A stretch of 48,296 nt of DNA from a virus. Of the stretch, positions 1 to 48,296 are shown piece after piece. Each line of letters opens with the position of its first letter. Position 1 is the first letter of the stretch. A program made the position numbers and the translations under genes. The notes under the pieces are model-generated. The model did no database searches. It had not been told where the DNA came from and saw nothing but the letters and a program-made list of their open reading frames with translations. The DNA lies in the IMG/VR virus record IMGVR_UViG_3300005253_001369, positions 1-48,296 of that record. One strand, 5' to 3'.

Positions 1-112
1 GCCTATATCCGACAAATCCGAGTTTTCTGAGACGTTTTCTGACAAGCAGTTCGGGCTTGGTGTTCTTGCTTCTTATCCTCGACATTATCTGGCTTCTCGT
101 CAACGCCATCAT
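1..112 (-). CDS. vsr: Vsr-like very-short-patch-repair endonuclease, N-terminal part (runs off the window)
   Basis: The ATG at 112-110 overlaps the TGA of the radical SAM gene as ATGA. The 37 codons present encode a basic start with the block SRIRSKNTKPELLVRKRL, the conserved N-terminus of Vsr mismatch endonucleases (MSRIRSKNTKPE...). Vsr proteins nick next to T:G mismatches that arise from deaminated methylcytosine. Phage-borne Vsr-like nucleases can also act as homing-type enzymes. The catalytic Asp, His and zinc residues lie beyond the window edge, so activity cannot be judged. No cytosine methyltransferase is visible nearby. The overlap with the upstream gene indicates translational coupling in the que operon. 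Confidence 0.85.
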   Translation of the reverse strand, partial: MMALTRSQIMSRIRSKNTKPELLVRKRLRKLGFVGYR

Positions 113-915
113 TTATTCCATTTTTCCCAATCTTCATCGTTCAACTTGTATTTATCCTGACTTTTAACCCAGGTTTCAAAATCCGTCTTCGTGAAATATC
201 CAGCCATCAACCAAAAAAACCTAAAGGCCCTAACTAAATTTCTTGTCCAAAGCTTTCCTATATACGGATTGTCTCTATTTTTCTTATTTAAAGGAACGTA
301 TTGCTGAGGATATGGATGAATGCCCAGCCGAACACATTCAGTCGCCCTATAATTGGCTTCTTTCGGAGTGTCCGTGAAATTGAACAAGACGTACGCCATG
401 AAAGCGCTTTTCGGAATGCCGGCTGACAGCAATGTTTCAACGGCTTTTTGAAATACCACGTCATCGTCTATCCTGTCAAAAGCCAAACGCATCCCGTTTC
501 TGACGAATCTTATTCCGCTCAGCATTTCGGCTATATGCTTATCTATATATTTGCAATCAAACCCGTTGTCAAAACACACGCCCTTCTTTTCATCTACCAA
601 AAACTTGATAACGCTTTCAACATGCTCAATCGGCTGTGAAGAAAGATTATTGTCGTAAACCATGACATTAGGTTTATCCTTGTCAATGTGACTTTTCCAT
701 GTCGGGTTTATCCAATTGTCTTCTATTTTCCACACCACGCAATAAGCGCATTTATTGGGACATCCCCTTGTCGTGAAAACATAGGAAAAGGAATCGAATT
801 TTTGTTTGATTCCCCAATCAATCGTATAATCCGGTTGACAGAAATCCAAAATTTTGGAATACCCCTTGAACAAATTAATATCGGGAAATTTATTCAATAT
901 GTCTTTCGGCATCAT
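109..915 (-). CDS. Radical SAM protein, catalytic part (3' segment of a frameshifted gene)
   Basis: The 268-aa frame carries RGCPNKCAYC with C52, C56 and C59 as the CxxxCxxC ligands of the 4Fe-4S cluster, followed by a partial TIM-barrel-like region. It lacks its own ribosome binding site. Its true N-terminus is encoded by the next frame upstream (912-1220), which ends at a TGA overlapping this ATG. Reading back in this frame past the ATG gives EILIGGVYAS, the expected end of the Rossmann-like domain found in cobalamin-type radical SAM enzymes, so the two frames belong to one protein of about 370 aa. The substrate is unknown. Position after queD-queE suggests, but does not prove, a role in deazaguanine or nucleic-acid modification. 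Confidence 0.85.
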   Translation of the reverse strand: MMPKDILNKFPDINLFKGYSKILDFCQPDYTIDWGIKQKFDSFSYVFTTRGCPNKCAYCVVWKIEDNWINPTWKSHIDKDKPNVMVYDNNLSSQPIEHVESVIKFLVDEKKGVCFDNGFDCKYIDKHIAEMLSGIRFVRNGMRLAFDRIDDDVVFQKAVETLLSAGIPKSAFMAYVLFNFTDTPKEANYRATECVRLGIHPYPQQYVPLNKKNRDNPYIGKLWTRNLVRAFRFFWLMAGYFTKTDFETWVKSQDKYKLNDEDWEKWNK

Positions 916-1220
916 CGACGCATATACGCCGCCGATAAGTATTTCCTGCCTATTCCTAAAAAAGATTTATAAATACTGTCAATAACGCCGTGGACTTTTT
1001 GTGAATCATAAGTGAAAAGTGACGTTATGCATATCAAATCAACATTTCTTAATGAATATCCCCGTTGAAATATAACTTCAGACCCATTATTTTTTGCGAA
1101 AGAAGCTATCTTAGCAAGTCCTAACGGAATATATTTTCGTCTATAAGGCGGTTCGATCAGCAATATCTTCTTTGCTTTTTTCAGTTTTTTAATTAACTCT
1201 TTTTCTTCTATTATAGGCAT
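912..1220 (-). CDS. Radical SAM protein, N-terminal B12-binding-like domain (5' segment of a frameshifted gene)
   Basis: The 102-aa frame starts KILLIEPPYRRKYIPLGLAK after a charged leader, the typical opening of the Rossmann-like cobalamin-binding-type domain of class B radical SAM proteins (strand, PP loop, PLG, helix). It ends in an unnatural tail (GRKYLSAAYMRR) that is out of frame with the conserved IGGVYAS motif coded one frame back. A perfect U UUU UUA heptamer, correctly phased, lies at 957-963 just before the divergence. The start has an AAGGA box about 10 nt upstream. Either a programmed -1 frameshift joins both halves or a T-run indel has split the gene. Confidence 0.75.
   Translation of the reverse strand: MPIIEEKELIKKLKKAKKILLIEPPYRRKYIPLGLAKIASFAKNNGSEVIFQRGYSLRNVDLICITSLFTYDSQKVHGVIDSIYKSFLGIGRKYLSAAYMRR
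957..963 (-). other. U UUU UUA slippery heptamer in the radical SAM gene
   Basis: On the minus strand the codons are TCT TTT TTA GGA, so the heptamer T TTT TTA is in the X XXY YYZ phase needed for -1 slippage. After a -1 shift the frame reads RNRQEILIGGVYAS and enters the radical SAM half in frame. The same heptamer in the same phase is used by the tail chaperone pair at 36364-36370. No strong stimulatory hairpin was obvious directly downstream. Confidence 0.55.
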
Positions 1221-1240
1221 ATAAAAACTGATCCTTATGT

Positions 1241-1283
1241 AACAGATTCCCTTCTATATAATTTCTATAGAAGGGAATCTGTT
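1241..1283. terminator. Perfect 18-bp inverted repeat, probable terminator or processing hairpin
   Basis: Arms 1241-1258 and 1266-1283 are perfectly complementary around a 7-nt loop. The repeat lies between the stop of the 92-aa gene (1289) and the start of the radical SAM gene (1220). Neither side has a long U run (only TTTTAAATT on the plus side), so a classical intrinsic terminator is not certain. It may protect or cleave the mRNA instead. Confidence 0.6.
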
Positions 1284-1288
1284 TTAAA

Positions 1289-1567
1289 TTACGTTACTAT
1301 TTTAAGACCCTCTTTCTTCAATTTTCCCTTGCACCAACCAATGCCAGAACCTTGAAGCTTGCTGCCTTCAAATTTGCCCCTTGCGAGTTCCGCGATTTCC
1401 TTGTTTTTCATTCCCTTAAAGGAACCATCCTGCAAACCGTCACGAATAAACTTGACTATTCCGGCTTTTCTCTTTTTGGGTTTCTCCGGTTCCGCGTCTT
1501 CTGTTTCGGTTTCTGGAACAGTTTCAGTTTCCTCACTTGACGAATAAAAATTTATGAATTTGAACAT
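1289..1567 (-). CDS. Small basic protein of unknown function
   Basis: 92 aa. Residues 10-30 are acidic and rich in Glu, Thr and Pro and look disordered. Residues 31-92 are basic with several Lys/Gly blocks and a pattern (KNKEIAELARGKFEG...GIGWCKGKLKKEG) that resembles small helix-turn-helix proteins of phages and plasmids, so DNA binding is possible. The start overlaps the queE 3' end by 35 nt without a clear Shine-Dalgarno, which suggests coupled translation. No family is recognised with confidence. Confidence 0.6.
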   Translation of the reverse strand: MFKFINFYSSSEETETVPETETEDAEPEKPKKRKAGIVKFIRDGLQDGSFKGMKNKEIAELARGKFEGSKLQGSGIGWCKGKLKKEGLKIVT

Positions 1568-2204
1568 TAACTACAACGTCAAACAGTTTATCTTCTATCA
1601 ACCATTCGACTAACTCCTTGCCATTATTCTCATTATTTCCTCCTTTCTCAATCATAGGACTAAATGCAAACTTGGCTTGACAACCCAAGTATTTTAAATG
1701 ATCCATCACAAACTTAGCCATTACGTAATCCTTTTTATCTGCTATTACAAATTTTACATAATGACCAGAATTTAAATCAACGAAATTTTCATCTTTCATT
1801 TTATGATAATATCCTGAACTGGGTAATTTATAATCAACTATCCAGCATCCGATACCATATCCTTCTGGTTTAATGGTTCCGTTGGTTTCAACTGAAATAT
1901 AAAAACCCTGATGCCAAAGCTTTTTTGTTAATTCATCAAATCCTTCTTTCTGGATTAATGGTTCCCCACCTGTAATGGTTATCTTTTTACAACCCAAATC
2001 TTTTACTTTCTGGACTATCTGATCTACACTCATTAACTTGCCATGCCCTAAAACTTGAGCATATTTAGTATCACAATAACTACAATCTAAATTACATCCA
2101 GAAAAACGAATGAAAGTAGTGAAACGACCTTGGCCAAATGTATTTATCTCACCATCTATACTGGTAAAAACTTCATTGATTCTAATCATTTGTCCATTCT
2201 GCAT
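1533..2204 (-). CDS. queE: QueE, 7-carboxy-7-deazaguanine synthase
   Basis: Radical SAM enzyme that converts 6-carboxytetrahydropterin to 7-carboxy-7-deazaguanine (CDG) in the preQ0 pathway. The 223-aa protein has the opening INEVFTSIDGEINTFGQGRF typical of QueE, the cluster ligands C37, C41 and C44 (GCNLDCSYC) and the TGGEPL motif at about residue 78. It ends with VNVQIHKF, as bacterial QueE does. It overlaps queD by 23 nt. Phages use this pathway either to put 7-deazaguanines into their own DNA, which blocks restriction, or to affect tRNA queuosine. The rest of the pathway (FolE, QueC, DpdA) is not in the window. Confidence 0.95.
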   Translation of the reverse strand: MQNGQMIRINEVFTSIDGEINTFGQGRFTTFIRFSGCNLDCSYCDTKYAQVLGHGKLMSVDQIVQKVKDLGCKKITITGGEPLIQKEGFDELTKKLWHQGFYISVETNGTIKPEGYGIGCWIVDYKLPSSGYYHKMKDENFVDLNSGHYVKFVIADKKDYVMAKFVMDHLKYLGCQAKFAFSPMIEKGGNNENNGKELVEWLIEDKLFDVVVNVQIHKFLFVK

Positions 2205-2544
2205 AACTTGTACTTGTCTCCCATAATTGAACTTTGGTTAATCTTACTGGTAAAGCCCTTCTTAAATCATATAACATTTGATCCATCATTACTTCGACCG
2301 TAGGGTTTTCAAAATAATCATTTAGGTTTGAATGATCATATTTATCTAATACTTCTTTTTTAACAATCTTTTTCAAATTTCCATAATCCATAATCATTCC
2401 GGTTTCTGAACCCTCCTTCTTTATATCTCCCCGCACTTCTACCAACAACTTATAAGAATGTCCATGCAGGCTTTTGCAATTTCCTTCGTGGTTTGGAAGC
2501 AAATGCGCCGCATGAAACTCAAATACTTTTCCTATTTTTATCAT
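2182..2544 (-). CDS. queD: QueD, 6-carboxytetrahydropterin synthase
   Basis: Zinc enzyme that makes 6-carboxy-5,6,7,8-tetrahydropterin from dihydroneopterin triphosphate, the substrate of QueE. In the 120 aa I see FEFHAAH (zinc ligand H14), the catalytic C23, and LHGHSY with H27 and H29. Next come MDYGNLK and the KYDHSNLND catalytic block, then PTVEVM and the C-terminal LWETSTSYAEW. Length matches bacterial QueD. It overlaps the upstream 154-aa gene by 26 nt and queE by 23 nt, so the three genes form one translationally coupled operon probably started at the promoter at 3300-3328. Confidence 0.95.
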   Translation of the reverse strand: MIKIGKVFEFHAAHLLPNHEGNCKSLHGHSYKLLVEVRGDIKKEGSETGMIMDYGNLKKIVKKEVLDKYDHSNLNDYFENPTVEVMMDQMLYDLRRALPVRLTKVQLWETSTSYAEWTND

Positions 2545-2983
2545 TTAATTTCTCCTCTATTGTATGATCTTTTGATAACCTTTGCAAATCTGAATTACCT
2601 TTTATATTATCCCCAAACTTATTTCCGAAACCATGTCCTCTATTCAAACCCATTCCTTCTCCTGATAAAATGGTCTCGTAAATCTTCCTGACCATTCCTT
2701 CTTGGGTATTGGGCATCCATCTTGAATTTTTACTTTGTCTTTTTACAAAATGATTATACATTCTTTTTGACTCTCCTGGGTTCAAATCATCAACCTTTAG
2801 CCCGCAATACTCACAAACCATTTCTATAATTCCCAGGTACAGCTTTTTCAAACATTCTTGTGACCAATATTCCAGATTAGAAATCGAAGAAAATATTGCT
2901 AACATTATCTGGCTCGGGTTATTTATCAACACCAACTGTCCGTTAACCCTAAAATAATATTTCATGCAGGCGGATTCTTTCAT
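2519..2983 (-). CDS. Unknown protein of the queuosine-type operon
   Basis: 154 aa, starting at an ATG with a good GGAG box 6-7 nt upstream; a second Met at codon 7 is possible. The N-terminal half is mixed alpha/beta with a short CEYC pair (about residues 57-60). The middle is helical and basic (KRMYNHFVKRQ...) and the C-terminus polar and Gly/Asn-rich. I do not recognise the family. Its 26-nt overlap with queD and shared promoter suggest a function linked to deazaguanine metabolism, but nothing in the sequence proves this. Confidence 0.65.
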   Translation of the reverse strand: MKESACMKYYFRVNGQLVLINNPSQIMLAIFSSISNLEYWSQECLKKLYLGIIEMVCEYCGLKVDDLNPGESKRMYNHFVKRQSKNSRWMPNTQEGMVRKIYETILSGEGMGLNRGHGFGNKFGDNIKGNSDLQRLSKDHTIEEKLNDKNRKSI

Positions 2984-2995
2984 GGTTTATCTCCT

Positions 2996-3160
2996 TTATC
3001 TGATAACTTCATAAAATTTGAGTTTGCCCGTACATTTACATGAATAAAGAAACGTATCACCACTAACAAAATAAGCTCTTAATCCTTTATCGCAATCTGG
3101 GCAATTATAGACATCTTGCATTTTTACCACCTGATAATCTACTGCTTTTTTGATACTCAT
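2996..3160 (-). CDS. Small zinc-ribbon-like protein (54 aa)
   Basis: A 54-codon frame starting MSIKKAVDYQ with AAGGAG 7 nt upstream and ending 12 nt before the next gene's start. It has CPDC at residues 20-23 and CKC at 41-43, consistent with a zinc knuckle or ribbon. It is the first gene after the promoter at 3300-3328 and leads the que operon. Function unknown. Confidence 0.7.
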   Translation of the reverse strand: MSIKKAVDYQVVKMQDVYNCPDCDKGLRAYFVSGDTFLYSCKCTGKLKFYEVIR

Positions 3161-3202
3161 AATTTTCTCCTTTTTCTTTGTTTTAAGGGCATTTAACCTC
3201 TG

Positions 3203-3290
3203 ACATATACCTCAGCATTAATCATCATTTAAAACCCAGTATACAGCCTGTTTGACCTATTTAAATGGATTTTTAAGAGCTATTATATCC
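3203..3290 (+). promoter_or_regulatory. Repeated control element, copy 1 (inverted relative to the other three)
   Basis: Element of about 85-95 bp with the order ACATATACC, CATTAAT, TTTAAAACCC, GTATA, GCCTGTTTG, TTTAAA and a terminal TATTATA. Similar copies lie at 16308-16398, 21522-21608 and 43686-43775, all reading on the minus strand; only this one reads on the plus strand. Here it abuts and faces the minus-strand promoter at 3300-3328. If TATTAT is a -10 box, this copy would send transcription antisense to the genes at 3338-3770. It could instead be an operator or replication site that works in either direction. Confidence 0.5.
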
Positions 3291-3299
3291 TACCTTTTT

Positions 3300-3328
3300 A
3301 TTATAACCTATTCCTTCAGAAATTTAAA
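3300..3328 (-). promoter_or_regulatory. Sigma70-like promoter for the que operon
   Basis: Minus strand: -35 TTTAAA (3328-3323), 17-bp spacer, -10 TATAAT (3305-3300). The same arrangement occurs at six other sites in the window. Transcription from here would read the 54-aa gene, the 154-aa gene, queD, queE and onward. Confidence 0.7.
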
Positions 3329-3337
3329 GATTTATTT

Positions 3338-3529
3338 TTAATCTTCAAAACATTTCGGATAATATTCTCTGAATAATAACATTAATCCTTTGATTTTTTC
3401 TTCATCTCCTTTATTTAAAGCTTCGATTAATTCATCTCTATCATACCGATCAAAAACCCTTTTCTCTAAAACTTTATATGCTTTGGAATAAACTTCACTT
3501 GCTCCTGGCCAATCTGGTAAATTACTCAT
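3338..3529 (-). CDS. Small acidic protein of unknown function
   Basis: 63 aa, start ATG preceded by AAGGAGAAAG. Predicted mostly helical, with a run of charged residues (RDELIEALNKGDEEKIKGL) and a C-terminal YYPKCFED. It is the last gene of the DnaB operon before the promoter at 3300-3328. No recognised family. Confidence 0.6.
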   Translation of the reverse strand: MSNLPDWPGASEVYSKAYKVLEKRVFDRYDRDELIEALNKGDEEKIKGLMLLFREYYPKCFED

Positions 3530-3542
3530 AATCTTTCTCCTT

Positions 3543-3770
3543 TTATTCCCATATTCTCATTTCAACACCTTCTGATTTGTATTGCTTAACCAAATAAGGA
3601 TCAACTTCAAATTTATTCCAAAAATAATCAATCGCCTCTTGGTCATTATCAAACAATCCAGCATCAAGCAATAACCTATTATCTTTTTCAGAATAAAATT
3701 TATATTTACTTCTGGTTTCAATTTCTCCGATAACAATACCATTAACAACATCATATCCCCGCCTATTCAT
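3543..3770 (-). CDS. Small protein of unknown function
   Basis: 75 aa with a GGGAGAAAATT box before the ATG. The sequence alternates short beta-like stretches (GIVIGEIETRSKYKFY) and a helix around DQEAIDYFWNKFEV. It lies between the DnaB-like helicase and the 63-aa gene, with spacings of about 13-20 nt. An overlapping frame (3557-3754) is a shadow. Function unknown. Confidence 0.6.
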   Translation of the reverse strand: MNRRGYDVVNGIVIGEIETRSKYKFYSEKDNRLLLDAGLFDNDQEAIDYFWNKFEVDPYLVKQYKSEGVEMRIWE

Positions 3771-3790
3771 AATTTTCTCCCTTTTAAAAT

Positions 3791-5317
3791 TTATTTTTCA
3801 TAATCCTTTGACCACCACTCACTATCCAGTAATGGTTGCGACAGGCTCAATTCCTGTAAAATCATCACCTCCTTGAACTTGTCAAAATACCTATGCCTGT
3901 GGGCAAGGCAGCTTATCCTGGCCACCTTGTCCGCCTTTTCCTTTGGCGTCTGATTCAGGGCTATCCGCTGATCCAGATGGGCATCCTTCAGCTTGTTCTC
4001 AGAGGTATCTTCCTCATCAAGATTTCTTTTGCTCCTGCTGGCCTTGGTGCTCAGGTCAGCGGTGACGACCAGGCAGTTCTTGATGCCGGCCAGCCCTGCT
4101 GCGTTTTGCCAAGTCACATTTATCCTGTCTCGTTCAGTCTTGGCAAAGATTCCCTTCTCCGGTGCCAATATGTCCAGATAATCTACTACGAGGACGTCTG
4201 GCCTGAAATCCTGGGAATATTCCAGATCGTCCAACTCGATCCTTATGTCATCCAATGAAGCGGCGAACCTTGGAAAGCTCTTGACCTCCAGATTAGAAGA
4301 AAACATCCTGGTAAAATTCCTGGCCTTCTTCTCTATCTGCTTGATTGTCATCTTACCAACCTTGGCAGATTCGTACCAGTATGCCGGAATATACATCCGC
4401 TGATTTCTGCATTCCGTACAGGGCTTATAATCCATGCCCTTCTTGTATTCAGGCATTTCCCCGTCAGAATCAAACAAGCCGATATCGCTTGTCCTTTTCT
4501 TCCTGCTACAACTATCATCCTGATTATTTGCGCAGTCAAACACCGGATAATCTACCCATCCCTTCTTCTTAGCCAATGCTGTCAACCTCTGGTAAATCCT
4601 GACTTCCAGTTGATACTTGCTCATTTCAAGACTGACCCAAAATACCTTCAACCTATTGGCCAATGCATGGAATACTATCTCCTCTAACAAATAACTCTTA
4701 CCTCGTTTTTCAGGAGCCATCACCGCCAAGAGCCAGGATCGCTCAAACCATCCTAATAGTTCGCCCAAAGCTCCAGGGAATTTGAACAACCGGTTTTCTG
4801 TATTGTCAAGATTAAACTGCCTGATCCTGTCTATATCAAACGGATTGAACCTACCAGAAGTCAGTTGGGATACCTGCCTATGATCCAATAACAACTTTTC
4901 TGCTTCGCTTGTTTTTCCAGCTGACGCATAGGTTGATCCTTTATCAAATAATATTTCTAAAGATCTTTTCTTGAAATACTTCCTTGCCTCATCTGCCAGA
5001 TAATCTATGTTGAGTTTGTCTTTTCTTTCGTACTCCTCTGACAGATTCGACAGGAAATGTTCTATTGTTTCGGCCTCCGACTCCTTTATGGACGACCTTT
5101 CGACCTCGAATATGTCCTGGATATGGATGTCGGGCGCCTTGTCATACTCGTTAAAATAATCAAACGACCACTGGGCCACCGTCCGGGCATAGTCTATCTC
5201 AAGGTATTCCGGCTTGTATGCCTTCTGAATCTTCTTGATGAAACTTGACGACACTATCAAGGCGGTTATTATCTGCTTCTCGATATCCTTGTTTATTTTC
5301 TTTTTTCTGAGTTTCAA
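3791..5317 (-). CDS. DnaB-type replicative helicase with a Cys4 insertion
   Basis: Hexameric 5'-3' fork helicase of the RecA/DnaB superfamily. The 508-aa protein has an N-terminal helical domain (about 1-150), then Walker A APEKRGKS at 201-208 and VFWVSLEMSKYQLEVR (the DnaB H1a region). The Walker B region is VLVVDYLDIL, followed by TADLSTKASRSK. Between H1a and Walker B is an insertion with C262, C270, C300 and C303, which looks like a zinc-binding module and is not part of standard DnaB. The start is TTG with AAAGG upstream. It shares the replication role with the primase (14053-14958) and the initiator-like protein (8105-9340). Confidence 0.88.
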   Translation of the reverse strand: MKLRKKKINKDIEKQIITALIVSSSFIKKIQKAYKPEYLEIDYARTVAQWSFDYFNEYDKAPDIHIQDIFEVERSSIKESEAETIEHFLSNLSEEYERKDKLNIDYLADEARKYFKKRSLEILFDKGSTYASAGKTSEAEKLLLDHRQVSQLTSGRFNPFDIDRIRQFNLDNTENRLFKFPGALGELLGWFERSWLLAVMAPEKRGKSYLLEEIVFHALANRLKVFWVSLEMSKYQLEVRIYQRLTALAKKKGWVDYPVFDCANNQDDSCSRKKRTSDIGLFDSDGEMPEYKKGMDYKPCTECRNQRMYIPAYWYESAKVGKMTIKQIEKKARNFTRMFSSNLEVKSFPRFAASLDDIRIELDDLEYSQDFRPDVLVVDYLDILAPEKGIFAKTERDRINVTWQNAAGLAGIKNCLVVTADLSTKASRSKRNLDEEDTSENKLKDAHLDQRIALNQTPKEKADKVARISCLAHRHRYFDKFKEVMILQELSLSQPLLDSEWWSKDYEK

Positions 5318-5325
5318 TTATACCT

Positions 5326-5511
5326 TTAATCTACTTGTTCAATATCATCTAATTCAACTTCAAATTCACTTGCAAACCATTCCAGATCATCGCAAATAAT
5401 AACGATTTATCCTTGGGAGGCAAATTCCTCAATACTTTCCATATCATCTTCTACACTTTCTATTTTTAAAGAATACCACTTACCGGACATTTTAACTAAT
5501 CTATAAAACAT
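5326..5511 (-). pseudogene. Small unknown gene interrupted by one in-frame TAA
   Basis: A frame beginning MFYRLVKMSGKWYSLKIE with AAGGAG upstream stops at TAA (5409-5407) after 34 codons. The same frame then continues IVIICDDLEWFASEFEVELD to a second stop at 5326. The two parts read as one 61-residue protein in which a residue has become TAA. The gene just upstream shows the same kind of defect. It could be a nonsense mutation, a sequencing error or readthrough. Confidence 0.55.
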
Positions 5512-5557
5512 TTTATTTCTCCTTTTATTCATCATGTTTTAATAAGAATTCTGGATT
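5509..5557. repeat. Direct repeat, left copy (RNA-ligase 3' end duplicate)
   Basis: About 49 bp, nearly identical to 5842-5891. It recreates the last codons of the RNA ligase (NPEFLLKHDE, stop) plus the following ribosome binding site and the ATG of the next gene. Only a few mismatches separate the copies, which flank the interrupted Cys-rich gene at 5557-5844. Confidence 0.8.
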
Positions 5558-5844
5558 CATGCTTTATCCTTTTCAAAATGTTTACATTTAAAATAAGGGA
5601 AAGGAAAAACATGTGGACAATATCTACAATGTTTTCTCCTGATTTCTTCTTGTTTATCTTTTATTGTAGATTTTGCATTTTCAATAAAAGAGCTAATTGA
5701 TTCTTCAGCACAATCTACACAAAAATAGAATTTGTCGATTTTGATTTTTGTATCTCTATCATCAAATTCAAACGGTTCTCGACAAGCTTCACACCTATTA
5801 AATAGTATTTACCATTCTTTTATTTGTTTTTCTATGTAATCCAT
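5557..5844 (-). pseudogene. Cys-rich zinc-finger gene interrupted by one in-frame TAA
   Basis: ATG at 5844 with GGAG upstream. The frame reads MDYIEKQIKEW, then TAA (5811-5809), then continues ILFNRCEACREPFEFDDR to TGA at 5557, 95 residues in all. The second part has CEAC, CVDC, CRYC and a final KCKH, i.e. two probable zinc-binding sites. No good start codon follows the stop, so expression needs readthrough or the gene is dead. The whole gene lies between direct repeats of the RNA-ligase 3' end, evidence of a local duplication or insertion. Confidence 0.6.
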
Positions 5845-5891
5845 TTTATGTCTCCTTTTTATTCATCATGTTTGAGTAAGAATTCTGGATT
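5842..5891. repeat. Direct repeat, right copy (true RNA-ligase 3' end)
   Basis: Holds the genuine last codons of the RNA ligase, its stop, the Shine-Dalgarno and the ATG of the next gene. Matches 5509-5557 with few mismatches; the copies are 333-334 bp apart. Confidence 0.8.
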
Positions 5892-7028
5892 GACCACCTT
5901 GAAACTATGCCGATCATCCTCCAACAACCTGACCACTATTCCTTCTCTTTGAAGGTTTTTAATTCTATCTGTATTTTGATAAACCGAATCTCCTTTTGAC
6001 ATTTCAACCATAAATTTTACATTCATATCTTCTTCTATATCAATATAAACATCAACAAAAGCAAATTCAAAACCATATTTATCACAAAAAACTAATCTTT
6101 CTTCTAAAGTATACTTTCTATTTTCATCAATATCAATAACATTAAAAACAAATAATTTTATTTCATCCAGCTTGTATTTGTTCTTCTGGATTCCTGGGCC
6201 GATTATCTCACCCTGGATTGCAATATTCTTGCCGACTTTTAATAATTTATTCTTGATGTCATACTTTCTGGCCATCTCCCACCATTCGGTCTGATTCTCT
6301 TTATGCAGAGCCAAGTTTCTTGAGCAAACATAAAAAACTTTTTTGAATAACTTATTAAACCATTTATTGTCCTTGAATATCGCATAGGTGGCGGAACATC
6401 CGTCGAGCTTCTCCATGACATACGCCTGCTTGCCGTCCCAATGTTTAAAAATTCTTGGTATATTCTGTATCCGTTCCTCGTCTGTTTTCTTGATAAACCA
6501 TGGAAAATTTCTGACCCTTTTCTTGCTAATGAAAGTAAAATAAAACTTCCTGAACAAGGCAAAGGACAACATATATTCTATGATGAAATTTCTTTTATGA
6601 TCTTTTCTGTTGTTCCTTCTATTTTCTGCCTTAGCTCTATCAGGATCGTGTTTTATCACTCCTATTATTTTTGTAACATTGAAATTCAATCCTTTCTGTT
6701 CTACCCATTCATCAAAATTATCATATTCACCTATAACTGCTGCATTGACAAACAACTTCATTATATCAACAGGCATCGCCAATCCCTGGGCAATCTGGCC
6801 CATGAACCTTGCCGTCTTGACCCTGAACTTTCTTGGCCTCATGAACTCGAACACCTCAAGATCAGGGAGAATACTGTCAATCTCAAAATACACGCAGAAA
6901 TCACCTTCCTTGAATTCTCCTTTCTTGACCACGGCTTCCCAACCGTCTATCAAGGCCATTTCGATGCGGTCGGCCTTCGGTATCGGCTCCAGCTTGCTTA
7001 TCTGTCTTATGGTTGCAAGTTTTCTCAT
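5859..7028 (-). CDS. ATP-dependent RNA ligase (Rnl2/DraRnl-like)
   Basis: Nucleotidyltransferase that seals RNA ends through a lysyl-AMP intermediate. The 389 aa carry an N-terminal OB-like domain (ATIRQISKLEPIPKADRIE, about 1-100) as in Deinococcus-type RNA ligases. Motif I is EKLDGCS with K207 as the adenylated lysine, motif IIIa lies around IAIQGEIIGPG, and EGIVVR and SFKVVN are motifs IV and V. No polynucleotide kinase is visible nearby. With the phage tRNA genes at 10-13 kb it could repair tRNAs cut by host anticodon nucleases; this is inferred from T4-type systems. Its 3' end is duplicated downstream (5509-5557). Confidence 0.88.
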   Translation of the reverse strand: MRKLATIRQISKLEPIPKADRIEMALIDGWEAVVKKGEFKEGDFCVYFEIDSILPDLEVFEFMRPRKFRVKTARFMGQIAQGLAMPVDIMKLFVNAAVIGEYDNFDEWVEQKGLNFNVTKIIGVIKHDPDRAKAENRRNNRKDHKRNFIIEYMLSFALFRKFYFTFISKKRVRNFPWFIKKTDEERIQNIPRIFKHWDGKQAYVMEKLDGCSATYAIFKDNKWFNKLFKKVFYVCSRNLALHKENQTEWWEMARKYDIKNKLLKVGKNIAIQGEIIGPGIQKNKYKLDEIKLFVFNVIDIDENRKYTLEERLVFCDKYGFEFAFVDVYIDIEEDMNVKFMVEMSKGDSVYQNTDRIKNLQREGIVVRLLEDDRHSFKVVNPEFLLKHDE

Positions 7029-7034
7029 AATGTT

Positions 7035-7235
7035 TTATCCTTTTTCTTTTTTGTAAGTGCTAAACTTTTTACATTTCCATACTATAAGATCAAAAGGTAA
7101 ACTACAATGAACAAATCCAAAAGTAACGATTACCACAATCCCGGCGAATACTTTGGTAAATCCAACCAACCAATTTGTCAATCTCCACCAAATACAATTA
7201 GTTTGATATTGGCTTTTTCTCATTAAATTAAACAT
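7035..7235 (-). CDS. Small membrane protein
   Basis: 66 aa, ATG with AAGGAGATAAATA upstream; the ATG overlaps the phosphatase stop region. One hydrophobic segment (about residues 24-42, VGFTKVFAGIVVIVTFGFV) followed by a shorter hydrophobic stretch and a Lys-rich C-terminus suggest an inner-membrane anchor. Two Cys near the end. Function unknown. Confidence 0.6.
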   Translation of the reverse strand: MFNLMRKSQYQTNCIWWRLTNWLVGFTKVFAGIVVIVTFGFVHCSLPFDLIVWKCKKFSTYKKEKG

Positions 7236-7888
7236 TATTTATCTCCTTTTATAACTTGTATGAATTTAACTTCCGGCAAAACAACGCTTGTCAATTTCCC
7301 ATAATAGAATGCCCCGGTGTCTATGCCGATCTTATTATCCTGAACCACCGGATCTTCATGGATCGTATGCCCGAATACAACCCGCTTGCCAAAATTTATC
7401 TTAGAACTGATGAACGGCTCCCTTATCCAGAGGTGTGCATAAGGATCGTCTTTGAAATAAGGATCTATACCGGCATGGACAAAGAAATAATCCTTTGTCT
7501 CGTGAATCAATTCTAACGACTCAAAGAACTTTCCATGCTCTTTTGGCATTTTCTCCCATCTGAAATCATGCCCGGCATCCTTATAACTATCAATGGTCAT
7601 GATACCGCCATTGTAAAGGAACAGATCCTTGTCCCTATGACTCATGTCATTCAGATAGTTGAACAGCATGTCCTCATGGTTGCCTTTCAAGAAGATGCAA
7701 TCATATTCCTTGTTGGATTCGATAAGATAATCCACCACCTTGAAAGAATCTTTTCCTCTGTCGATGTAATCACCCAGGAATATTATCTTGTAATCTTTTA
7801 AATTATAATTATCTTTCAACTTAGTTATTAGGCTTTTTAAAAGATCAAATTCACCGTGGATGTCGCCTATGGCTATTATATTATTCAT
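7235..7888 (-). CDS. Metallo serine/threonine protein phosphatase (lambda PP-like)
   Basis: 217 aa, close to lambda phosphatase (221 aa). All PPP-family metal and catalytic motifs are present in order: GDIHG (8-12), GDYIDRG, GNHED, HAGID, FGHT and GIDTG. The enzyme removes phosphate from Ser/Thr/Tyr proteins or from small phosphoesters, using two metal ions. Phages may use it to reset host regulation or to undo kinase-based defence; its true target is unknown. It sits in the early block between the 67-aa gene and the small membrane protein. Confidence 0.93.
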   Translation of the reverse strand: MNNIIAIGDIHGEFDLLKSLITKLKDNYNLKDYKIIFLGDYIDRGKDSFKVVDYLIESNKEYDCIFLKGNHEDMLFNYLNDMSHRDKDLFLYNGGIMTIDSYKDAGHDFRWEKMPKEHGKFFESLELIHETKDYFFVHAGIDPYFKDDPYAHLWIREPFISSKINFGKRVVFGHTIHEDPVVQDNKIGIDTGAFYYGKLTSVVLPEVKFIQVIKGDK

Positions 7889-7899
7889 TGCTTGTTTCC

Positions 7900-8103
7900 T
7901 TATTTATGTTTCTTTGGCTTATACCCATAAACCTTTTCATAATGTTCTTCTGCTTGTTTAAGCATTTTCTTATTTTTCTTATTTTGTTTTCTTAATAATT
8001 TTATTTCAATTTCAAAATCATGTAAATAATCTCTACTGATTTCTTCTGCATAATAAATATCAAGCCAAGTTTGATATAATTGTTTTTCTGTTAATTTAAC
8101 CAT
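7900..8103 (-). CDS. Small coiled-coil protein of unknown function
   Basis: 67 aa, strongly charged, with a long helix (DFEIEIKLLRKQNKKNKKMLK) likely to form a coiled coil and a basic C-terminus YGYKPKKHK. The Shine-Dalgarno AAAGGAGG overlaps the last codons and TAG stop of the upstream initiator-like gene. No family recognised. Confidence 0.6.
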   Translation of the reverse strand: MVKLTEKQLYQTWLDIYYAEEISRDYLHDFEIEIKLLRKQNKKNKKMLKQAEEHYEKVYGYKPKKHK

Positions 8104-8104
8104 C

Positions 8105-9340
8105 CTACCTCCTTTTTACCTTTCTTGATTCTGTCATATGGCCTTTCTTGATCATCCAGACAGGAAAGTTATCATAGAAATAATCATTGGTGAACCAGCC
8201 TGGATGTTGCTTGTTTCCGTTCTGGTTGTCCTTCAAATAATCATACAGGTATGGGACGAACAGTACCGGGTTCCTTTTCTCCACTGCGTCGATCCTCAGA
8301 AACTTGTTGTTGGTTTTCAGGAACTCGATGATGTATCTTGATGTTGATATGAAAGCGTTCTCGTCTCTTGGTTCAGGATTTCTTATTTTTTCAATCCGGT
8401 TGTCAAACTCCTTTTTGAGCTTCTTGGTGATCTTCGGGTTGTCGTCCTTCGATATCTTCGTCATGATTCTTTCTGCCTCTTCGGTTCCGAGCAGGCATAC
8501 ATCGAACCACGACTTGATATTTGCGACTGGATTATCCTTCCATTTCGATAAAGAGGATTTTGAATACTTCCCCCACTTGAAGAACTCGTTTAATCCTATC
8601 TTAAATGGGGCATTTTTAGTAATCATAATAAAGGGATTCTCCAATAAGGAATTATAAACGTTCATAGCTTTCTTTACTGTCCTCAAATCATATTTTTTGA
8701 TAAAGAGATCTAAGTCTTTTAATGCCTCATTTCTGACTTTTGATGCTCTATGATTTGGTGTGTTTTTAAAGCTTAACCAATAAGAATATGCAATTTGAGT
8801 TTCCTTATTGAATATCTCTGGTTCAAGAAGTTTAGTAGAAGTTAGCTTTGCTATATCTAATTCATTAGATATTTTTATTTCATCTTTTATAACATCTTTA
8901 GAATTAGTTATTTTATAGCCGTATATTAATTCATTAATAGCCCCCCCTAATTTGATTAATAGGGTTTCATCGGCTTTATTGTAAACTTCATGGAATTCTT
9001 CGACCAGACTTCTGTATAAATTCTGATAATCATTATTGATAAAAATCCTTCGTTTCTTTTCCTGGGTCAGTTTTTTATCACCTTCAAATATAACTTTTAC
9101 ATAAGCATATTTCTTTAGATTTGCTACTCCATTTGATATGGTCTGGCTTTTTACTCCGAGCAAAGCCCCCAGATATTTGTTGCTTGCCCAACATCCTTTT
9201 TTTGTCATTGACATATTTCTTATGAATCCAAACAGCATTTTTTCCGTATGAGTCAAAAAAGGATTGAATAATACTTCTGACGGGATTCCTATGCTCGGCA
9301 ATCCCCATTCTATTTTCTGATTTTTGTTTTCTTCGTTCAT
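8105..9340 (-). CDS. Replication initiator/organiser-like protein with N-terminal winged helix
   Basis: 411 aa. Residues 14-105 form a winged-helix domain: LTHTEKMLFGFIRNMS, then the recognition segment CWASNKYLGALLGVKSQTIS and a wing ending RRIFIN. This pattern is typical of phage and plasmid replication initiators and helicase loaders (IIGLPSEVL... type openings). The central and C-terminal parts are helical and do not match a family I can name. The neighbours (second winged-helix protein, DnaB-type helicase) fit a role at the origin. It ends in TAG, so TAG is a normal stop in this genome. Confidence 0.7.
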   Translation of the reverse strand: MNEENKNQKIEWGLPSIGIPSEVLFNPFLTHTEKMLFGFIRNMSMTKKGCWASNKYLGALLGVKSQTISNGVANLKKYAYVKVIFEGDKKLTQEKKRRIFINNDYQNLYRSLVEEFHEVYNKADETLLIKLGGAINELIYGYKITNSKDVIKDEIKISNELDIAKLTSTKLLEPEIFNKETQIAYSYWLSFKNTPNHRASKVRNEALKDLDLFIKKYDLRTVKKAMNVYNSLLENPFIMITKNAPFKIGLNEFFKWGKYSKSSLSKWKDNPVANIKSWFDVCLLGTEEAERIMTKISKDDNPKITKKLKKEFDNRIEKIRNPEPRDENAFISTSRYIIEFLKTNNKFLRIDAVEKRNPVLFVPYLYDYLKDNQNGNKQHPGWFTNDYFYDNFPVWMIKKGHMTESRKVKRR

Positions 9341-9346
9341 AAAATC

Positions 9347-9538
9347 TTATTGATCTCCTTCTATATCATGAAATTTTTCATGATCTTTTTTACATAATAC
9401 AATAATATCATCTAAATAAAGATGCTCCTCTCCTCTATGCTCGTATGTCTTATGATGTGGATGTAATTCTCCTTCTCCATCACATGATTCACATTTATAT
9501 TTCGCCCGTTTAAAAACTAATTTTCTAACTCTTTTCAA
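9347..9538 (-). CDS. Small HNH endonuclease
   Basis: 63 aa of compact HNH nuclease: CESCDGEG, then LHPHHKTY with the catalytic His pair, GEEHLYLDDIIVLCKKDHEKFH closing the zinc site. No extra DNA-binding domain is present. Start is probably TTG (9538-9536), overlapping the TGA of the upstream gene. Could be a free-standing homing enzyme or a DNA-processing nuclease. Confidence 0.8.
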   Translation of the reverse strand: MKRVRKLVFKRAKYKCESCDGEGELHPHHKTYEHRGEEHLYLDDIIVLCKKDHEKFHDIEGDQ

Positions 9539-9996
9539 TGATCTGTTTGAAGATATTCTTTATAAGGCATTGTTTTTAATTTTTTTAGAGATTCTTTGTT
9601 TTTAATAACTTTCAAAGGTAAAGCATCCCTTATTTTATCGAGCGTATTTACTATGATATTGGAGTTTATCCGATAATATTGCTTTGCTGGTATACCCATC
9701 ATTTTAACATCTATTATATCATCGTTTACTAACTCTTTCACAAATTTTCTTTGCTTGTTTAATGATATATAAGTTGATTCCTTAATCTTGTCATAGGTTA
9801 AGAAAAACCATTCCCCTTTTACCAACTGATTTTTTATGGCAAAATAGCTTTGTTTTGATATCAGCTCCGATAAAAATAAGGCCTTTTCCACGCTTTTAAA
9901 ATATTTAACAAATAATTTATTTACTGTCCAATAACCATCTGATTTAGATAACTCTACAAATAAAGGTAAAAATTCTTTCAATGGTAAATTCCTCAC
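9535..9996 (-). CDS. Winged-helix DNA-binding protein, probable replication protein
   Basis: The open frame runs back through tRNA-Gln, so that part cannot be protein. GTG at 9996-9994, just after the tRNA 3' end, gives 153 aa. Residues about 25-110 show the helix-helix-wing pattern of Rep-type proteins (LSELISKQSYFAIKNQLVKG, TYDKIKESTYISLNKQRKFV, then DVKMMGIPAKQYYRIN), resembling the N-terminal domain of the 8105-9340 protein. RNase P/RNase E processing of the upstream tRNA would create the mRNA 5' end. No strong Shine-Dalgarno. Confidence 0.65.
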   Translation of the reverse strand: MRNLPLKEFLPLFVELSKSDGYWTVNKLFVKYFKSVEKALFLSELISKQSYFAIKNQLVKGEWFFLTYDKIKESTYISLNKQRKFVKELVNDDIIDVKMMGIPAKQYYRINSNIIVNTLDKIRDALPLKVIKNKESLKKLKTMPYKEYLQTDH

Positions 9997-10010
9997 TTTC
10001 TTTTTATTTT

Positions 10011-10084
10011 TGGAAGGGGCAAATAGACTCGAACTATTATTTTCGGGTTCAAAGCCCGAAGCCTTTCCCAATGGCTATACCCCT
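10011..10084 (-). tRNA. tRNA-Gln (anticodon TTG)
   Basis: Acceptor AGGGGTA pairs with TGCCCCT, CCA is encoded. D stem GCC/GGC, anticodon stem TCGGG/CCCGA with loop CTTTGAA (anticodon TTG), T stem AATAG/CTATT with loop TTCGAGT. The discriminator is T rather than the usual G of tRNA-Gln, which may weaken charging. It follows directly on the stop of the 74-aa gene. Confidence 0.88.
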
Positions 10085-10309
10085 TTAATTTCCGTCTGAA
10101 AATATTTCACTAAAATAATCGATTATATGTTTTTCATTAAATTTATGTTGGGTTTTCTTTTTTGAGTTCATAAAATTTTTTATGTCTGCTTCGATGCCTA
10201 ATTCAACCAATTCGTCAAAGCATTCATGGCAAATATATCCGTATTCATATGATAGTAAATCACACATTATATTCTTACATCTATATCTATCGCAAGTTAA
10301 AACATCCAT
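10085..10309 (-). CDS. Small Cys-rich phage protein
   Basis: 74 aa with CDRYRC, MCDLLSYEYGYICHECFDEL, i.e. two Cys pairs that probably bind zinc, then a basic C-terminus. The CD...MCD...GYIC.ECF pattern recurs in small proteins of many phages whose function is not known. The stop lies one base upstream of tRNA-Gln. The gene has a GGAG box before the ATG. Confidence 0.7.
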   Translation of the reverse strand: MDVLTCDRYRCKNIMCDLLSYEYGYICHECFDELVELGIEADIKNFMNSKKKTQHKFNEKHIIDYFSEIFSDGN

Positions 10310-10311
10310 TG

Positions 10312-10545
10312 TTATTCTCCTTTAATTGCCGTTTCATGTTTTGTGCCATCCCAGCCCTTTTTATCAGCAAGGCATTTACCAACTTTGGGATACCAATAAT
10401 ATCCTGTTACCCTCATCCATGAAGTATTTGAATGTTTTTCCTGTATAGCTCCGCATTTTGAGCATTCCCTTAAATCAAGGCATCCATGATATTTCCAGTA
10501 TGGGGTGTTTGGCGCAGGGTTTTTTGATATCCAGTTATGAGCCAT
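10312..10545 (-). CDS. Small zinc-ribbon-like protein
   Basis: The long frame runs through tRNA-His, so the start is the ATG at 10545 with GGAG upstream, giving 77 aa. It contains CLDLRECSKCGAIQEK (CxxC zinc knuckle), followed by several Trp/Tyr residues (TGYYWYPKVGKC). Two further Cys may complete a zinc site. Function unknown. Confidence 0.7.
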   Translation of the reverse strand: MAHNWISKNPAPNTPYWKYHGCLDLRECSKCGAIQEKHSNTSWMRVTGYYWYPKVGKCLADKKGWDGTKHETAIKGE

Positions 10546-10564
10546 TATTTTCTCCTTTCTAAAA

Positions 10565-10641
10565 TGGGGTGACTGATGGGTCTCGAACCCACTTTCATCA
10601 GGGCCACAGCCTAACCGCGTACCAGTATGCGTCCAGCCACC
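10565..10641 (-). tRNA. tRNA-His (anticodon GTG)
   Basis: Acceptor GTGGCTG pairs with CAGTCAC. An extra G at position -1 faces the discriminator C, the identity element of tRNA-His. Anticodon arm TTAGG-CTGTGGC-CCTGA gives GTG. T arm GTGGG-TTCGAGA-CCCAT; CCA encoded. A truncated copy with the same anticodon loop lies at 11192-11256, on the other side of the HNH gene. Confidence 0.92.
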
Positions 10642-10649
10642 ATAGTTAA

Positions 10650-11162
10650 TCATACAACTGTTTTATAATTGTTATTTAAAATATGATGCAAAGTTCCTTT
10701 GGAAGAAATACTAAATATTTCCGTTATTTTCTTATAAGATTTTAATTCCTTGTATTTTATTCTTATTTCTTCTATTTTTAAATCTGAAAATTTTCTGATC
10801 TTAGAAGAAGCATTTATTGATCTTTTTATTCTGGTCTCTTCTGGTATATCAAAATAATTATCTGAAGCTGTTCCTATTTTAATATTCACATCAAAGTTAT
10901 TTTGTCTATCCCCATCTTTATGCCTTACTTGGATTCCCTTTTTGAACATTTTATTTTTAAATTTTTGATATGCAGCAAGTTTATGGATAAATATTATTTC
11001 TTTTTTCCTATCTATCCATATAGAAAAATATAAATATCCTTTAGAATTTAAAGTTGGTTCTAAAAACCTGTTAACAAAGGGGCTGTAAACTTTTCCATCA
11101 ATAACTTTGTATCCTCTGTCATATGCTATAATAATGCCTTCGTTTTGTTTTGATAATTTCAA
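10650..11162 (-). CDS. HNH homing endonuclease (HNH_3 type) between tRNA-His copies
   Basis: 170 aa, TTG start with AAAGGAAAC upstream. Residues 38-110 match HNH_3 homing nucleases: GYLYFSIWIDRKKEIIFIHK, LAAYQKF, then VRHKDGDRQNN, NIKIGTASDN. The C-terminus (about 125-165) forms a small helix-turn-helix (KYKELKSYKKITEIFSIS) of the type used for target recognition. The gene sits between a truncated tRNA-His (11192-11256) and an intact one (10565-10641), as if it had inserted in or next to the tRNA gene and restored it. Confidence 0.85.
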   Translation of the reverse strand: MKLSKQNEGIIIAYDRGYKVIDGKVYSPFVNRFLEPTLNSKGYLYFSIWIDRKKEIIFIHKLAAYQKFKNKMFKKGIQVRHKDGDRQNNFDVNIKIGTASDNYFDIPEETRIKRSINASSKIRKFSDLKIEEIRIKYKELKSYKKITEIFSISSKGTLHHILNNNYKTVV

Positions 11163-11191
11163 ATTTGTTTCCTTTCTATTTTATTTTAATA

Positions 11192-11256
11192 ACGGGATTC
11201 GAACCCGCAAAACATGGAGCCACAGTCCAGTCGTTACCATTACTTTCATCCCCACC
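11192..11256 (-). pseudogene. Truncated tRNA-His (GTG), acceptor 3' strand missing
   Basis: The 5' part GGTGGGG, a D-loop GG, an anticodon arm with loop CTGTGGC (same as the intact tRNA-His) and a good T arm GCGGG-TTCGAAT-CCCGT are present. The sequence after the T stem (TATTAAAATAA) cannot pair with GGTGGGG and has no CCA. The break point is about 30 nt upstream of the HNH gene start. Confidence 0.65.
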
Positions 11257-11261
11257 ATCGT

Positions 11262-11612
11262 TTATTTTATCTTATATTTTTCAACAAAATAATCCAATTT
11301 TTCTATATTGATATAAATCCAAATAAAATAATCAACCGAACCAGAATATTCACTGACTCTCAATCCGGCTTCGATATATGTTTTCCCTTCATCTAAAAAA
11401 GCAATTGGCTTCCTCATAATAAAACTCCAATGGATAAACCCGGCATTTTTGGTAATATCCAGGATTTCTTTTGATGTTTTATCTGTCATAATGCGGGCCA
11501 TGCTTTTACTGCAATCGAGTTCATCACATTTCACATCGTAAGAATGGGATATGCAATCTTCTAAAAATGATCTTTTGTCTTTGATATGATTTAAGTTATA
11601 AAATATGTCCAT
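11262..11612 (-). CDS. Unknown protein between tRNA genes
   Basis: 116 aa, ATG with AAAGGATTAAAA upstream, first gene after tRNA-fMet. Alpha/beta sequence with an N-terminal helical part (KDKRSFLEDCISHSYDVKC) and C-terminal beta-like part (YFIWIYINIEKLDYFVEKY). Three Cys in the N-terminal half. I do not recognise the family. Confidence 0.55.
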   Translation of the reverse strand: MDIFYNLNHIKDKRSFLEDCISHSYDVKCDELDCSKSMARIMTDKTSKEILDITKNAGFIHWSFIMRKPIAFLDEGKTYIEAGLRVSEYSGSVDYFIWIYINIEKLDYFVEKYKIK

Positions 11613-11622
11613 TTTTAATCCT

Positions 11623-12127
<505 letters not shown>

Positions 12128-12150
<23 letters not shown>

Positions 12151-12415
12151 ATTTTACCCCTTTTCTATGATTTTTGCATCTGACATAACCTCTAACCGAA
12201 TCCCATCCATATTTATTATCCATGTATTCAGCAACTTTCTTGCGTCTATGTTTTATAAAATTCTTGATGCAGCACATGGGATATTTGAAATGCCTTCCCA
12301 ATTCCATATGATAATCATCCCAATTTATTTGGCCTAAATAAAGCATTCTTTTTATGGATTTTACATATGGGTTGCGGCTGTGTTTATACCAGTTATATGG
12401 TAGTGTCCTGTCCAT
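12128..12415 (-). CDS. Small basic protein with Cys-Cys-Ile motif
   Basis: 95 aa, AAGGAGAAGATA upstream of the ATG. It contains RHFKYPMCCIKNFIKHRRKK, a motif type (YP.CCI..F) shared by small phage and archaeal proteins of unknown function, and a C-terminal KYGWDSVRGYVRCKNHRKG. The basic charge suggests nucleic-acid binding. It overlaps the NADAR start by 23 nt, so the two are probably coupled. Confidence 0.6.
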
Positions 12416-12434
12416 TATCTTCTCCTTTCATAAT

Positions 12435-12508
12435 TGGTCGGAAGGGTTGGAATCGAACCAACCTTATCGCAAGGCTCCAAACCCCACTTGTCCCATGATC
12501 GCCCTCCG
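12435..12508 (-). tRNA. tRNA-Pro (anticodon TGG), atypical D arm
   Basis: Acceptor CGGAGGG pairs with CCTTCCG (one G:T), A discriminator and CCA encoded, as in bacterial tRNA-Pro. Anticodon loop TTTGGAG gives TGG on a stem with several G:T pairs. T arm GTTGG-TTCGATT-CCAAC is good. The D arm does not form a clear stem, so function is less certain. Confidence 0.7.
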
Positions 12509-12514
12509 ATATGT

Positions 12515-12712
12515 TTACCATCTTGGATATTCCAAATTAATTATTTTTGAAATCAATTTTGCCTTTCTGCCAACTGGGTCTTTCCTTTCTGATAAAGAAT
12601 TAATAAAATCTTCCATTAAGGATTCTTGTAAACTACGTACTGCTTCCCAATCTTTATTATTTATTTCTTGTTTAATTGCTTCAACCATAAACTGAATGTC
12701 AAGTGGACTCAT
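12515..12712 (-). CDS. Small helical protein of unknown function
   Basis: 65 aa, start ATG overlapping the TGA of the upstream membrane peptide. Predicted nearly all helix (DIQFMVEAIKQEINNKDW, VRSLQESLMEDFINSLSE) with a short basic end. No recognised domain. It is followed directly by tRNA-Pro. Confidence 0.6.
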   Translation of the reverse strand: MSPLDIQFMVEAIKQEINNKDWEAVRSLQESLMEDFINSLSERKDPVGRKAKLISKIINLEYPRW

Positions 12713-12831
12713 AATTTACTCCTTTTCTTAATAGCAGTATAGATTAAGTGTAATGGTATTGTTATGAATAAGAATACAAAACCGAATAAAAATGCCATGA
12801 AATGCAAAAATATAAAAAGTAAATGTCCCAT
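12709..12831 (-). CDS. 40-aa hydrophobic membrane peptide
   Basis: ATG at 12831 with AAGGAGAAATAAA upstream; the TGA overlaps the next ATG. About 30 consecutive hydrophobic or aromatic residues (LLFIFLHFMAFLFGFVF...) then TAIKKRSKL, i.e. one or two membrane passes with a positive cytoplasmic tail. Similar tiny membrane proteins are common in phage early regions. Confidence 0.65.
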   Translation of the reverse strand: MGHLLFIFLHFMAFLFGFVFLFITIPLHLIYTAIKKRSKL

Positions 12832-12855
12832 TTTATTTCTCCTTTTGTAGTTAAA

Positions 12856-12934
12856 TGGAGCGACCTAAGGGAATCGAACCCTCGTTATTCCGCTTACAAG
12901 ACGGATGCTAAAACCAACATTAAGCTACACTGGC
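12856..12934 (-). tRNA. tRNA-Thr (anticodon TGT) with a mismatched acceptor stem
   Basis: Anticodon arm TCCGT-CTTGTAA-GCGGA gives TGT. D stem GCT/AGC with GTTGG in the loop, T arm GAGGG-TTCGATT-CCCTT, and CCA encoded. The acceptor strands GCCAGTG and AGGTCGC pair poorly (three mismatches of seven). It lies 2 bp from tRNA-Ser, so both are cut from one precursor. Possibly damaged. Confidence 0.75.
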
Positions 12935-12936
12935 AT

Positions 12937-13026
12937 TGGCGGAAGGTATAGGATTTGAACCTATGCAAGTGTTACCTTGGCCTCTGGTTAGCAACCAGGC
13001 ATCTTACCATGCTTGATCAACCTTCC
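12937..13026 (-). tRNA. tRNA-Ser (anticodon GCT)
   Basis: Acceptor GGAAGGT pairs with ACCTTCC, discriminator G, CCA encoded. Anticodon stem CTGG/CCAG with loop TTGCTAA gives GCT. The long variable arm with a CAAG/CTTG stem is the class II mark of tRNA-Ser. T arm GCATAGG-TTCAAAT-CCTAT. Reads AGC/AGT codons. Confidence 0.92.
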
Positions 13027-13028
13027 AT

Positions 13029-13382
13029 TTATACTAATATTAATTTTTCTTTTCCTAATTTTAAATATTTTTTGATAGTGTCTTCGGTTCCGCCTTTTCG
13101 ATCATTCGCAACACAAGAAATAAGAATATCAGATTTTGCTATATCCGAATTTCTAATAAAACCCGCGGATCTGCCATATCTTTCCCAATCAGCAGGAAAC
13201 CATAAAGTTTTTGTTTTGTATTTTTCAGCCAAAATAACAGCGAATCTATCCCCGCCTTTTGGACAGAGGCCAGAGCAGATTGTATCACCTTTTTCATAAA
13301 CCTCAAGGAAAGCCTTTTCAACCAACTTAAAATCTTTGTCAGTATCCCTTCTGCGGGGGCCGATAATTCCTATTGTTTTCAT
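13029..13382 (-). CDS. SLOG-superfamily protein (DUF2493-like)
   Basis: 117 aa Rossmann-like protein: KTIGIIGPRRR at the N-terminus (first strand and loop), CPKGGDRFAVILAEKYK in the middle (the GGDR.A helix of DUF2493), WFPADWERYGRSAGFIRNS and SDILISCVANDRKGGTEDT at the end. SLOG proteins bind nucleotide or NAD-derived ligands; several work in phage-bacteria conflicts. Being near a NADAR gene fits a link to NAD/ADP-ribose signalling, which is inference. It has its own long structured leader (13406-13647) and promoter (13678-13706). Confidence 0.82.
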   Translation of the reverse strand: MKTIGIIGPRRRDTDKDFKLVEKAFLEVYEKGDTICSGLCPKGGDRFAVILAEKYKTKTLWFPADWERYGRSAGFIRNSDIAKSDILISCVANDRKGGTEDTIKKYLKLGKEKLILV

Positions 13383-13405
13383 ATTAATCTCCTTTAAAAG
13401 TTAAT

Positions 13406-13505
13406 GGATGGTTGGTGAAGGTTGGACAGCTTTTTTCATTGGAACATTTGGTAAATTTAAGACGTGATGCTGTACTTAAATTCAATAGCTCTTCACCAAC
13501 CATCC
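13406..13505 (-). other. Structured leader closed by a perfect 15-bp stem, upstream of the SLOG gene
   Basis: Arms 13406-13420 and 13491-13505 are perfectly complementary and close a 70-nt loop. Inside, GAATTTAAG pairs with CTTAAATTT and, interleaved with it, ACAGC pairs with GCTGT. The structure ends about 24 nt before the SLOG start codon, so it may control that gene or be a small RNA. Confidence 0.6.
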
Positions 13506-13527
13506 AAAATACAAAAACCCTTATCTC

Positions 13528-13647
13528 AAAAAGAAGCAGGAAGATCGTCATAACAAGACAACTTCAAAACTTGGGAAAGGATTGTTTCCTGCTCCCATTT
13601 GAAATAAAGGTTTATTTTTCTTATACTTTTTGCTTGTTATATTGATC
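13528..13647 (-). ncRNA. Leader RNA with interleaved helices and terminator, copy 1
   Basis: Minus-strand arms in order: a 13647-13633, b 13595-13586, a' 13557-13543, b' 13542-13533, then UUUUU. a pairs with a' (GATC and ATAACAAG blocks around a small internal loop), b with b' (9-10 bp). The order a-b-a'-b' allows a pseudoknot. Same plan as at 15812-15920, 25802-25905 and 29308-29402. Confidence 0.6.
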
Positions 13648-13677
13648 TTTTTACCTCTCCCAATTATCCAAAACCCT

Positions 13678-13706
13678 ATTATGTAATATTTTGAAACAAA
13701 TTGCAA
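13678..13706 (-). promoter_or_regulatory. Sigma70-like promoter for the SLOG/tRNA block
   Basis: -35 TTGCAA (13706-13701), 17-bp spacer, -10 CATAAT (13683-13678) on the minus strand. The spacer AT pattern is close to those at 15926-15954 and 25910-25938. It precedes a 270-nt structured leader, then the SLOG gene and the tRNA cluster. Confidence 0.65.
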
Positions 13707-13718
13707 GCTTTTTCTTTG

Positions 13719-14050
13719 TTATTTTCGTTTTTCTTTAAAATACTTTTCAAAAACCTCTTTTGATCCACCATTAAATTCATGGTCATCATCCCATTCACCA
13801 ATATTAATCTCACCAGTTTTAAAGATTCCCATTGCATCTAAATGTTTGGCTTGATCTATGATGGTTTCATAACTTTCTGATCCATAATCATCAAAATCAA
13901 CCACATAAACTTCATATTTATAACATTTTAGGTTTTCTGGTTCTTCCTGTTCTATTTCAGCTAACGCGTTTTTCTTTTAAAAATCTCAATGTTTAATTCG
14001 TTGCTTTGTTTAATAAGTAAATCCAATTCCTTTTCAAGTTTATCCTTCAT
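13719..14050 (-). pseudogene. Small acidic protein gene split by a frameshift in an A run
   Basis: ATG at 14050 with AAAGGAGATTG upstream starts a helical segment (MKDKLEKELDLLIKQSNELN) that stops after 29 codons at TAG (13963-13961). One frame back, directly after AGAAAAAC, the sequence continues NALAEIEQEEPENLKCYKYE into the acidic domain ending at 13719. Joined, it makes a protein of about 110 aa. The later half has no ATG, only a GTG at 13904. An A-run indel, sequencing error or slippage on AAA would explain it. It ends just before the promoter at 13678-13706. Confidence 0.55.
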
Positions 14051-14052
14051 TT

Positions 14053-14958
14053 TCAATCTCCTTTCTTAAAAAAGTCGTTTCGTATCCTTTTGACCATATC
14101 TTCGGACAGGTCAGCAGGATCTCCGGTTTCCAATTCTATCATCTCAACACTACAAACCAATCCCGACAATTTGTTTCCAACCTTTTCCCATTCCCATATG
14201 CTATCGCTGTCAGGAATCAATAATACCTTTTTGATTCCTTTGCCGACTATCAGGTTTATTTGTTCGTGAGTCACTTTCTTTCCAGACGTTGACCCAGAAC
14301 CATTGCCCATGTTCCATTTATCAGTGCAGCTTTCGACCAGGATCATTTCATTCGTACAGGAATCAATACCATAGATAGTGTGCTTGATAGGTATTATTGC
14401 ATTGTCATCCGGATTATGCTTATGCTTCAGTTCTTGTTTTCCGGTAATATCCAGGCTGCTGAAGGTTATCAGTTCGTTGTCCAAATAAAATGGAATAATG
14501 ATTCGGAACTTGTAATCGCCTATTATCCCGCCCTCGTAAAGATCGTATTTATGTATTAAATAATTTAGATTATAGTTTCGTTTTTTAAAGTATTGTTTAT
14601 ATAAATCGTTAAAGTTTTTGGAGATGCCTTTCGGGAGGATGCAATCATTTATTTTTGCTTGCGGCAGGTTATCAAATGATTGTGGAAGATCATCCTCCCG
14701 AAAGGACTTGACTATCTTTTCTGCCCTATCCCAAGAGCATTGTTCTATCTCCCTTACTACTTTTGTTACATGGCCTGTCTCCGAGCAGATGTAGCAATTG
14801 AAGAATCTGTCAGGAGATATGCCAAGATGGTTACTATGATCATCGCAATGAGGAAAAACACATCGGATATTGATCCAACCCTGGGTCACATTTTTTCCAG
14901 AATCCCAAAATTCTATATCTTTTGATTCTAAATAAGAAATTATATCAAATTCAGACAT
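14053..14958 (-). CDS. DNA primase (CHC2 zinc finger plus Toprim)
   Basis: 301 aa. Zinc-binding N-terminus with C33, H41 or H44, C55 and C58 (IRCVFPHCDDHSNHLGIS...FFNCYIC), a middle RNA-polymerase domain (FRIIIPFYLDNELITFSSLD), and a Toprim fold with the acidic E209 in ILVES and D250/D252 in LLIPDSDS. It makes RNA primers for lagging-strand synthesis and would pair with the DnaB-type helicase at 3791-5317. It is shorter than bacterial DnaG, with no C-terminal helicase-binding domain. The start overlaps the end of the HNH gene by 19 nt. Confidence 0.88.
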   Translation of the reverse strand: MSEFDIISYLESKDIEFWDSGKNVTQGWINIRCVFPHCDDHSNHLGISPDRFFNCYICSETGHVTKVVREIEQCSWDRAEKIVKSFREDDLPQSFDNLPQAKINDCILPKGISKNFNDLYKQYFKKRNYNLNYLIHKYDLYEGGIIGDYKFRIIIPFYLDNELITFSSLDITGKQELKHKHNPDDNAIIPIKHTIYGIDSCTNEMILVESCTDKWNMGNGSGSTSGKKVTHEQINLIVGKGIKKVLLIPDSDSIWEWEKVGNKLSGLVCSVEMIELETGDPADLSEDMVKRIRNDFFKKGD

Positions 14959-15794
14959 CTTTCTTTCATTATATCTTCATAAAATTTTTGCCAATAATTT
15001 CGATTATAATTGGATCTTGTATTACAAGAAGTGCACAAACAAATTAAATTCCAAGGATCACAATTTTTTTTGTCATAATCTATATGATGAACGCCTAAAC
15101 GAATTGCTGTTCCCCAACAATCTGGATTTTGGCATTCGTTATTATCACGCTCTTTAATAAACTCTTTAAATTCTTTTGTCCAAATACTGCAATATGGTTC
15201 AGATGATATTCCGCCCTGCCAATTCCAATGTAACGGTCCAGAACGAAGTAAGGACATCATATTTCTATATTCGGGACAAGACCAAATTATTTTTGAAGCT
15301 TTGCCTATATCTTGTTTTGTTTGTTCAGATAATTTTTTACCTAAATTAGCTTGTCTAAGGAGTTCTTTGGTTTCTTCCGCCATTATTGTTCCAGTTTTGG
15401 CTTTGGACATCCTTTGTTTTGTTACCTCAGATCGTTTTTTTCCTTTTCCTGCAATACCTATGTTATTTCTATGTTCTTTAGTTTGTTTCCTCCCTTTATT
15501 ATATTGGTTTCCCATCATTCTTTTAGACAGTTTTTCTATCTGTTCTTCAGACTGTTTAAATCCTTTTAATGAATTAGATATTTTATCTAAAATTTCTTGT
15601 GATCTATTTCGACTATTATGCCCTGGCAAAAATCTTCTTTTAACTAATTCTCCACAACCGCATTCACAATATTTAATTTTAATCAGATCCCAATATCTTT
15701 TTGATCGTCTACCATGTCCTTTAATAAAACTATTTAATTTTCCTCTTAGCCGTTTTACTGGTTCTCCACAATTACATTCACAAAGTTTTTCCAT
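14940..15794 (-). CDS. HNH homing endonuclease with two zinc-repeat modules and NUMOD3-like motifs
   Basis: 284 aa. Two N-terminal modules of the form C-x-C-x-C...(P)VKR...GH..R (LCECNCGEPVKR and YCECGCGELVKR). The middle (about 70-190) holds NUMOD3-like repeats (GKKRSEVTKQRMSKAKTG, LGKKLSEQTKQDIGKASK). The C-terminal HNH domain has CQNPDCWG, GVHHIDYDKKNCDPWNLI and CTSCNTRSNYNRNYW. Paralogues are at 25170-25790 and 37472-38683. It is inserted directly upstream of the primase gene, with its own promoter and structured leader. Expected to cut phage DNA lacking the insertion. Confidence 0.88.
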   Translation of the reverse strand: MEKLCECNCGEPVKRLRGKLNSFIKGHGRRSKRYWDLIKIKYCECGCGELVKRRFLPGHNSRNRSQEILDKISNSLKGFKQSEEQIEKLSKRMMGNQYNKGRKQTKEHRNNIGIAGKGKKRSEVTKQRMSKAKTGTIMAEETKELLRQANLGKKLSEQTKQDIGKASKIIWSCPEYRNMMSLLRSGPLHWNWQGGISSEPYCSIWTKEFKEFIKERDNNECQNPDCWGTAIRLGVHHIDYDKKNCDPWNLICLCTSCNTRSNYNRNYWQKFYEDIMKERCLNLI

Positions 15795-15811
15795 AAATAA
15801 ATATATTCCTT

Positions 15812-15920
15812 TAAAAATAAAAAATCCGAGAATTGATCACAATTACTGGATAATTGCCTAAAAGGCTCACGCCAAATAGATTCTCGGATAATTTTAAATT
15901 TATTTCCAGTAATCTGATCA
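15812..15920 (-). ncRNA. Leader RNA with interleaved helices and terminator, copy 2 (HNH leader)
   Basis: Arms on the minus strand: a 15920-15906, b 15888-15880, hairpin GGC-GUGA-GCC (15873-15864), a' 15849-15834, b' 15833-15825, then six U. a/a' form about 14 bp with a small bulge, b/b' 9 bp. Arm a starts 6 nt after the -10 box, so the RNA begins at its own transcription start. It ends about 18 nt before the HNH ATG. Confidence 0.72.
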
Positions 15921-15925
15921 AAACC

Positions 15926-15954
15926 ATTATAAGATATTTTTAAAGAAATGTAAA
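15926..15954 (-). promoter_or_regulatory. Sigma70-like promoter for the HNH-primase block
   Basis: -35 TTTACA (15954-15949), 17-bp spacer, -10 TATAAT (15931-15926) on the minus strand, followed at once by leader RNA copy 2. Nearly the same sequence as the promoter at 25910-25938. Confidence 0.8.
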
Positions 15955-15962
15955 GCTTTATT

Positions 15963-16130
15963 TTAATCTTCCGGAAAGGTCATCTGTCTTATGTGCGCCG
16001 GATAAGAATCGATGATCTCATTCGACAGATTGGCTGCCTTTTCATATAACATCTGTTCGGTGAGTTCCTTCACCTCTTTCCATCTCTTGTCGGTTTCATA
16101 TTCCTTTGCTCTTTGTTCATTGGTTTTCAT
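15963..16130 (-). CDS. Small charged helical protein
   Basis: The start is the ATG at 16130 (AAAGGAGG upstream), which overlaps the TGA of the 52-aa gene as ATGA; 55 aa. Mostly charged helix (QRAKEYETDKRWKEVKELTE) and a C-terminal MTFPED. No recognised domain. Confidence 0.6.
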   Translation of the reverse strand: MKTNEQRAKEYETDKRWKEVKELTEQMLYEKAANLSNEIIDSYPAHIRQMTFPED

Positions 16131-16285
16131 GAATCCTCCTTTTCTTTTAACTCTTCGGCCTTTTGATCTAAATAATATCTGCATACATTTGGATCGGTAT
16201 GGACAGCAGAATAAGAATAAGCCACATCTGGAAATCCCATTCCTGAACCTCCACAAATTGAACATTTTCCTTGATACATTTTCAT
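16127..16285 (-). CDS. Small zinc-knuckle protein
   Basis: ATG at 16285 with AAGGAG upstream, 52 aa. CSICGGSGMGFP resembles a rubredoxin-like or DnaJ-type zinc knuckle (one CxxC seen, a third Cys near DPNVC). Acidic-basic C-terminus. Directly downstream of the control element at 16308-16398. Confidence 0.65.
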   Translation of the reverse strand: MKMYQGKCSICGGSGMGFPDVAYSYSAVHTDPNVCRYYLDQKAEELKEKEDS

Positions 16286-16307
16286 AATTAATTCTCCTTC
16301 AATATTA

Positions 16308-16398
16308 GGGTTTATAACATTGGTCAAATATCAATTTAAGTAGGTCAGAACGCTCGTATACTGGGTTTTAATTAAGAATTAATACCCTAATATACCCC
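16308..16398 (-). promoter_or_regulatory. Repeated control element, copy 2
   Basis: Minus-strand order: GGGTATATTAG, GTATTAAT, TTAAAACCC, GTATAC, TTCTGACC, CTTAAATTGATATTTG, TGTTATAAACCC. It overlaps the last codons of the helicase gene and ends about 25 nt upstream of the 52-aa gene. The least conserved of the four copies. Confidence 0.5.
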
Positions 16399-17784
16399 AG
16401 ACATTTCCCACCCGTTTTCAGCGTATATGGTTATCCTTTTTATGGCATGTTCGGCAAGGTATTTGTATTGATCCAGGAAGTCAATAATGATGACTGAATC
16501 CTTGCCTTCGGCGATGCGTAAGCCCCTGCCAATGACTTGCACCGTCTGAATCGAAGACATCCCGCCCATCCCATTAATTATTGCGGACAAGGTTGGGATA
16601 TTTACGCCTTCTTTCCAAACGCTGGAGCTGATAACAACCTTTATCTTCTTGTCATCTAATAATCTCTTGATCTCTGTTCTGGTTTCGCCTTCGGTAGAAC
16701 CCTGCACAAAAACCATATCCAGACCAAAAATATCTTTTCCAATAGATTGTATAAACTCTCCATGCTTGATCTCCTTTATCATTATCAGAACCGTTTTGCC
16801 CTTGTTAGATAGTTCCCTGGCTTCCCACGCTATCAGCTTGTTCCTTGCCCGGTTCTCGACTATCCCATGCTTGTAAAGATCCTTATAGCTTTTGAACTGG
16901 GCAATGTTGATATTATAAGGAACGGGAATTAATTTTATTTTTGGCTTTGCAATTATGCCTTTTTCTGATGCTTCTTTGATTGTTACTTCTCCTATTACCG
17001 GGCCTAATAGCCCTTCCAGGCTCAACAGCTTTTCTTTTTCTTTTGGCAATGTTGCAGTGAAACCTATTCGCATGGGCGACAGGTTGGATTGCATGACCTG
17101 ACCGTACTGGCTCTTCCGGTTATTCACATGATGAACCTCATCTATAATGGTAACATCAAAATACTCGCAATAATCATCTGGATTGAATTTGACGAATGTT
17201 TGAATGGTTGATACCACAATCCTATGGCCTTTCCAATCCTTCTTGCCGCCACCCAACACGCAACAATCGTCAAATTCTTTATTATACACAATAAGATCGT
17301 CGTATATCTGATTGACTATGTCGATGGAATGGCACAGTATCAGTATTTTACTTTTAGGGAATGTGCTCAGCAGCCCAAAGAATACAATGGATTTGCCGAA
17401 TGCCGTAGGCGCGAGCACTATCCCTCTCTGTTTTTCAATTGCCTTATTAATAAGGTTGATTTGTAAATCTACCTGGTTCTTTCTGAATCCTTTCTTTAGT
17501 AATGGTTTGAAGAAATCTTTTGGATCTTTTGTCGGAATAATATTTTTGAATCTTCCTTTTATTTCAAAATCAATATTTTTTGATTGTAGATGATCAATCA
17601 CCTTTGGCAAAAGGCCAGCAAGGAACTTTCCATATACGATGAAAAAGGCGTCCGCCGTTTTTCTTTCCCTCCTGAACGGGTCCTGTCTCCAATATACGGA
17701 TTTGTACTTGAGGCATGGCCTGATATGCGGAATCAGATCCTTGCTGGCCTTGCAAAATATGCTGTCTTCGATGGTTATTTTCAT
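16387..17784 (-). CDS. SF2 DNA helicase, T4 UvsW-like
   Basis: 465 aa. N-terminal basic domain (1-95), then Q-like motif GFRKNQ, Walker A APTAFGKS (125-132), DEVHH (215-219), motif III FTATL, and the second RecA domain ending with QVIGRGLR (motif VI). The layout matches UvsW of T4, which unwinds branched DNA and R-loops and moves the phage from origin-dependent to recombination-dependent replication. The ATG overlaps the TGA of the upstream gene. The 3' end overlaps the control element at 16308-16398. Confidence 0.9.
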   Translation of the reverse strand: MKITIEDSIFCKASKDLIPHIRPCLKYKSVYWRQDPFRRERKTADAFFIVYGKFLAGLLPKVIDHLQSKNIDFEIKGRFKNIIPTKDPKDFFKPLLKKGFRKNQVDLQINLINKAIEKQRGIVLAPTAFGKSIVFFGLLSTFPKSKILILCHSIDIVNQIYDDLIVYNKEFDDCCVLGGGKKDWKGHRIVVSTIQTFVKFNPDDYCEYFDVTIIDEVHHVNNRKSQYGQVMQSNLSPMRIGFTATLPKEKEKLLSLEGLLGPVIGEVTIKEASEKGIIAKPKIKLIPVPYNINIAQFKSYKDLYKHGIVENRARNKLIAWEARELSNKGKTVLIMIKEIKHGEFIQSIGKDIFGLDMVFVQGSTEGETRTEIKRLLDDKKIKVVISSSVWKEGVNIPTLSAIINGMGGMSSIQTVQVIGRGLRIAEGKDSVIIIDFLDQYKYLAEHAIKRITIYAENGWEMSGVY

Positions 17785-18572
17785 ACTTTTTTCATGTAGA
17801 CCTTGCCGTTGAAAAGATTAGATAAATAATAAAGATCTTCACGATATCCTGAATCAGACCATCCATTTTTATGACGTTCATTTATCACAAGTTTTGGCCC
17901 AAGGCTGGAGGTATTCCAATGGGGTTCTTTTGTTATTTCTATAACATAATCTCTGCTCTGCCAAACCCGATTCAGCATGACTCCCGGTTGAAATTCCTGA
18001 ATGTCTTTCCAATCAACCTTAACCCAGTTTCCGGTTTTAGGATTCCATTTATCGTCTTTGGTTTCTTTAATATATTCATGTTCCAATAAATATTTTCTGA
18101 AACAATCATCTCGACTCAAAGCATATTTGAGAAATCCTGAATGATCGAAAAGATTATATCCTCTACTTGTTTTTCGTTCTGTTTTCATCCAAGCCATTAG
18201 ATTAAAAAGCTGTTGGTCCGAGGCCTTTATATCATGTTTGGCTCCATACAGATCATGAAAACTTAATTCTTTGCCTGTCCATACGTATTCTTCTTTTATA
18301 GTTTCCTCCTTTTCTAATCTGTTTAGCTGGTTCGGATCAAAGTTTGTAACCGCTGTTCCACCATTAGAGAAATGCCGGTGGTCTAATTCCGGTTTATACG
18401 AAACACATGGCGGACAACTTCGAGCCGTCCCGACCAAATAACAACCCGTCTTACAACTATTAATATCATTTAAAAATGGATGCGGAAAGCATCTATTATG
18501 TAAATGGTTGGTTGTACGTCTATCTTTATTTTCACAAGTTTCGCTTTTTGGACATATCCCCAATTCTTTCAT
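17781..18572 (-). CDS. Cys-rich protein of unknown function
   Basis: The start is the ATG at 18572 with AAGGAGGATTTT upstream (263 aa); the longer frame enters the promoter. Residues 5-60 contain about eight Cys and several His (CPKSETCENKD, HLHNRCFPHPF, CKTGC, CPPC), suggesting two zinc sites. The rest includes KELSFHDLYGAKHDI and a Trp-rich C-terminal half with a basic end. It is the first gene after the promoter at 18603-18631 and is coupled to the helicase. No family recognised. Confidence 0.7.
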   Translation of the reverse strand: MKELGICPKSETCENKDRRTTNHLHNRCFPHPFLNDINSCKTGCYLVGTARSCPPCVSYKPELDHRHFSNGGTAVTNFDPNQLNRLEKEETIKEEYVWTGKELSFHDLYGAKHDIKASDQQLFNLMAWMKTERKTSRGYNLFDHSGFLKYALSRDDCFRKYLLEHEYIKETKDDKWNPKTGNWVKVDWKDIQEFQPGVMLNRVWQSRDYVIEITKEPHWNTSSLGPKLVINERHKNGWSDSGYREDLYYLSNLFNGKVYMKKV

Positions 18573-18602
18573 AAAATCCTCCTTTTTCAATTCTAATATT
18601 TT

Positions 18603-18631
18603 ATTATAACCCATTCTCAATAAAATTTAAA
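18603..18631 (-). promoter_or_regulatory. Sigma70-like promoter for the UvsW-like helicase block
   Basis: -35 TTTAAA (18631-18626), 17-bp spacer, -10 TATAAT (18608-18603), minus strand. Lies in the gap between 18640 and 18572. Confidence 0.75.
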
Positions 18632-18639
18632 GATTTATT

Positions 18640-19077
18640 TTACAGACCCTCGCAGAATTCCACTATTTCCTGAATCCTTTTGTTGACGAAAGGCAAAGGT
18701 TTCTTCCATCTGATGCTAAAGAACTTGGCTATCACGTAATGGTTCTTCTGCCTCTTGTCCAGGTTCCTGCCGTATTTCTTGATGGTATACCTGCCCCGGC
18801 TCCTTTTGGGGTCGCAATGCCCGGGGTCGTGGCATCTTGTAAACACATTGAACTCGGAGTCGTCCGTTGTCAGCACATTGGCCATATCCCTTGCGTATCT
18901 GCTCATCTTCTCCCAGGCATCCTTTGTGATAATGATGCTTTCAGGGGAGACAGCAGTTGTAGCAAGAATTATATCTTCGCCGAGTATCAGGAAATTGTTG
19001 ACATCGGCTATCGCCATAGCCAACAGGTAATCGTATTCGTCGTAGCTTTTGCCCGACCTTTCTTTTACTCCTGCCAT
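18640..19077 (-). CDS. Unknown protein, 145 aa
   Basis: ATG with AAGGGGGATATAAT upstream. An alpha/beta N-terminal part (YLLAMAIADVNNFLILGEDI) is followed by a middle helix and a very basic region with FTRCHDPGHCDPKRSRGRYT, where two Cys and two His could bind zinc or RNA. Codon use is less AT-rich than its neighbours. No family recognised; last gene before the promoter at 18603-18631. Confidence 0.65.
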   Translation of the reverse strand: MAGVKERSGKSYDEYDYLLAMAIADVNNFLILGEDIILATTAVSPESIIITKDAWEKMSRYARDMANVLTTDDSEFNVFTRCHDPGHCDPKRSRGRYTIKKYGRNLDKRQKNHYVIAKFFSIRWKKPLPFVNKRIQEIVEFCEGL

Positions 19078-19091
19078 ATTATATCCCCCTT

Positions 19092-19316
19092 TTAAATATC
19101 AGATTGTAAACAATAAAAGATCATTCCGTCAATGTTAATCAAAAAATAATCATTAAATTCAAATACTGTTCGATTATTTTTTTTGCATTTGTCAATAGTA
19201 AAAGAAATATGGCCAAGTTCATAAGCGGGACGAACAAAATTGTTTAACGCTTTGATAAGCGTTTTTGTTTTATCGTCTGCCTCTTGATAATCTTTAAGAT
19301 GAGATTTTGAAATCAT
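19092..19316 (-). CDS. Small protein of unknown function
   Basis: 74 aa, GGAGGTAGATA before the ATG, 3 nt after the upstream gene. Helical N-terminus (SHLKDYQEADDKTKTLIKAL) and a beta-rich C-terminus (TVFEFNDYFLINIDGMIFY). No recognised domain. Confidence 0.6.
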   Translation of the reverse strand: MISKSHLKDYQEADDKTKTLIKALNNFVRPAYELGHISFTIDKCKKNNRTVFEFNDYFLINIDGMIFYCLQSDI

Positions 19317-19319
19317 TAT

Positions 19320-19589
19320 CTACCTCCTTTTTAGTTTGCGTACCTGTTCTTTTTCTTCTTCTGGTTCAATCCTTGGGTCAGGGAACAGATGATAAGCATT
19401 GTATTTCTTTGACCCAAAATCTTGCCTCATTTTCCTCATAACCCTGAAGTCGCATAATTGCTTATCATAAAATGATACTGTTGCGTCCCTCCTGAAAGTG
19501 AACTTTGGTTGGAAGAGGCTGCAATCTTCCGGTTCATCTGCGTACCAACAATCATCAGTGTTTTGGAATTGACAGTCTTTGCAGTTCAT
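19320..19589 (-). CDS. Small Cys-rich protein
   Basis: Start chosen at the ATG at 19589 because GGGAGGATTAAA lies just upstream; 89 aa. CKDCQFQNTDDCWYADEPEDC gives four Cys of zinc-ribbon type in the first 25 residues, a pattern seen in many small phage proteins. The C-terminus is basic. The Shine-Dalgarno sits inside the last codons of the preceding gene. Confidence 0.65.
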   Translation of the reverse strand: MNCKDCQFQNTDDCWYADEPEDCSLFQPKFTFRRDATVSFYDKQLCDFRVMRKMRQDFGSKKYNAYHLFPDPRIEPEEEKEQVRKLKRR

Positions 19590-19590
19590 T

Positions 19591-19938
19591 TTAATCCTCC
19601 CATTTTCCATATCTTGATGAAAATAATTCCTGTTTTTCTTGTTCTCTCTCTTTCCTTTCCCACATTCTCATGTTGGCATGAACGTGTGCCGTCAAGCTAA
19701 CCGAATTCGATGGGCTTCTTCCAGCACGCACGGCACCGGCTTTGCCAACCCAGTAGGATGAAGGAAAAGTTTGATGCAGTTCAGATCTTGATCCTTCAAA
19801 CCTTCGATGTTTATTACTTCTGTCATAGGGCAATTCTTTCTTTTTCAATCCCTCAACCAAAAACCGGACAACCCGATCTGTCAGGGTTTTGGGCTGTCCG
19901 GCCTTCGGGCCTTTTGAGTATGTCTGGTAAGTGTTCAT
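19591..19938 (-). CDS. Basic protein of unknown function
   Basis: Start at ATG 19938 with AAAGGAGGCCAA upstream; 115 aa. Rich in Lys, Arg, Ser and Gly with few hydrophobic blocks, probably nucleic-acid binding or partly disordered (RSNKHRRFEGSRSELHQTF). The C-terminal half is a charged helix (MRMWERKEREQEKQELF). Lies between the ligase and the Cys-rich gene. Confidence 0.6.
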   Translation of the reverse strand: MNTYQTYSKGPKAGQPKTLTDRVVRFLVEGLKKKELPYDRSNKHRRFEGSRSELHQTFPSSYWVGKAGAVRAGRSPSNSVSLTAHVHANMRMWERKEREQEKQELFSSRYGKWED

Positions 19939-19948
19939 TTGGCCTCCT

Positions 19949-21058
19949 TTATTCATAATCCCTAATGGCAAGGCCAACAGGAAATATCGGAACATTATCT
20001 TCTGACAATTCCTGATATCTCACCGTTAATTTTTTACCGATTAAAGAATCAAGATTCTCGAACCATTCCTTTCTTCTTTCAACGGTTCCCCTGGGACGGA
20101 CATCGAAATCCATTGCCTCCGTGGTCAACCCCTTTGGATTATCGACCTTGAAAATGACGCATCCCTTGTCGTTCCCGGTTCCTTCCTTGCCACCGATAAT
20201 GGTAAATTCCGCATCAATGAAATCCTTCAGCTTCTGGAGCTCGGCAGAACGGTGGTCGAACTTATAAAGTCCGGAGGCATTGCGTATCATGGTTCCTTCA
20301 AATTCCTTGGCAAACTTTTCTTTATGGATCTGATAAACTTCCTCTTCTGAATAAATAGCCTTGGTAGAAACGAAAACCAAAGGAATAGAAAAAGATCTAA
20401 TCCGCTTGTCTAACCAAAGTAATCTTTGCTCAAATATTTTATCGTCAGCTTTATCATAAATCCAATACTGCAACAAAGCAGAAGTTTCCCTCCATTTCTT
20501 GACATTCCTGATGATCTTCTGAAACGTCCAATCAGGATGGAATATCTCGCCGTCTATGATATCCCCGACCTTCATAATATCATTTAAATATGGAGTGAGA
20601 TGTTCCAGGGTAGTAAATGGCTTAAATTTCCTGGAAGTGTATTCAATTCCATTTTCCGTTTTTCTTGCCAGACATCTTACCCCGTTGAGTTTAGGCTGAA
20701 CATAACACGGATAAACTATATTATGCTTTCTCTTTTTGAATTGATGAGCAAGCATAGGTAAAAGGATATCGACATTGTCAATCTCGTTTATATCTTCAAC
20801 GTATTTCTTATCCTTTTTGGCCGTCCATTTTGACTGGGCATCTTTTATTGCCTGCTCAAAAGGAGTGGTTTCGTTGCTCCTTCCTATGCTCTTGCCCTTT
20901 ACCTCTTTCGAGTTTTCCTGGATTTTAGAGTCGACATAACCGTGTTTGGTAACAATTGACGCTTGCTCGTCATCGGTTACTGCCTTTATTTCCCACTGTT
21001 TTACTTTTCCGTTAGATGCTCTTGCAAATAATATTGGAAATGTTCTGTACCTGTTCAT
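19949..21058 (-). CDS. ATP-dependent DNA ligase
   Basis: 369 aa. The N-terminal 55 residues resemble a WGR-like module (FARASNGKVKQWEIKAV...IVTKHGYVD). The nucleotidyltransferase core has motif I VQPKLNGVR with K123 as the adenylated lysine, motif III GDIIDGEIF, motif IV FEGTMIRN, then LQKLKDF (motif V). It ends in an OB domain (KLTVRYQELSEDNVPIFP). Seals nicks in replication and recombination of phage DNA. GGAGAAACAATT upstream of the ATG. Confidence 0.93.
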   Translation of the reverse strand: MNRYRTFPILFARASNGKVKQWEIKAVTDDEQASIVTKHGYVDSKIQENSKEVKGKSIGRSNETTPFEQAIKDAQSKWTAKKDKKYVEDINEIDNVDILLPMLAHQFKKRKHNIVYPCYVQPKLNGVRCLARKTENGIEYTSRKFKPFTTLEHLTPYLNDIMKVGDIIDGEIFHPDWTFQKIIRNVKKWRETSALLQYWIYDKADDKIFEQRLLWLDKRIRSFSIPLVFVSTKAIYSEEEVYQIHKEKFAKEFEGTMIRNASGLYKFDHRSAELQKLKDFIDAEFTIIGGKEGTGNDKGCVIFKVDNPKGLTTEAMDFDVRPRGTVERRKEWFENLDSLIGKKLTVRYQELSEDNVPIFPVGLAIRDYE

Positions 21059-21072
21059 AATTGTTTCTCCTT

Positions 21073-21348
21073 TTAAATTTTTGGAAAATGGTTTTTAAAT
21101 CGATCATAGTTATCAATTACCCAAAGTTCCACAGGAACCCATCCAAGTTCTGTATCTCGGCATTCTTCTGAATATGGCAAAACGTAAGATAACAAATACA
21201 TTGCCATTCCATGAAAGAAATGAATGCCTTCTTTTTCCCACAAATTTCGATAACTATATGCCTTATCTTCATGACATCTTATAATGCCACAATGATGGGA
21301 ATAATTAAGGTTCAGGTTGTTGAAAATTGTTTCTAAATTTTCTTCCAA
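21073..21348 (-). CDS. Small protein of unknown function; start codon unclear
   Basis: The frame shown starts at TTG (21348), but the ribosome binding site AAGGAGG lies further upstream and would fit an in-frame ATA at 21378-21376 (101 aa). The only ATG nearby is followed at once by TGA in another frame. The protein is mixed, with HHCGIIRCHEDKAYSYRNLW and a hydrophobic middle (GMAMYLLSYVLPYS). Possibly a start codon changed from ATG to ATA, or a small indel. No family recognised. Confidence 0.5.
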   Translation of the reverse strand: MEENLETIFNNLNLNYSHHCGIIRCHEDKAYSYRNLWEKEGIHFFHGMAMYLLSYVLPYSEECRDTELGWVPVELWVIDNYDRFKNHFPKI

Positions 21349-21397
21349 CCAATCATAATGGCTTATCTCACATCTTATAAAATCCTCCTTTTTTAAG

Positions 21398-21511
21398 TTA
21401 GTTTATCGAGTCCGCTTTCTTCAGGATTCTTGCCTTACGAATAGGCGATTTTTCCTTTTCGTATTTTGCTTCCAGTTTGGTTAAAATTTTCTTTAGTTTG
21501 ATGATTTCCAT
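21398..21511 (-). CDS. 37-aa basic peptide
   Basis: ATG at 21511 with AAAGGAGACTAA upstream, TAA at 21398. Sequence MEIIKLKKILTKLEAKYEKE then a basic tail; probably a single amphipathic helix. First gene after control element copy 3. Confidence 0.55.
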   Translation of the reverse strand: MEIIKLKKILTKLEAKYEKEKSPIRKARILKKADSIN

Positions 21512-21521
21512 TTAGTCTCCT

Positions 21522-21608
21522 TTATAATAAGCGTTAAAATTCAATTTTAAGCTACCAAACAGGCTCTATATCGGGTTTTAAATGTTAATTAATGCTAAGG
21601 TATATGTT
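21522..21608 (-). promoter_or_regulatory. Repeated control element, copy 3
   Basis: Minus-strand order: ACATATACCTTAG, CATTAATTAACA, TTTAAAACCCGATATAG, GCCTGTTTGG, CTTAAAATTGAATTTTAA, TATTATAA, then AGGAG and the ATG at 21511. CTTAAA is 17 bp from TATTAT, consistent with a promoter. Preceded by hairpin element 21621-21676. Confidence 0.6.
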
Positions 21609-21620
21609 AACCTTTTACGT

Positions 21621-21676
21621 CTGCCCTTGATTTAATATCGGCTCCTTATTTGATATCTTCAAACAATCAAGAGCAG
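21621..21676 (-). other. Intergenic hairpin element, copy 1
   Basis: Arms 21621-21632 and 21665-21676 pair with one mismatch (11 of 12). The copies at 23394-23439 and 26267-26304 share TTTTTATCC before and GTAA(G/A)A after the hairpin on the minus strand. Possible processing or mRNA-stability element. Confidence 0.5.
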
Positions 21677-21685
21677 GATAAAAAG

Positions 21686-22384
21686 TTAAGCCGCCAGCCG
21701 GATCATGTAATCGTCACAGACCCCGGTAAGATGTTTGCTGTAGTCGGAAATATTGAATAAGGAATTGTCCTTTATCAGCCTTGTCCCGGCTCCGTGAAAG
21801 GTATATAGCGACTGGTCTGAAATTGCAACCTCTTGCTCATGGCATTCCAGAAACCGCTTGAACTTTGCGGGAGCAACAGCCCCGGATTTCATGGCATCAA
21901 AGGTCAATAATTTGAACTCACCGTCCGTCAATGAATATCCTTTCAGATTATCATGCCACATCGTCAGATCCTCAAGCTTCTTGAACACTCCCTTGACCGC
22001 CCGATCTGACAGCAGGCGAAGCTCTTCCAGGTCCACTCCTGATGTATGCCTGCGGAACTCAATAAATTCTCCCGAAAACATCATATTGGAGCAGACCGTC
22101 ACGTAATCTCCTGCCGCTATGCCGATTGCGAACGACTTGCACATTGAATTCCTCAGACCGATCATCCACCGGAATCCGTTGGTCTCGTGATCCAGTGTCC
22201 ACGTCCCGAACATATTCATCCCCGACCCGTTCATGGAATAGGTCTTGTCTGCTATCTCCATCCCGGTCTTGTTTACCGCCAGTTCCAAGGCATCGATCAC
22301 CTTGCCATGACTCATCGGATGCCACGACCTGGTGAATTCCGGCTCCGGCACAGCCCTTACCGCCTGCTCATTTAGTCTTTTCAT
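21686..22384 (-). CDS. DUF932-family protein
   Basis: 232 aa. Contains the DUF932-type core (VIDALELAVNKTGMEI, MFGTWTLDHETNGFRWMIGL, RNSMCKSFAIGIAAGDYVTV, CSNMMFSGEF), found in phage and plasmid proteins of unknown role, often near recombination genes. The G+C content is higher than in the flanking small genes, which hints at separate acquisition. Start ATG with AAAGGAGGCAGT. The function is not established. Confidence 0.8.
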   Translation of the reverse strand: MKRLNEQAVRAVPEPEFTRSWHPMSHGKVIDALELAVNKTGMEIADKTYSMNGSGMNMFGTWTLDHETNGFRWMIGLRNSMCKSFAIGIAAGDYVTVCSNMMFSGEFIEFRRHTSGVDLEELRLLSDRAVKGVFKKLEDLTMWHDNLKGYSLTDGEFKLLTFDAMKSGAVAPAKFKRFLECHEQEVAISDQSLYTFHGAGTRLIKDNSLFNISDYSKHLTGVCDDYMIRLAA

Positions 22385-22395
22385 ACTGCCTCCTT

Positions 22396-22635
22396 TTAAT
22401 TTTCGATTTCAAATTCAACCATTTGAAGATTTAGTTCATCATTGATATTAACTGTTGCATTTTCATCTAAGATACCATCAGAAAAATAATCAATTAATAA
22501 TCCGGCCTCGTTGGTATCAGTTGATTTTTCTGTATGATGGATAAGTGCCTGTTGTGCTGCCGTTTTGCTTTTGGTTAGTTTCATGACCGAATCAATTTTG
22601 TTTTCTCTGATAAAAGCTACTAAATAAATTTTCAT
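22396..22635 (-). CDS. Small acidic protein of unknown function
   Basis: 79 aa, start ATG overlapping the TGA of the upstream Cys-rich frame (ATGA). KIYLVAFIRENKIDSVMKLT then an acidic second half (IDYFSDGILDENATVNINDE). Alpha/beta-like; no recognised family. Confidence 0.6.
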   Translation of the reverse strand: MKIYLVAFIRENKIDSVMKLTKSKTAAQQALIHHTEKSTDTNEAGLLIDYFSDGILDENATVNINDELNLQMVEFEIEN

Positions 22636-22778
22636 GATTTTCTCCTTTTATAATACTGGCATGAGTTCGCCAAGGTTAAATTTTTCACCATAAATTGTTT
22701 GACAAAATACTCGCATATACCGAACCTATTATTGTGGTCCGACATATGCTTGCAGTCTGTGCAGGATTTCTTTTTGAT
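22632..22778 (-). CDS. Small Cys-rich protein with no standard start codon
   Basis: The frame KKKSCTDCKHMSDHNNRFG continues ICEYF and ends NSCQYYKRRKS at TGA overlapping the next ATG. The four Cys (CxxC, C, C) look like a real small zinc protein. The Shine-Dalgarno CGGAG is followed after 5 nt by ATC (22778-22776) where ATG is expected. Either AUC initiation or a mutated or mis-sequenced start. Confidence 0.5.
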   Translation of the reverse strand: MKKKSCTDCKHMSDHNNRFGICEYFVKQFMVKNLTLANSCQYYKRRKS

Positions 22779-22797
22779 ATTTTCTCCGTAAATATTT

Positions 22798-22950
22798 TTA
22801 ATTGTTATCTTCTAATATTTCTTTTTCTCCAAGAATTTCTAAAATTGATTTAACCATACCTTGTGTATCTGTATAAATTTCTTTTTCATGATGATAATAC
22901 AAATGGTCAAATATATGTTTATGATGTTCACCACAAAATGGGCATTCCAT
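22798..22950 (-). CDS. 50-aa zinc-finger peptide
   Basis: ATG at 22950 with AAGGAGGTTATT upstream. MECPFCGEHHKHIFDHLYYH gives CxxC plus several His, a likely zinc site, then an acidic helix. One of a run of Cys-rich small genes from 22.6 to 24.0 kb. Confidence 0.65.
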   Translation of the reverse strand: MECPFCGEHHKHIFDHLYYHHEKEIYTDTQGMVKSILEILGEKEILEDNN

Positions 22951-22960
22951 AATAACCTCC

Positions 22961-23110
22961 TTAATTATAGGTTTCTCCGCACGAGCACCTTTTGTCTGTC
23001 GGCTTATTTACTCCGCAACACCACCAGGTTTCCTGCTTGTCACAATCGCCGCAACCATGACAAACTGAACTTTCTTCCAATATGCAATATTGATCTTTTA
23101 TTTCTTCCAA
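22961..23110 (-). CDS. 49-aa Cys-rich peptide (TTG start)
   Basis: TTG at 23110-23108 with AAGGAGATAAAA upstream, immediately after the stop of the interrupted gene. It has about eight Cys: VCHGCGDCD, WWCCG, RCSCGE. Probably binds two zinc ions. TAA at 22961 lies inside the next ribosome binding site. Confidence 0.65.
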   Translation of the reverse strand: MEEIKDQYCILEESSVCHGCGDCDKQETWWCCGVNKPTDKRCSCGETYN

Positions 23111-23112
23111 TT

Positions 23113-23352
23113 TTATCTCCTTAATCCTTCAGTTGGACTTAATGGTAATGTTCTACCATATTTTTTAAGTAAAGGCTCGACTACCTCTTCTGTCTAACCT
23201 CCAGCAGACATAACACCGGTTGGACTTTTTGAATCTTTATGATAGATAGTTACTATCCAATATCCACACCATTTTCTTGCCCTTGCATGAGTAAACTTAT
23301 CGGATGCAATAGCCTTTTCAAGATTTTCTAATTGTTCATTTGAAATTTCCAT
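23113..23352 (-). pseudogene. Small gene interrupted by one in-frame TAG
   Basis: ATG at 23352 with AAAGGAGGGTAAATT. Reads MEISNEQLENLEKAIASDKF ... KSPTGVMSAGG, then TAG (23196-23194), then TEEVVEPLLKKYGRTLPLS to TAA at 23113; 79 residues if read through. The N-terminal helix and WCGYWIVTIYHK strand look like an intact small domain. A Trp (TGG) or Gln (CAG) codon would restore it. Confidence 0.55.
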
Positions 23353-23393
23353 AATTTACCCTCCTTTATATTTAATGATTAATATTCTTACAA

Positions 23394-23439
23394 CTGCTCT
23401 TAACCCAATATCTTCTACTGCCTGACCGGTTAAGAGCAG
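23394..23439 (-). other. Intergenic hairpin element, copy 2
   Basis: Perfect 12-bp stem (23394-23405 with 23428-23439). On the minus strand it is preceded by TTTTTATCC and followed by TTGTAAGAATATTAAT, then the ribosome binding site of the gene at 23352. It starts within 11 nt of the previous stop codon. Confidence 0.55.
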
Positions 23440-23449
23440 GATAAAAATA

Positions 23450-23695
23450 CTAACGTTTAATCTTTTGCTTCTGCTGGCCGACCCGTTTCTTGGTTTCTTC
23501 CTCCTTAACACGAGTAACGACGTGGGTAGCCATGAGGCAGTTGCCCAGTCGCCACATGATAGTCGGATTCACATATATGGTGCACAATCCGACAATCTGA
23601 TTTTCGCATCCTTCACATTTGTCAATCACCTCGCCTCCGACCAACGGGTCTTTCGGCTTCCTGATTATTCGTCCTTCTGAATCTCTCTTTTGCAT
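23450..23695 (-). CDS. Small Cys-containing phage protein
   Basis: 81 aa. Basic N-terminus, then CEGCENQIVGLCTIYVNPTI and WRLGNCLMATH, four Cys in a spacing that suggests a zinc site, then a basic tail (KKRVGQQKQKIKR). Similar small proteins occur in phages; role unknown. ATG preceded by AAAGGAAAAACTT. Confidence 0.65.
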   Translation of the reverse strand: MQKRDSEGRIIRKPKDPLVGGEVIDKCEGCENQIVGLCTIYVNPTIMWRLGNCLMATHVVTRVKEEETKKRVGQQKQKIKR

Positions 23696-23707
23696 AAGTT
23701 TTTCCTT

Positions 23708-23950
23708 TTACCTTAGATAAAAATTTAAATTGACCTCAAAATCCAAACTTGACAATGACTCGTTCAGGCTTGTGGGATGGGCCAAGGCCAACTCGGCCAA
23801 CTGCCACCCGCTCCTGGGCTCAACCTGTCCCTTGCAGGAGAAGTTCTTTGTCCTGAGATACGGATCGCCAAACTTTGGTCGTATAACCGGATTACATCCT
23901 TTCCTGTCGCACCGATTGCAATCGGGCGGACTCAATACTGTTTGTTTCAT
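23708..23950 (-). CDS. Small Cys-rich protein
   Basis: 80 aa, AAGGAGAAATCAAA before the ATG. CNRCDRKGCNPVIRPKFGDPYLRTKNFSCKG: four Cys of zinc type in the first half. The C-terminal half is helical and has no Cys. It precedes the 81-aa Cys-containing gene by 12 nt; probably one functional pair. Function unknown. Confidence 0.65.
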   Translation of the reverse strand: MKQTVLSPPDCNRCDRKGCNPVIRPKFGDPYLRTKNFSCKGQVEPRSGWQLAELALAHPTSLNESLSSLDFEVNLNFYLR

Positions 23951-23991
23951 TTTGATTTCTCCTTATAAAATTATTTTATTTGTGTTTTTGC

Positions 23992-24606
23992 CTAAAATCT
24001 CCATTCAATCAAAGCTGCGGCTTTGTAACCACCAAAATCACGGTTCTGTTCCATAATCCATCCGGTTAAGCCAGGAGCGCCGCCATCGTTCCAACCGCAA
24101 ATAAACTCATTGATTTTCAGATAGCGATAACCGGCAGAGATGCCGAGATATAAAGATTTCCAGATACGTCTATTAAAATCAAACCCCATTTCTCCGCCGA
24201 TATTGGAATCAAACTCTACATTGTAATAATCGAACCAAGTTGTATGATGCGTCGGCACCCAGTATCTATTTTGAGCATACCCCAAACCTTCTCGACTGAA
24301 GTTATTTTTGTCGTATTGAGGCATGTAATATCCGACCTTTAAATATCCCAAAAATCCGTCGGCAATTTCTTGCTCGAATCCAAGACCGATAGAATCAATA
24401 TCAAAATAGTTACCATACATCAAAAGATTATCCTGCTCTCCAAAAATAAATAATCCTTTATGCTTTGCGCGAATTTCAATGCTATTTCCCGCTCGGATTT
24501 CGGGATCATTGTACAGCATTTGACTGATTCGCCCTTCTATTTCCCATCCGTGAACTGATGTGCCGAATAATAGAATTAAAATTATACTTTTGATTAACTT
24601 TTTCAT
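23992..24606 (-). CDS. Outer-membrane beta-barrel protein
   Basis: 204 aa with a signal peptide (MKKLIKSIILILLFGTSVHG, cleavage near residue 20), then alternating aromatic beta strands typical of an 8-10-strand barrel (FLGYLKVGYYMP, LYLGISAGYRYL) and a C-terminal Phe in ALIEWRF, the BAM recognition signal. This indicates a Gram-negative host and export of a phage-coded protein to the outer membrane, as with lambda Lom or Bor-type proteins. Possible roles are superinfection exclusion or changing the host surface. It is overlapped by the 53-aa gene at its 5' end (4 nt). Confidence 0.85.
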   Translation of the reverse strand: MKKLIKSIILILLFGTSVHGWEIEGRISQMLYNDPEIRAGNSIEIRAKHKGLFIFGEQDNLLMYGNYFDIDSIGLGFEQEIADGFLGYLKVGYYMPQYDKNNFSREGLGYAQNRYWVPTHHTTWFDYYNVEFDSNIGGEMGFDFNRRIWKSLYLGISAGYRYLKINEFICGWNDGGAPGLTGWIMEQNRDFGGYKAAALIEWRF

Positions 24607-24764
24607 TTTGCCTCCTTATAAAGTTTCTTTGCCTGTTTCATGGCGTATTTCGCCACAACTGATATCGGCTTCTTGGCGCAGTAGAATGCTTCCGCCGCTT
24701 CAAGGGAACCGAGTTCCTTTACCTTTTGTTCGATGAATTCTTTCTGTTCCGGTTTGAGGGCCAT
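24603..24764 (-). CDS. Small helical protein
   Basis: ATG at 24764, overlapping the TAA of the upstream gene (TAATG); 53 aa. LKPEQKEFIEQKVKELGSLE and a Lys-rich tail form two helices like a small helix-turn-helix (ELGSLEAAEAFYCAKKPISV), so DNA binding is possible. Its own stop overlaps the outer-membrane protein start by 4 nt. Confidence 0.6.
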   Translation of the reverse strand: MALKPEQKEFIEQKVKELGSLEAAEAFYCAKKPISVVAKYAMKQAKKLYKEAK

Positions 24765-25006
24765 TATAATTTTGCCTTTCTTGCCAATGCAATAAGTGTC
24801 GCAAGATTGAACCATTCCCATTCATATGAATTCTTGTTCATTAGCCTTATGGTAAATTCTCCTCTGTTTGTATTTGGATCATCACCAAAGGCATTATCAA
24901 AACGATATCCTGTAGTTGCCAATTCAAGTCCTTGTTCGTCTGGCTCATGCATATCTTCTCGACATTTTGATGCGATTTTATTTAATCTTTCTAACATTTC
25001 TTTCAT
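24764..25006 (-). CDS. Small acidic protein of unknown function
   Basis: 80 aa, AAAGGAGGAAATTATT before the ATG. Helical N-terminus (MLERLNKIASKCREDMHEP), an acidic centre and WEWFNLATLIALARKAKL at the end. No recognised family. Confidence 0.6.
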   Translation of the reverse strand: MKEMLERLNKIASKCREDMHEPDEQGLELATTGYRFDNAFGDDPNTNRGEFTIRLMNKNSYEWEWFNLATLIALARKAKL

Positions 25007-25023
25007 AATAATTTCCTCCTTTT

Positions 25024-25149
25024 TTATCTAATCAATCTTGAAAGTAAACGACCAATGAACCTTCTCTTTACCCTTTTGCCGACTTTGCCTTTTGACACTG
25101 CCGAAGCGTCTCCGAGCAGTTTTGCTATTAAATATAGTAATGATCTCAT
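25024..25149 (-). CDS. 41-aa basic peptide of a common phage type
   Basis: ATG at 25149 with AAAGGAGG about 14 nt upstream, TAA at 25024. MRSLLYLIAKLLGDASAVSK then KVGKRVKRRFIGRLLSRLI: a hydrophobic helix followed by a Lys/Arg-rich amphipathic helix. Peptides of this shape (LLG.A.A..KGK.GKR..RR) recur in many tailed phages; function unknown. Confidence 0.65.
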   Translation of the reverse strand: MRSLLYLIAKLLGDASAVSKGKVGKRVKRRFIGRLLSRLIR

Positions 25150-25169
25150 TTTGGGTTTGGTTCCTCCTT

Positions 25170-25790
25170 TCATTCATATTTATATCCGTATTTTTCGGAT
25201 AATATATTTTGATAAAATTTAGTCCAATATTCTCTATTGTAGTTGGCTCTCATATTACAAGAATTACAAATGGTAATTATGTTCCAAGGATTGCAATCTT
25301 TTTTAATATAGTTGATATGATGCCCGCCTAACCTTTTACTTGTTTTCCGACAAGTAGGATTCAAACATTTATTACCATCTCGTTCTCTTATCATTTTCTT
25401 GAACCCCTTATCTCGCCAGATGCTGCAATAGGGTTCTATGGATATTCCGCCTTTCCAATTATGATGGTTTTTGTTGGTGACTTTCGCTAAAACTTCTGGA
25501 TCACTCATAGGATTTTTATCGCCCATTAGGTCGGGTCTTTTCTTACCTTTATGAAAATGCCCGTTGACAAAAGTTCTCCAAGTATGTTTGTCGGCATACC
25601 AATTTACAGGATTTTTACAGCCACATTTACATAGAGGAGGCTTAATATTTGTAGGTTTTTCACGAAAATTTTTTCCTCTTGGTCGATGACCATTAATATA
25701 CTTATTTGGTTTACCTCTATGCCAATTTACTTCTCGTTTACAACCACAACCACACAGAAAAAGGGATTTCTTATAATCTTGTTTATTCAT
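25170..25790 (-). CDS. HNH homing endonuclease with two zinc-repeat modules
   Basis: 206 aa, the shortest of three paralogues. Two N-terminal modules (LCGCGCKREVNW...GHRPRGK and LCKCGCKNPVNW...GHFHKGK), a short linker without the NUMOD3 stretch, then ISIEPYCSIW, CLNPTCRKTSKRLGGHHINY and IITICNSCNMRANYNREYW. The last residues EKYGYKYE equal those of the 37472-38683 enzyme, so the two share a recent origin. It follows its own promoter (25910-25938) and structured leader (25802-25905). Confidence 0.88.
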   Translation of the reverse strand: MNKQDYKKSLFLCGCGCKREVNWHRGKPNKYINGHRPRGKNFREKPTNIKPPLCKCGCKNPVNWYADKHTWRTFVNGHFHKGKKRPDLMGDKNPMSDPEVLAKVTNKNHHNWKGGISIEPYCSIWRDKGFKKMIRERDGNKCLNPTCRKTSKRLGGHHINYIKKDCNPWNIITICNSCNMRANYNREYWTKFYQNILSEKYGYKYE

Positions 25791-25801
25791 GTTGATCCTT
25801 T

Positions 25802-25905
25802 AAAAATAAAAACCTGAGAGTGATTGAAGTTAGTAATAACTCCTTTATATCTCACGATATAAAGACTCTCAGGTTTATTTTTATATTCATTACTATATCA
25901 ATCAA
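25802..25905 (-). ncRNA. Leader RNA with interleaved helices and terminator, copy 3 (HNH leader)
   Basis: Arms on the minus strand: a 25905-25889, b 25875-25865, hairpin CUUUAUAUC-GUGA-GAUAUAAAG (25864-25843), a' 25837-25821, b' 25821-25811, then UUUUUAUUUUU. b/b' is a perfect 11-bp pair. As in copy 2 the middle hairpin has a GUGA loop and arm a starts about 5 nt after the -10 box. The sequence is otherwise different from copy 2. Confidence 0.75.
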
Positions 25906-25909
25906 CATG

Positions 25910-25938
25910 ATTATACGATATTTTAAAACAAATGTAAA
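25910..25938 (-). promoter_or_regulatory. Sigma70-like promoter for HNH gene 2
   Basis: -35 TTTACA (25938-25933), 17-bp spacer, -10 TATAAT (25915-25910), minus strand. It begins just after the stop of the 93-aa gene and drives leader RNA copy 3. Confidence 0.8.
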
Positions 25939-25944
25939 GCTTTA

Positions 25945-26226
25945 TTATAAAGTATTTTTTATTACAAAATTAACTCCGATAACTTCACAGTAAACCTTCT
26001 TAGAATTAAATAAATCCATAAGAACTTGTTTTTCATTTGGCAGTCCCAACTGGTACAGCTTCTTGAGCAGTTCGTCCGCATAGCCGAACGCTATAGCCAT
26101 CATGCATTCGTCATAGAGCTTGAACAGCTTCATGTAATTCGGGCTTAATGTCAGACTCCTTTTGGCCTCTGGCTGCGGAGCTGCCGCTGCCCATTGGATG
26201 GTGGCCGGTATCGTGATCTGCTGCAT
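25945..26226 (-). CDS. Unknown protein, 93 aa
   Basis: ATG with AAAGGAGGGTATT upstream. Ala/Pro-rich start (ATIQWAAAAPQPEAKRS) followed by helices (YMKLFKLYDECMMAIAFGYA, DELLKKLYQLG) and a short beta end. No recognised family. A frame at 26111-26332 is a shadow. Lies after hairpin element copy 3. Confidence 0.6.
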   Translation of the reverse strand: MQQITIPATIQWAAAAPQPEAKRSLTLSPNYMKLFKLYDECMMAIAFGYADELLKKLYQLGLPNEKQVLMDLFNSKKVYCEVIGVNFVIKNTL

Positions 26227-26266
26227 AATACCCTCCTTTTTGGTTGTTAGTTAATATTCTTACGTC

Positions 26267-26304
26267 CATCTTTGAAATAAATCTCTGTGTTAAGGTCAAA
26301 GATA
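26267..26304 (-). other. Intergenic hairpin element, copy 3
   Basis: Arms 26268-26275 and 26296-26303 pair over 8 bp. Minus-strand flanks TTTTTATCC before and GACGTAAGAATATTAA after match copies 1 and 2. Begins 13 nt after the stop of the 65-aa gene. Confidence 0.45.
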
Positions 26305-26315
26305 GGATAAAAATA

Positions 26316-26513
26316 TTAAATGGTATTGTCAATTATTTTAGCCTTAATACCTTTTTTGTTTAATTCTGCAATAACGTGATCGGCACAAAATTTACTATAT
26401 AAAGCATATGAATGAAAACCTTTATGTCGCCACATACCATCAGGGCATAATGCATAATTATCTCTTTCAATAGAATAGATTTCATTTGCTCTAAGTTTTT
26501 TTAATAGATTCAT
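26316..26513 (-). CDS. Small protein of unknown function
   Basis: 65 aa, AAAGGAGGGAATT before the ATG. Basic N-terminal helix then a compact domain with CPDGMWRHKGFHSYALYSKF and a C-terminal KKGIKAKIIDNTI strand. No recognised family. Confidence 0.55.
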   Translation of the reverse strand: MNLLKKLRANEIYSIERDNYALCPDGMWRHKGFHSYALYSKFCADHVIAELNKKGIKAKIIDNTI

Positions 26514-26525
26514 AATTCCCTCCTT

Positions 26526-27059
26526 TTATATTGTTCCTATGTAAGTTATTCTTTGCCGACATTTCAAACAGCTTCTTCTCTGGCCTTTGAGCATCTTGAT
26601 ATGGATGTTTGAAGTCAACCGGTGTTCCGTACATCCGCATTTATACAGATAAGGCCTGGCCGTTTTCCTTCTGACCTTCATGCTGGTGTTTTCAACGATC
26701 GCCTGCATGTTGTAATCTGAGCATCTGTTCGGTGGAGCCTCAAGGAATCTCATCATCCATTTCCATTCCCTGCCATGCGGCTTTGCCCTATGCCCTAAGA
26801 TATGATATACTGCCAGATGGGCGAATTCATGGGCGACCGTAGTATTGATATAATCGTCTTCATACTCTTTCAGGATATGAGGATTTAGCCGGATTATGTT
26901 TCCCTTATATTTGCATATCCCGGTTCTTGAGGTTCCGGTCAGGTCATATCTAATGTCAGGGAATATTGCATGATTGTATTTTTCCAGAACCTTTTCCCTG
27001 CACCATTTGATCTTGGCATCTACTTTCTTTTTAAGAGTTTCGATCCTTAGATTTGTCAT
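26526..27059 (-). CDS. SprT-like zinc metalloprotease
   Basis: 177 aa. Active-site helix TVAHEFAHLAVYHILGHRAKPHG with HEFAH at 77-81 and the third zinc ligand H95. An N-terminal helix and a C-terminal zinc ribbon (YKCGCTEHRL...RRSCLKCRQRITYIGTI) follow, as in SprT and Spartan. Eukaryotic Spartan removes DNA-protein crosslinks; bacterial and phage SprT roles are less clear. ATG preceded by AAAGGAGGTTTTCAT. Confidence 0.88.
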   Translation of the reverse strand: MTNLRIETLKKKVDAKIKWCREKVLEKYNHAIFPDIRYDLTGTSRTGICKYKGNIIRLNPHILKEYEDDYINTTVAHEFAHLAVYHILGHRAKPHGREWKWMMRFLEAPPNRCSDYNMQAIVENTSMKVRRKTARPYLYKCGCTEHRLTSNIHIKMLKGQRRSCLKCRQRITYIGTI

Positions 27060-27086
27060 ATGAAAACCTCCTTTATATAATAAGGA

Positions 27087-27233
27087 CTAATCATTCGGGT
27101 CGTTGAACTTCAATTTTTTGATCCATGCCGGCTTCCATACCCAAACTGTTAAGAATGAATAACCAGCAAACCAAATTACATCGGCCATTACCCTGATCTG
27201 CATGGGGTCTATTTCAAATACTATCATTTCCAT
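27087..27233 (-). CDS. 48-aa membrane peptide
   Basis: ATG at 27233 with AAGGAGAAAAACA upstream. MEMIVFEIDPMQIRVMADVI then WFAGYSFLTVWVW, one transmembrane segment, and a basic tail KPAWIKKLK. Ends in TAG. Function unknown. Confidence 0.6.
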   Translation of the reverse strand: MEMIVFEIDPMQIRVMADVIWFAGYSFLTVWVWKPAWIKKLKFNDPND

Positions 27234-27255
27234 TGTTTTTCTCCTTCTTGTTTGT

Positions 27256-27492
27256 CTACCACCCTTCTGTTACAGTTTCAATATTTCCCAAACTAATCAA
27301 TTTGCCATATTGTGATTCTGCATACTTTTTTGCATCTCGTTTTAGTGAAAATGCATCACCGGAATCTTCGGCAAAGTTTTCAAATGAACCATCTTTATTG
27401 AAAGTGTCATAATCCCATTCGTTAGAATCTCTTTGGTATATCCTGATTCTAATCGAATCATCATTATTTTTATATACGTAATCTGTTAGCAT
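27256..27492 (-). CDS. Small acidic protein of unknown function
   Basis: 78 aa, AAAGGAGGCAATAAA upstream. Beta-rich N-terminus (SIRIRIYQRDSNEWDYDTF), then a helix with KRDAKKYAESQYGKLISLG. Probably binds a phage or host protein; no family recognised. First gene after the promoter at 27529-27557. Confidence 0.6.
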   Translation of the reverse strand: MLTDYVYKNNDDSIRIRIYQRDSNEWDYDTFNKDGSFENFAEDSGDAFSLKRDAKKYAESQYGKLISLGNIETVTEGW

Positions 27493-27528
27493 TTTATTGC
27501 CTCCTTTTTAATTAAAGGTTTATTTATT

Positions 27529-27557
27529 ATTATAATTGATTTCATTTCAAATTTAAA
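27529..27557 (-). promoter_or_regulatory. Sigma70-like promoter
   Basis: -35 TTTAAA (27557-27552), 17-bp spacer, -10 TATAAT (27534-27529), minus strand. The 25 bp at 27566-27590 just upstream are repeated exactly at 28193-28217 upstream of the next promoter and may be an UP element or activator site. Confidence 0.7.
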
Positions 27558-27595
27558 GACTTATTTTTAAATCTCAAATAAAAGCAATTAATCTT

Positions 27596-27620
27596 CTGGG
27601 CAGTTTTGCAACTTGCCCAG
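27596..27620 (-). terminator. Hairpin between the 60-aa gene and the next promoter
   Basis: CTGGGC and GCCCAG enclose a small inner AGTT/AACT stem with a GCAA loop. A U-rich stretch (GCUUUUAUUUG) follows about 10 nt later on the minus strand. The stretch 27621-27748 between this hairpin and the 60-aa gene shows no gene that I can support; one frame is open for about 45 codons but lacks a start. Confidence 0.45.
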
Positions 27621-27748
27621 GTTGGTTGTTTAAGAATTTTGTGTAAATATTTCTTTGCAATCAGTTTTCAAAGCACTAAAAGGAGCACCGCCAGAAAATC
27701 TGCTTTCCAATTTATAAAGATCAAAATTGCCCAAATATTGATCATTTA

Positions 27749-27931
27749 TTATATTGTAAGTTTTCTTTTATAAATTACTTTTGAATTCTGTTTGCGGTAC
27801 TGCGAATAAACATAAAATCTCGCTCCCCGGTCATTATTGTTACATTGTCTTTGAAGTTCGGCCTTGATTTTTTCGGATACATTCAGGTTTCTGATCGTGT
27901 TTGCGATTTGTGCTTGAGTCAGTCTTTTCAT
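27749..27931 (-). CDS. Small basic protein, possible DNA-binding
   Basis: 60 aa. MKRLTQAQIANTIRNLNVSE resembles a helix-turn-helix opening, followed by KIKAELQRQCNNNDRG and a basic end. Probably helical and nucleic-acid binding; not assigned to a family. GGAGGCGCTAAA upstream. Confidence 0.55.
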   Translation of the reverse strand: MKRLTQAQIANTIRNLNVSEKIKAELQRQCNNNDRGARFYVYSQYRKQNSKVIYKRKLTI

Positions 27932-27957
27932 TTTAGCGCCTCCATATTACAATAAGG

Positions 27958-28143
27958 TTAAACGGTATCATTCAGATTTTCAACTATGCGGTTGATGTCG
28001 CCGACATGGCCCCAATGGACATTTTCAACCGGAGCTTCTTCCTGATGGTTGTCAAGATATTTCTCAAGTTTTTCAATCAGGTTTCTCGCTTTCATCTGGC
28101 TTTCGATATAGGCATTTGCCGCTGATTCTTTTTTCATCTTCAA
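27958..28143 (-). CDS. Small helical protein, first early gene after the control region
   Basis: 61 aa, AAAGGAGATTGAAG before the ATG. Two helices (ESAANAYIESQMKARNLIEK, LEKYLDNHQEEAP) and a His/Asp-rich C-terminus (HWGHVGDINRIVENLNDTV). Directly downstream of the promoter at 28161-28189. Function unknown. Confidence 0.6.
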   Translation of the reverse strand: MKMKKESAANAYIESQMKARNLIEKLEKYLDNHQEEAPVENVHWGHVGDINRIVENLNDTV

Positions 28144-28160
28144 TCTCCTTTATGATAGGG

Positions 28161-28189
28161 TTAATAATTGATGTTATTTCAAACTTAAA
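28161..28189 (-). promoter_or_regulatory. Sigma70-like promoter, start of the early region
   Basis: -35 TTTAAG (28189-28184), 17-bp spacer, -10 TATTAA (28166-28161), minus strand. Preceded by the same 25-bp sequence as the promoter at 27529-27557. Confidence 0.6.
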
Positions 28190-28217
28190 ATCTTTAAATC
28201 TCAAATAAAAGCAATTA

Positions 28218-28600
28218 CGCATCACTTAAAATCCAAGTAGAACTTAATTAGGCATCCGACCATTATTTAGCAAGATGTTCTATCCCAATAAGAGGCTCCC
28301 TTAAATCCGATCCTCTTCTCATTGCTGTCAGGTTCCATCTTTCCAAGTTTGAACCCTGCAAGATCGGCTCCCCGCTATTTGCGACTCCCTTTGGAGACTG
28401 GGTTGATTCCCAGTGGGTTTTGAATTGGTTTCGTTATTGAGATGTTTTTAATGGGGTTTACTTGCTGGCTCCGTTTCCCCTGAGCCTCTCAATAAAAAGA
28501 CCCTTTCACTAATAGGGGGAAATGGGGTTTTTTGGGTGTTTCAAAATCCTTGATTAGGGGCAGTTATAGGCGGTTAGGAGAGATTAGCCAATGTTTAGAA
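28218..28600. other. Non-coding, locally structured segment with no accepted gene
   Basis: More G+C than the flanking DNA. On the plus strand ACTGGG-TTGATT-CCCAGT forms a small hairpin, CTCC-CTTT-GGAG another, and GAGGCTC near 28297-28303 can pair with GAGCCTC near 28481-28487 across about 180 nt. A minus-strand frame is open for about 56 codons but has no usable start. It may hold a structured RNA or the remains of a gene. Confidence 0.4.
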
Positions 28601-29307
28601 GATAAAAATCAGTATTTATAATATAATATAATCAATAACATAGAAGCCAAATTATTAAAAGTTTTAATAGTTTACGATCTCCGATTAAACAACAAAATCT
28701 CTTGTTTTCTCGCATGTCAATGAATAAGGTGTTAATTTTATTATGAATATATAAAACCTATCTTTTTTGAAAGAAATGAAAGTAATTTAAAAAAAATAAA
28801 AATAATATCAATTTTTCTTACAGATTAATAGGTAAATCATTGGGTTTATTATAAATATATGAGATAAAATAATTTAAAGAAAATAAACTTTTAATTAAAT
28901 TATCGCCTGTCTCTTTATAAACTATTGGGTTTATTATAAATATAGGAAATAAAATGGCTGGAAAAGGTGAAAATAATGCCCAAAATAGCAAACTCATTTA
29001 ACTGTTAATAATGTTAATATAAAATCAAATCACTATTAATATTATTAATAGTTTAAAAAGTAAAAGAAATCAAAGAGTTATCTAAAAAATAATAAATAAT
29101 TCAAAAAAAATAATAATTATGTCTATTTAAATATAATTAGATATAACTATATATAATTGTATGTAACTGGATTTAATTAGATATAACTACATATAACTTA
29201 ACCATTTTAATTATAAATAAAAATCAATAGGTTATACAAGAAAATAAAATCCGTTATATTTTGATTATCTTCTTAATAACTCTTTATTTGTTAATTTTCC
29301 TATCTTT
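28601..29307. other. Very AT-rich repetitive region, candidate replication origin or control region
   Basis: No gene is supported. Several imperfect repeats are visible: GGGTTTATTATAAATAT at about 28851 and 28926 with a looser relative near 28736; TTAATAATGTTAATAT and TTAATATTATTAATAG at 29004-29052; and TTAGATATAACTA...ATATAA, twice at 29137-29200. It lies between the end of the structural operon and the early promoter at 28161-28189. Low melting energy plus repeats are typical of phage origins, but no initiator-binding iterons can be defined by eye. Confidence 0.45.
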
Positions 29308-29402
29308 AAAATAAAAATCCTGCATAGGTATGATCGCCAAATCACCAGAAATAAATCTGGCCTATGCAGGACTATAAAAATCTCAAATTGTGTTGGCGAT
29401 CA
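29308..29402 (-). ncRNA. Leader-type RNA with interleaved helices and terminator, copy 4 (not next to an HNH gene)
   Basis: Arms on the minus strand: a 29402-29393 (TGATCGCCAA), b 29371-29361, hairpin CCAGA-UUUAUU-UCUGG (29360-29345), a' 29340-29331, b' 29328-29318, then UUUUUAUUUU. Both pairs are perfect (10 and 11 bp). It follows the last structural gene and may end that operon or be an independent small RNA. The promoter upstream is not clear. Confidence 0.72.
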
Positions 29403-29494
29403 CTTTTGTATTAATCTATTTCTTTACTATTGCCCAGTGTTGGTGATCTTAAACGTCTTGGTAACGATTTTACCGGCACTTTAAACCCTCGCTG

Positions 29495-29737
29495 TTATAT
29501 TTTTTTCAAACGACCTATTTCGATTCCGGTCTTGTCGGACAGTTCTTTCAAAATACCGTCGCGCTCTATGGATTGCTGTCGCTCTGCATCTTTTTCAGCA
29601 ACCATGAGTTGACTTTCAAGTTGTTCGTATTCTTGCTTGTCAATCCTTACAAGGCGCCCTGTTTCTTCCTGTTCTTTAGAAATGGCCCTAAGCCCGAAAA
29701 ACCGTTTGTCGCTATCCAGCTTTTTATACAAAAACAT
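29495..29737 (-). CDS. Small coiled-coil protein at the end of the structural operon
   Basis: Start at the ATG at 29737 with TAGGAG upstream; 80 aa. A beta-like start (FLYKKLDSDKRFFGLRAIS) is followed by a long charged helix (EYEQLESQLMVAEKDAERQQ), probably a coiled coil. May be a tail-fibre chaperone or accessory structural protein; not assigned. Confidence 0.55.
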   Translation of the reverse strand: MFLYKKLDSDKRFFGLRAISKEQEETGRLVRIDKQEYEQLESQLMVAEKDAERQQSIERDGILKELSDKTGIEIGRLKKI

Positions 29738-29747
29738 TTTTTTACTC

Positions 29748-30443
29748 CTACACATAAGCGGTCGCCAATACTTCTAAATGTGTATCTGCGTCAGATGCAT
29801 TGGTTGATGTAAATGTTAAAGTCAGTGTTTTTGTTGCTGTGACCCAAGCCCCCGTAGCGCTCACGCTGGCAGTGTCAACTCCATCGTCTCCACCACTACC
29901 CTGTGTTAAATTCGTAACTTCTCCACTTGTGCTGGTAGAATGGAACGAGCCATTGCTGTCATAGACATGATTAGCATTCAGGTTATTTGTCTTGGTATCC
30001 GTTCCGGTTATAATTACAACACAATGGCCGGTTGAAAGTCCTTTTTCACTTGTCGTGTCGTGTCGCTGTACGGAGCTATAATCTATAACAATCTTACTCG
30101 GAACGAAATCAAAAACCAAAGCCATAGTGTCGTTTGTAGCTATGCCAACATCGGACGCTTGAACTACATCATAAAGGGTCGCATTTAGAGCCGGCAATGT
30201 GGTTTGGCCTGTGCCACCCTGATCTACTGGATGAGTTCCAGTAGAAACAAGATTTTTGCCACCATCAGTAAACACCGGTTTGCTCGCAGTTAAAGCAGAT
30301 ATTGTTACGCCACTTGCATTTATTTCATTATGCGTGCCGTCATTATTGTGTTCTACATTAGTCTGCCGATTCAGTGTATCAGACTTAGTGGGATGTCCGT
30401 CCCCGACCATTTCTTCTGTATATAAAACTCTTTGATTTGCCAT
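29748..30443 (-). CDS. Tail fibre-like or virion surface protein
   Basis: 231 aa, Thr/Ser/Asn-rich. GHPTKSDTLNRQTNVEHNN and the block VDQGGTGQTTLPALN are typical of phage fibre and tail-tip proteins. C-terminal part rich in beta strands (TLTLTFTSTNASDADTHLEV). It is the last sizeable gene of the tail module, as expected for a fibre or receptor-contact protein. No enzymatic motif seen. Confidence 0.7.
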   Translation of the reverse strand: MANQRVLYTEEMVGDGHPTKSDTLNRQTNVEHNNDGTHNEINASGVTISALTASKPVFTDGGKNLVSTGTHPVDQGGTGQTTLPALNATLYDVVQASDVGIATNDTMALVFDFVPSKIVIDYSSVQRHDTTSEKGLSTGHCVVIITGTDTKTNNLNANHVYDSNGSFHSTSTSGEVTNLTQGSGGDDGVDTASVSATGAWVTATKTLTLTFTSTNASDADTHLEVLATAYV

Positions 30444-31619
30444 TTAATACTCCGTTAAATCTCTATTTCCTGCACTGTCTTCTAAGTAGACTTGTTGATC
30501 TATTCCTCTAAACCTAATTACATTTTTTACAAAATCTGGTGATACAGATAATATTTTTATTACCTGATTTATTAATGGAGATCCTTCAGTGTCGTATATC
30601 CAATCAAAAGTTCCTGCTATCAAATCCCCAACATCTATTCCCAATCTTTCTAAGGATTCATCTATAAATTCTATTTCCCATATTGGTTTGCCGTACTTGT
30701 TTATTATCGTTGTTTGAACAGTCGTAGCCGAAGCTAAATCTCTGCACCAATGCAATTGATACGGTGTGCTGGGCTCTTGAATTCCATATATACCAGATGA
30801 TGCAGAATTAACATTTCCTGTCCCGTCATCATGTGATCTAAAGTTATTAGAAACATAATCGTAAGAAAAACTTATTGGACATTGGTTTATAAGGCTTTTT
30901 CTTCTTTGTATTCCGTTAATAAATGATATATCTGCTTTTGGTATTATGTCTGCTACTTTTGTTGATGAAGAACCTATTTCTATTTCAAATTTTAGTTTTC
31001 TATCTTCACTAAAAAAAGGTGTGTCTGATGCTAAATAGGCGGAACCCAAAAAGCTTCCGACCATTTTTTGTAAAATATCCCAAATTACCCCATCTTGGCT
31101 TATAACTCCAGCGGCTCTATATCCTTGATCATCAAAAGTATCTGAAGTAATTTGTTTAGAAGTAGTATCATAAGAAAAGGCCAAACCCGAGTTTTTAGAA
31201 GTTAAAAAATCATCTATTATATCTATAATATTTTTCATTTCCGGAGTGGCGCTTGAGTTCAATATACCTCTACCAGAAGCTGTTATAACATTATTTTTTT
31301 GATCGTTATCAAAAGTGATTGTGGCTATATTACCTAAAGATTCGAAATCGTTTGAATGGCTAAAAGTGTAATCTGCTCCATTCATTAAAGAACTACCAGA
31401 AAACACAACCACGTTATTGCCACTACTTGCAGACATTATTTCATGACCAGCATAACAATAAGTGAAAGTGGTTGAACTTATGTTAGGACAAATCCAATTA
31501 CCCGCATTACCATCTTCAAGATTGCCCCACACGAAAGGCAAACGGGCATTAGAATTTAAAGCATTTTGATATTTTCCTGCCCTTGGCAACAAAAATGTAT
31601 CTGAAAACTTGTTTGGCAT
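30444..31619 (-). CDS. Tail-tip structural protein
   Basis: 391 aa, beta-rich with many Ser, Asn and Gly. Sections such as DYTFSHSNDFESLGNIATIT and DVGDLIAGTFDWIYDTEGSP resemble the hub or tail-tip proteins of siphoviruses that follow the tape measure and distal tail genes. Start 1 nt from the previous stop. The exact equivalent (Tal/hub) cannot be assigned by eye. Confidence 0.6.
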   Translation of the reverse strand: MPNKFSDTFLLPRAGKYQNALNSNARLPFVWGNLEDGNAGNWICPNISSTTFTYCYAGHEIMSASSGNNVVVFSGSSLMNGADYTFSHSNDFESLGNIATITFDNDQKNNVITASGRGILNSSATPEMKNIIDIIDDFLTSKNSGLAFSYDTTSKQITSDTFDDQGYRAAGVISQDGVIWDILQKMVGSFLGSAYLASDTPFFSEDRKLKFEIEIGSSSTKVADIIPKADISFINGIQRRKSLINQCPISFSYDYVSNNFRSHDDGTGNVNSASSGIYGIQEPSTPYQLHWCRDLASATTVQTTIINKYGKPIWEIEFIDESLERLGIDVGDLIAGTFDWIYDTEGSPLINQVIKILSVSPDFVKNVIRFRGIDQQVYLEDSAGNRDLTEY

Positions 31620-32122
31620 TAATCTTCTTCAACTCTCAAAGTTAATTTTTTTGAAGAAATAAACACCTCTGTAATAATTCCCACAAGCATTTTCACATGC
31701 TGATAAAAATCTACTCCTTCAAATCCAGTAAATATTCTAAAATCACTTCCGAGAAATGGCTCCTTACCCAATAATTTTGAAAAATAACTATCTTCATTAT
31801 CAAGATCAACAGAAACAGTTTGTCTTTGTTTAGAAGTAAAACCAAATAACAAACCTCGTTTTCTTGGACTTATTGTTCTATCAAATCGACCTAATGAAAG
31901 TAGCTTACTCGATTTATCTATAATATTTATTCCACTACCGGCAGTTATTGTTCCATCAGCAATATATGTTCCATCAGCATAATATGGCCCAGATTCAAAC
32001 TCCTGAGATATGCCTTTAAATGAATAAATACGAAAACCCAACTTTGTGTTTATTAAAATATAAGTTATTGGCTTAAGACCCTTTTTAAGTGCCTTATGAT
32101 AATCTATTTTTACTCTAAACAC
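31619..32122 (-). CDS. Tail-tip protein
   Basis: 167 aa, overlaps the 361-aa gene by 8 nt and the next gene by 1 nt, so it is coupled. Beta-rich (ITYILINTKLGFRIYSFKGI, QRQTVSVDLDNEDSYFSKLL) with an acidic end RVEED. Position between the discoidin-like protein and the 391-aa protein suggests a baseplate or tail-tip part. Confidence 0.6.
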   Translation of the reverse strand: MFRVKIDYHKALKKGLKPITYILINTKLGFRIYSFKGISQEFESGPYYADGTYIADGTITAGSGINIIDKSSKLLSLGRFDRTISPRKRGLLFGFTSKQRQTVSVDLDNEDSYFSKLLGKEPFLGSDFRIFTGFEGVDFYQHVKMLVGIITEVFISSKKLTLRVEED

Positions 32123-33200
32123 TTTTTAAAGTTTCCTCTAAACTTATTTGTATTCCACTTAGGTCTCCATGTTTCAACGTTCTTGGTATTTCTGTAAACC
32201 AAGTCATCCAAAATTTAGTTGTTGAAGATGAGTCTTCCACAAAATACAACGGTTGAAATGTTCCGGTGTTCTTGTCCACGATGCTTGTTAGCATATCCTC
32301 AAATTGGTCTGCGTCTGCATCGGAAACAAACGCATAATCATATTCTAATATTTTCTTTTGATTAAAAAACCTCAAATCTTTTTTACCATACAAATTAGTG
32401 TTGGTTCCGAATATTGTCTGAGTACTTCTGTTTGCCTCTCCTATCCATATTCCTGTCGGCTCGAAATAATCACCAAGAAATAATTCTCCTATTTCTATGT
32501 ATCCGTCCGCATTACCAGAATCGTTTATTTCGACTCTCCAAAAAGGATATGATGCAGCAGAGGTCAGGAAATGAAGTATCTTGGTTACCCCGTAGGTCAC
32601 AGATTCTGACACTTCGGGCATCCCGTCAACCCAATTGCTTTTTGTCGCTCCCGAAAATGTTATGCTTACTCCGGTAGAAAAATTATGGTCGTACAAGACC
32701 AAGCTTGACACCGTATAAGAAGTTCCCAGATTTATGGATATGCTTGATCCAGAGACATCGTCCGAACGGTATCGGGTGTCTCTATCCCAATCAACCATTT
32801 TCTCCGCGTTAAAGAAATTGATTCCTTTAAAATACCACCTATCATTTAGAGCAAAATCATCTCCAGTTCCCGCAGTAAATGCGACAGACACCCCGTTATT
32901 TAAATCTGTTGCTCCTGAAGTGGCAGTTACCCCGGAAGCAACCCAACTTGTGGTTGTCGTGCTCCATTGAAATTTGGCCTGATCAACTTGGGATGCTCCA
33001 CTTTCCCCACTACCTATATCATGTATATCTATCAGATATTCAAGATCCTGGGAACCTGTGAATAAACCGTCCGTTGACATGGATGCAGAGCCGGTTCCAT
33101 CTTTTAGAGCAGTGGTTGCTATCCCTGGCTTGACCGAATCTATCGTCAACGAGTTTCCAGAAGTGATTAGATTGTTATATAGGAATCTTGACTTGCCCAT
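32115..33200 (-). CDS. Tail protein with F5/8-type (discoidin-like) domain
   Basis: 361 aa. Residues about 130-240 (VDWDRDTRYRSDDVSGSSIS, LGTSYTVSSLVLYDHNFSTG, YPFWRVEINDSGNADGYIEI) follow the pattern of galactose-binding/discoidin domains, which in phages help bind host sugars. The C-terminal part (KKDLRFFNQKKILEYDYAFV, GTFQPLYFVEDS) resembles the ring-forming part of distal tail proteins. It comes directly after the tape measure gene (1-nt overlap), the usual place of Dit. Confidence 0.7.
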   Translation of the reverse strand: MGKSRFLYNNLITSGNSLTIDSVKPGIATTALKDGTGSASMSTDGLFTGSQDLEYLIDIHDIGSGESGASQVDQAKFQWSTTTTSWVASGVTATSGATDLNNGVSVAFTAGTGDDFALNDRWYFKGINFFNAEKMVDWDRDTRYRSDDVSGSSISINLGTSYTVSSLVLYDHNFSTGVSITFSGATKSNWVDGMPEVSESVTYGVTKILHFLTSAASYPFWRVEINDSGNADGYIEIGELFLGDYFEPTGIWIGEANRSTQTIFGTNTNLYGKKDLRFFNQKKILEYDYAFVSDADADQFEDMLTSIVDKNTGTFQPLYFVEDSSSTTKFWMTWFTEIPRTLKHGDLSGIQISLEETLKSV

Positions 33201-36148
33201 TAGAATCCCATCTCTGAGAACTTGTGTAAAGAATCGAGAATCTTTACAGTAAAATCATCGAATGTTGCTTGGTCTGCTATTAGAGGACCATCTATTTTTA
33301 CTAATGGGCCGTTGATTGTTAATCCTCTCCCACCTTTATTAATAGCCGCAATTAAAGATCTGTTATCATCTTCGCTAAGAATACGTTCTGTACCGTGTAA
33401 TGTTGCGGGGTATCCTGTTTGTGGGCCAGAAAAAATACCTCCTTCTTTGGCCATAGCCTCCGATCCTCCACCGAAAGAATTTGAAACGTCTCCCGCTCCC
33501 ATAGAGCTGAAGCCCCCGCCGAATCCTCCTTCTCCACCTCCACCGGTTCCTGCAATACCCATCGATTTGTTAAAACTTTTAAAAGCATTCCCACCCATAA
33601 CATTGCCGAAAGCCCCTTCAAAGAAACCCCTGAGAAGTTCATTTTCTCTCATGTTTAAAGCATCGCCTATCCTATCCATAAGTGCAGATCCGAAGATTGC
33701 ACCAACTATTGCTCCGGCAGGGCCGAATGCCGCTCCACTAAGCATACCAAATGCTGTTTGACCAAAATCAGCCCATTTGCCAGACAATCCTAATGCATTC
33801 GGCACAGCATTGGTCAATCCGCCCGTCATAACATTGCCAAGAATCGCCCTGGGATCAGTAACACCTTTTACCAATCTATCGAGTGTGATATTTCCCGCTG
33901 CATAATGACCCAAACCCTCTAATGAGAATAAACCATGAGTCTTCATTGCCCCGGTAGCTAAATCTTTTGCAAACTCTGGATTTTTTCCACCAAATGCCGT
34001 ATCTGCTGAAAAGGTTGGGCCGGTTCCTTCACCTCTTAATACCCGCGCGGTTTCGGCAGGGATAATCATCTCGTCCTTATGCACCATTCCAACTTGATCT
34101 TGCTTAATTTTCCAGGCTCCTGAATCCCACCACCCGAATTGAGCGCCGGCTCTACTGATGGCCCCTACTCCCCATTGCACGGCCATTTCAGCAACACTGC
34201 GGGTTAATGAATCTACCATGCTTTCAAGCATAGAACCAAATAAAGTTGAAATATCTAAAAAATTATCCTTTAACGGGTTAATAAAACTTGCTATCGAGCT
34301 GGAGGCATCGCTTGCAAATTCTCTTGCTGATCTTCTGCCATGATCTGCCCATTCTTTTTGGTCATCCGTGAGTTCTTGAAAACCCATACCAATGCCCCGG
34401 AAAAAATTGCTGAAACTGTCTTCTATATCAGCTCCCATCGAAGCGCCGTCCTGGGCCATGTCAACCATCGAGTCGCCCCAATTTTGAACCATATCGTCAT
34501 TATCGCCTTGTATGGCAAGCATAGAATCGCCATAGGCGACTGACACTTTTTTTGCAGCATCAGTACCATCCTCGGTCATTTTTTTAGCAGCTTTTTTAGC
34601 CGCTTCTATTTTTTCCAATTCAAGGTCGGTAATTCTTTTTGCTTCTTGTTTTTTCAGTCTTACTATTTCTTTACTTAATTTTTTCTGCAAAGCCACATTT
34701 TTTCCGGCAAACTTCTTAAACTCTTTTAAGGTTTTAATATATGCTTCTTTGGATTCCTTGCTAAACCCCTTATTAAAATCTTCGCTGACTTTTGTGACTA
34801 ATCCCTGTTTGCCAAAATAAAATTTCCATGCTACATGAAACTTTTCCTTCAACCATTTCTTGGTGACTCCTAATGGCTCAAGGATATGGGTTTTAAAACT
34901 CTCTGAAAACTTTCCGAAGAAAACTCTTTTTACTTCGGCAAAGGCAAAGGCAAATGCGGCGACTACTTGTCCAACAGCCATAATGACGGAATCAAATTTA
35001 GATAACAGTGTTTGAGAGGTTTCCAAGATTGCTGTCATTATCACGAATCTATTTTTATTTATAAAATCAGCCATTTTTACTACATTATCAGCAAGAAACT
35101 TAAAAACGATTTTGCCCTGATCTTTATAAACAGAAAAGACTGATAATCCCAATTCTTGAATTGCTGACCAAAGTATTTTCCATTGACCTCTAAAGGTATC
35201 CATCATTATAGCATACCTTTTAGAAGTAAGCCCGGCTTCCGTTTGGGAATCTTTCATTGACTGCACGAAAGCATCAAAATCAAGAGTAGATCCCCTGACT
35301 TTTTTACCAAGAGCGGCCATGAATGTTCCAGCCCTACCAAATAAGCCTATGGAATGTTTTAATCCTTCGGCTGTCGCAGGAATTTTATCTGCCACAAACT
35401 GCAATATTTCCCCAAAATCATGTGTTAATGGATTGACATCCGCAAATTCCAAGTTCATGGCTTTTAAAGCTCTTCTAACTCCAGGGCCCTGTTTTATTAA
35501 CGCCTGCATAGCCATTCTGAACTGCATACCAGCCCGGCTACCTTCCAAACCCATGTTGACAAAGAACGCTAAAGCGGTTGTGGTTTCTTCAATAGAAGAC
35601 CCCAATACAGCGCCCATTGCAGAAGCGTTTTTCATACCCTCTCTCAATCTATCAACGGTCAAGAGGGAATTATCTAAGGCAAAAGTAAATGTGTCGGCTA
35701 TTCTTCTTGCACCAGCAGATTCAATTTCAAAAACATTCATTGCAGCAGCAAGGATCTGGGTTGATTGTCCTAAATCAGTTGCATGGGCTCCGGCAAATTC
35801 CAAAGCAATGCCTGTAGTCTTTATTATCTCCTGAGTTTTAAGACCGGTTCTTGCCAAGTTGGTCATGCCCTCTGCCGCTTGAGTAGCGGTAAAGGCAGTA
35901 GTCTTGCCTAACCTTCTGGCCTCTTTTTCAAGGGCAGCAAAATCCTTTCCAGTGGCTCCGGCTATTGCTCCGGCCAACTTTAAGGATTGTTCAAACTTGG
36001 CTCCAATCAAAGCAGAAACAGTTACTACGGCAGTCAAAGCAATAGTTGCCCGCTTGGCCCATTGTTTAACTGACTGACCAGCTTTCCGTAATCCGCTATT
36101 AAACCCAGCGGTGTTAGCACCTATTCTGACTATTAGTTTTTCAGCCAT
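33200..36148 (-). CDS. Tail tape measure protein
   Basis: 982 aa, the largest gene. N-terminus VRIGANTAGFNSGLRKAGQS and the core LGKTTAFTATQAAEGMTNLA ... GVRRALKAMNLEFADV match the phage tape-measure core (TP901/TIGR01760 type). Hydrophobic segments occur near the middle and in the Gly-rich C-terminal third (ANAMP-like repeats, AGAIVGAIFGSALM). Sets tail length: at about 1.5 angstrom per residue a tail of roughly 150 nm is expected (family rule, not measured). Preceded by the frameshifted chaperones, the classic order. Confidence 0.95.
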   Translation of the reverse strand: MAEKLIVRIGANTAGFNSGLRKAGQSVKQWAKRATIALTAVVTVSALIGAKFEQSLKLAGAIAGATGKDFAALEKEARRLGKTTAFTATQAAEGMTNLARTGLKTQEIIKTTGIALEFAGAHATDLGQSTQILAAAMNVFEIESAGARRIADTFTFALDNSLLTVDRLREGMKNASAMGAVLGSSIEETTTALAFFVNMGLEGSRAGMQFRMAMQALIKQGPGVRRALKAMNLEFADVNPLTHDFGEILQFVADKIPATAEGLKHSIGLFGRAGTFMAALGKKVRGSTLDFDAFVQSMKDSQTEAGLTSKRYAIMMDTFRGQWKILWSAIQELGLSVFSVYKDQGKIVFKFLADNVVKMADFINKNRFVIMTAILETSQTLLSKFDSVIMAVGQVVAAFAFAFAEVKRVFFGKFSESFKTHILEPLGVTKKWLKEKFHVAWKFYFGKQGLVTKVSEDFNKGFSKESKEAYIKTLKEFKKFAGKNVALQKKLSKEIVRLKKQEAKRITDLELEKIEAAKKAAKKMTEDGTDAAKKVSVAYGDSMLAIQGDNDDMVQNWGDSMVDMAQDGASMGADIEDSFSNFFRGIGMGFQELTDDQKEWADHGRRSAREFASDASSSIASFINPLKDNFLDISTLFGSMLESMVDSLTRSVAEMAVQWGVGAISRAGAQFGWWDSGAWKIKQDQVGMVHKDEMIIPAETARVLRGEGTGPTFSADTAFGGKNPEFAKDLATGAMKTHGLFSLEGLGHYAAGNITLDRLVKGVTDPRAILGNVMTGGLTNAVPNALGLSGKWADFGQTAFGMLSGAAFGPAGAIVGAIFGSALMDRIGDALNMRENELLRGFFEGAFGNVMGGNAFKSFNKSMGIAGTGGGGEGGFGGGFSSMGAGDVSNSFGGGSEAMAKEGGIFSGPQTGYPATLHGTERILSEDDNRSLIAAINKGGRGLTINGPLVKIDGPLIADQATFDDFTVKILDSLHKFSEMGF

Positions 36149-36394
36149 TTACTTCGTTTCGCTATCCGTTATCTTTGGTTTGTTGCTTCTTCTGATCTGT
36201 TTCTGCAAATAATATTCCCATTTCATCTTCTCCAAATGGGACAGGTTCTCATACTCCTCATGGAGCATACCACCCAAATATTCAGAACATATTTTCATCT
36301 CGAATTCCAACCGGGTCATCTGCTGGAGTTCCTCCCCGGAATGGTTGATGCCCATCGCTATGATAAAAAATGCTTCTGCTCCTCCTCTGTCCAC
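36149..36394 (-). CDS. Tail assembly chaperone, frameshift extension (gpT-like part)
   Basis: The open frame is 81 aa, but it is translated from the -1 shift at 36364-36370, which joins it to the 168-aa gpG-like protein (168-aa stop at 36358). From the shift it reads IIAMGINHSGEELQQMTRLEFEM and ends in a charged helix (KMKWEYYLQKQIRRSNKPK). It is equivalent to the T part of gpGT in lambda and ends directly at the tape measure ATG. Confidence 0.85.
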   Translation of the reverse strand: MDRGGAEAFFIIAMGINHSGEELQQMTRLEFEMKICSEYLGGMLHEEYENLSHLEKMKWEYYLQKQIRRSNKPKITDSETK

Positions 36395-36864
36395 CGGGTG
36401 AGGTTCATTATGTCATCGACTATCTGGGAAAACTGATCTCCTGACATGCCCATCTCTTTCAACGTCTCTATCTTCTGGTCATGATCGGTTATCTCTTTCC
36501 CTTCTTCGTCCTCAAGGATTAGATCCAGCCCCTTCATGACAATAGCTATGCCAAGATCGGACTCATGCTCTTTGACCTCATCCAAATAGCCTTGGTCGGT
36601 GAAATCATGCATCTTGATCCACTCATTCCTGGTATAGCCCATCTCTTTGGCGATGTCGCTGTCCGGAGTCACCTTCATATTTTTTACAGGTGGTTTCGGA
36701 GTCTGCTTGCCGAAGGTGTCCACCAGTTCAGTTATGCCTGTCGATTTGACAGGTATCTCATAACAGATAGGCTTTCCGTCCTCCGTTACTTTTACTTTAC
36801 TAACGCCTTTTGATAAGAATACGTTCTTGCCTTTTGTCAGTTTCTTTAATCTTTTCGATTTCAT
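36358..36864 (-). CDS. Tail assembly chaperone (gpG-like)
   Basis: 168 aa, AAAGGAGAAATTT before the ATG. Basic N-terminus (KSKRLKKLTKGKNVFLSKG), then an alpha-helical acidic part (GIAIVMKGLDLILEDEEGKE, ETLKEMGMSGDQFSQIVDDI) ending RWTEEEQKHFLS. It probably coats the tape measure protein and recruits tail tube subunits. A fraction of ribosomes shift at U UUU UUA near its end and make the longer gpGT-like fusion. Position between tail tube and tape measure is canonical. Confidence 0.85.
   Translation of the reverse strand: MKSKRLKKLTKGKNVFLSKGVSKVKVTEDGKPICYEIPVKSTGITELVDTFGKQTPKPPVKNMKVTPDSDIAKEMGYTRNEWIKMHDFTDQGYLDEVKEHESDLGIAIVMKGLDLILEDEEGKEITDHDQKIETLKEMGMSGDQFSQIVDDIMNLTRWTEEEQKHFLS
36364..36370 (-). 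other. Programmed -1 frameshift site U UUU UUA
   Basis: Codons CAT TTT TTA TCA TAG: the heptamer T TTT TTA is in the correct phase, 3 nt before the zero-frame TAG. After a -1 shift the frame reads ATC ATA GCG ATG into the downstream frame with the usual gpG-gpGT geometry. Confidence 0.85.
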
Positions 36865-36883
36865 CTTTTTAAATTTCTCCTTT

Positions 36884-37456
36884 TTAAATTATTGAAGTAA
36901 AACCAGATGTAAAAGCCGCTATCCTGGTTACGTCTCCATAAACCTGCCCGTTGATAGACATCATCAAGCTATCAGCGGATTCAGTTATGGTCTGCTCGCC
37001 GGGCGTGAAGTATATTTCATTATACTTCAGACCGTAATCGGTGGTTCCGTCCCATAATACTTCAACGTAATAGGCCTGCTTGCCTGAATCTTTGAAATCC
37101 GGCAACGTAATGCTGTCTATTGCCGTCTTTCCTTTACAACTATAAATTTGTGTAGATCCTGCCATAATGGTCACACCAGAAAACCAATCTGATATGATCC
37201 TACTATTTTCGGTATCATTTATTCTACAGCTAAATGTTACCGGAATAGGAGCAAGTCTCGGATCGTCGTTACTCTCTATGTAATGGGAATCCGTACTGAA
37301 ATTGCCTCTATTCATCATTAGTGTTTCATCTGTTCTTGGTCGACTTGTTGGCCCACTAAAATCCATCTCTGTGAAAAGTAGAGATAGGTAATATGAGGTG
37401 CCGCTAAGTCCTTGATCTTGTACGCGAAGTTCCCCGTCTTTGCCAGCAAACAACAT
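36884..37456 (-). CDS. Tail tube protein, paralogue 2
   Basis: 190 aa. Clear paralogue of the 38789-39403 protein: both have EMDFS.PT.RPRTDETLMMNR, then AP.P.TFSCR.NDT, TDYGL.Y..IYFTP, EQTITESADSLM and NGQ.YGDVTRIA. Two paralogous genes before the chaperones suggest two major tail proteins, or a tube and a decoration variant. The HNH gene lies between them, which is a usual place for a free-standing homing enzyme. Confidence 0.75.
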   Translation of the reverse strand: MLFAGKDGELRVQDQGLSGTSYYLSLLFTEMDFSGPTSRPRTDETLMMNRGNFSTDSHYIESNDDPRLAPIPVTFSCRINDTENSRIISDWFSGVTIMAGSTQIYSCKGKTAIDSITLPDFKDSGKQAYYVEVLWDGTTDYGLKYNEIYFTPGEQTITESADSLMMSINGQVYGDVTRIAAFTSGFTSII

Positions 37457-37471
37457 TTTTAATTTCTCCTT

Positions 37472-38683
37472 TTATTCGTATTTATATCCATATTTTTCGT
37501 TCATTATTTCCTGATAAAACTTTTGCCATTTACTTCTATTTTTATTGGCTCTTGAATTACAGCTCAAACAAGTTGTTATTATATTCCAAGGATTGCAATT
37601 CTTTTTATTGTAATCAACGTGGTGCCCACAGAGCTTAGTAGAGGTTTTCCAGCAATCAGGATTTAAACATTTATATCCGTCTCTTTCTTTTATCATTTCT
37701 TTAAATTCTTTAGTCCAAATACTGCAATATGGTTCTTGGGCTATAAAATCCACCCATTCATCTCTACTTATTTTTTGGTGCCGACAAGACAATTTAATTC
37801 TTGTTTCTCCTGATACCTCTCTACCAGTTAATGCTTTTAATAAAATCGCCTTGTGTTCTTCTGAAAGTGTTTTACCGTACATATTGTTGTTCTCACCTTC
37901 AAAAGAAATATCATTGTCTTTTATATATTTTTTAACTCCTAAAGAAGTCTTTTCTCTTTCTTTTGGGTCTTCGAATCGTTCTATAGTTTTTTCGGATTGC
38001 CTATCCCTATTTACTTGGTTAAACCAACATTCATTATGAGAATCAATCATATCAGACTTATATTCTGGATCTTTCCATAATTCAATCATATTTTCTGATA
38101 TCATATCTTTAATTTCTTGCGATCTTTTCTTGCCTCTATTTGCATCACCTATTTTATCTTTTGTTTCTTGTTTACAAGGAGGCATTTTCTTGCCTCTATT
38201 ATTATGTCCCGGAAGATATTTATTCGGCTTTCCGTTCACCCATTTTACTAACCCTTGGCAACCGCAGTCGCATAATGTTGGAACTTGTTCAATATCATCA
38301 TACTTGCTTTTGCCTTTATTAGGTCTTGGTTTACCTCGTACATTATGGCCACTTAAGTAAACATTCCATCGCTTTTTACCTTTGTTCCATTTTACTGGTT
38401 CTTTGCATCCACATTTACATAATGGTGGATATTTGGATTGCCTTGGTACTTTCTTATACGTTCTATTATTATGCCCTGTTAAATAAGTGTTCCATCTCTT
38501 TTTATCTTTGCTCCATTTAACCGGTTTTTCACAAGGGCATTTGCATAATGGCGGAGTTTCGAGTTGTTCCGGATATTTTGTTTTTCCTTTTCTTGCATAT
38601 CCTCTAATATACTTATTTGGTTTTCCTCTATAATTAAGTTTTGCATATCCACCACAATTACATTCACAAAGTTGTCTTTCCAT
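37472..38683 (-). CDS. HNH homing endonuclease with four zinc-repeat modules
   Basis: The likely start is the ATG at 38683 (MERQLCECNCGG; AAAGGAGATTATAAA upstream), giving 403 aa; the longer frame enters the leader hairpin. Four N-terminal modules of the type C.C.C...VKW..GK...Y..GH..RG (about residues 4-150), a NUMOD3-like region (GDANRGKKRSQEIKDMISEN), then CLNPDCWKTSTKLCGHHVDY, NPWNIITTCLSCNSRANKNR. The paralogues at 14940-15794 and 25170-25790 have two modules. It is inserted between the two tail tube paralogues and would target this conserved gene region. Confidence 0.88.
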   Translation of the reverse strand: MERQLCECNCGGYAKLNYRGKPNKYIRGYARKGKTKYPEQLETPPLCKCPCEKPVKWSKDKKRWNTYLTGHNNRTYKKVPRQSKYPPLCKCGCKEPVKWNKGKKRWNVYLSGHNVRGKPRPNKGKSKYDDIEQVPTLCDCGCQGLVKWVNGKPNKYLPGHNNRGKKMPPCKQETKDKIGDANRGKKRSQEIKDMISENMIELWKDPEYKSDMIDSHNECWFNQVNRDRQSEKTIERFEDPKEREKTSLGVKKYIKDNDISFEGENNNMYGKTLSEEHKAILLKALTGREVSGETRIKLSCRHQKISRDEWVDFIAQEPYCSIWTKEFKEMIKERDGYKCLNPDCWKTSTKLCGHHVDYNKKNCNPWNIITTCLSCNSRANKNRSKWQKFYQEIMNEKYGYKYE

Positions 38684-38726
38684 TTGTTTATAATCTCCTT
38701 TGTTAGATTGTTCTTTGAATTTAACT

Positions 38727-38777
38727 AAGGGGAAGTAGGCCAAAGTATCCTATGTTCGGGAGCTACCCTATCCCCTT
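38727..38777 (-). other. Hairpin leader of HNH gene 3
   Basis: AAGGGGA (38727-38733 on the plus strand) pairs with TCCCCTT (38771-38777), with inner GTAG/CTAC and TAGG/CCTA pairs. It differs from the interleaved leaders of the other two HNH genes and has no promoter in front. It lies between the paralogous tube gene (stop 38789) and the HNH start and may limit translation of the HNH gene. Confidence 0.5.
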
Positions 38778-38788
38778 CAATAACAATT

Positions 38789-39403
38789 TTAACTAAAAGC
38801 TAAATATGTAGTGCCGCTTCCCGTAGTCGGAAATTCGGCTATTCTTGTTACGTCACCGTATATCTGCCCGTTCGCGCTAAGCATCAGGCTGTCGGCAGAT
38901 TCGGTAATGGTCTGTTCGGACGGAGTGAAATATACCCCGTCATATTGGAGTCCGTAATCTGTGTCGCCGTCGAATATTATCTGCATCCTGTAAGATTGCT
39001 TTACGGAATCCTTGAAAGCCGGAAGCAATTGACTCCTGAGAGTGACTCCGCTCTCGTCCCAACTATACACCTGTGTTGTCCCGCCAACCGCGTTGGGGAT
39101 CAGAGTAGATCCACTTAACCAGTGGTGCAATGCCCTTGTATCAATCGTATCGTTAAGCCTGCATGAGAACGTCAACGGTACTGGGGCATATACGGGGTCG
39201 TCGTTGCCCTCTACGTAATGGGCTTTGGTATCGAAATTCCCCCTGTTCATCATTAAAGTTTCATCTGTGCGCGGACGAGCCGTTGGAGCGGAGAAGTCCA
39301 TCTCGCAAAATAATATTTCCTGGTAATATCTGGTACTGCCCGCTGACGTATCGACGCCGTAATCTGTGATACGCATTTCACCATCTTTGCCTTGATAAAG
39401 CAT
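38789..39403 (-). CDS. Tail tube protein, paralogue 1
   Basis: 204 aa, a close relative of the 36884-37456 protein (shared RPRTDETLMMNRGNF, EQTITESADSLM and NGQIYGDVTRIAEF). Beta-rich, as expected of a tube protein. It has a slightly longer middle (STLIPNAVGGTTQVYS) and a different C-terminus (TTGSGTTYLAFS). Which copy builds the tube, or whether both do, cannot be told from sequence. Confidence 0.75.
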   Translation of the reverse strand: MLYQGKDGEMRITDYGVDTSAGSTRYYQEILFCEMDFSAPTARPRTDETLMMNRGNFDTKAHYVEGNDDPVYAPVPLTFSCRLNDTIDTRALHHWLSGSTLIPNAVGGTTQVYSWDESGVTLRSQLLPAFKDSVKQSYRMQIIFDGDTDYGLQYDGVYFTPSEQTITESADSLMLSANGQIYGDVTRIAEFPTTGSGTTYLAFS

Positions 39404-39415
39404 TGATTTTACTCC

Positions 39416-39613
39416 TTATTTATAAGTATTATCTATCTCTGTAATGTCGACAGATTTGCTTTCTTTGTTCAACTTTTTCTTTATATTCTTTCTGGCCTTG
39501 TGCCTCTTGATCCTGTCTTCCTCTATCTTGATGGCATTCGGCATGTTGTCAGCTATTGACTGGGCTCTTTTATGACTCAGCCCCGCGCTTGTTAATACTT
39601 TTACATAATCCAT
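39416..39613 (-). CDS. Small basic protein in the tail module
   Basis: 65 aa, AAAGGAGAAATAAA upstream. LTSAGLSHKRAQSIADNMPN then a strongly basic middle (KRHKARKNIKKKLNKESK). Helical; may bind nucleic acid or act in assembly. No recognised family. Confidence 0.55.
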   Translation of the reverse strand: MDYVKVLTSAGLSHKRAQSIADNMPNAIKIEEDRIKRHKARKNIKKKLNKESKSVDITEIDNTYK

Positions 39614-39625
39614 TTTATTTCTCCT

Positions 39626-40138
39626 TTAAAACCTAAACTTCTTCCATTCTTTTTTAATCTCTTTCATCGCCGTTAATGAAAACTTTTTACCCTCTCTCAT
39701 CTTACGCAGTGAAATTCTTACGATTCCATACGGGGCGGATTTTGATGAGCCGAACTCAAGGTAGATTATATACGGAACCCCGTTTATCAATTCTACATAC
39801 TGGTTGATTCTGCCCTTTGTCCTATCGGTAAAACTTCCTTCTCTCTTGCCTTTTGACACTTGGTTTCTGGTCGGGTCAACTCCTGTGCTAAAATCAATGG
39901 CCCCTTTAAACTTAGCATCTTTTGCAAGCCCCACGACTGAGGCATGCCAGGCGGCTCGTGCTCTGCCTGTGTCGACCTAAACGGGATGCTGTTTGCCTCC
40001 AGGCGGATGCATAAACATTTTCAAGGCATCAAAAGCTGTCTTTCGTATTGCCACCCCAACAGGTATATTACTTTTCCTTATGAATCTGGTTAATGCTTCG
40101 TTGAATTTTTTACTCTCCACTTCGATGGACATCACCAT
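39626..40138 (-). CDS. HK97 gp10-like tail completion protein interrupted by an in-frame TAG
   Basis: From ATG 40138 (or 40132) the frame reads MVMSIEVESKKFNEALTRFI ... PGGKQHPV, then TAG (39979-39977), then VDTGRARAAWHASVVGLAKD to TAA at 39626, 170 codons in all. The P-V-x-x-D-T-G-R-x-R block around the stop is the hallmark of gp10-like head-tail/tail completion proteins (usually TPVDTGRLR). The part after the stop has only a weak Met start (39934), which lacks that motif. Because the protein should be essential, the TAG suggests readthrough, a sequencing error or a damaged genome. Confidence 0.7.
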
Positions 40139-40156
40139 CCCCAAACCACCCCCTCA

Positions 40157-40633
40157 TTATGGATTTCCAGTCAACCTTGTGTAATCCACTTCTACTTGAC
40201 AAATATGATGAAAAAGCTCATTCGTTTCCGGCAAAGGCTGATCCCTGAAATCCCTAACCCTTAACTTGTTTAAAGTTGCCCCGTCATTAATGTAATCCTT
40301 CAGGTCTATATCTTCTCCAACCTTAAAATATTTCGCCACTATGTCCCGCATCCTGTAAACCCTGTCAGAAGTGTTCGTATAGCCCTTCTTGACGAATATG
40401 CTTATCTGAAAAAGGACGTTGGCAGTTTCCCCGTACTTGGTTGCCGATGCCTGCCTATGGAATTCCGATATGGTATCTATTATCCTCAACTGCACCCAGT
40501 CATCAACTGAAGTATCATCAAAGGCCAGACCCTCAAAATCAACATTCAAACCTTCGGTGGTGTCAAGGGAGTCTTTGCAATACTTCTCCAAAGACATTTT
40601 TAAATTTGCGGCTGATCCGCCTGCTAAACCCAT
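40157..40633 (-). CDS. Tail terminator-like protein, paralogue 2
   Basis: The start is the ATG at 40633 that overlaps the TAA of the upstream paralogue (TAATG); 158 aa. Both proteins share SLEKY...L.TTE.L.VDF.G, RQAS.TKYG, IFVKK, RD.VA.YFK.GEDIDLKDY, TL...RVR, PLPETNEL. The pattern (small alpha/beta protein before the tail completion gene) fits the tail terminator. Two copies imply duplication. Confidence 0.65.
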   Translation of the reverse strand: MGLAGGSAANLKMSLEKYCKDSLDTTEGLNVDFEGLAFDDTSVDDWVQLRIIDTISEFHRQASATKYGETANVLFQISIFVKKGYTNTSDRVYRMRDIVAKYFKVGEDIDLKDYINDGATLNKLRVRDFRDQPLPETNELFHHICQVEVDYTRLTGNP

Positions 40634-41256
40634 TATCTCACTGCCTGCGTTATTTCTTCCGTATAATTGATCATCCAAGATACCTCATATCCAAGAAGTT
40701 CGTTCGTTTCTGGTAGCGGGAAATCCGATGAAATGCTCCTTACCCTCATGTTTGTTAAAGTGGCACTGTCCCCTACATAATCTTTCAGGTCTATGTCTTC
40801 TCCGATTTTAAAATAATTGGCTACCTTATCTCTTAAAAGATAATGTTTATGGGTCAGTGTAGTCCCTGATTTCTTGACGAATATGCTGAACTTCAATTCT
40901 ATGTCCGTATCGTTGCCGTATTTGGTGCTGGAAGCCTGCCTTGCATATTCCCTGTCCACGTTCACTATCCTTGGTTGCAGCCAACTCTCCGCTATTGCCG
41001 AATCATCAAAAGGAACCCCGTCAAAATCTACGCTTAAATTTTCTGTTGTATATAAATTATCATGAATATATTTTTCTAAAGATCGTTTGACGTTTGTTAA
41101 AAGACCTAAGCCCTGAAGTTGTTCTCCCCAAGCTGGAAACTCAAACCTTCTTGTTAATAAACCATAATTCCATAGGCCATCAGCAGAGGGTTGACTTCCG
41201 CTGCCCGTAAAGGTTTTTGCAGTGCCATAGCTCCATGCAGGATCGTTTATTGCCAT
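40633..41256 (-). CDS. Tail terminator-like protein, paralogue 1
   Basis: 207 aa with an N-terminal extension (AINDPAWSYGTAKTFTGSGS) that is missing in the second copy, then the same core as 40157-40633 (LSVDFDGVPFDDS, FSIFVKKSG, LRDKVANYFKIGEDIDLKDY, PLPETNELLGYEV). Coupled to the upstream beta-helix protein (1-nt overlap). Terminator function is inferred from position and size. Confidence 0.65.
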   Translation of the reverse strand: MAINDPAWSYGTAKTFTGSGSQPSADGLWNYGLLTRRFEFPAWGEQLQGLGLLTNVKRSLEKYIHDNLYTTENLSVDFDGVPFDDSAIAESWLQPRIVNVDREYARQASSTKYGNDTDIELKFSIFVKKSGTTLTHKHYLLRDKVANYFKIGEDIDLKDYVGDSATLTNMRVRSISSDFPLPETNELLGYEVSWMINYTEEITQAVR

Positions 41257-43067
41257 TAGCTTAACACCGCTTTTGGATCTATGAAAATATCGCCAGTATT
41301 ATCAAAATAAGAAATTAAACATCTTATTCGCACCTTGCCTGCCGTTGCCAGCGTCATTGTGGCAGATAGAAAATCCCAATCGTCTGCATCTGCCGCATCT
41401 GCAATTGTTGCTTCTGTGCTGTATGCTTTGGTAATTGTATAAGCTGTAGTATCTCCAAAACTATCTACATATTCGGCTACTAAATAAATATCTGCTGTGG
41501 CATCACCATTATTTAGGGTTGCACCAACATCATTGTAAAGCCAATATTTAATAGTATTAGAACCAGAACTTAATTCATACTCATGCTCAAATAAAACACA
41601 TTGGCCTTCCTCGTATTTGTAAGCGTAATCAACATTCGGGGTAATTTTTAAAACATAATCAGAGAGTTTCTTATTCGGCGTTTCACCTGATACTGCTGAT
41701 CTTTGTGCTATGCCGCCAGGATAAAACATTCGGTGTTCTCCTAATACTTTGCCGTAGTTTTCTATCATAATTGAACAGTTGAAACGGGGGGAAGCAAATA
41801 CATTAATATATTCTACAAACCCATTTGTTCCACCTAACTTAACATCCTTGCCGAATAGAAATCCCTTTCGAGTTAAAGAAATATCGTCATCTTTATTAAG
41901 CATCTCTATTCCCACATTAATATTGGCAAGTTCGGTATATTCACCAGAAGCTATGCCAGTATCCCCCATATTATAAATAGCTCCATCAATAAGAGTTATT
42001 GCAGTAGTTATGCTACTATTAAAACGCTGGGCGGACCCTACACCAGATCCTTCTGCTATAAATCGTTTTATAACTAATCCCGCAGTTGTTGAGGTTAAGC
42101 ATATTTGGTTTGAATTTTGTTTGAATAAACACCCAGTCATTGCCATTTGGCGCACATTAAGATACAGAATGATTCCCTTTGAATCGTTGCTATCTTTAAA
42201 ATCAAAATTCTTTAATTTATAAAAAACATCACCACTGAACGAGAGCTGATATGCTTCATTATTAAAATCAACAATCGGGAGATCATGAGCATCAGCATCC
42301 CATGCTGCTCTCAACCCCCCAACATCAGGTCGTGTTGAATAATCTTCATCAGCTTCAATCTGAAACTTTCCATCCGTTCCGGTTACGGTTGTTCCGGCAT
42401 ATTCTCTGTCTATAATAAACCCGACTGCTGTGGCATTTGCACTTAGTTCAGCATCACCGCCATCGGCATCGGTTATATTGTCGGTATTATCCCAGGTCTG
42501 TTCAGCATCTAAAACCGACTGAATCGTTGCGGTTGTATCAAGATTGTCTGTAAAAGTATAAACCTTGCCCTTTCGAGTATTGCCCGTATGGTTTAATTGA
42601 CTTCCGACTGTAAATTCAGCACCACCGGCCATGCCATCAACCGTAAATTCCCACAAAATAGATGTTATTAGATATTGAAATCCATCAGGAGCAGTTACAT
42701 AGCGAGCTTGATGTGATTCTCTTGTTGGAGTAATTCCAACAACATTATCAACAATAGTACTTCCATTTGTCCAGTCACCTTCGGTAATCGTAGTATTTGG
42801 AATTGCCGCTCTCGGCCATCCGATAAATTCAAGGGGTGCCGCCGCCGTTCCGTCATCGGTGGGTGCAATATCAGCATTTTGTGCGGCAATAGCTTCGTCA
42901 TAAACAGTTGTCCGGCGTATCCATATCTTATCGCCTGGGGTATAACCACCAGATTCAAGCGCGGTCTTGGTTCCACGATTGCCGCCGGTATTAAAGGCAT
43001 TCGTGTCCCAATCGGTGCCATCGTCAAGACCGCCAGAAACTGTATTGTCTACGAAAAAATTAGCCAT
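41256..43067 (-). CDS. Beta-helix-type virion protein
   Basis: 603 aa. MANFFVDNTVSGGLDDGTDW then GGYTPGDKIWIRRTTVYDEA is typical of right-handed parallel beta-helix proteins found on phage surfaces and in sugar-cutting appendages. The centre contains repeated short strands (FDFKDSNDSKGIILYLNVRQ). The C-terminal 150 residues form a beta sandwich (YVLKITPNVDYAYKYEEGQC...TATLATA). No catalytic motif can be named. It overlaps both neighbours and is coupled; its place between connectors and terminators is unusual for a fibre. Confidence 0.65.
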   Translation of the reverse strand: MANFFVDNTVSGGLDDGTDWDTNAFNTGGNRGTKTALESGGYTPGDKIWIRRTTVYDEAIAAQNADIAPTDDGTAAAPLEFIGWPRAAIPNTTITEGDWTNGSTIVDNVVGITPTRESHQARYVTAPDGFQYLITSILWEFTVDGMAGGAEFTVGSQLNHTGNTRKGKVYTFTDNLDTTATIQSVLDAEQTWDNTDNITDADGGDAELSANATAVGFIIDREYAGTTVTGTDGKFQIEADEDYSTRPDVGGLRAAWDADAHDLPIVDFNNEAYQLSFSGDVFYKLKNFDFKDSNDSKGIILYLNVRQMAMTGCLFKQNSNQICLTSTTAGLVIKRFIAEGSGVGSAQRFNSSITTAITLIDGAIYNMGDTGIASGEYTELANINVGIEMLNKDDDISLTRKGFLFGKDVKLGGTNGFVEYINVFASPRFNCSIMIENYGKVLGEHRMFYPGGIAQRSAVSGETPNKKLSDYVLKITPNVDYAYKYEEGQCVLFEHEYELSSGSNTIKYWLYNDVGATLNNGDATADIYLVAEYVDSFGDTTAYTITKAYSTEATIADAADADDWDFLSATMTLATAGKVRIRCLISYFDNTGDIFIDPKAVLS

Positions 43068-43266
43068 TGTTTTCTATATTATTCTTTTCAATAAATCGTT
43101 CAAGCATGGTAGTCAATTTTGAATCAAGACTTTCGTTTGTCGGTTCAATATCACCGGGACAAAAGAAATGCTTAGTTCTTGACTTGTTGCCATCAATCAA
43201 AGTCGCTGTAACCTCATAACCGTTTCGGACTTTTACTTTTCTATGTATTTGATATTCTTTTATCAT
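43060..43266 (-). CDS. Small basic protein in the connector region
   Basis: 68 aa. EYQIHRKVKVRNGYEVTATL then KSRTKHFFCPGDIEPTNESL. Beta-rich start and helical end; stop overlaps the next ATG by 8 nt. No recognised family. Confidence 0.55.
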   Translation of the reverse strand: MIKEYQIHRKVKVRNGYEVTATLIDGNKSRTKHFFCPGDIEPTNESLDSKLTTMLERFIEKNNIENNG

Positions 43267-43275
43267 AAACTTCTA

Positions 43276-43680
43276 TTAAATTGCCCTGCTCTGCAAAAAA
43301 TAAACCAATTTGTATGGATCGAACTTCGTCCCTTTTATCTGATAAGTGGTCGCGCTTTGTACCGTCGATGCAGACTCCACTATCATATCATCCACCGACA
43401 AAATCCCCGAAACATCGCTCGTCATTATGATGAACTTGGTATCGCCCAATTCTATCAATCCCTGCGCGGCTTCCATATCCTTCAAATTATAACTGCCCTT
43501 AAAAGCCGATACGGAAGATGTGGTATACATATCAGGAATTATCCCATCAGTCGGGTCCCAATCAGAAACCGTACTGCCGGACAACTTATAACTGATCGTC
43601 GTGCTCAACTCCACATCCTCTATAATCTCTCTTATGTCAGATGTGAGGTCTGTTATTTCTTCTGCTGTCAGAATGGTCAT
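43276..43680 (-). CDS. Head closure-like protein
   Basis: 134 aa. LTAEEITDLTSDIREIIEDV at the N-terminus and a beta-barrel-like rest (VSAFKGSYNLKDMEAAQGLI, FIIMTSDVSGILSVDDMIVE) fit the head-closure/head-tail stopper proteins (SPP1 gp16-like) found between the adaptor and tail completion genes. It is the first gene after control element copy 4; no strong Shine-Dalgarno is visible. Confidence 0.65.
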   Translation of the reverse strand: MTILTAEEITDLTSDIREIIEDVELSTTISYKLSGSTVSDWDPTDGIIPDMYTTSSVSAFKGSYNLKDMEAAQGLIELGDTKFIIMTSDVSGILSVDDMIVESASTVQSATTYQIKGTKFDPYKLVYFLQSRAI

Positions 43681-43685
43681 AATTA

Positions 43686-43775
43686 GGGTTTATAATACTC
43701 TTTAAATATCAATTTTAAGCCACCAAACAGGCGCTATACCGGGTTTAAATCTGTTTTTAATACCTTAGTATATGT
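43686..43775 (-). promoter_or_regulatory. Repeated control element, copy 4
   Basis: Minus-strand order: ACATATACTAAGGTATTAA, AGATTTAAACCCGGTATAG, GCCTGTTTGG, CTTAAAATTGATATTTAA, TATTATAAACCC. It ends 6 nt before the head-closure ATG. Inside the structural operon it could be an extra late promoter. Confidence 0.6.
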
Positions 43776-44162
43776 TTAGTTGAATCTCCCGATATATTCC
43801 GACCTGTCCCTGCCGACAGAATCCACTATGACATTGAACGAATCCACGTATTCCACAACATCGCTGCCCGACCTGGCAGAAAAGGACTTGGCCAACTCAA
43901 GAAAATATTCGGCCTTCTTTTTCTTGTCTATCCTGATATCTTCCCTACCCAAACCGACGCTGATTGCCTCTTTAGCGAACTTGGCAGCAAGCGCCCTGGC
44001 TCCATCGGCAGCAGCGAACCAAATATCATCTCCGTTCAAATCAAGTAAGGCTTCCAACGATTCATTGGAGAATGCCGCGCTTACAGAAGATGTTTGAGTG
44101 GTATCTTCCAATAAAACTCTTAAAACGCCTACGTCGGTTGTGGGGTCAAAGCTAAAACTCAT
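43776..44162 (-). CDS. Head-tail adaptor (gp6/gp15-like)
   Basis: 128 aa. TTDVGVLRVLLEDTTQTSSV, FSNESLEALLDLNGDDIWFA and a long helix with AADGARALAAKFAKEAIS are characteristic of helical adaptor proteins that join portal and stopper (HK97 gp6, SPP1 gp15 type). The stop overlaps control element copy 4. ATG directly after the TAA of the upstream gene. Confidence 0.7.
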   Translation of the reverse strand: MSFSFDPTTDVGVLRVLLEDTTQTSSVSAAFSNESLEALLDLNGDDIWFAAADGARALAAKFAKEAISVGLGREDIRIDKKKKAEYFLELAKSFSARSGSDVVEYVDSFNVIVDSVGRDRSEYIGRFN

Positions 44163-44471
44163 TTATTTTTTATCTCTGCCTTTGAGCAATTTTTTAAATT
44201 TGCTTTCTTCAGGTTCATCTTCTTTTGACTTTTCAGGTTCGTCAGTTTTTTCTTCAGGTTCTTTTGCCTTATCTTCATCGCAACAGTCTTTGCGACAATA
44301 ATTCTCATTCAACTTTCTGAGCTCTTCCAAGGTTTCTATCTGAACCATGAGCGAAAGTTTGAATAAGGCGTTGGCCTGGTTTTTCTTTGGGGCAAGTGCA
44401 TACTGCAATACTTTCATCATCGGTTCGTCTAAATTTAACTGCTCTCTAATTCTTGGTAATTTTTCTAACAT
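44163..44471 (-). CDS. Small charged protein of the head-connector region
   Basis: Start at ATG 44471 (GGAGAATTGAAAAG upstream); 102 aa. Helical first half (KLPRIREQLNLDEPMMKVLQ) with the pair CRKDCC near residue 60, then an acidic Glu/Lys/Pro tail (KEPEEKTDEPEKSKEDEPEE). Probably a structural accessory or scaffold-like protein; not assigned. Confidence 0.55.
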   Translation of the reverse strand: MLEKLPRIREQLNLDEPMMKVLQYALAPKKNQANALFKLSLMVQIETLEELRKLNENYCRKDCCDEDKAKEPEEKTDEPEKSKEDEPEESKFKKLLKGRDKK

Positions 44472-44493
44472 CTTTTCAATTCTCCTTTTTGTT

Positions 44494-44811
44494 TTAAAAT
44501 TCTTGTATTCCATTTTTATTACATTTAAATTCTTTATGATTAACCCTATTTTGGAGTTTGCTTTTTCTTAACTCTTCTATAGTATCAATCTTTTTTGCTC
44601 TATCTATTAAATTATTCATTCCAAAAAACATTCCTTCTGGATCATCTCGATAATCCCATACGCCACCTAATATTTCAGAATTATCTTCCTCATTAATAAT
44701 GATTTCTAATGCCAAACCAAGAGGATGAAAAAATTTTCTATTTGCCTCAAATAAAAATCCTTGTTCTCTAAATTCTTTTATATCCATCCTTTTAATAATT
44801 TCTTTTTCCAC
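44494..44811 (-). CDS. Small phage protein of unknown function
   Basis: 105 aa, GTG start with AAGGAGATGTGAAAA upstream. MDIKEFREQGFLFEANRKFF and HPLGLALEIIINEEDNSEIL, then GVWDYRDDPEGMFFG resemble a small family of conserved phage proteins found near head genes; its role is not known. ATG at codon 9 is an alternative start. Confidence 0.6.
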   Translation of the reverse strand: MEKEIIKRMDIKEFREQGFLFEANRKFFHPLGLALEIIINEEDNSEILGGVWDYRDDPEGMFFGMNNLIDRAKKIDTIEELRKSKLQNRVNHKEFKCNKNGIQEF

Positions 44812-44832
44812 TTTTCACATCTCCTTTTTAAG

Positions 44833-46890
44833 TTATTTCACTATCGGAACCTTTGTCGACCCGATTTCTCCCAGTTCCCTGTCTCCCACCTGCTCCGGCA
44901 TGATGAATATCATGTTCGCCATATCAAAAGGCCACTCAAAAGGTATGTTTTTCTTGACCTTTTCCGATAGGATTATTTCCGCCATACTCTGCTTAGCAGC
45001 TTCCTGGGTCTTGACCACGTGCTCATGGCAATGCTTTATGGCCAGAGCTCCTTCATCGCTTATTCTTTTCACTTCTATTCTCCTTTTCGGTAATGCCGCT
45101 AACGGGAAGGTCTTTTGAAATTCATTCTTTGCTGCATCGAATGTCGGCAAAGACTTCAAGGATTCCTCGAAATACATCACCGCCTCTTCCCATCTCTTGT
45201 TTGCTTTTGCCGCTATCCCTGCATTGAACCACATTGTCCAGGCAGGGACCATCCCGTCAAAATGCTCCACTAACTTGCTTGCGTGCCAAGAAGCTATCTG
45301 AGGAAACCCCCGGATATAGCCTATCAGGGCATGCGTCCTGAAGACGCTTTCCTTCGGGCAACACTTTATTGCCTTCAGCAAAAGATCTTCTTTCTTTTTG
45401 CCAATGGTACAGTAACCGTATTTACTGAAATAATAGTTTCCAAGGTTTGGTTTTATTGACCCTTCCCATAACATTGCTGCAACCGCCCCGGCAACGAATA
45501 TGGTTATTATGGGATTGGGAGTGAATAAAACCGTTGTTATAGTTCCAGACAAGCCCTCCAATAGAGCCAGGCTTGTCCAAAACATTAAAGCGGAAGAAGC
45601 AAGGCGCAATCCAAAGAAGAAAACAGCGTTTGTTAATATGCCTACCACTCCTGCTGAGACTCCCGCTATCAAAAGAAAGTTGCTGTCGACAGTGAAACTA
45701 TTGTAAAAAATGACCCCGACTATGAATAAGAAAAGAAACCCTCCGACCAAACCACCTTCAATAAAATTCTCTATGAAATCGTTATGACATTCCCTTGGTT
45801 GTGGGGTCTGGTAATCGTAACCCAAAAACTCCGGGTCTTTATAATTCAACTCTGCCTGGGCTTGATATACCTCTTTCCTGAAAGTCCTTAATCCAAATCC
45901 CTGCAATGGTTTCTTTTTGAACAGATGCCAGGCAGAATGCCAGTACCTAAATCGATATCTTAAGTGAGCAACAAAATGATCCTGGTGAGTTCCTGATATG
46001 TCTAAAAAATTGTTCAGCCTGTTATCTTCAGATAATGAACTGAGCCATTTTTCTTTCCTTGCCCTCAATAATATATGCGTGCCTCCGAAAAATACTATCG
46101 ACAACAGGATCAATATTATCTCTATCCTCAAATCAGCGAAGAGATAAAAGAAAGAATCGAATATCAATCCCTCTTGTGATACTATCAAAAGGAAAAATAT
46201 GAAACTGACCATCAAGGATAACTTGCCTGCTCTCGACTTGGTGGCAATAATCCCAGCAACTAAAACCAACAATCCCAACAGGAACCAGTTGGAAACTTCA
46301 AAACTCAAATACATAATAAAAGGGATGGTGGTTATAAAGAATCCTGAAGCAAAATTAGTGTTCCCCAGACTCGATATTGCTCTTGAGTCAACCCTATTTT
46401 TATTATGGAATGCCTCCGAAAAATCCTTTTCATCCATTTCCATGAATTCTGTTCTTGGCTGAATCCTTTCCGGGAACAGCGGATCGAACCTGAACCTCTG
46501 CCCTATCCCATACAGGCAAGTGAACATCGCAACGCTGAACACTGCCAACGATACAGCCGTCATGTTAAGATAACTATTATGAAAAAGAACAGACGATATT
46601 AAAAATACAAAAACGCTCTGGAATATCAATGGAGTTTCCCTCAACGAATTATGAGGAACCGTCGACCATCCAGTAGAGATCATCAAATAAATAAAATACA
46701 AAAAAACCAGTACCGCGCTTAAATTGACCGGAAATATTCCCTGATTCATAAAGAATATTGTTGCTATCCCTACTCCTGTTGCTCCCAGAGCCATCGGAGG
46801 GAGGATAAAACCATCAATAAACTTAAGCGGACAAAAAAATACCGGAACAAATAACAACGTCAACAATATTGCGATTAAAACAATATCCAT
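44833..46890 (-). CDS. O-antigen ligase/polymerase-like membrane protein with TPR tail
   Basis: 685 aa. About 12 hydrophobic segments over residues 1-490, with the large loop near residues 330-400 containing HLRYRFRYWHSAWHLFKKKP, LQGFGLRTF, and RECHNDFIENFIEGGLVGGF, the pattern of Wzy_C/O-antigen ligase family enzymes. The soluble C-terminus (about 540-620, AWTMWFNAGIAAKANKRWEE, AVMYFEESLKSLPTFDAAK) looks like a TPR pair. Such enzymes move or polymerise glycan chains on a lipid carrier in the inner membrane. It sits in the structural operon, where it could alter host surface glycan late in infection. Confidence 0.8.
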   Translation of the reverse strand: MDIVLIAILLTLLFVPVFFCPLKFIDGFILPPMALGATGVGIATIFFMNQGIFPVNLSAVLVFLYFIYLMISTGWSTVPHNSLRETPLIFQSVFVFLISSVLFHNSYLNMTAVSLAVFSVAMFTCLYGIGQRFRFDPLFPERIQPRTEFMEMDEKDFSEAFHNKNRVDSRAISSLGNTNFASGFFITTIPFIMYLSFEVSNWFLLGLLVLVAGIIATKSRAGKLSLMVSFIFFLLIVSQEGLIFDSFFYLFADLRIEIILILLSIVFFGGTHILLRARKEKWLSSLSEDNRLNNFLDISGTHQDHFVAHLRYRFRYWHSAWHLFKKKPLQGFGLRTFRKEVYQAQAELNYKDPEFLGYDYQTPQPRECHNDFIENFIEGGLVGGFLFLFIVGVIFYNSFTVDSNFLLIAGVSAGVVGILTNAVFFFGLRLASSALMFWTSLALLEGLSGTITTVLFTPNPIITIFVAGAVAAMLWEGSIKPNLGNYYFSKYGYCTIGKKKEDLLLKAIKCCPKESVFRTHALIGYIRGFPQIASWHASKLVEHFDGMVPAWTMWFNAGIAAKANKRWEEAVMYFEESLKSLPTFDAAKNEFQKTFPLAALPKRRIEVKRISDEGALAIKHCHEHVVKTQEAAKQSMAEIILSEKVKKNIPFEWPFDMANMIFIMPEQVGDRELGEIGSTKVPIVK

Positions 46891-46917
46891 CTTTTCACAT
46901 TTCCTTTTCTTTTAACT

Positions 46918-47277
46918 TTAATACTTCAAAAATAATGTATTTTCCAATGTCCTTATTATCTTATGTATTTCTTCTTCAACAACGCCGGAAGCAAAGAAGC
47001 ATGATAGCATAATCGTCACATCATACAGGAACAGCTCGCACATTTCATGAAAGGCCGTTTTTTTAATCAGTAATTCGGTGACCACATCGGATTCCCATTC
47101 TTCTGCAAGATATACGGTGGCCAACCTGGATTTTTGGTCGACAAGCAACTGCGCTCTACAATCGTTATCCGTATCGCCATGAACAAAATATATCTCCCAA
47201 TTTTTTAAATTTAAAATATCATGCCATTTCTTGCATTCTTTTTTAAATAACTGGTGATCTTTCTTGTTCGTTTTCAT
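46918..47277 (-). CDS. Zincin-like protein of unknown role
   Basis: 119 aa. Contains KTAFHEMCELFLYDVTIML, an HExxE-type start of a zinc-protease helix (HEMCE). NWEIYFVHGDTDNDCRAQLL precedes it, as in small phage metallopeptidase-like proteins. The third ligand is not obvious. Overlaps nothing; 6 nt after the holin gene. Could help lysis or processing; a protease activity is inferred only. Confidence 0.6.
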   Translation of the reverse strand: MKTNKKDHQLFKKECKKWHDILNLKNWEIYFVHGDTDNDCRAQLLVDQKSRLATVYLAEEWESDVVTELLIKKTAFHEMCELFLYDVTIMLSCFFASGVVEEEIHKIIRTLENTLFLKY

Positions 47278-47283
47278 GGGCTA

Positions 47284-47742
47284 TTATTTAAATAAATTGG
47301 TTAATCCACCAAAGGCCGATTCCTTGGCTTTCAAAATATTCTTTTTGTCCGAAGATCTCATACCGCCATAACCAAGATAACCGGCCCCGAACAATGCATA
47401 TAGTTCGCCTGGTATGGCCTCAAGCCACAACTGCATACCATTGATAATGGCCAGAACCATTTCAGGTCTAAAAGCTGATAATACTCCCATTGGTATGGCC
47501 ATTAAAATCATAAAGTAAATGACGTACATGAATGATGGTCTCGCCCTGGAAGTCCATTTGTCTTGACTCTTGGCCTCCATCACGATTGCACTCATGCCTA
47601 TTTCAAGCACTTTTAAATCACCATTTTGTTTTGATACTTCAAGTTGGGCATTTATTTTAGCCGCTTCAGTCTTGTCAGGAAACGCTCTGCTAATACCGGC
47701 TTTTAATAACTCGAATCCTGCTGTTATTGGATCTAAACTCAT
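47284..47742 (-). CDS. Holin, 3TM superfamily
   Basis: 152 aa. An N-terminal cytoplasmic helix (TEAAKINAQLEVSKQNGDLK) ends with KWTSRARPSFMYVIYFMILM, a hallmark of the 3TM holin family also found in gene transfer agents. Two further hydrophobic segments follow (EMVLAIINGMQLWLEAIPG, ALFGAGYLGYGGM). Holins form holes in the inner membrane for endolysin release; the endolysin-like gene is directly upstream. Confidence 0.85.
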   Translation of the reverse strand: MSLDPITAGFELLKAGISRAFPDKTEAAKINAQLEVSKQNGDLKVLEIGMSAIVMEAKSQDKWTSRARPSFMYVIYFMILMAIPMGVLSAFRPEMVLAIINGMQLWLEAIPGELYALFGAGYLGYGGMRSSDKKNILKAKESAFGGLTNLFK

Positions 47743-47756
47743 TTATCTTTTCCTTT

Positions 47757-48188
47757 TTATGGTTTTATAAATAATATTCCATGCTTTGTGCGATTCCAGT
47801 TACGCGTCCCAAAATGTAACCACCCGATTCCATCTTCTATGCAAGTAATATATTTGAATTCGTTTTGATTCGGATCTTTCTTAATATCTTTTCTAATTTC
47901 TTCAGCATGCAAATCGACAGGTACTAAATCAAAAGATCTGCCAAACTTATGTTGGCTTAAAAACGCTCCGACTTCACAATCCCAAGGCCTCCAACCCCTA
48001 TACTGATGTTGTCCACCCCAAGGCCAAGTATTAGCATTCATCTTGCCGTATCTTATCCTTAACTGATCTGCTGTCCAGAGCAATCGGTTGTCAAACATGA
48101 ACCAAAGCGTGTCGCCCTTGTCTCTGTTGTCTTCGTAAAACTTCTTCGGTAACAATTCGTTTAATCGGAAGTATTTGGGTACGTACAT
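47757..48188 (-). CDS. Endolysin-like peptidase of the M15 type
   Basis: 143 aa. SQHKFGRSFDLVPV matches the SxHxxGxAxD zinc motif (H80, D87) of M15 peptidases, and IGWLHFGTRNW has the second His of the W.H.D/G motif. Related phage enzymes cut peptidoglycan cross-bridges, usually between L-Ala and D-Glu or D-Ala residues. No signal peptide; export would depend on the holin. ATG right after the previous stop (AAAATG). Confidence 0.85.
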   Translation of the reverse strand: MYVPKYFRLNELLPKKFYEDNRDKGDTLWFMFDNRLLWTADQLRIRYGKMNANTWPWGGQHQYRGWRPWDCEVGAFLSQHKFGRSFDLVPVDLHAEEIRKDIKKDPNQNEFKYITCIEDGIGWLHFGTRNWNRTKHGILFIKP

Positions 48189-48190
48189 TT

Positions 48191-48296
48191 TTATCCACCA
48201 TCTCTTGTAATTATCTTATCGACCAGTTTATCTATCTTGGTTTCCATCCTGTCTTGTTGGACAACCATCCTGTCCTGACGCTTGTTAATATCATCC
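48191..48296 (-). CDS. Coiled-coil protein, C-terminal end (gene starts outside the window)
   Basis: The frame DDINKRQDRMVVQQDRMETK continues to TAA at 48193-48191, just before the endolysin ATG. Only 34 codons are visible; the heptad-like charged sequence suggests a helix or coiled coil, often found in small membrane-anchored lysis-region proteins. Not assigned. Confidence 0.6.
   Translation of the reverse strand, partial: DDINKRQDRMVVQQDRMETKIDKLVDKIITRDGG

Follow-up and report, generated by a model that had tools for sequence, protein, structure and literature searches.

We report a structured RNA class of approximately 105 nt that is new and absent from Rfam, and that lies in genomes of uncultured phages between a sigma70 promoter and a homing-endonuclease gene or the remnant of one (HNH, HNH_3, GIY-YIG, VSR-like or NUMOD3-only). 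The class set comprises 17 distinct sequences from eight contigs, namely an IMG/VR virus fragment of 48,296 bases (from here: the window) and seven other IMG/VR contigs.

An initial annotation of the window had proposed four sites at which the minus-strand RNA carries arms in the order a, b, a', b' followed by a U-rich run. This arrangement is present at all four places, where two interleaved pairings, a-a' and b-b', end in a U run when the site is read as minus-strand RNA. The pseudoknot of a and b was recognized correctly, but the plan of two helices was too simple, because there are five helices, including an extra hairpin c whose loop is the partner strand a2'. A refined descriptor (a2 complementary to the loop of hairpin c, the c stem, b-b' and the U run) returned exactly these four sites over the full 48,296-base window, with scores of 24, 22, 22 and 20. 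In dinucleotide shuffles of the window 0.3 sites are expected per window, usually scoring 17–18, and 1 of 30 shuffled windows reached 22; the descriptor was drawn up after inspection of the window copies by eye, so that this test is not fully blind.

By covariance model, copies 2 and 3 are certain members of the class. Their features are as follows:

25910–25938, minus strand: sigma70 promoter of copy 3, TTTACA-17-TATAAT
25802–25907, minus strand: leader RNA of copy 3, the best conserved class member in the window (covariance model R2, in which the copy 3 sequence is itself included, 107.2 bits, E 1.8e-19; MFE z −5.05)
25889–25903, minus strand: copy 3 arms a1 (25899–25903) and a2 (25889–25894)
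25865–25874, minus strand: copy 3 arm b, ACCTGAGAGT
25843–25864, minus strand: copy 3 hairpin with a GUGA (GNRA) tetraloop
25826–25842, minus strand: copy 3 hairpin c, the loop of which, ATTACT (25832–25837), is arm a2'
25822–25826, minus strand: copy 3 arm a1', between c and b'; base 25826 could alternatively close the end of c
25812–25821, minus strand: copy 3 arm b', followed by the U run at 25802–25812
25170–25790, minus strand: HNH homing-endonuclease gene of copy 3, 206 aa, with its ATG 12 nt past the leader and the Shine-Dalgarno (SD) sequence AAAGGA in between
15926–15954, minus strand: sigma70 promoter of copy 2, TTTACA-17-TATAAT
15813–15923, minus strand: leader RNA of copy 2, class member (R2, 74.6 bits), with b at 15880–15889, the GUGA hairpin at 15858–15879, hairpin c at 15839–15857, b' at 15824–15833 and the U run at 15813–15824
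14940–15794, minus strand: HNH/NUMOD3 homing-endonuclease gene of copy 2, 284 aa, SD AAAGGA at 15807–15812

Copy 2 was also matched by covariance model R1, which had been built without it (43.7 bits, E 5.4e-7). The promoters of the two copies are nearly identical (TTTACATTTSTTTWAAAATATCKTATAAT), and their HNH genes are paralogues with 62% identity across the HNH domain. As to the proposal that all four copies form one class, copies 2 and 3 are clear in the covariance model and belong to the 17-member alignment, whereas copies 1 and 4 were not recovered as homologues and are linked by the descriptor only. Three copies had been placed directly after a promoter; this holds for the strong promoters of copies 2 and 3, but the promoter of copy 1 is weaker and located ~30 nt further up, and none was found before copy 4. 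Similarly, the leaders of copies 2 and 3 precede the two HNH genes as described, but copy 1 ends ~130 nt before the SLOG gene assigned to it, with another long hairpin in between. No leader was detected upstream of the third HNH gene of the window (37472–38743). This gene encodes a protein of 423 aa from the same family, with several Cys-rich repeats, and is preceded by a different long hairpin.

With the HNH proteins of copies 2 and 3 and one from a giant-phage record as queries, 80 related IMG/VR loci were obtained, and in 4 of them the HNH gene is immediately preceded by this plan. Further copies, four of them in a single 40.7-kb contig, came from a scan for CCTGAGAG...CTCTCAGG plus U run, and these precede more than HNH genes: two GIY-YIG genes, one HNH_3 gene and one VSR-like gene (MTES_1575/DUF559). 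A covariance model of seven sequences recovered copy 2 as well as L199, L200 and L219, none of which was part of the model. Four more members were found on a 109.8-kb contig that was chosen only for its DnaN, 53% identical to that of another member phage; they are followed by an HNH-motif gene without Pfam match, a NUMOD3-only gene and two VSR-like genes. The expectation that a covariance-model search would reveal more copies before HNH genes was borne out, with further leaders before HNH and other homing-endonuclease genes, and members found by whole-contig scans that ignored the gene precede homing-endonuclease genes too. Among the 79 loci matching the pattern GAGART...AYTCTCR there was one true new member (L219).

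Other searches mark the limits of the class. Scanning IMG/VR with TTTTTATTTTTAAAGGA returned 91 stretches, mostly ordinary terminators or coding DNA, and four matches to a looser descriptor (L003/L021, L019, L062) fail the refined plan. No match was obtained by blastn of five leaders against 50,697 records of phage isolates, and the main b variant gave five pattern matches in 84,980 species genomes, none with the fold. The models run on more than 120 other viral contigs produced no convincing extra member, only matches at E >0.01.

Several leaders can occur in one phage (four each in contigs G005 and G102), and across the nine contigs that carry members or the diverged copy L154, leaders are found on many, not all, of such endonuclease genes. 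Most of these contigs share a few diverged genes with the window, at roughly 25–45% identity, and G001 almost none. The insertion sites vary and lie beside DnaN/DnaE, a clamp-loader gene or a primase. G005 carries promoter, leader and HNH gene between dnaN and dnaE, where its relative G102 has another gene; this difference suggests, without proving it, that promoter and leader move together with the gene. The region L200:1501–2389 contains a leader followed by an endonuclease-like CKCGCG start that continues into a portion of an adenylosuccinate synthetase (PF00709, E 4.7e-16), apparently the remnant of a deleted endonuclease. Past the leader L203 (G005:19856–19968), the HNH gene seems frameshifted near its start.

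The initial claim of covariation, made by eye for the window copies, holds for the class. In the alignment of the 17 sequences (A5), five helices are present that have no alignment columns in common: a1, a2, b, the hairpin with the GNRA loop and hairpin c, in which the loop of six nt is identical to a2'. Compensatory changes on both sides occur in 28 of the 34 pairs, and 95.8% of the cells are paired. None of 500 shuffles matched these values of covariation and pairing, and sliding the partners by 1–3 columns lowered pairing to ~40%. Hairpin c, which alone shows covariation in 5/5 pairs, lay outside the earlier model and came out of energy folds; once it appeared there, a first structure model with arm a as a single helix with internal loop was replaced. 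The tetraloop is of the GNRA type in all 17 members, and arms a and c vary freely while pairing is kept. Sequence conservation is highest in helix b, in part due to some members having been found by b; yet it, too, has three pairs with double changes, one of them a replacement of G-C by A-U close to the inner end in four sequences. The distance from a1' to b' is 0–2 nt and loop L1 measures 15–22 nt.

Folds were computed over the leader alone. In 16 of the 17 members the fold of lowest energy is closed by b ahead of the U run, and hairpin c is present in most. When b' is left out, a-a' pairs with a probability of at least 0.93 in 17/17; upon its addition, nested folding switches from a to b plus c, and b dominates in 16/17. 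The nested model cannot score a pseudoknot, so that pairing of a with the c loop and linker lies outside these probabilities. As judged from helix length, an L1 of 15–22 nt should allow a to pair with the c loop and linker, and the a and b plus c helices, which share no columns, may coexist.

The −10 box ends 5–6 nt before a1, with a 17-nt spacer, in 15 of the 17 members; by the usual spacing, the RNA is predicted to start at or within a few nt of a1. At the other end, the U run abuts the stem in 17/17 (5–7 U in the first 8 nt past b'), corresponding to the stem-plus-U signature of intrinsic terminators, where part of the member set was found by a pattern requiring TTTTT. The SD sequence and the start codon lie 3' of b' and the U run and in none of the five helices, and no sequestration of the SD was seen in the leader-only folds.

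A further feature is an open reading frame. In 11 members from five contigs (L189, L190, L191, L198, L203, L205, L219, L339, L341, L342 and L343) a single frame, that of the endonuclease, runs through the leader without a stop for 39–54 codons; an ATG often follows closely on the −10 box, and the consensus is like MLN...KPES...GV...SQAFLFG. L1 is 16, 19 or 22 nt long in all 11. Shuffled leaders keep such a frame open 3–13% of the time each, odds that are not independent because the sequences are related. Six members retain the pairing although their frame is closed, namely both window copies and two members each of G003 and G001; hence, the fold is a general feature and the frame a trait of a subgroup. 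In L198 (G005:27697–27806) the usual endonuclease ATG reads ATA and the leader frame enters without a stop. On transcripts arriving from upstream, in-frame translation through the leader could open the fold and so avoid polarity.

From the five helices, the promoter position, the U run and the endonuclease linkage we infer, as a reading that is somewhat probable, a pseudoknotted three-way-junction intrinsic terminator or attenuator that keeps homing-endonuclease genes low. Transcription from the sigma70 promoter of the leader itself would begin at arm a1 or adjacent to it, and a and a' would pair first during synthesis. Arm b', the last to be made, would then close with b to give the three-way junction b[GNRA hairpin][hairpin c] directly before the U run, while pseudoknot pairing would join a2 to the six-nt c loop and a1 to the strand that links c and b'. 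Most own-promoter transcripts would end after ~105 nt, with an efficiency that a modulating signal might set, and the free SD and the start codon of the endonuclease would be reached by read-through transcripts only, so that little of a potentially harmful nuclease would be made. In the larger subgroup, in-frame translation through the leader could unfold the RNA and relieve the block on operon transcripts. This reading fits best because a GC-containing stem meets the U run at once in every member, because the last helix formed is b, closed on the U run with a free SD beyond it whether or not a stays paired, and because copy 4 sits behind an operon with no adjoining gene.

Copies 4 and 1 and the gene behind the latter have the following features:

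29308–29407, minus strand: copy 4, folding into the same junction and probably a diverged or solo member, with a2 at 29393–29398, b at 29361–29373, a hairpin without GNRA loop at 29345–29360, c at 29331–29344, b' at 29316–29328 and the U run at 29308–29317
13513–13652, minus strand: copy 1, found by the descriptor, with the plan of a1, a2, c, b and U run but without the GNRA hairpin, doubtful member
13029–13382, minus strand: SLOG/YspA-like (YAcAr) gene downstream of copy 1 (Pfam PF10686, E 1.6e-4, below the cut-off; phrog_289)

Copy 4 folds into the same junction despite a weak covariance-model score (10.7 bits, in register, E ~6). It has no promoter upstream and no gene directly downstream, follows the gene at 29495–29755, and tblastn detected no endonuclease remnants around it. 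The neighboring ~1 kb at 28250–29300, which has no Rfam match, is AT-rich and almost gene-free; repeats resembling TAGTTATATCTAATTA are succeeded there by a stretch of higher GC content that may be structured. Copy 1 was matched by the covariance model only out of register, and the SLOG homologue in G003 has no copy-1-like leader. From copy 1 to the SLOG gene (13385–13510), a hairpin is nested inside a long-range stem of 15 bp without mismatch (GGATGGTTGGTGAAG/CTTCACCAACCATCC), immediately upstream of the SD. It was only because of copy 1, the weakest copy, that accessory genes had entered the earlier reading.

Several points weigh against termination. A strong terminator between promoter and gene would silence the gene and be polar on a primase or DnaE gene downstream, a stem with a branched ~45-nt loop is no textbook terminator, the open frame through 11 of the 17 leaders is not explained by termination alone, and two of the four window copies are weak members. 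We tentatively consider, as a rather unlikely possibility, a mobile cassette, in which a promoter and pseudoknotted terminator would be passed among unrelated endonuclease families and silence own-promoter transcripts, and would be opened by in-frame translation inside operons read from upstream, thereby sparing essential replication genes from polarity. Similarly unlikely, in our view, is a leader that acts on translation or stability without termination, the pseudoknot guarding the 5' end and hindering or timing ribosome loading at the SD past a U-rich spacer. It would agree with an SD close behind b' and U run, with an RNA whose 5' end is predicted to coincide with a1, and with the control of T4 homing-endonuclease translation by RNA structures, a stable hairpin being reported just upstream of the free ribosome-binding site (RBS) of seg43(25) (PMC2988022); yet the SD and the start codon lie outside every helix, stem and U run adjoin in all members, and copy 4 lacks a gene that could be translated.

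The remaining explanations are less probable still. The complete promoter–RNA–terminator layout, the multiple copies per phage and the persistence of the leader with an endonuclease stub (L200) or with no endonuclease (copy 4) would suit a small RNA gene with a ~105-nt product that works in trans or serves the endonuclease as its RNA partner; the gene downstream would then be a neighbour. This is unlikely, as the nuclease partners are mutually unrelated, no RNA-guided nuclease family was recognised among them, and no constant guide or target sequence is seen, with arms a and c changing freely under kept pairing. For a ligand-sensing riboswitch or self-cleaving ribozyme, which we consider quite improbable, speak the compact pseudoknot, the invariant GNRA loop, the conserved b arm and an order of a, b, hairpin, a', b' that recalls nested pseudoknots of the HDV type; against it, no Rfam family, ribozymes and riboswitches included, matched at E up to 5 beyond chance level. 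An HDV-like ribozyme was rejected on Rfam and on spacing, since the 0–2 nt between a1' and b' leave no room for P4/J4/2. Least credible is an N-terminal coding extension of the endonuclease with incidental RNA helices. The 11 open frames, their L1 lengths and the shuffles would favour it, but a coding role cannot account for covariation in 28 of 34 pairs, six members keep the pairing with a closed frame, and predicted own-promoter transcripts begin past the upstream ATG in most members.

The expected absence from Rfam was confirmed at the gathering score of its covariance models, with tRNAs as the only matches of the window to Rfam 15; for ten member loci, a search at E up to 5 gave nothing beyond tRNAs and weak matches of chance level. 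No description of such a leader was found in open-access papers, a scope outside which many papers fall. The class thus adds to the RNAs outside Rfam one with unusually strong covariation, including a 5' strand that pairs with a hairpin loop. That selfish nucleases with several unrelated folds share the leader speaks against autoregulation through a single protein domain. It also indicates that such genes commonly need restraint, and it suggests a control element whose spread does not depend on the nuclease. The class would allow direct tests of a pseudoknotted terminator and of how inserted genes escape polarity in phage operons.

HDV-like ribozymes have the order 5' P1 strand, P2 strand, hairpin, P1 strand, P2 strand. 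The leader shares this strand order but has longer a arms and the extra hairpin c, and lacks P4/J4/2 and an Rfam match. Riboswitch and ribosomal-protein-leader attenuators are 5' leaders with competing helices before a U run and gene; the leader, in which a and b plus c may likewise compete, has a similar layout but no known aptamer and is found on mobile nuclease genes of unrelated families. In the T4-type homing endonucleases I-TevI/II/III, segB and Aeh1 mobE, RNA hairpins sequester the RBS and lower expression (PMC2988022, PMC3014915). These are likewise phage RNA structures before homing-endonuclease genes, but they are simple and cover the SD, whereas the leader is a five-helix pseudoknot with a free SD that starts at the gene's own promoter. 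T4 mobE and segF have intrinsic terminators in their 5' coding ends, and ~30% of transcripts end in mobE (PMC2988022). They resemble the proposed role of the leader as a terminator at the start of a homing-endonuclease gene but are simple stem-loops inside the coding region, with no pseudoknot, GNRA hairpin or dedicated promoter directly upstream. The stable hairpin upstream of the RBS of seg43(25) in Aeromonas phage 25, the function of which is unresolved (PMC2988022), is, like the leader, directly before the free RBS of a homing endonuclease but, unlike it, a single hairpin. Since T4 homing endonucleases are restrained in several ways, mobE/segF terminators and RBS hairpins included (PMC2988022), the purpose of restraining these enzymes is already known, whereas the RNA itself is new.
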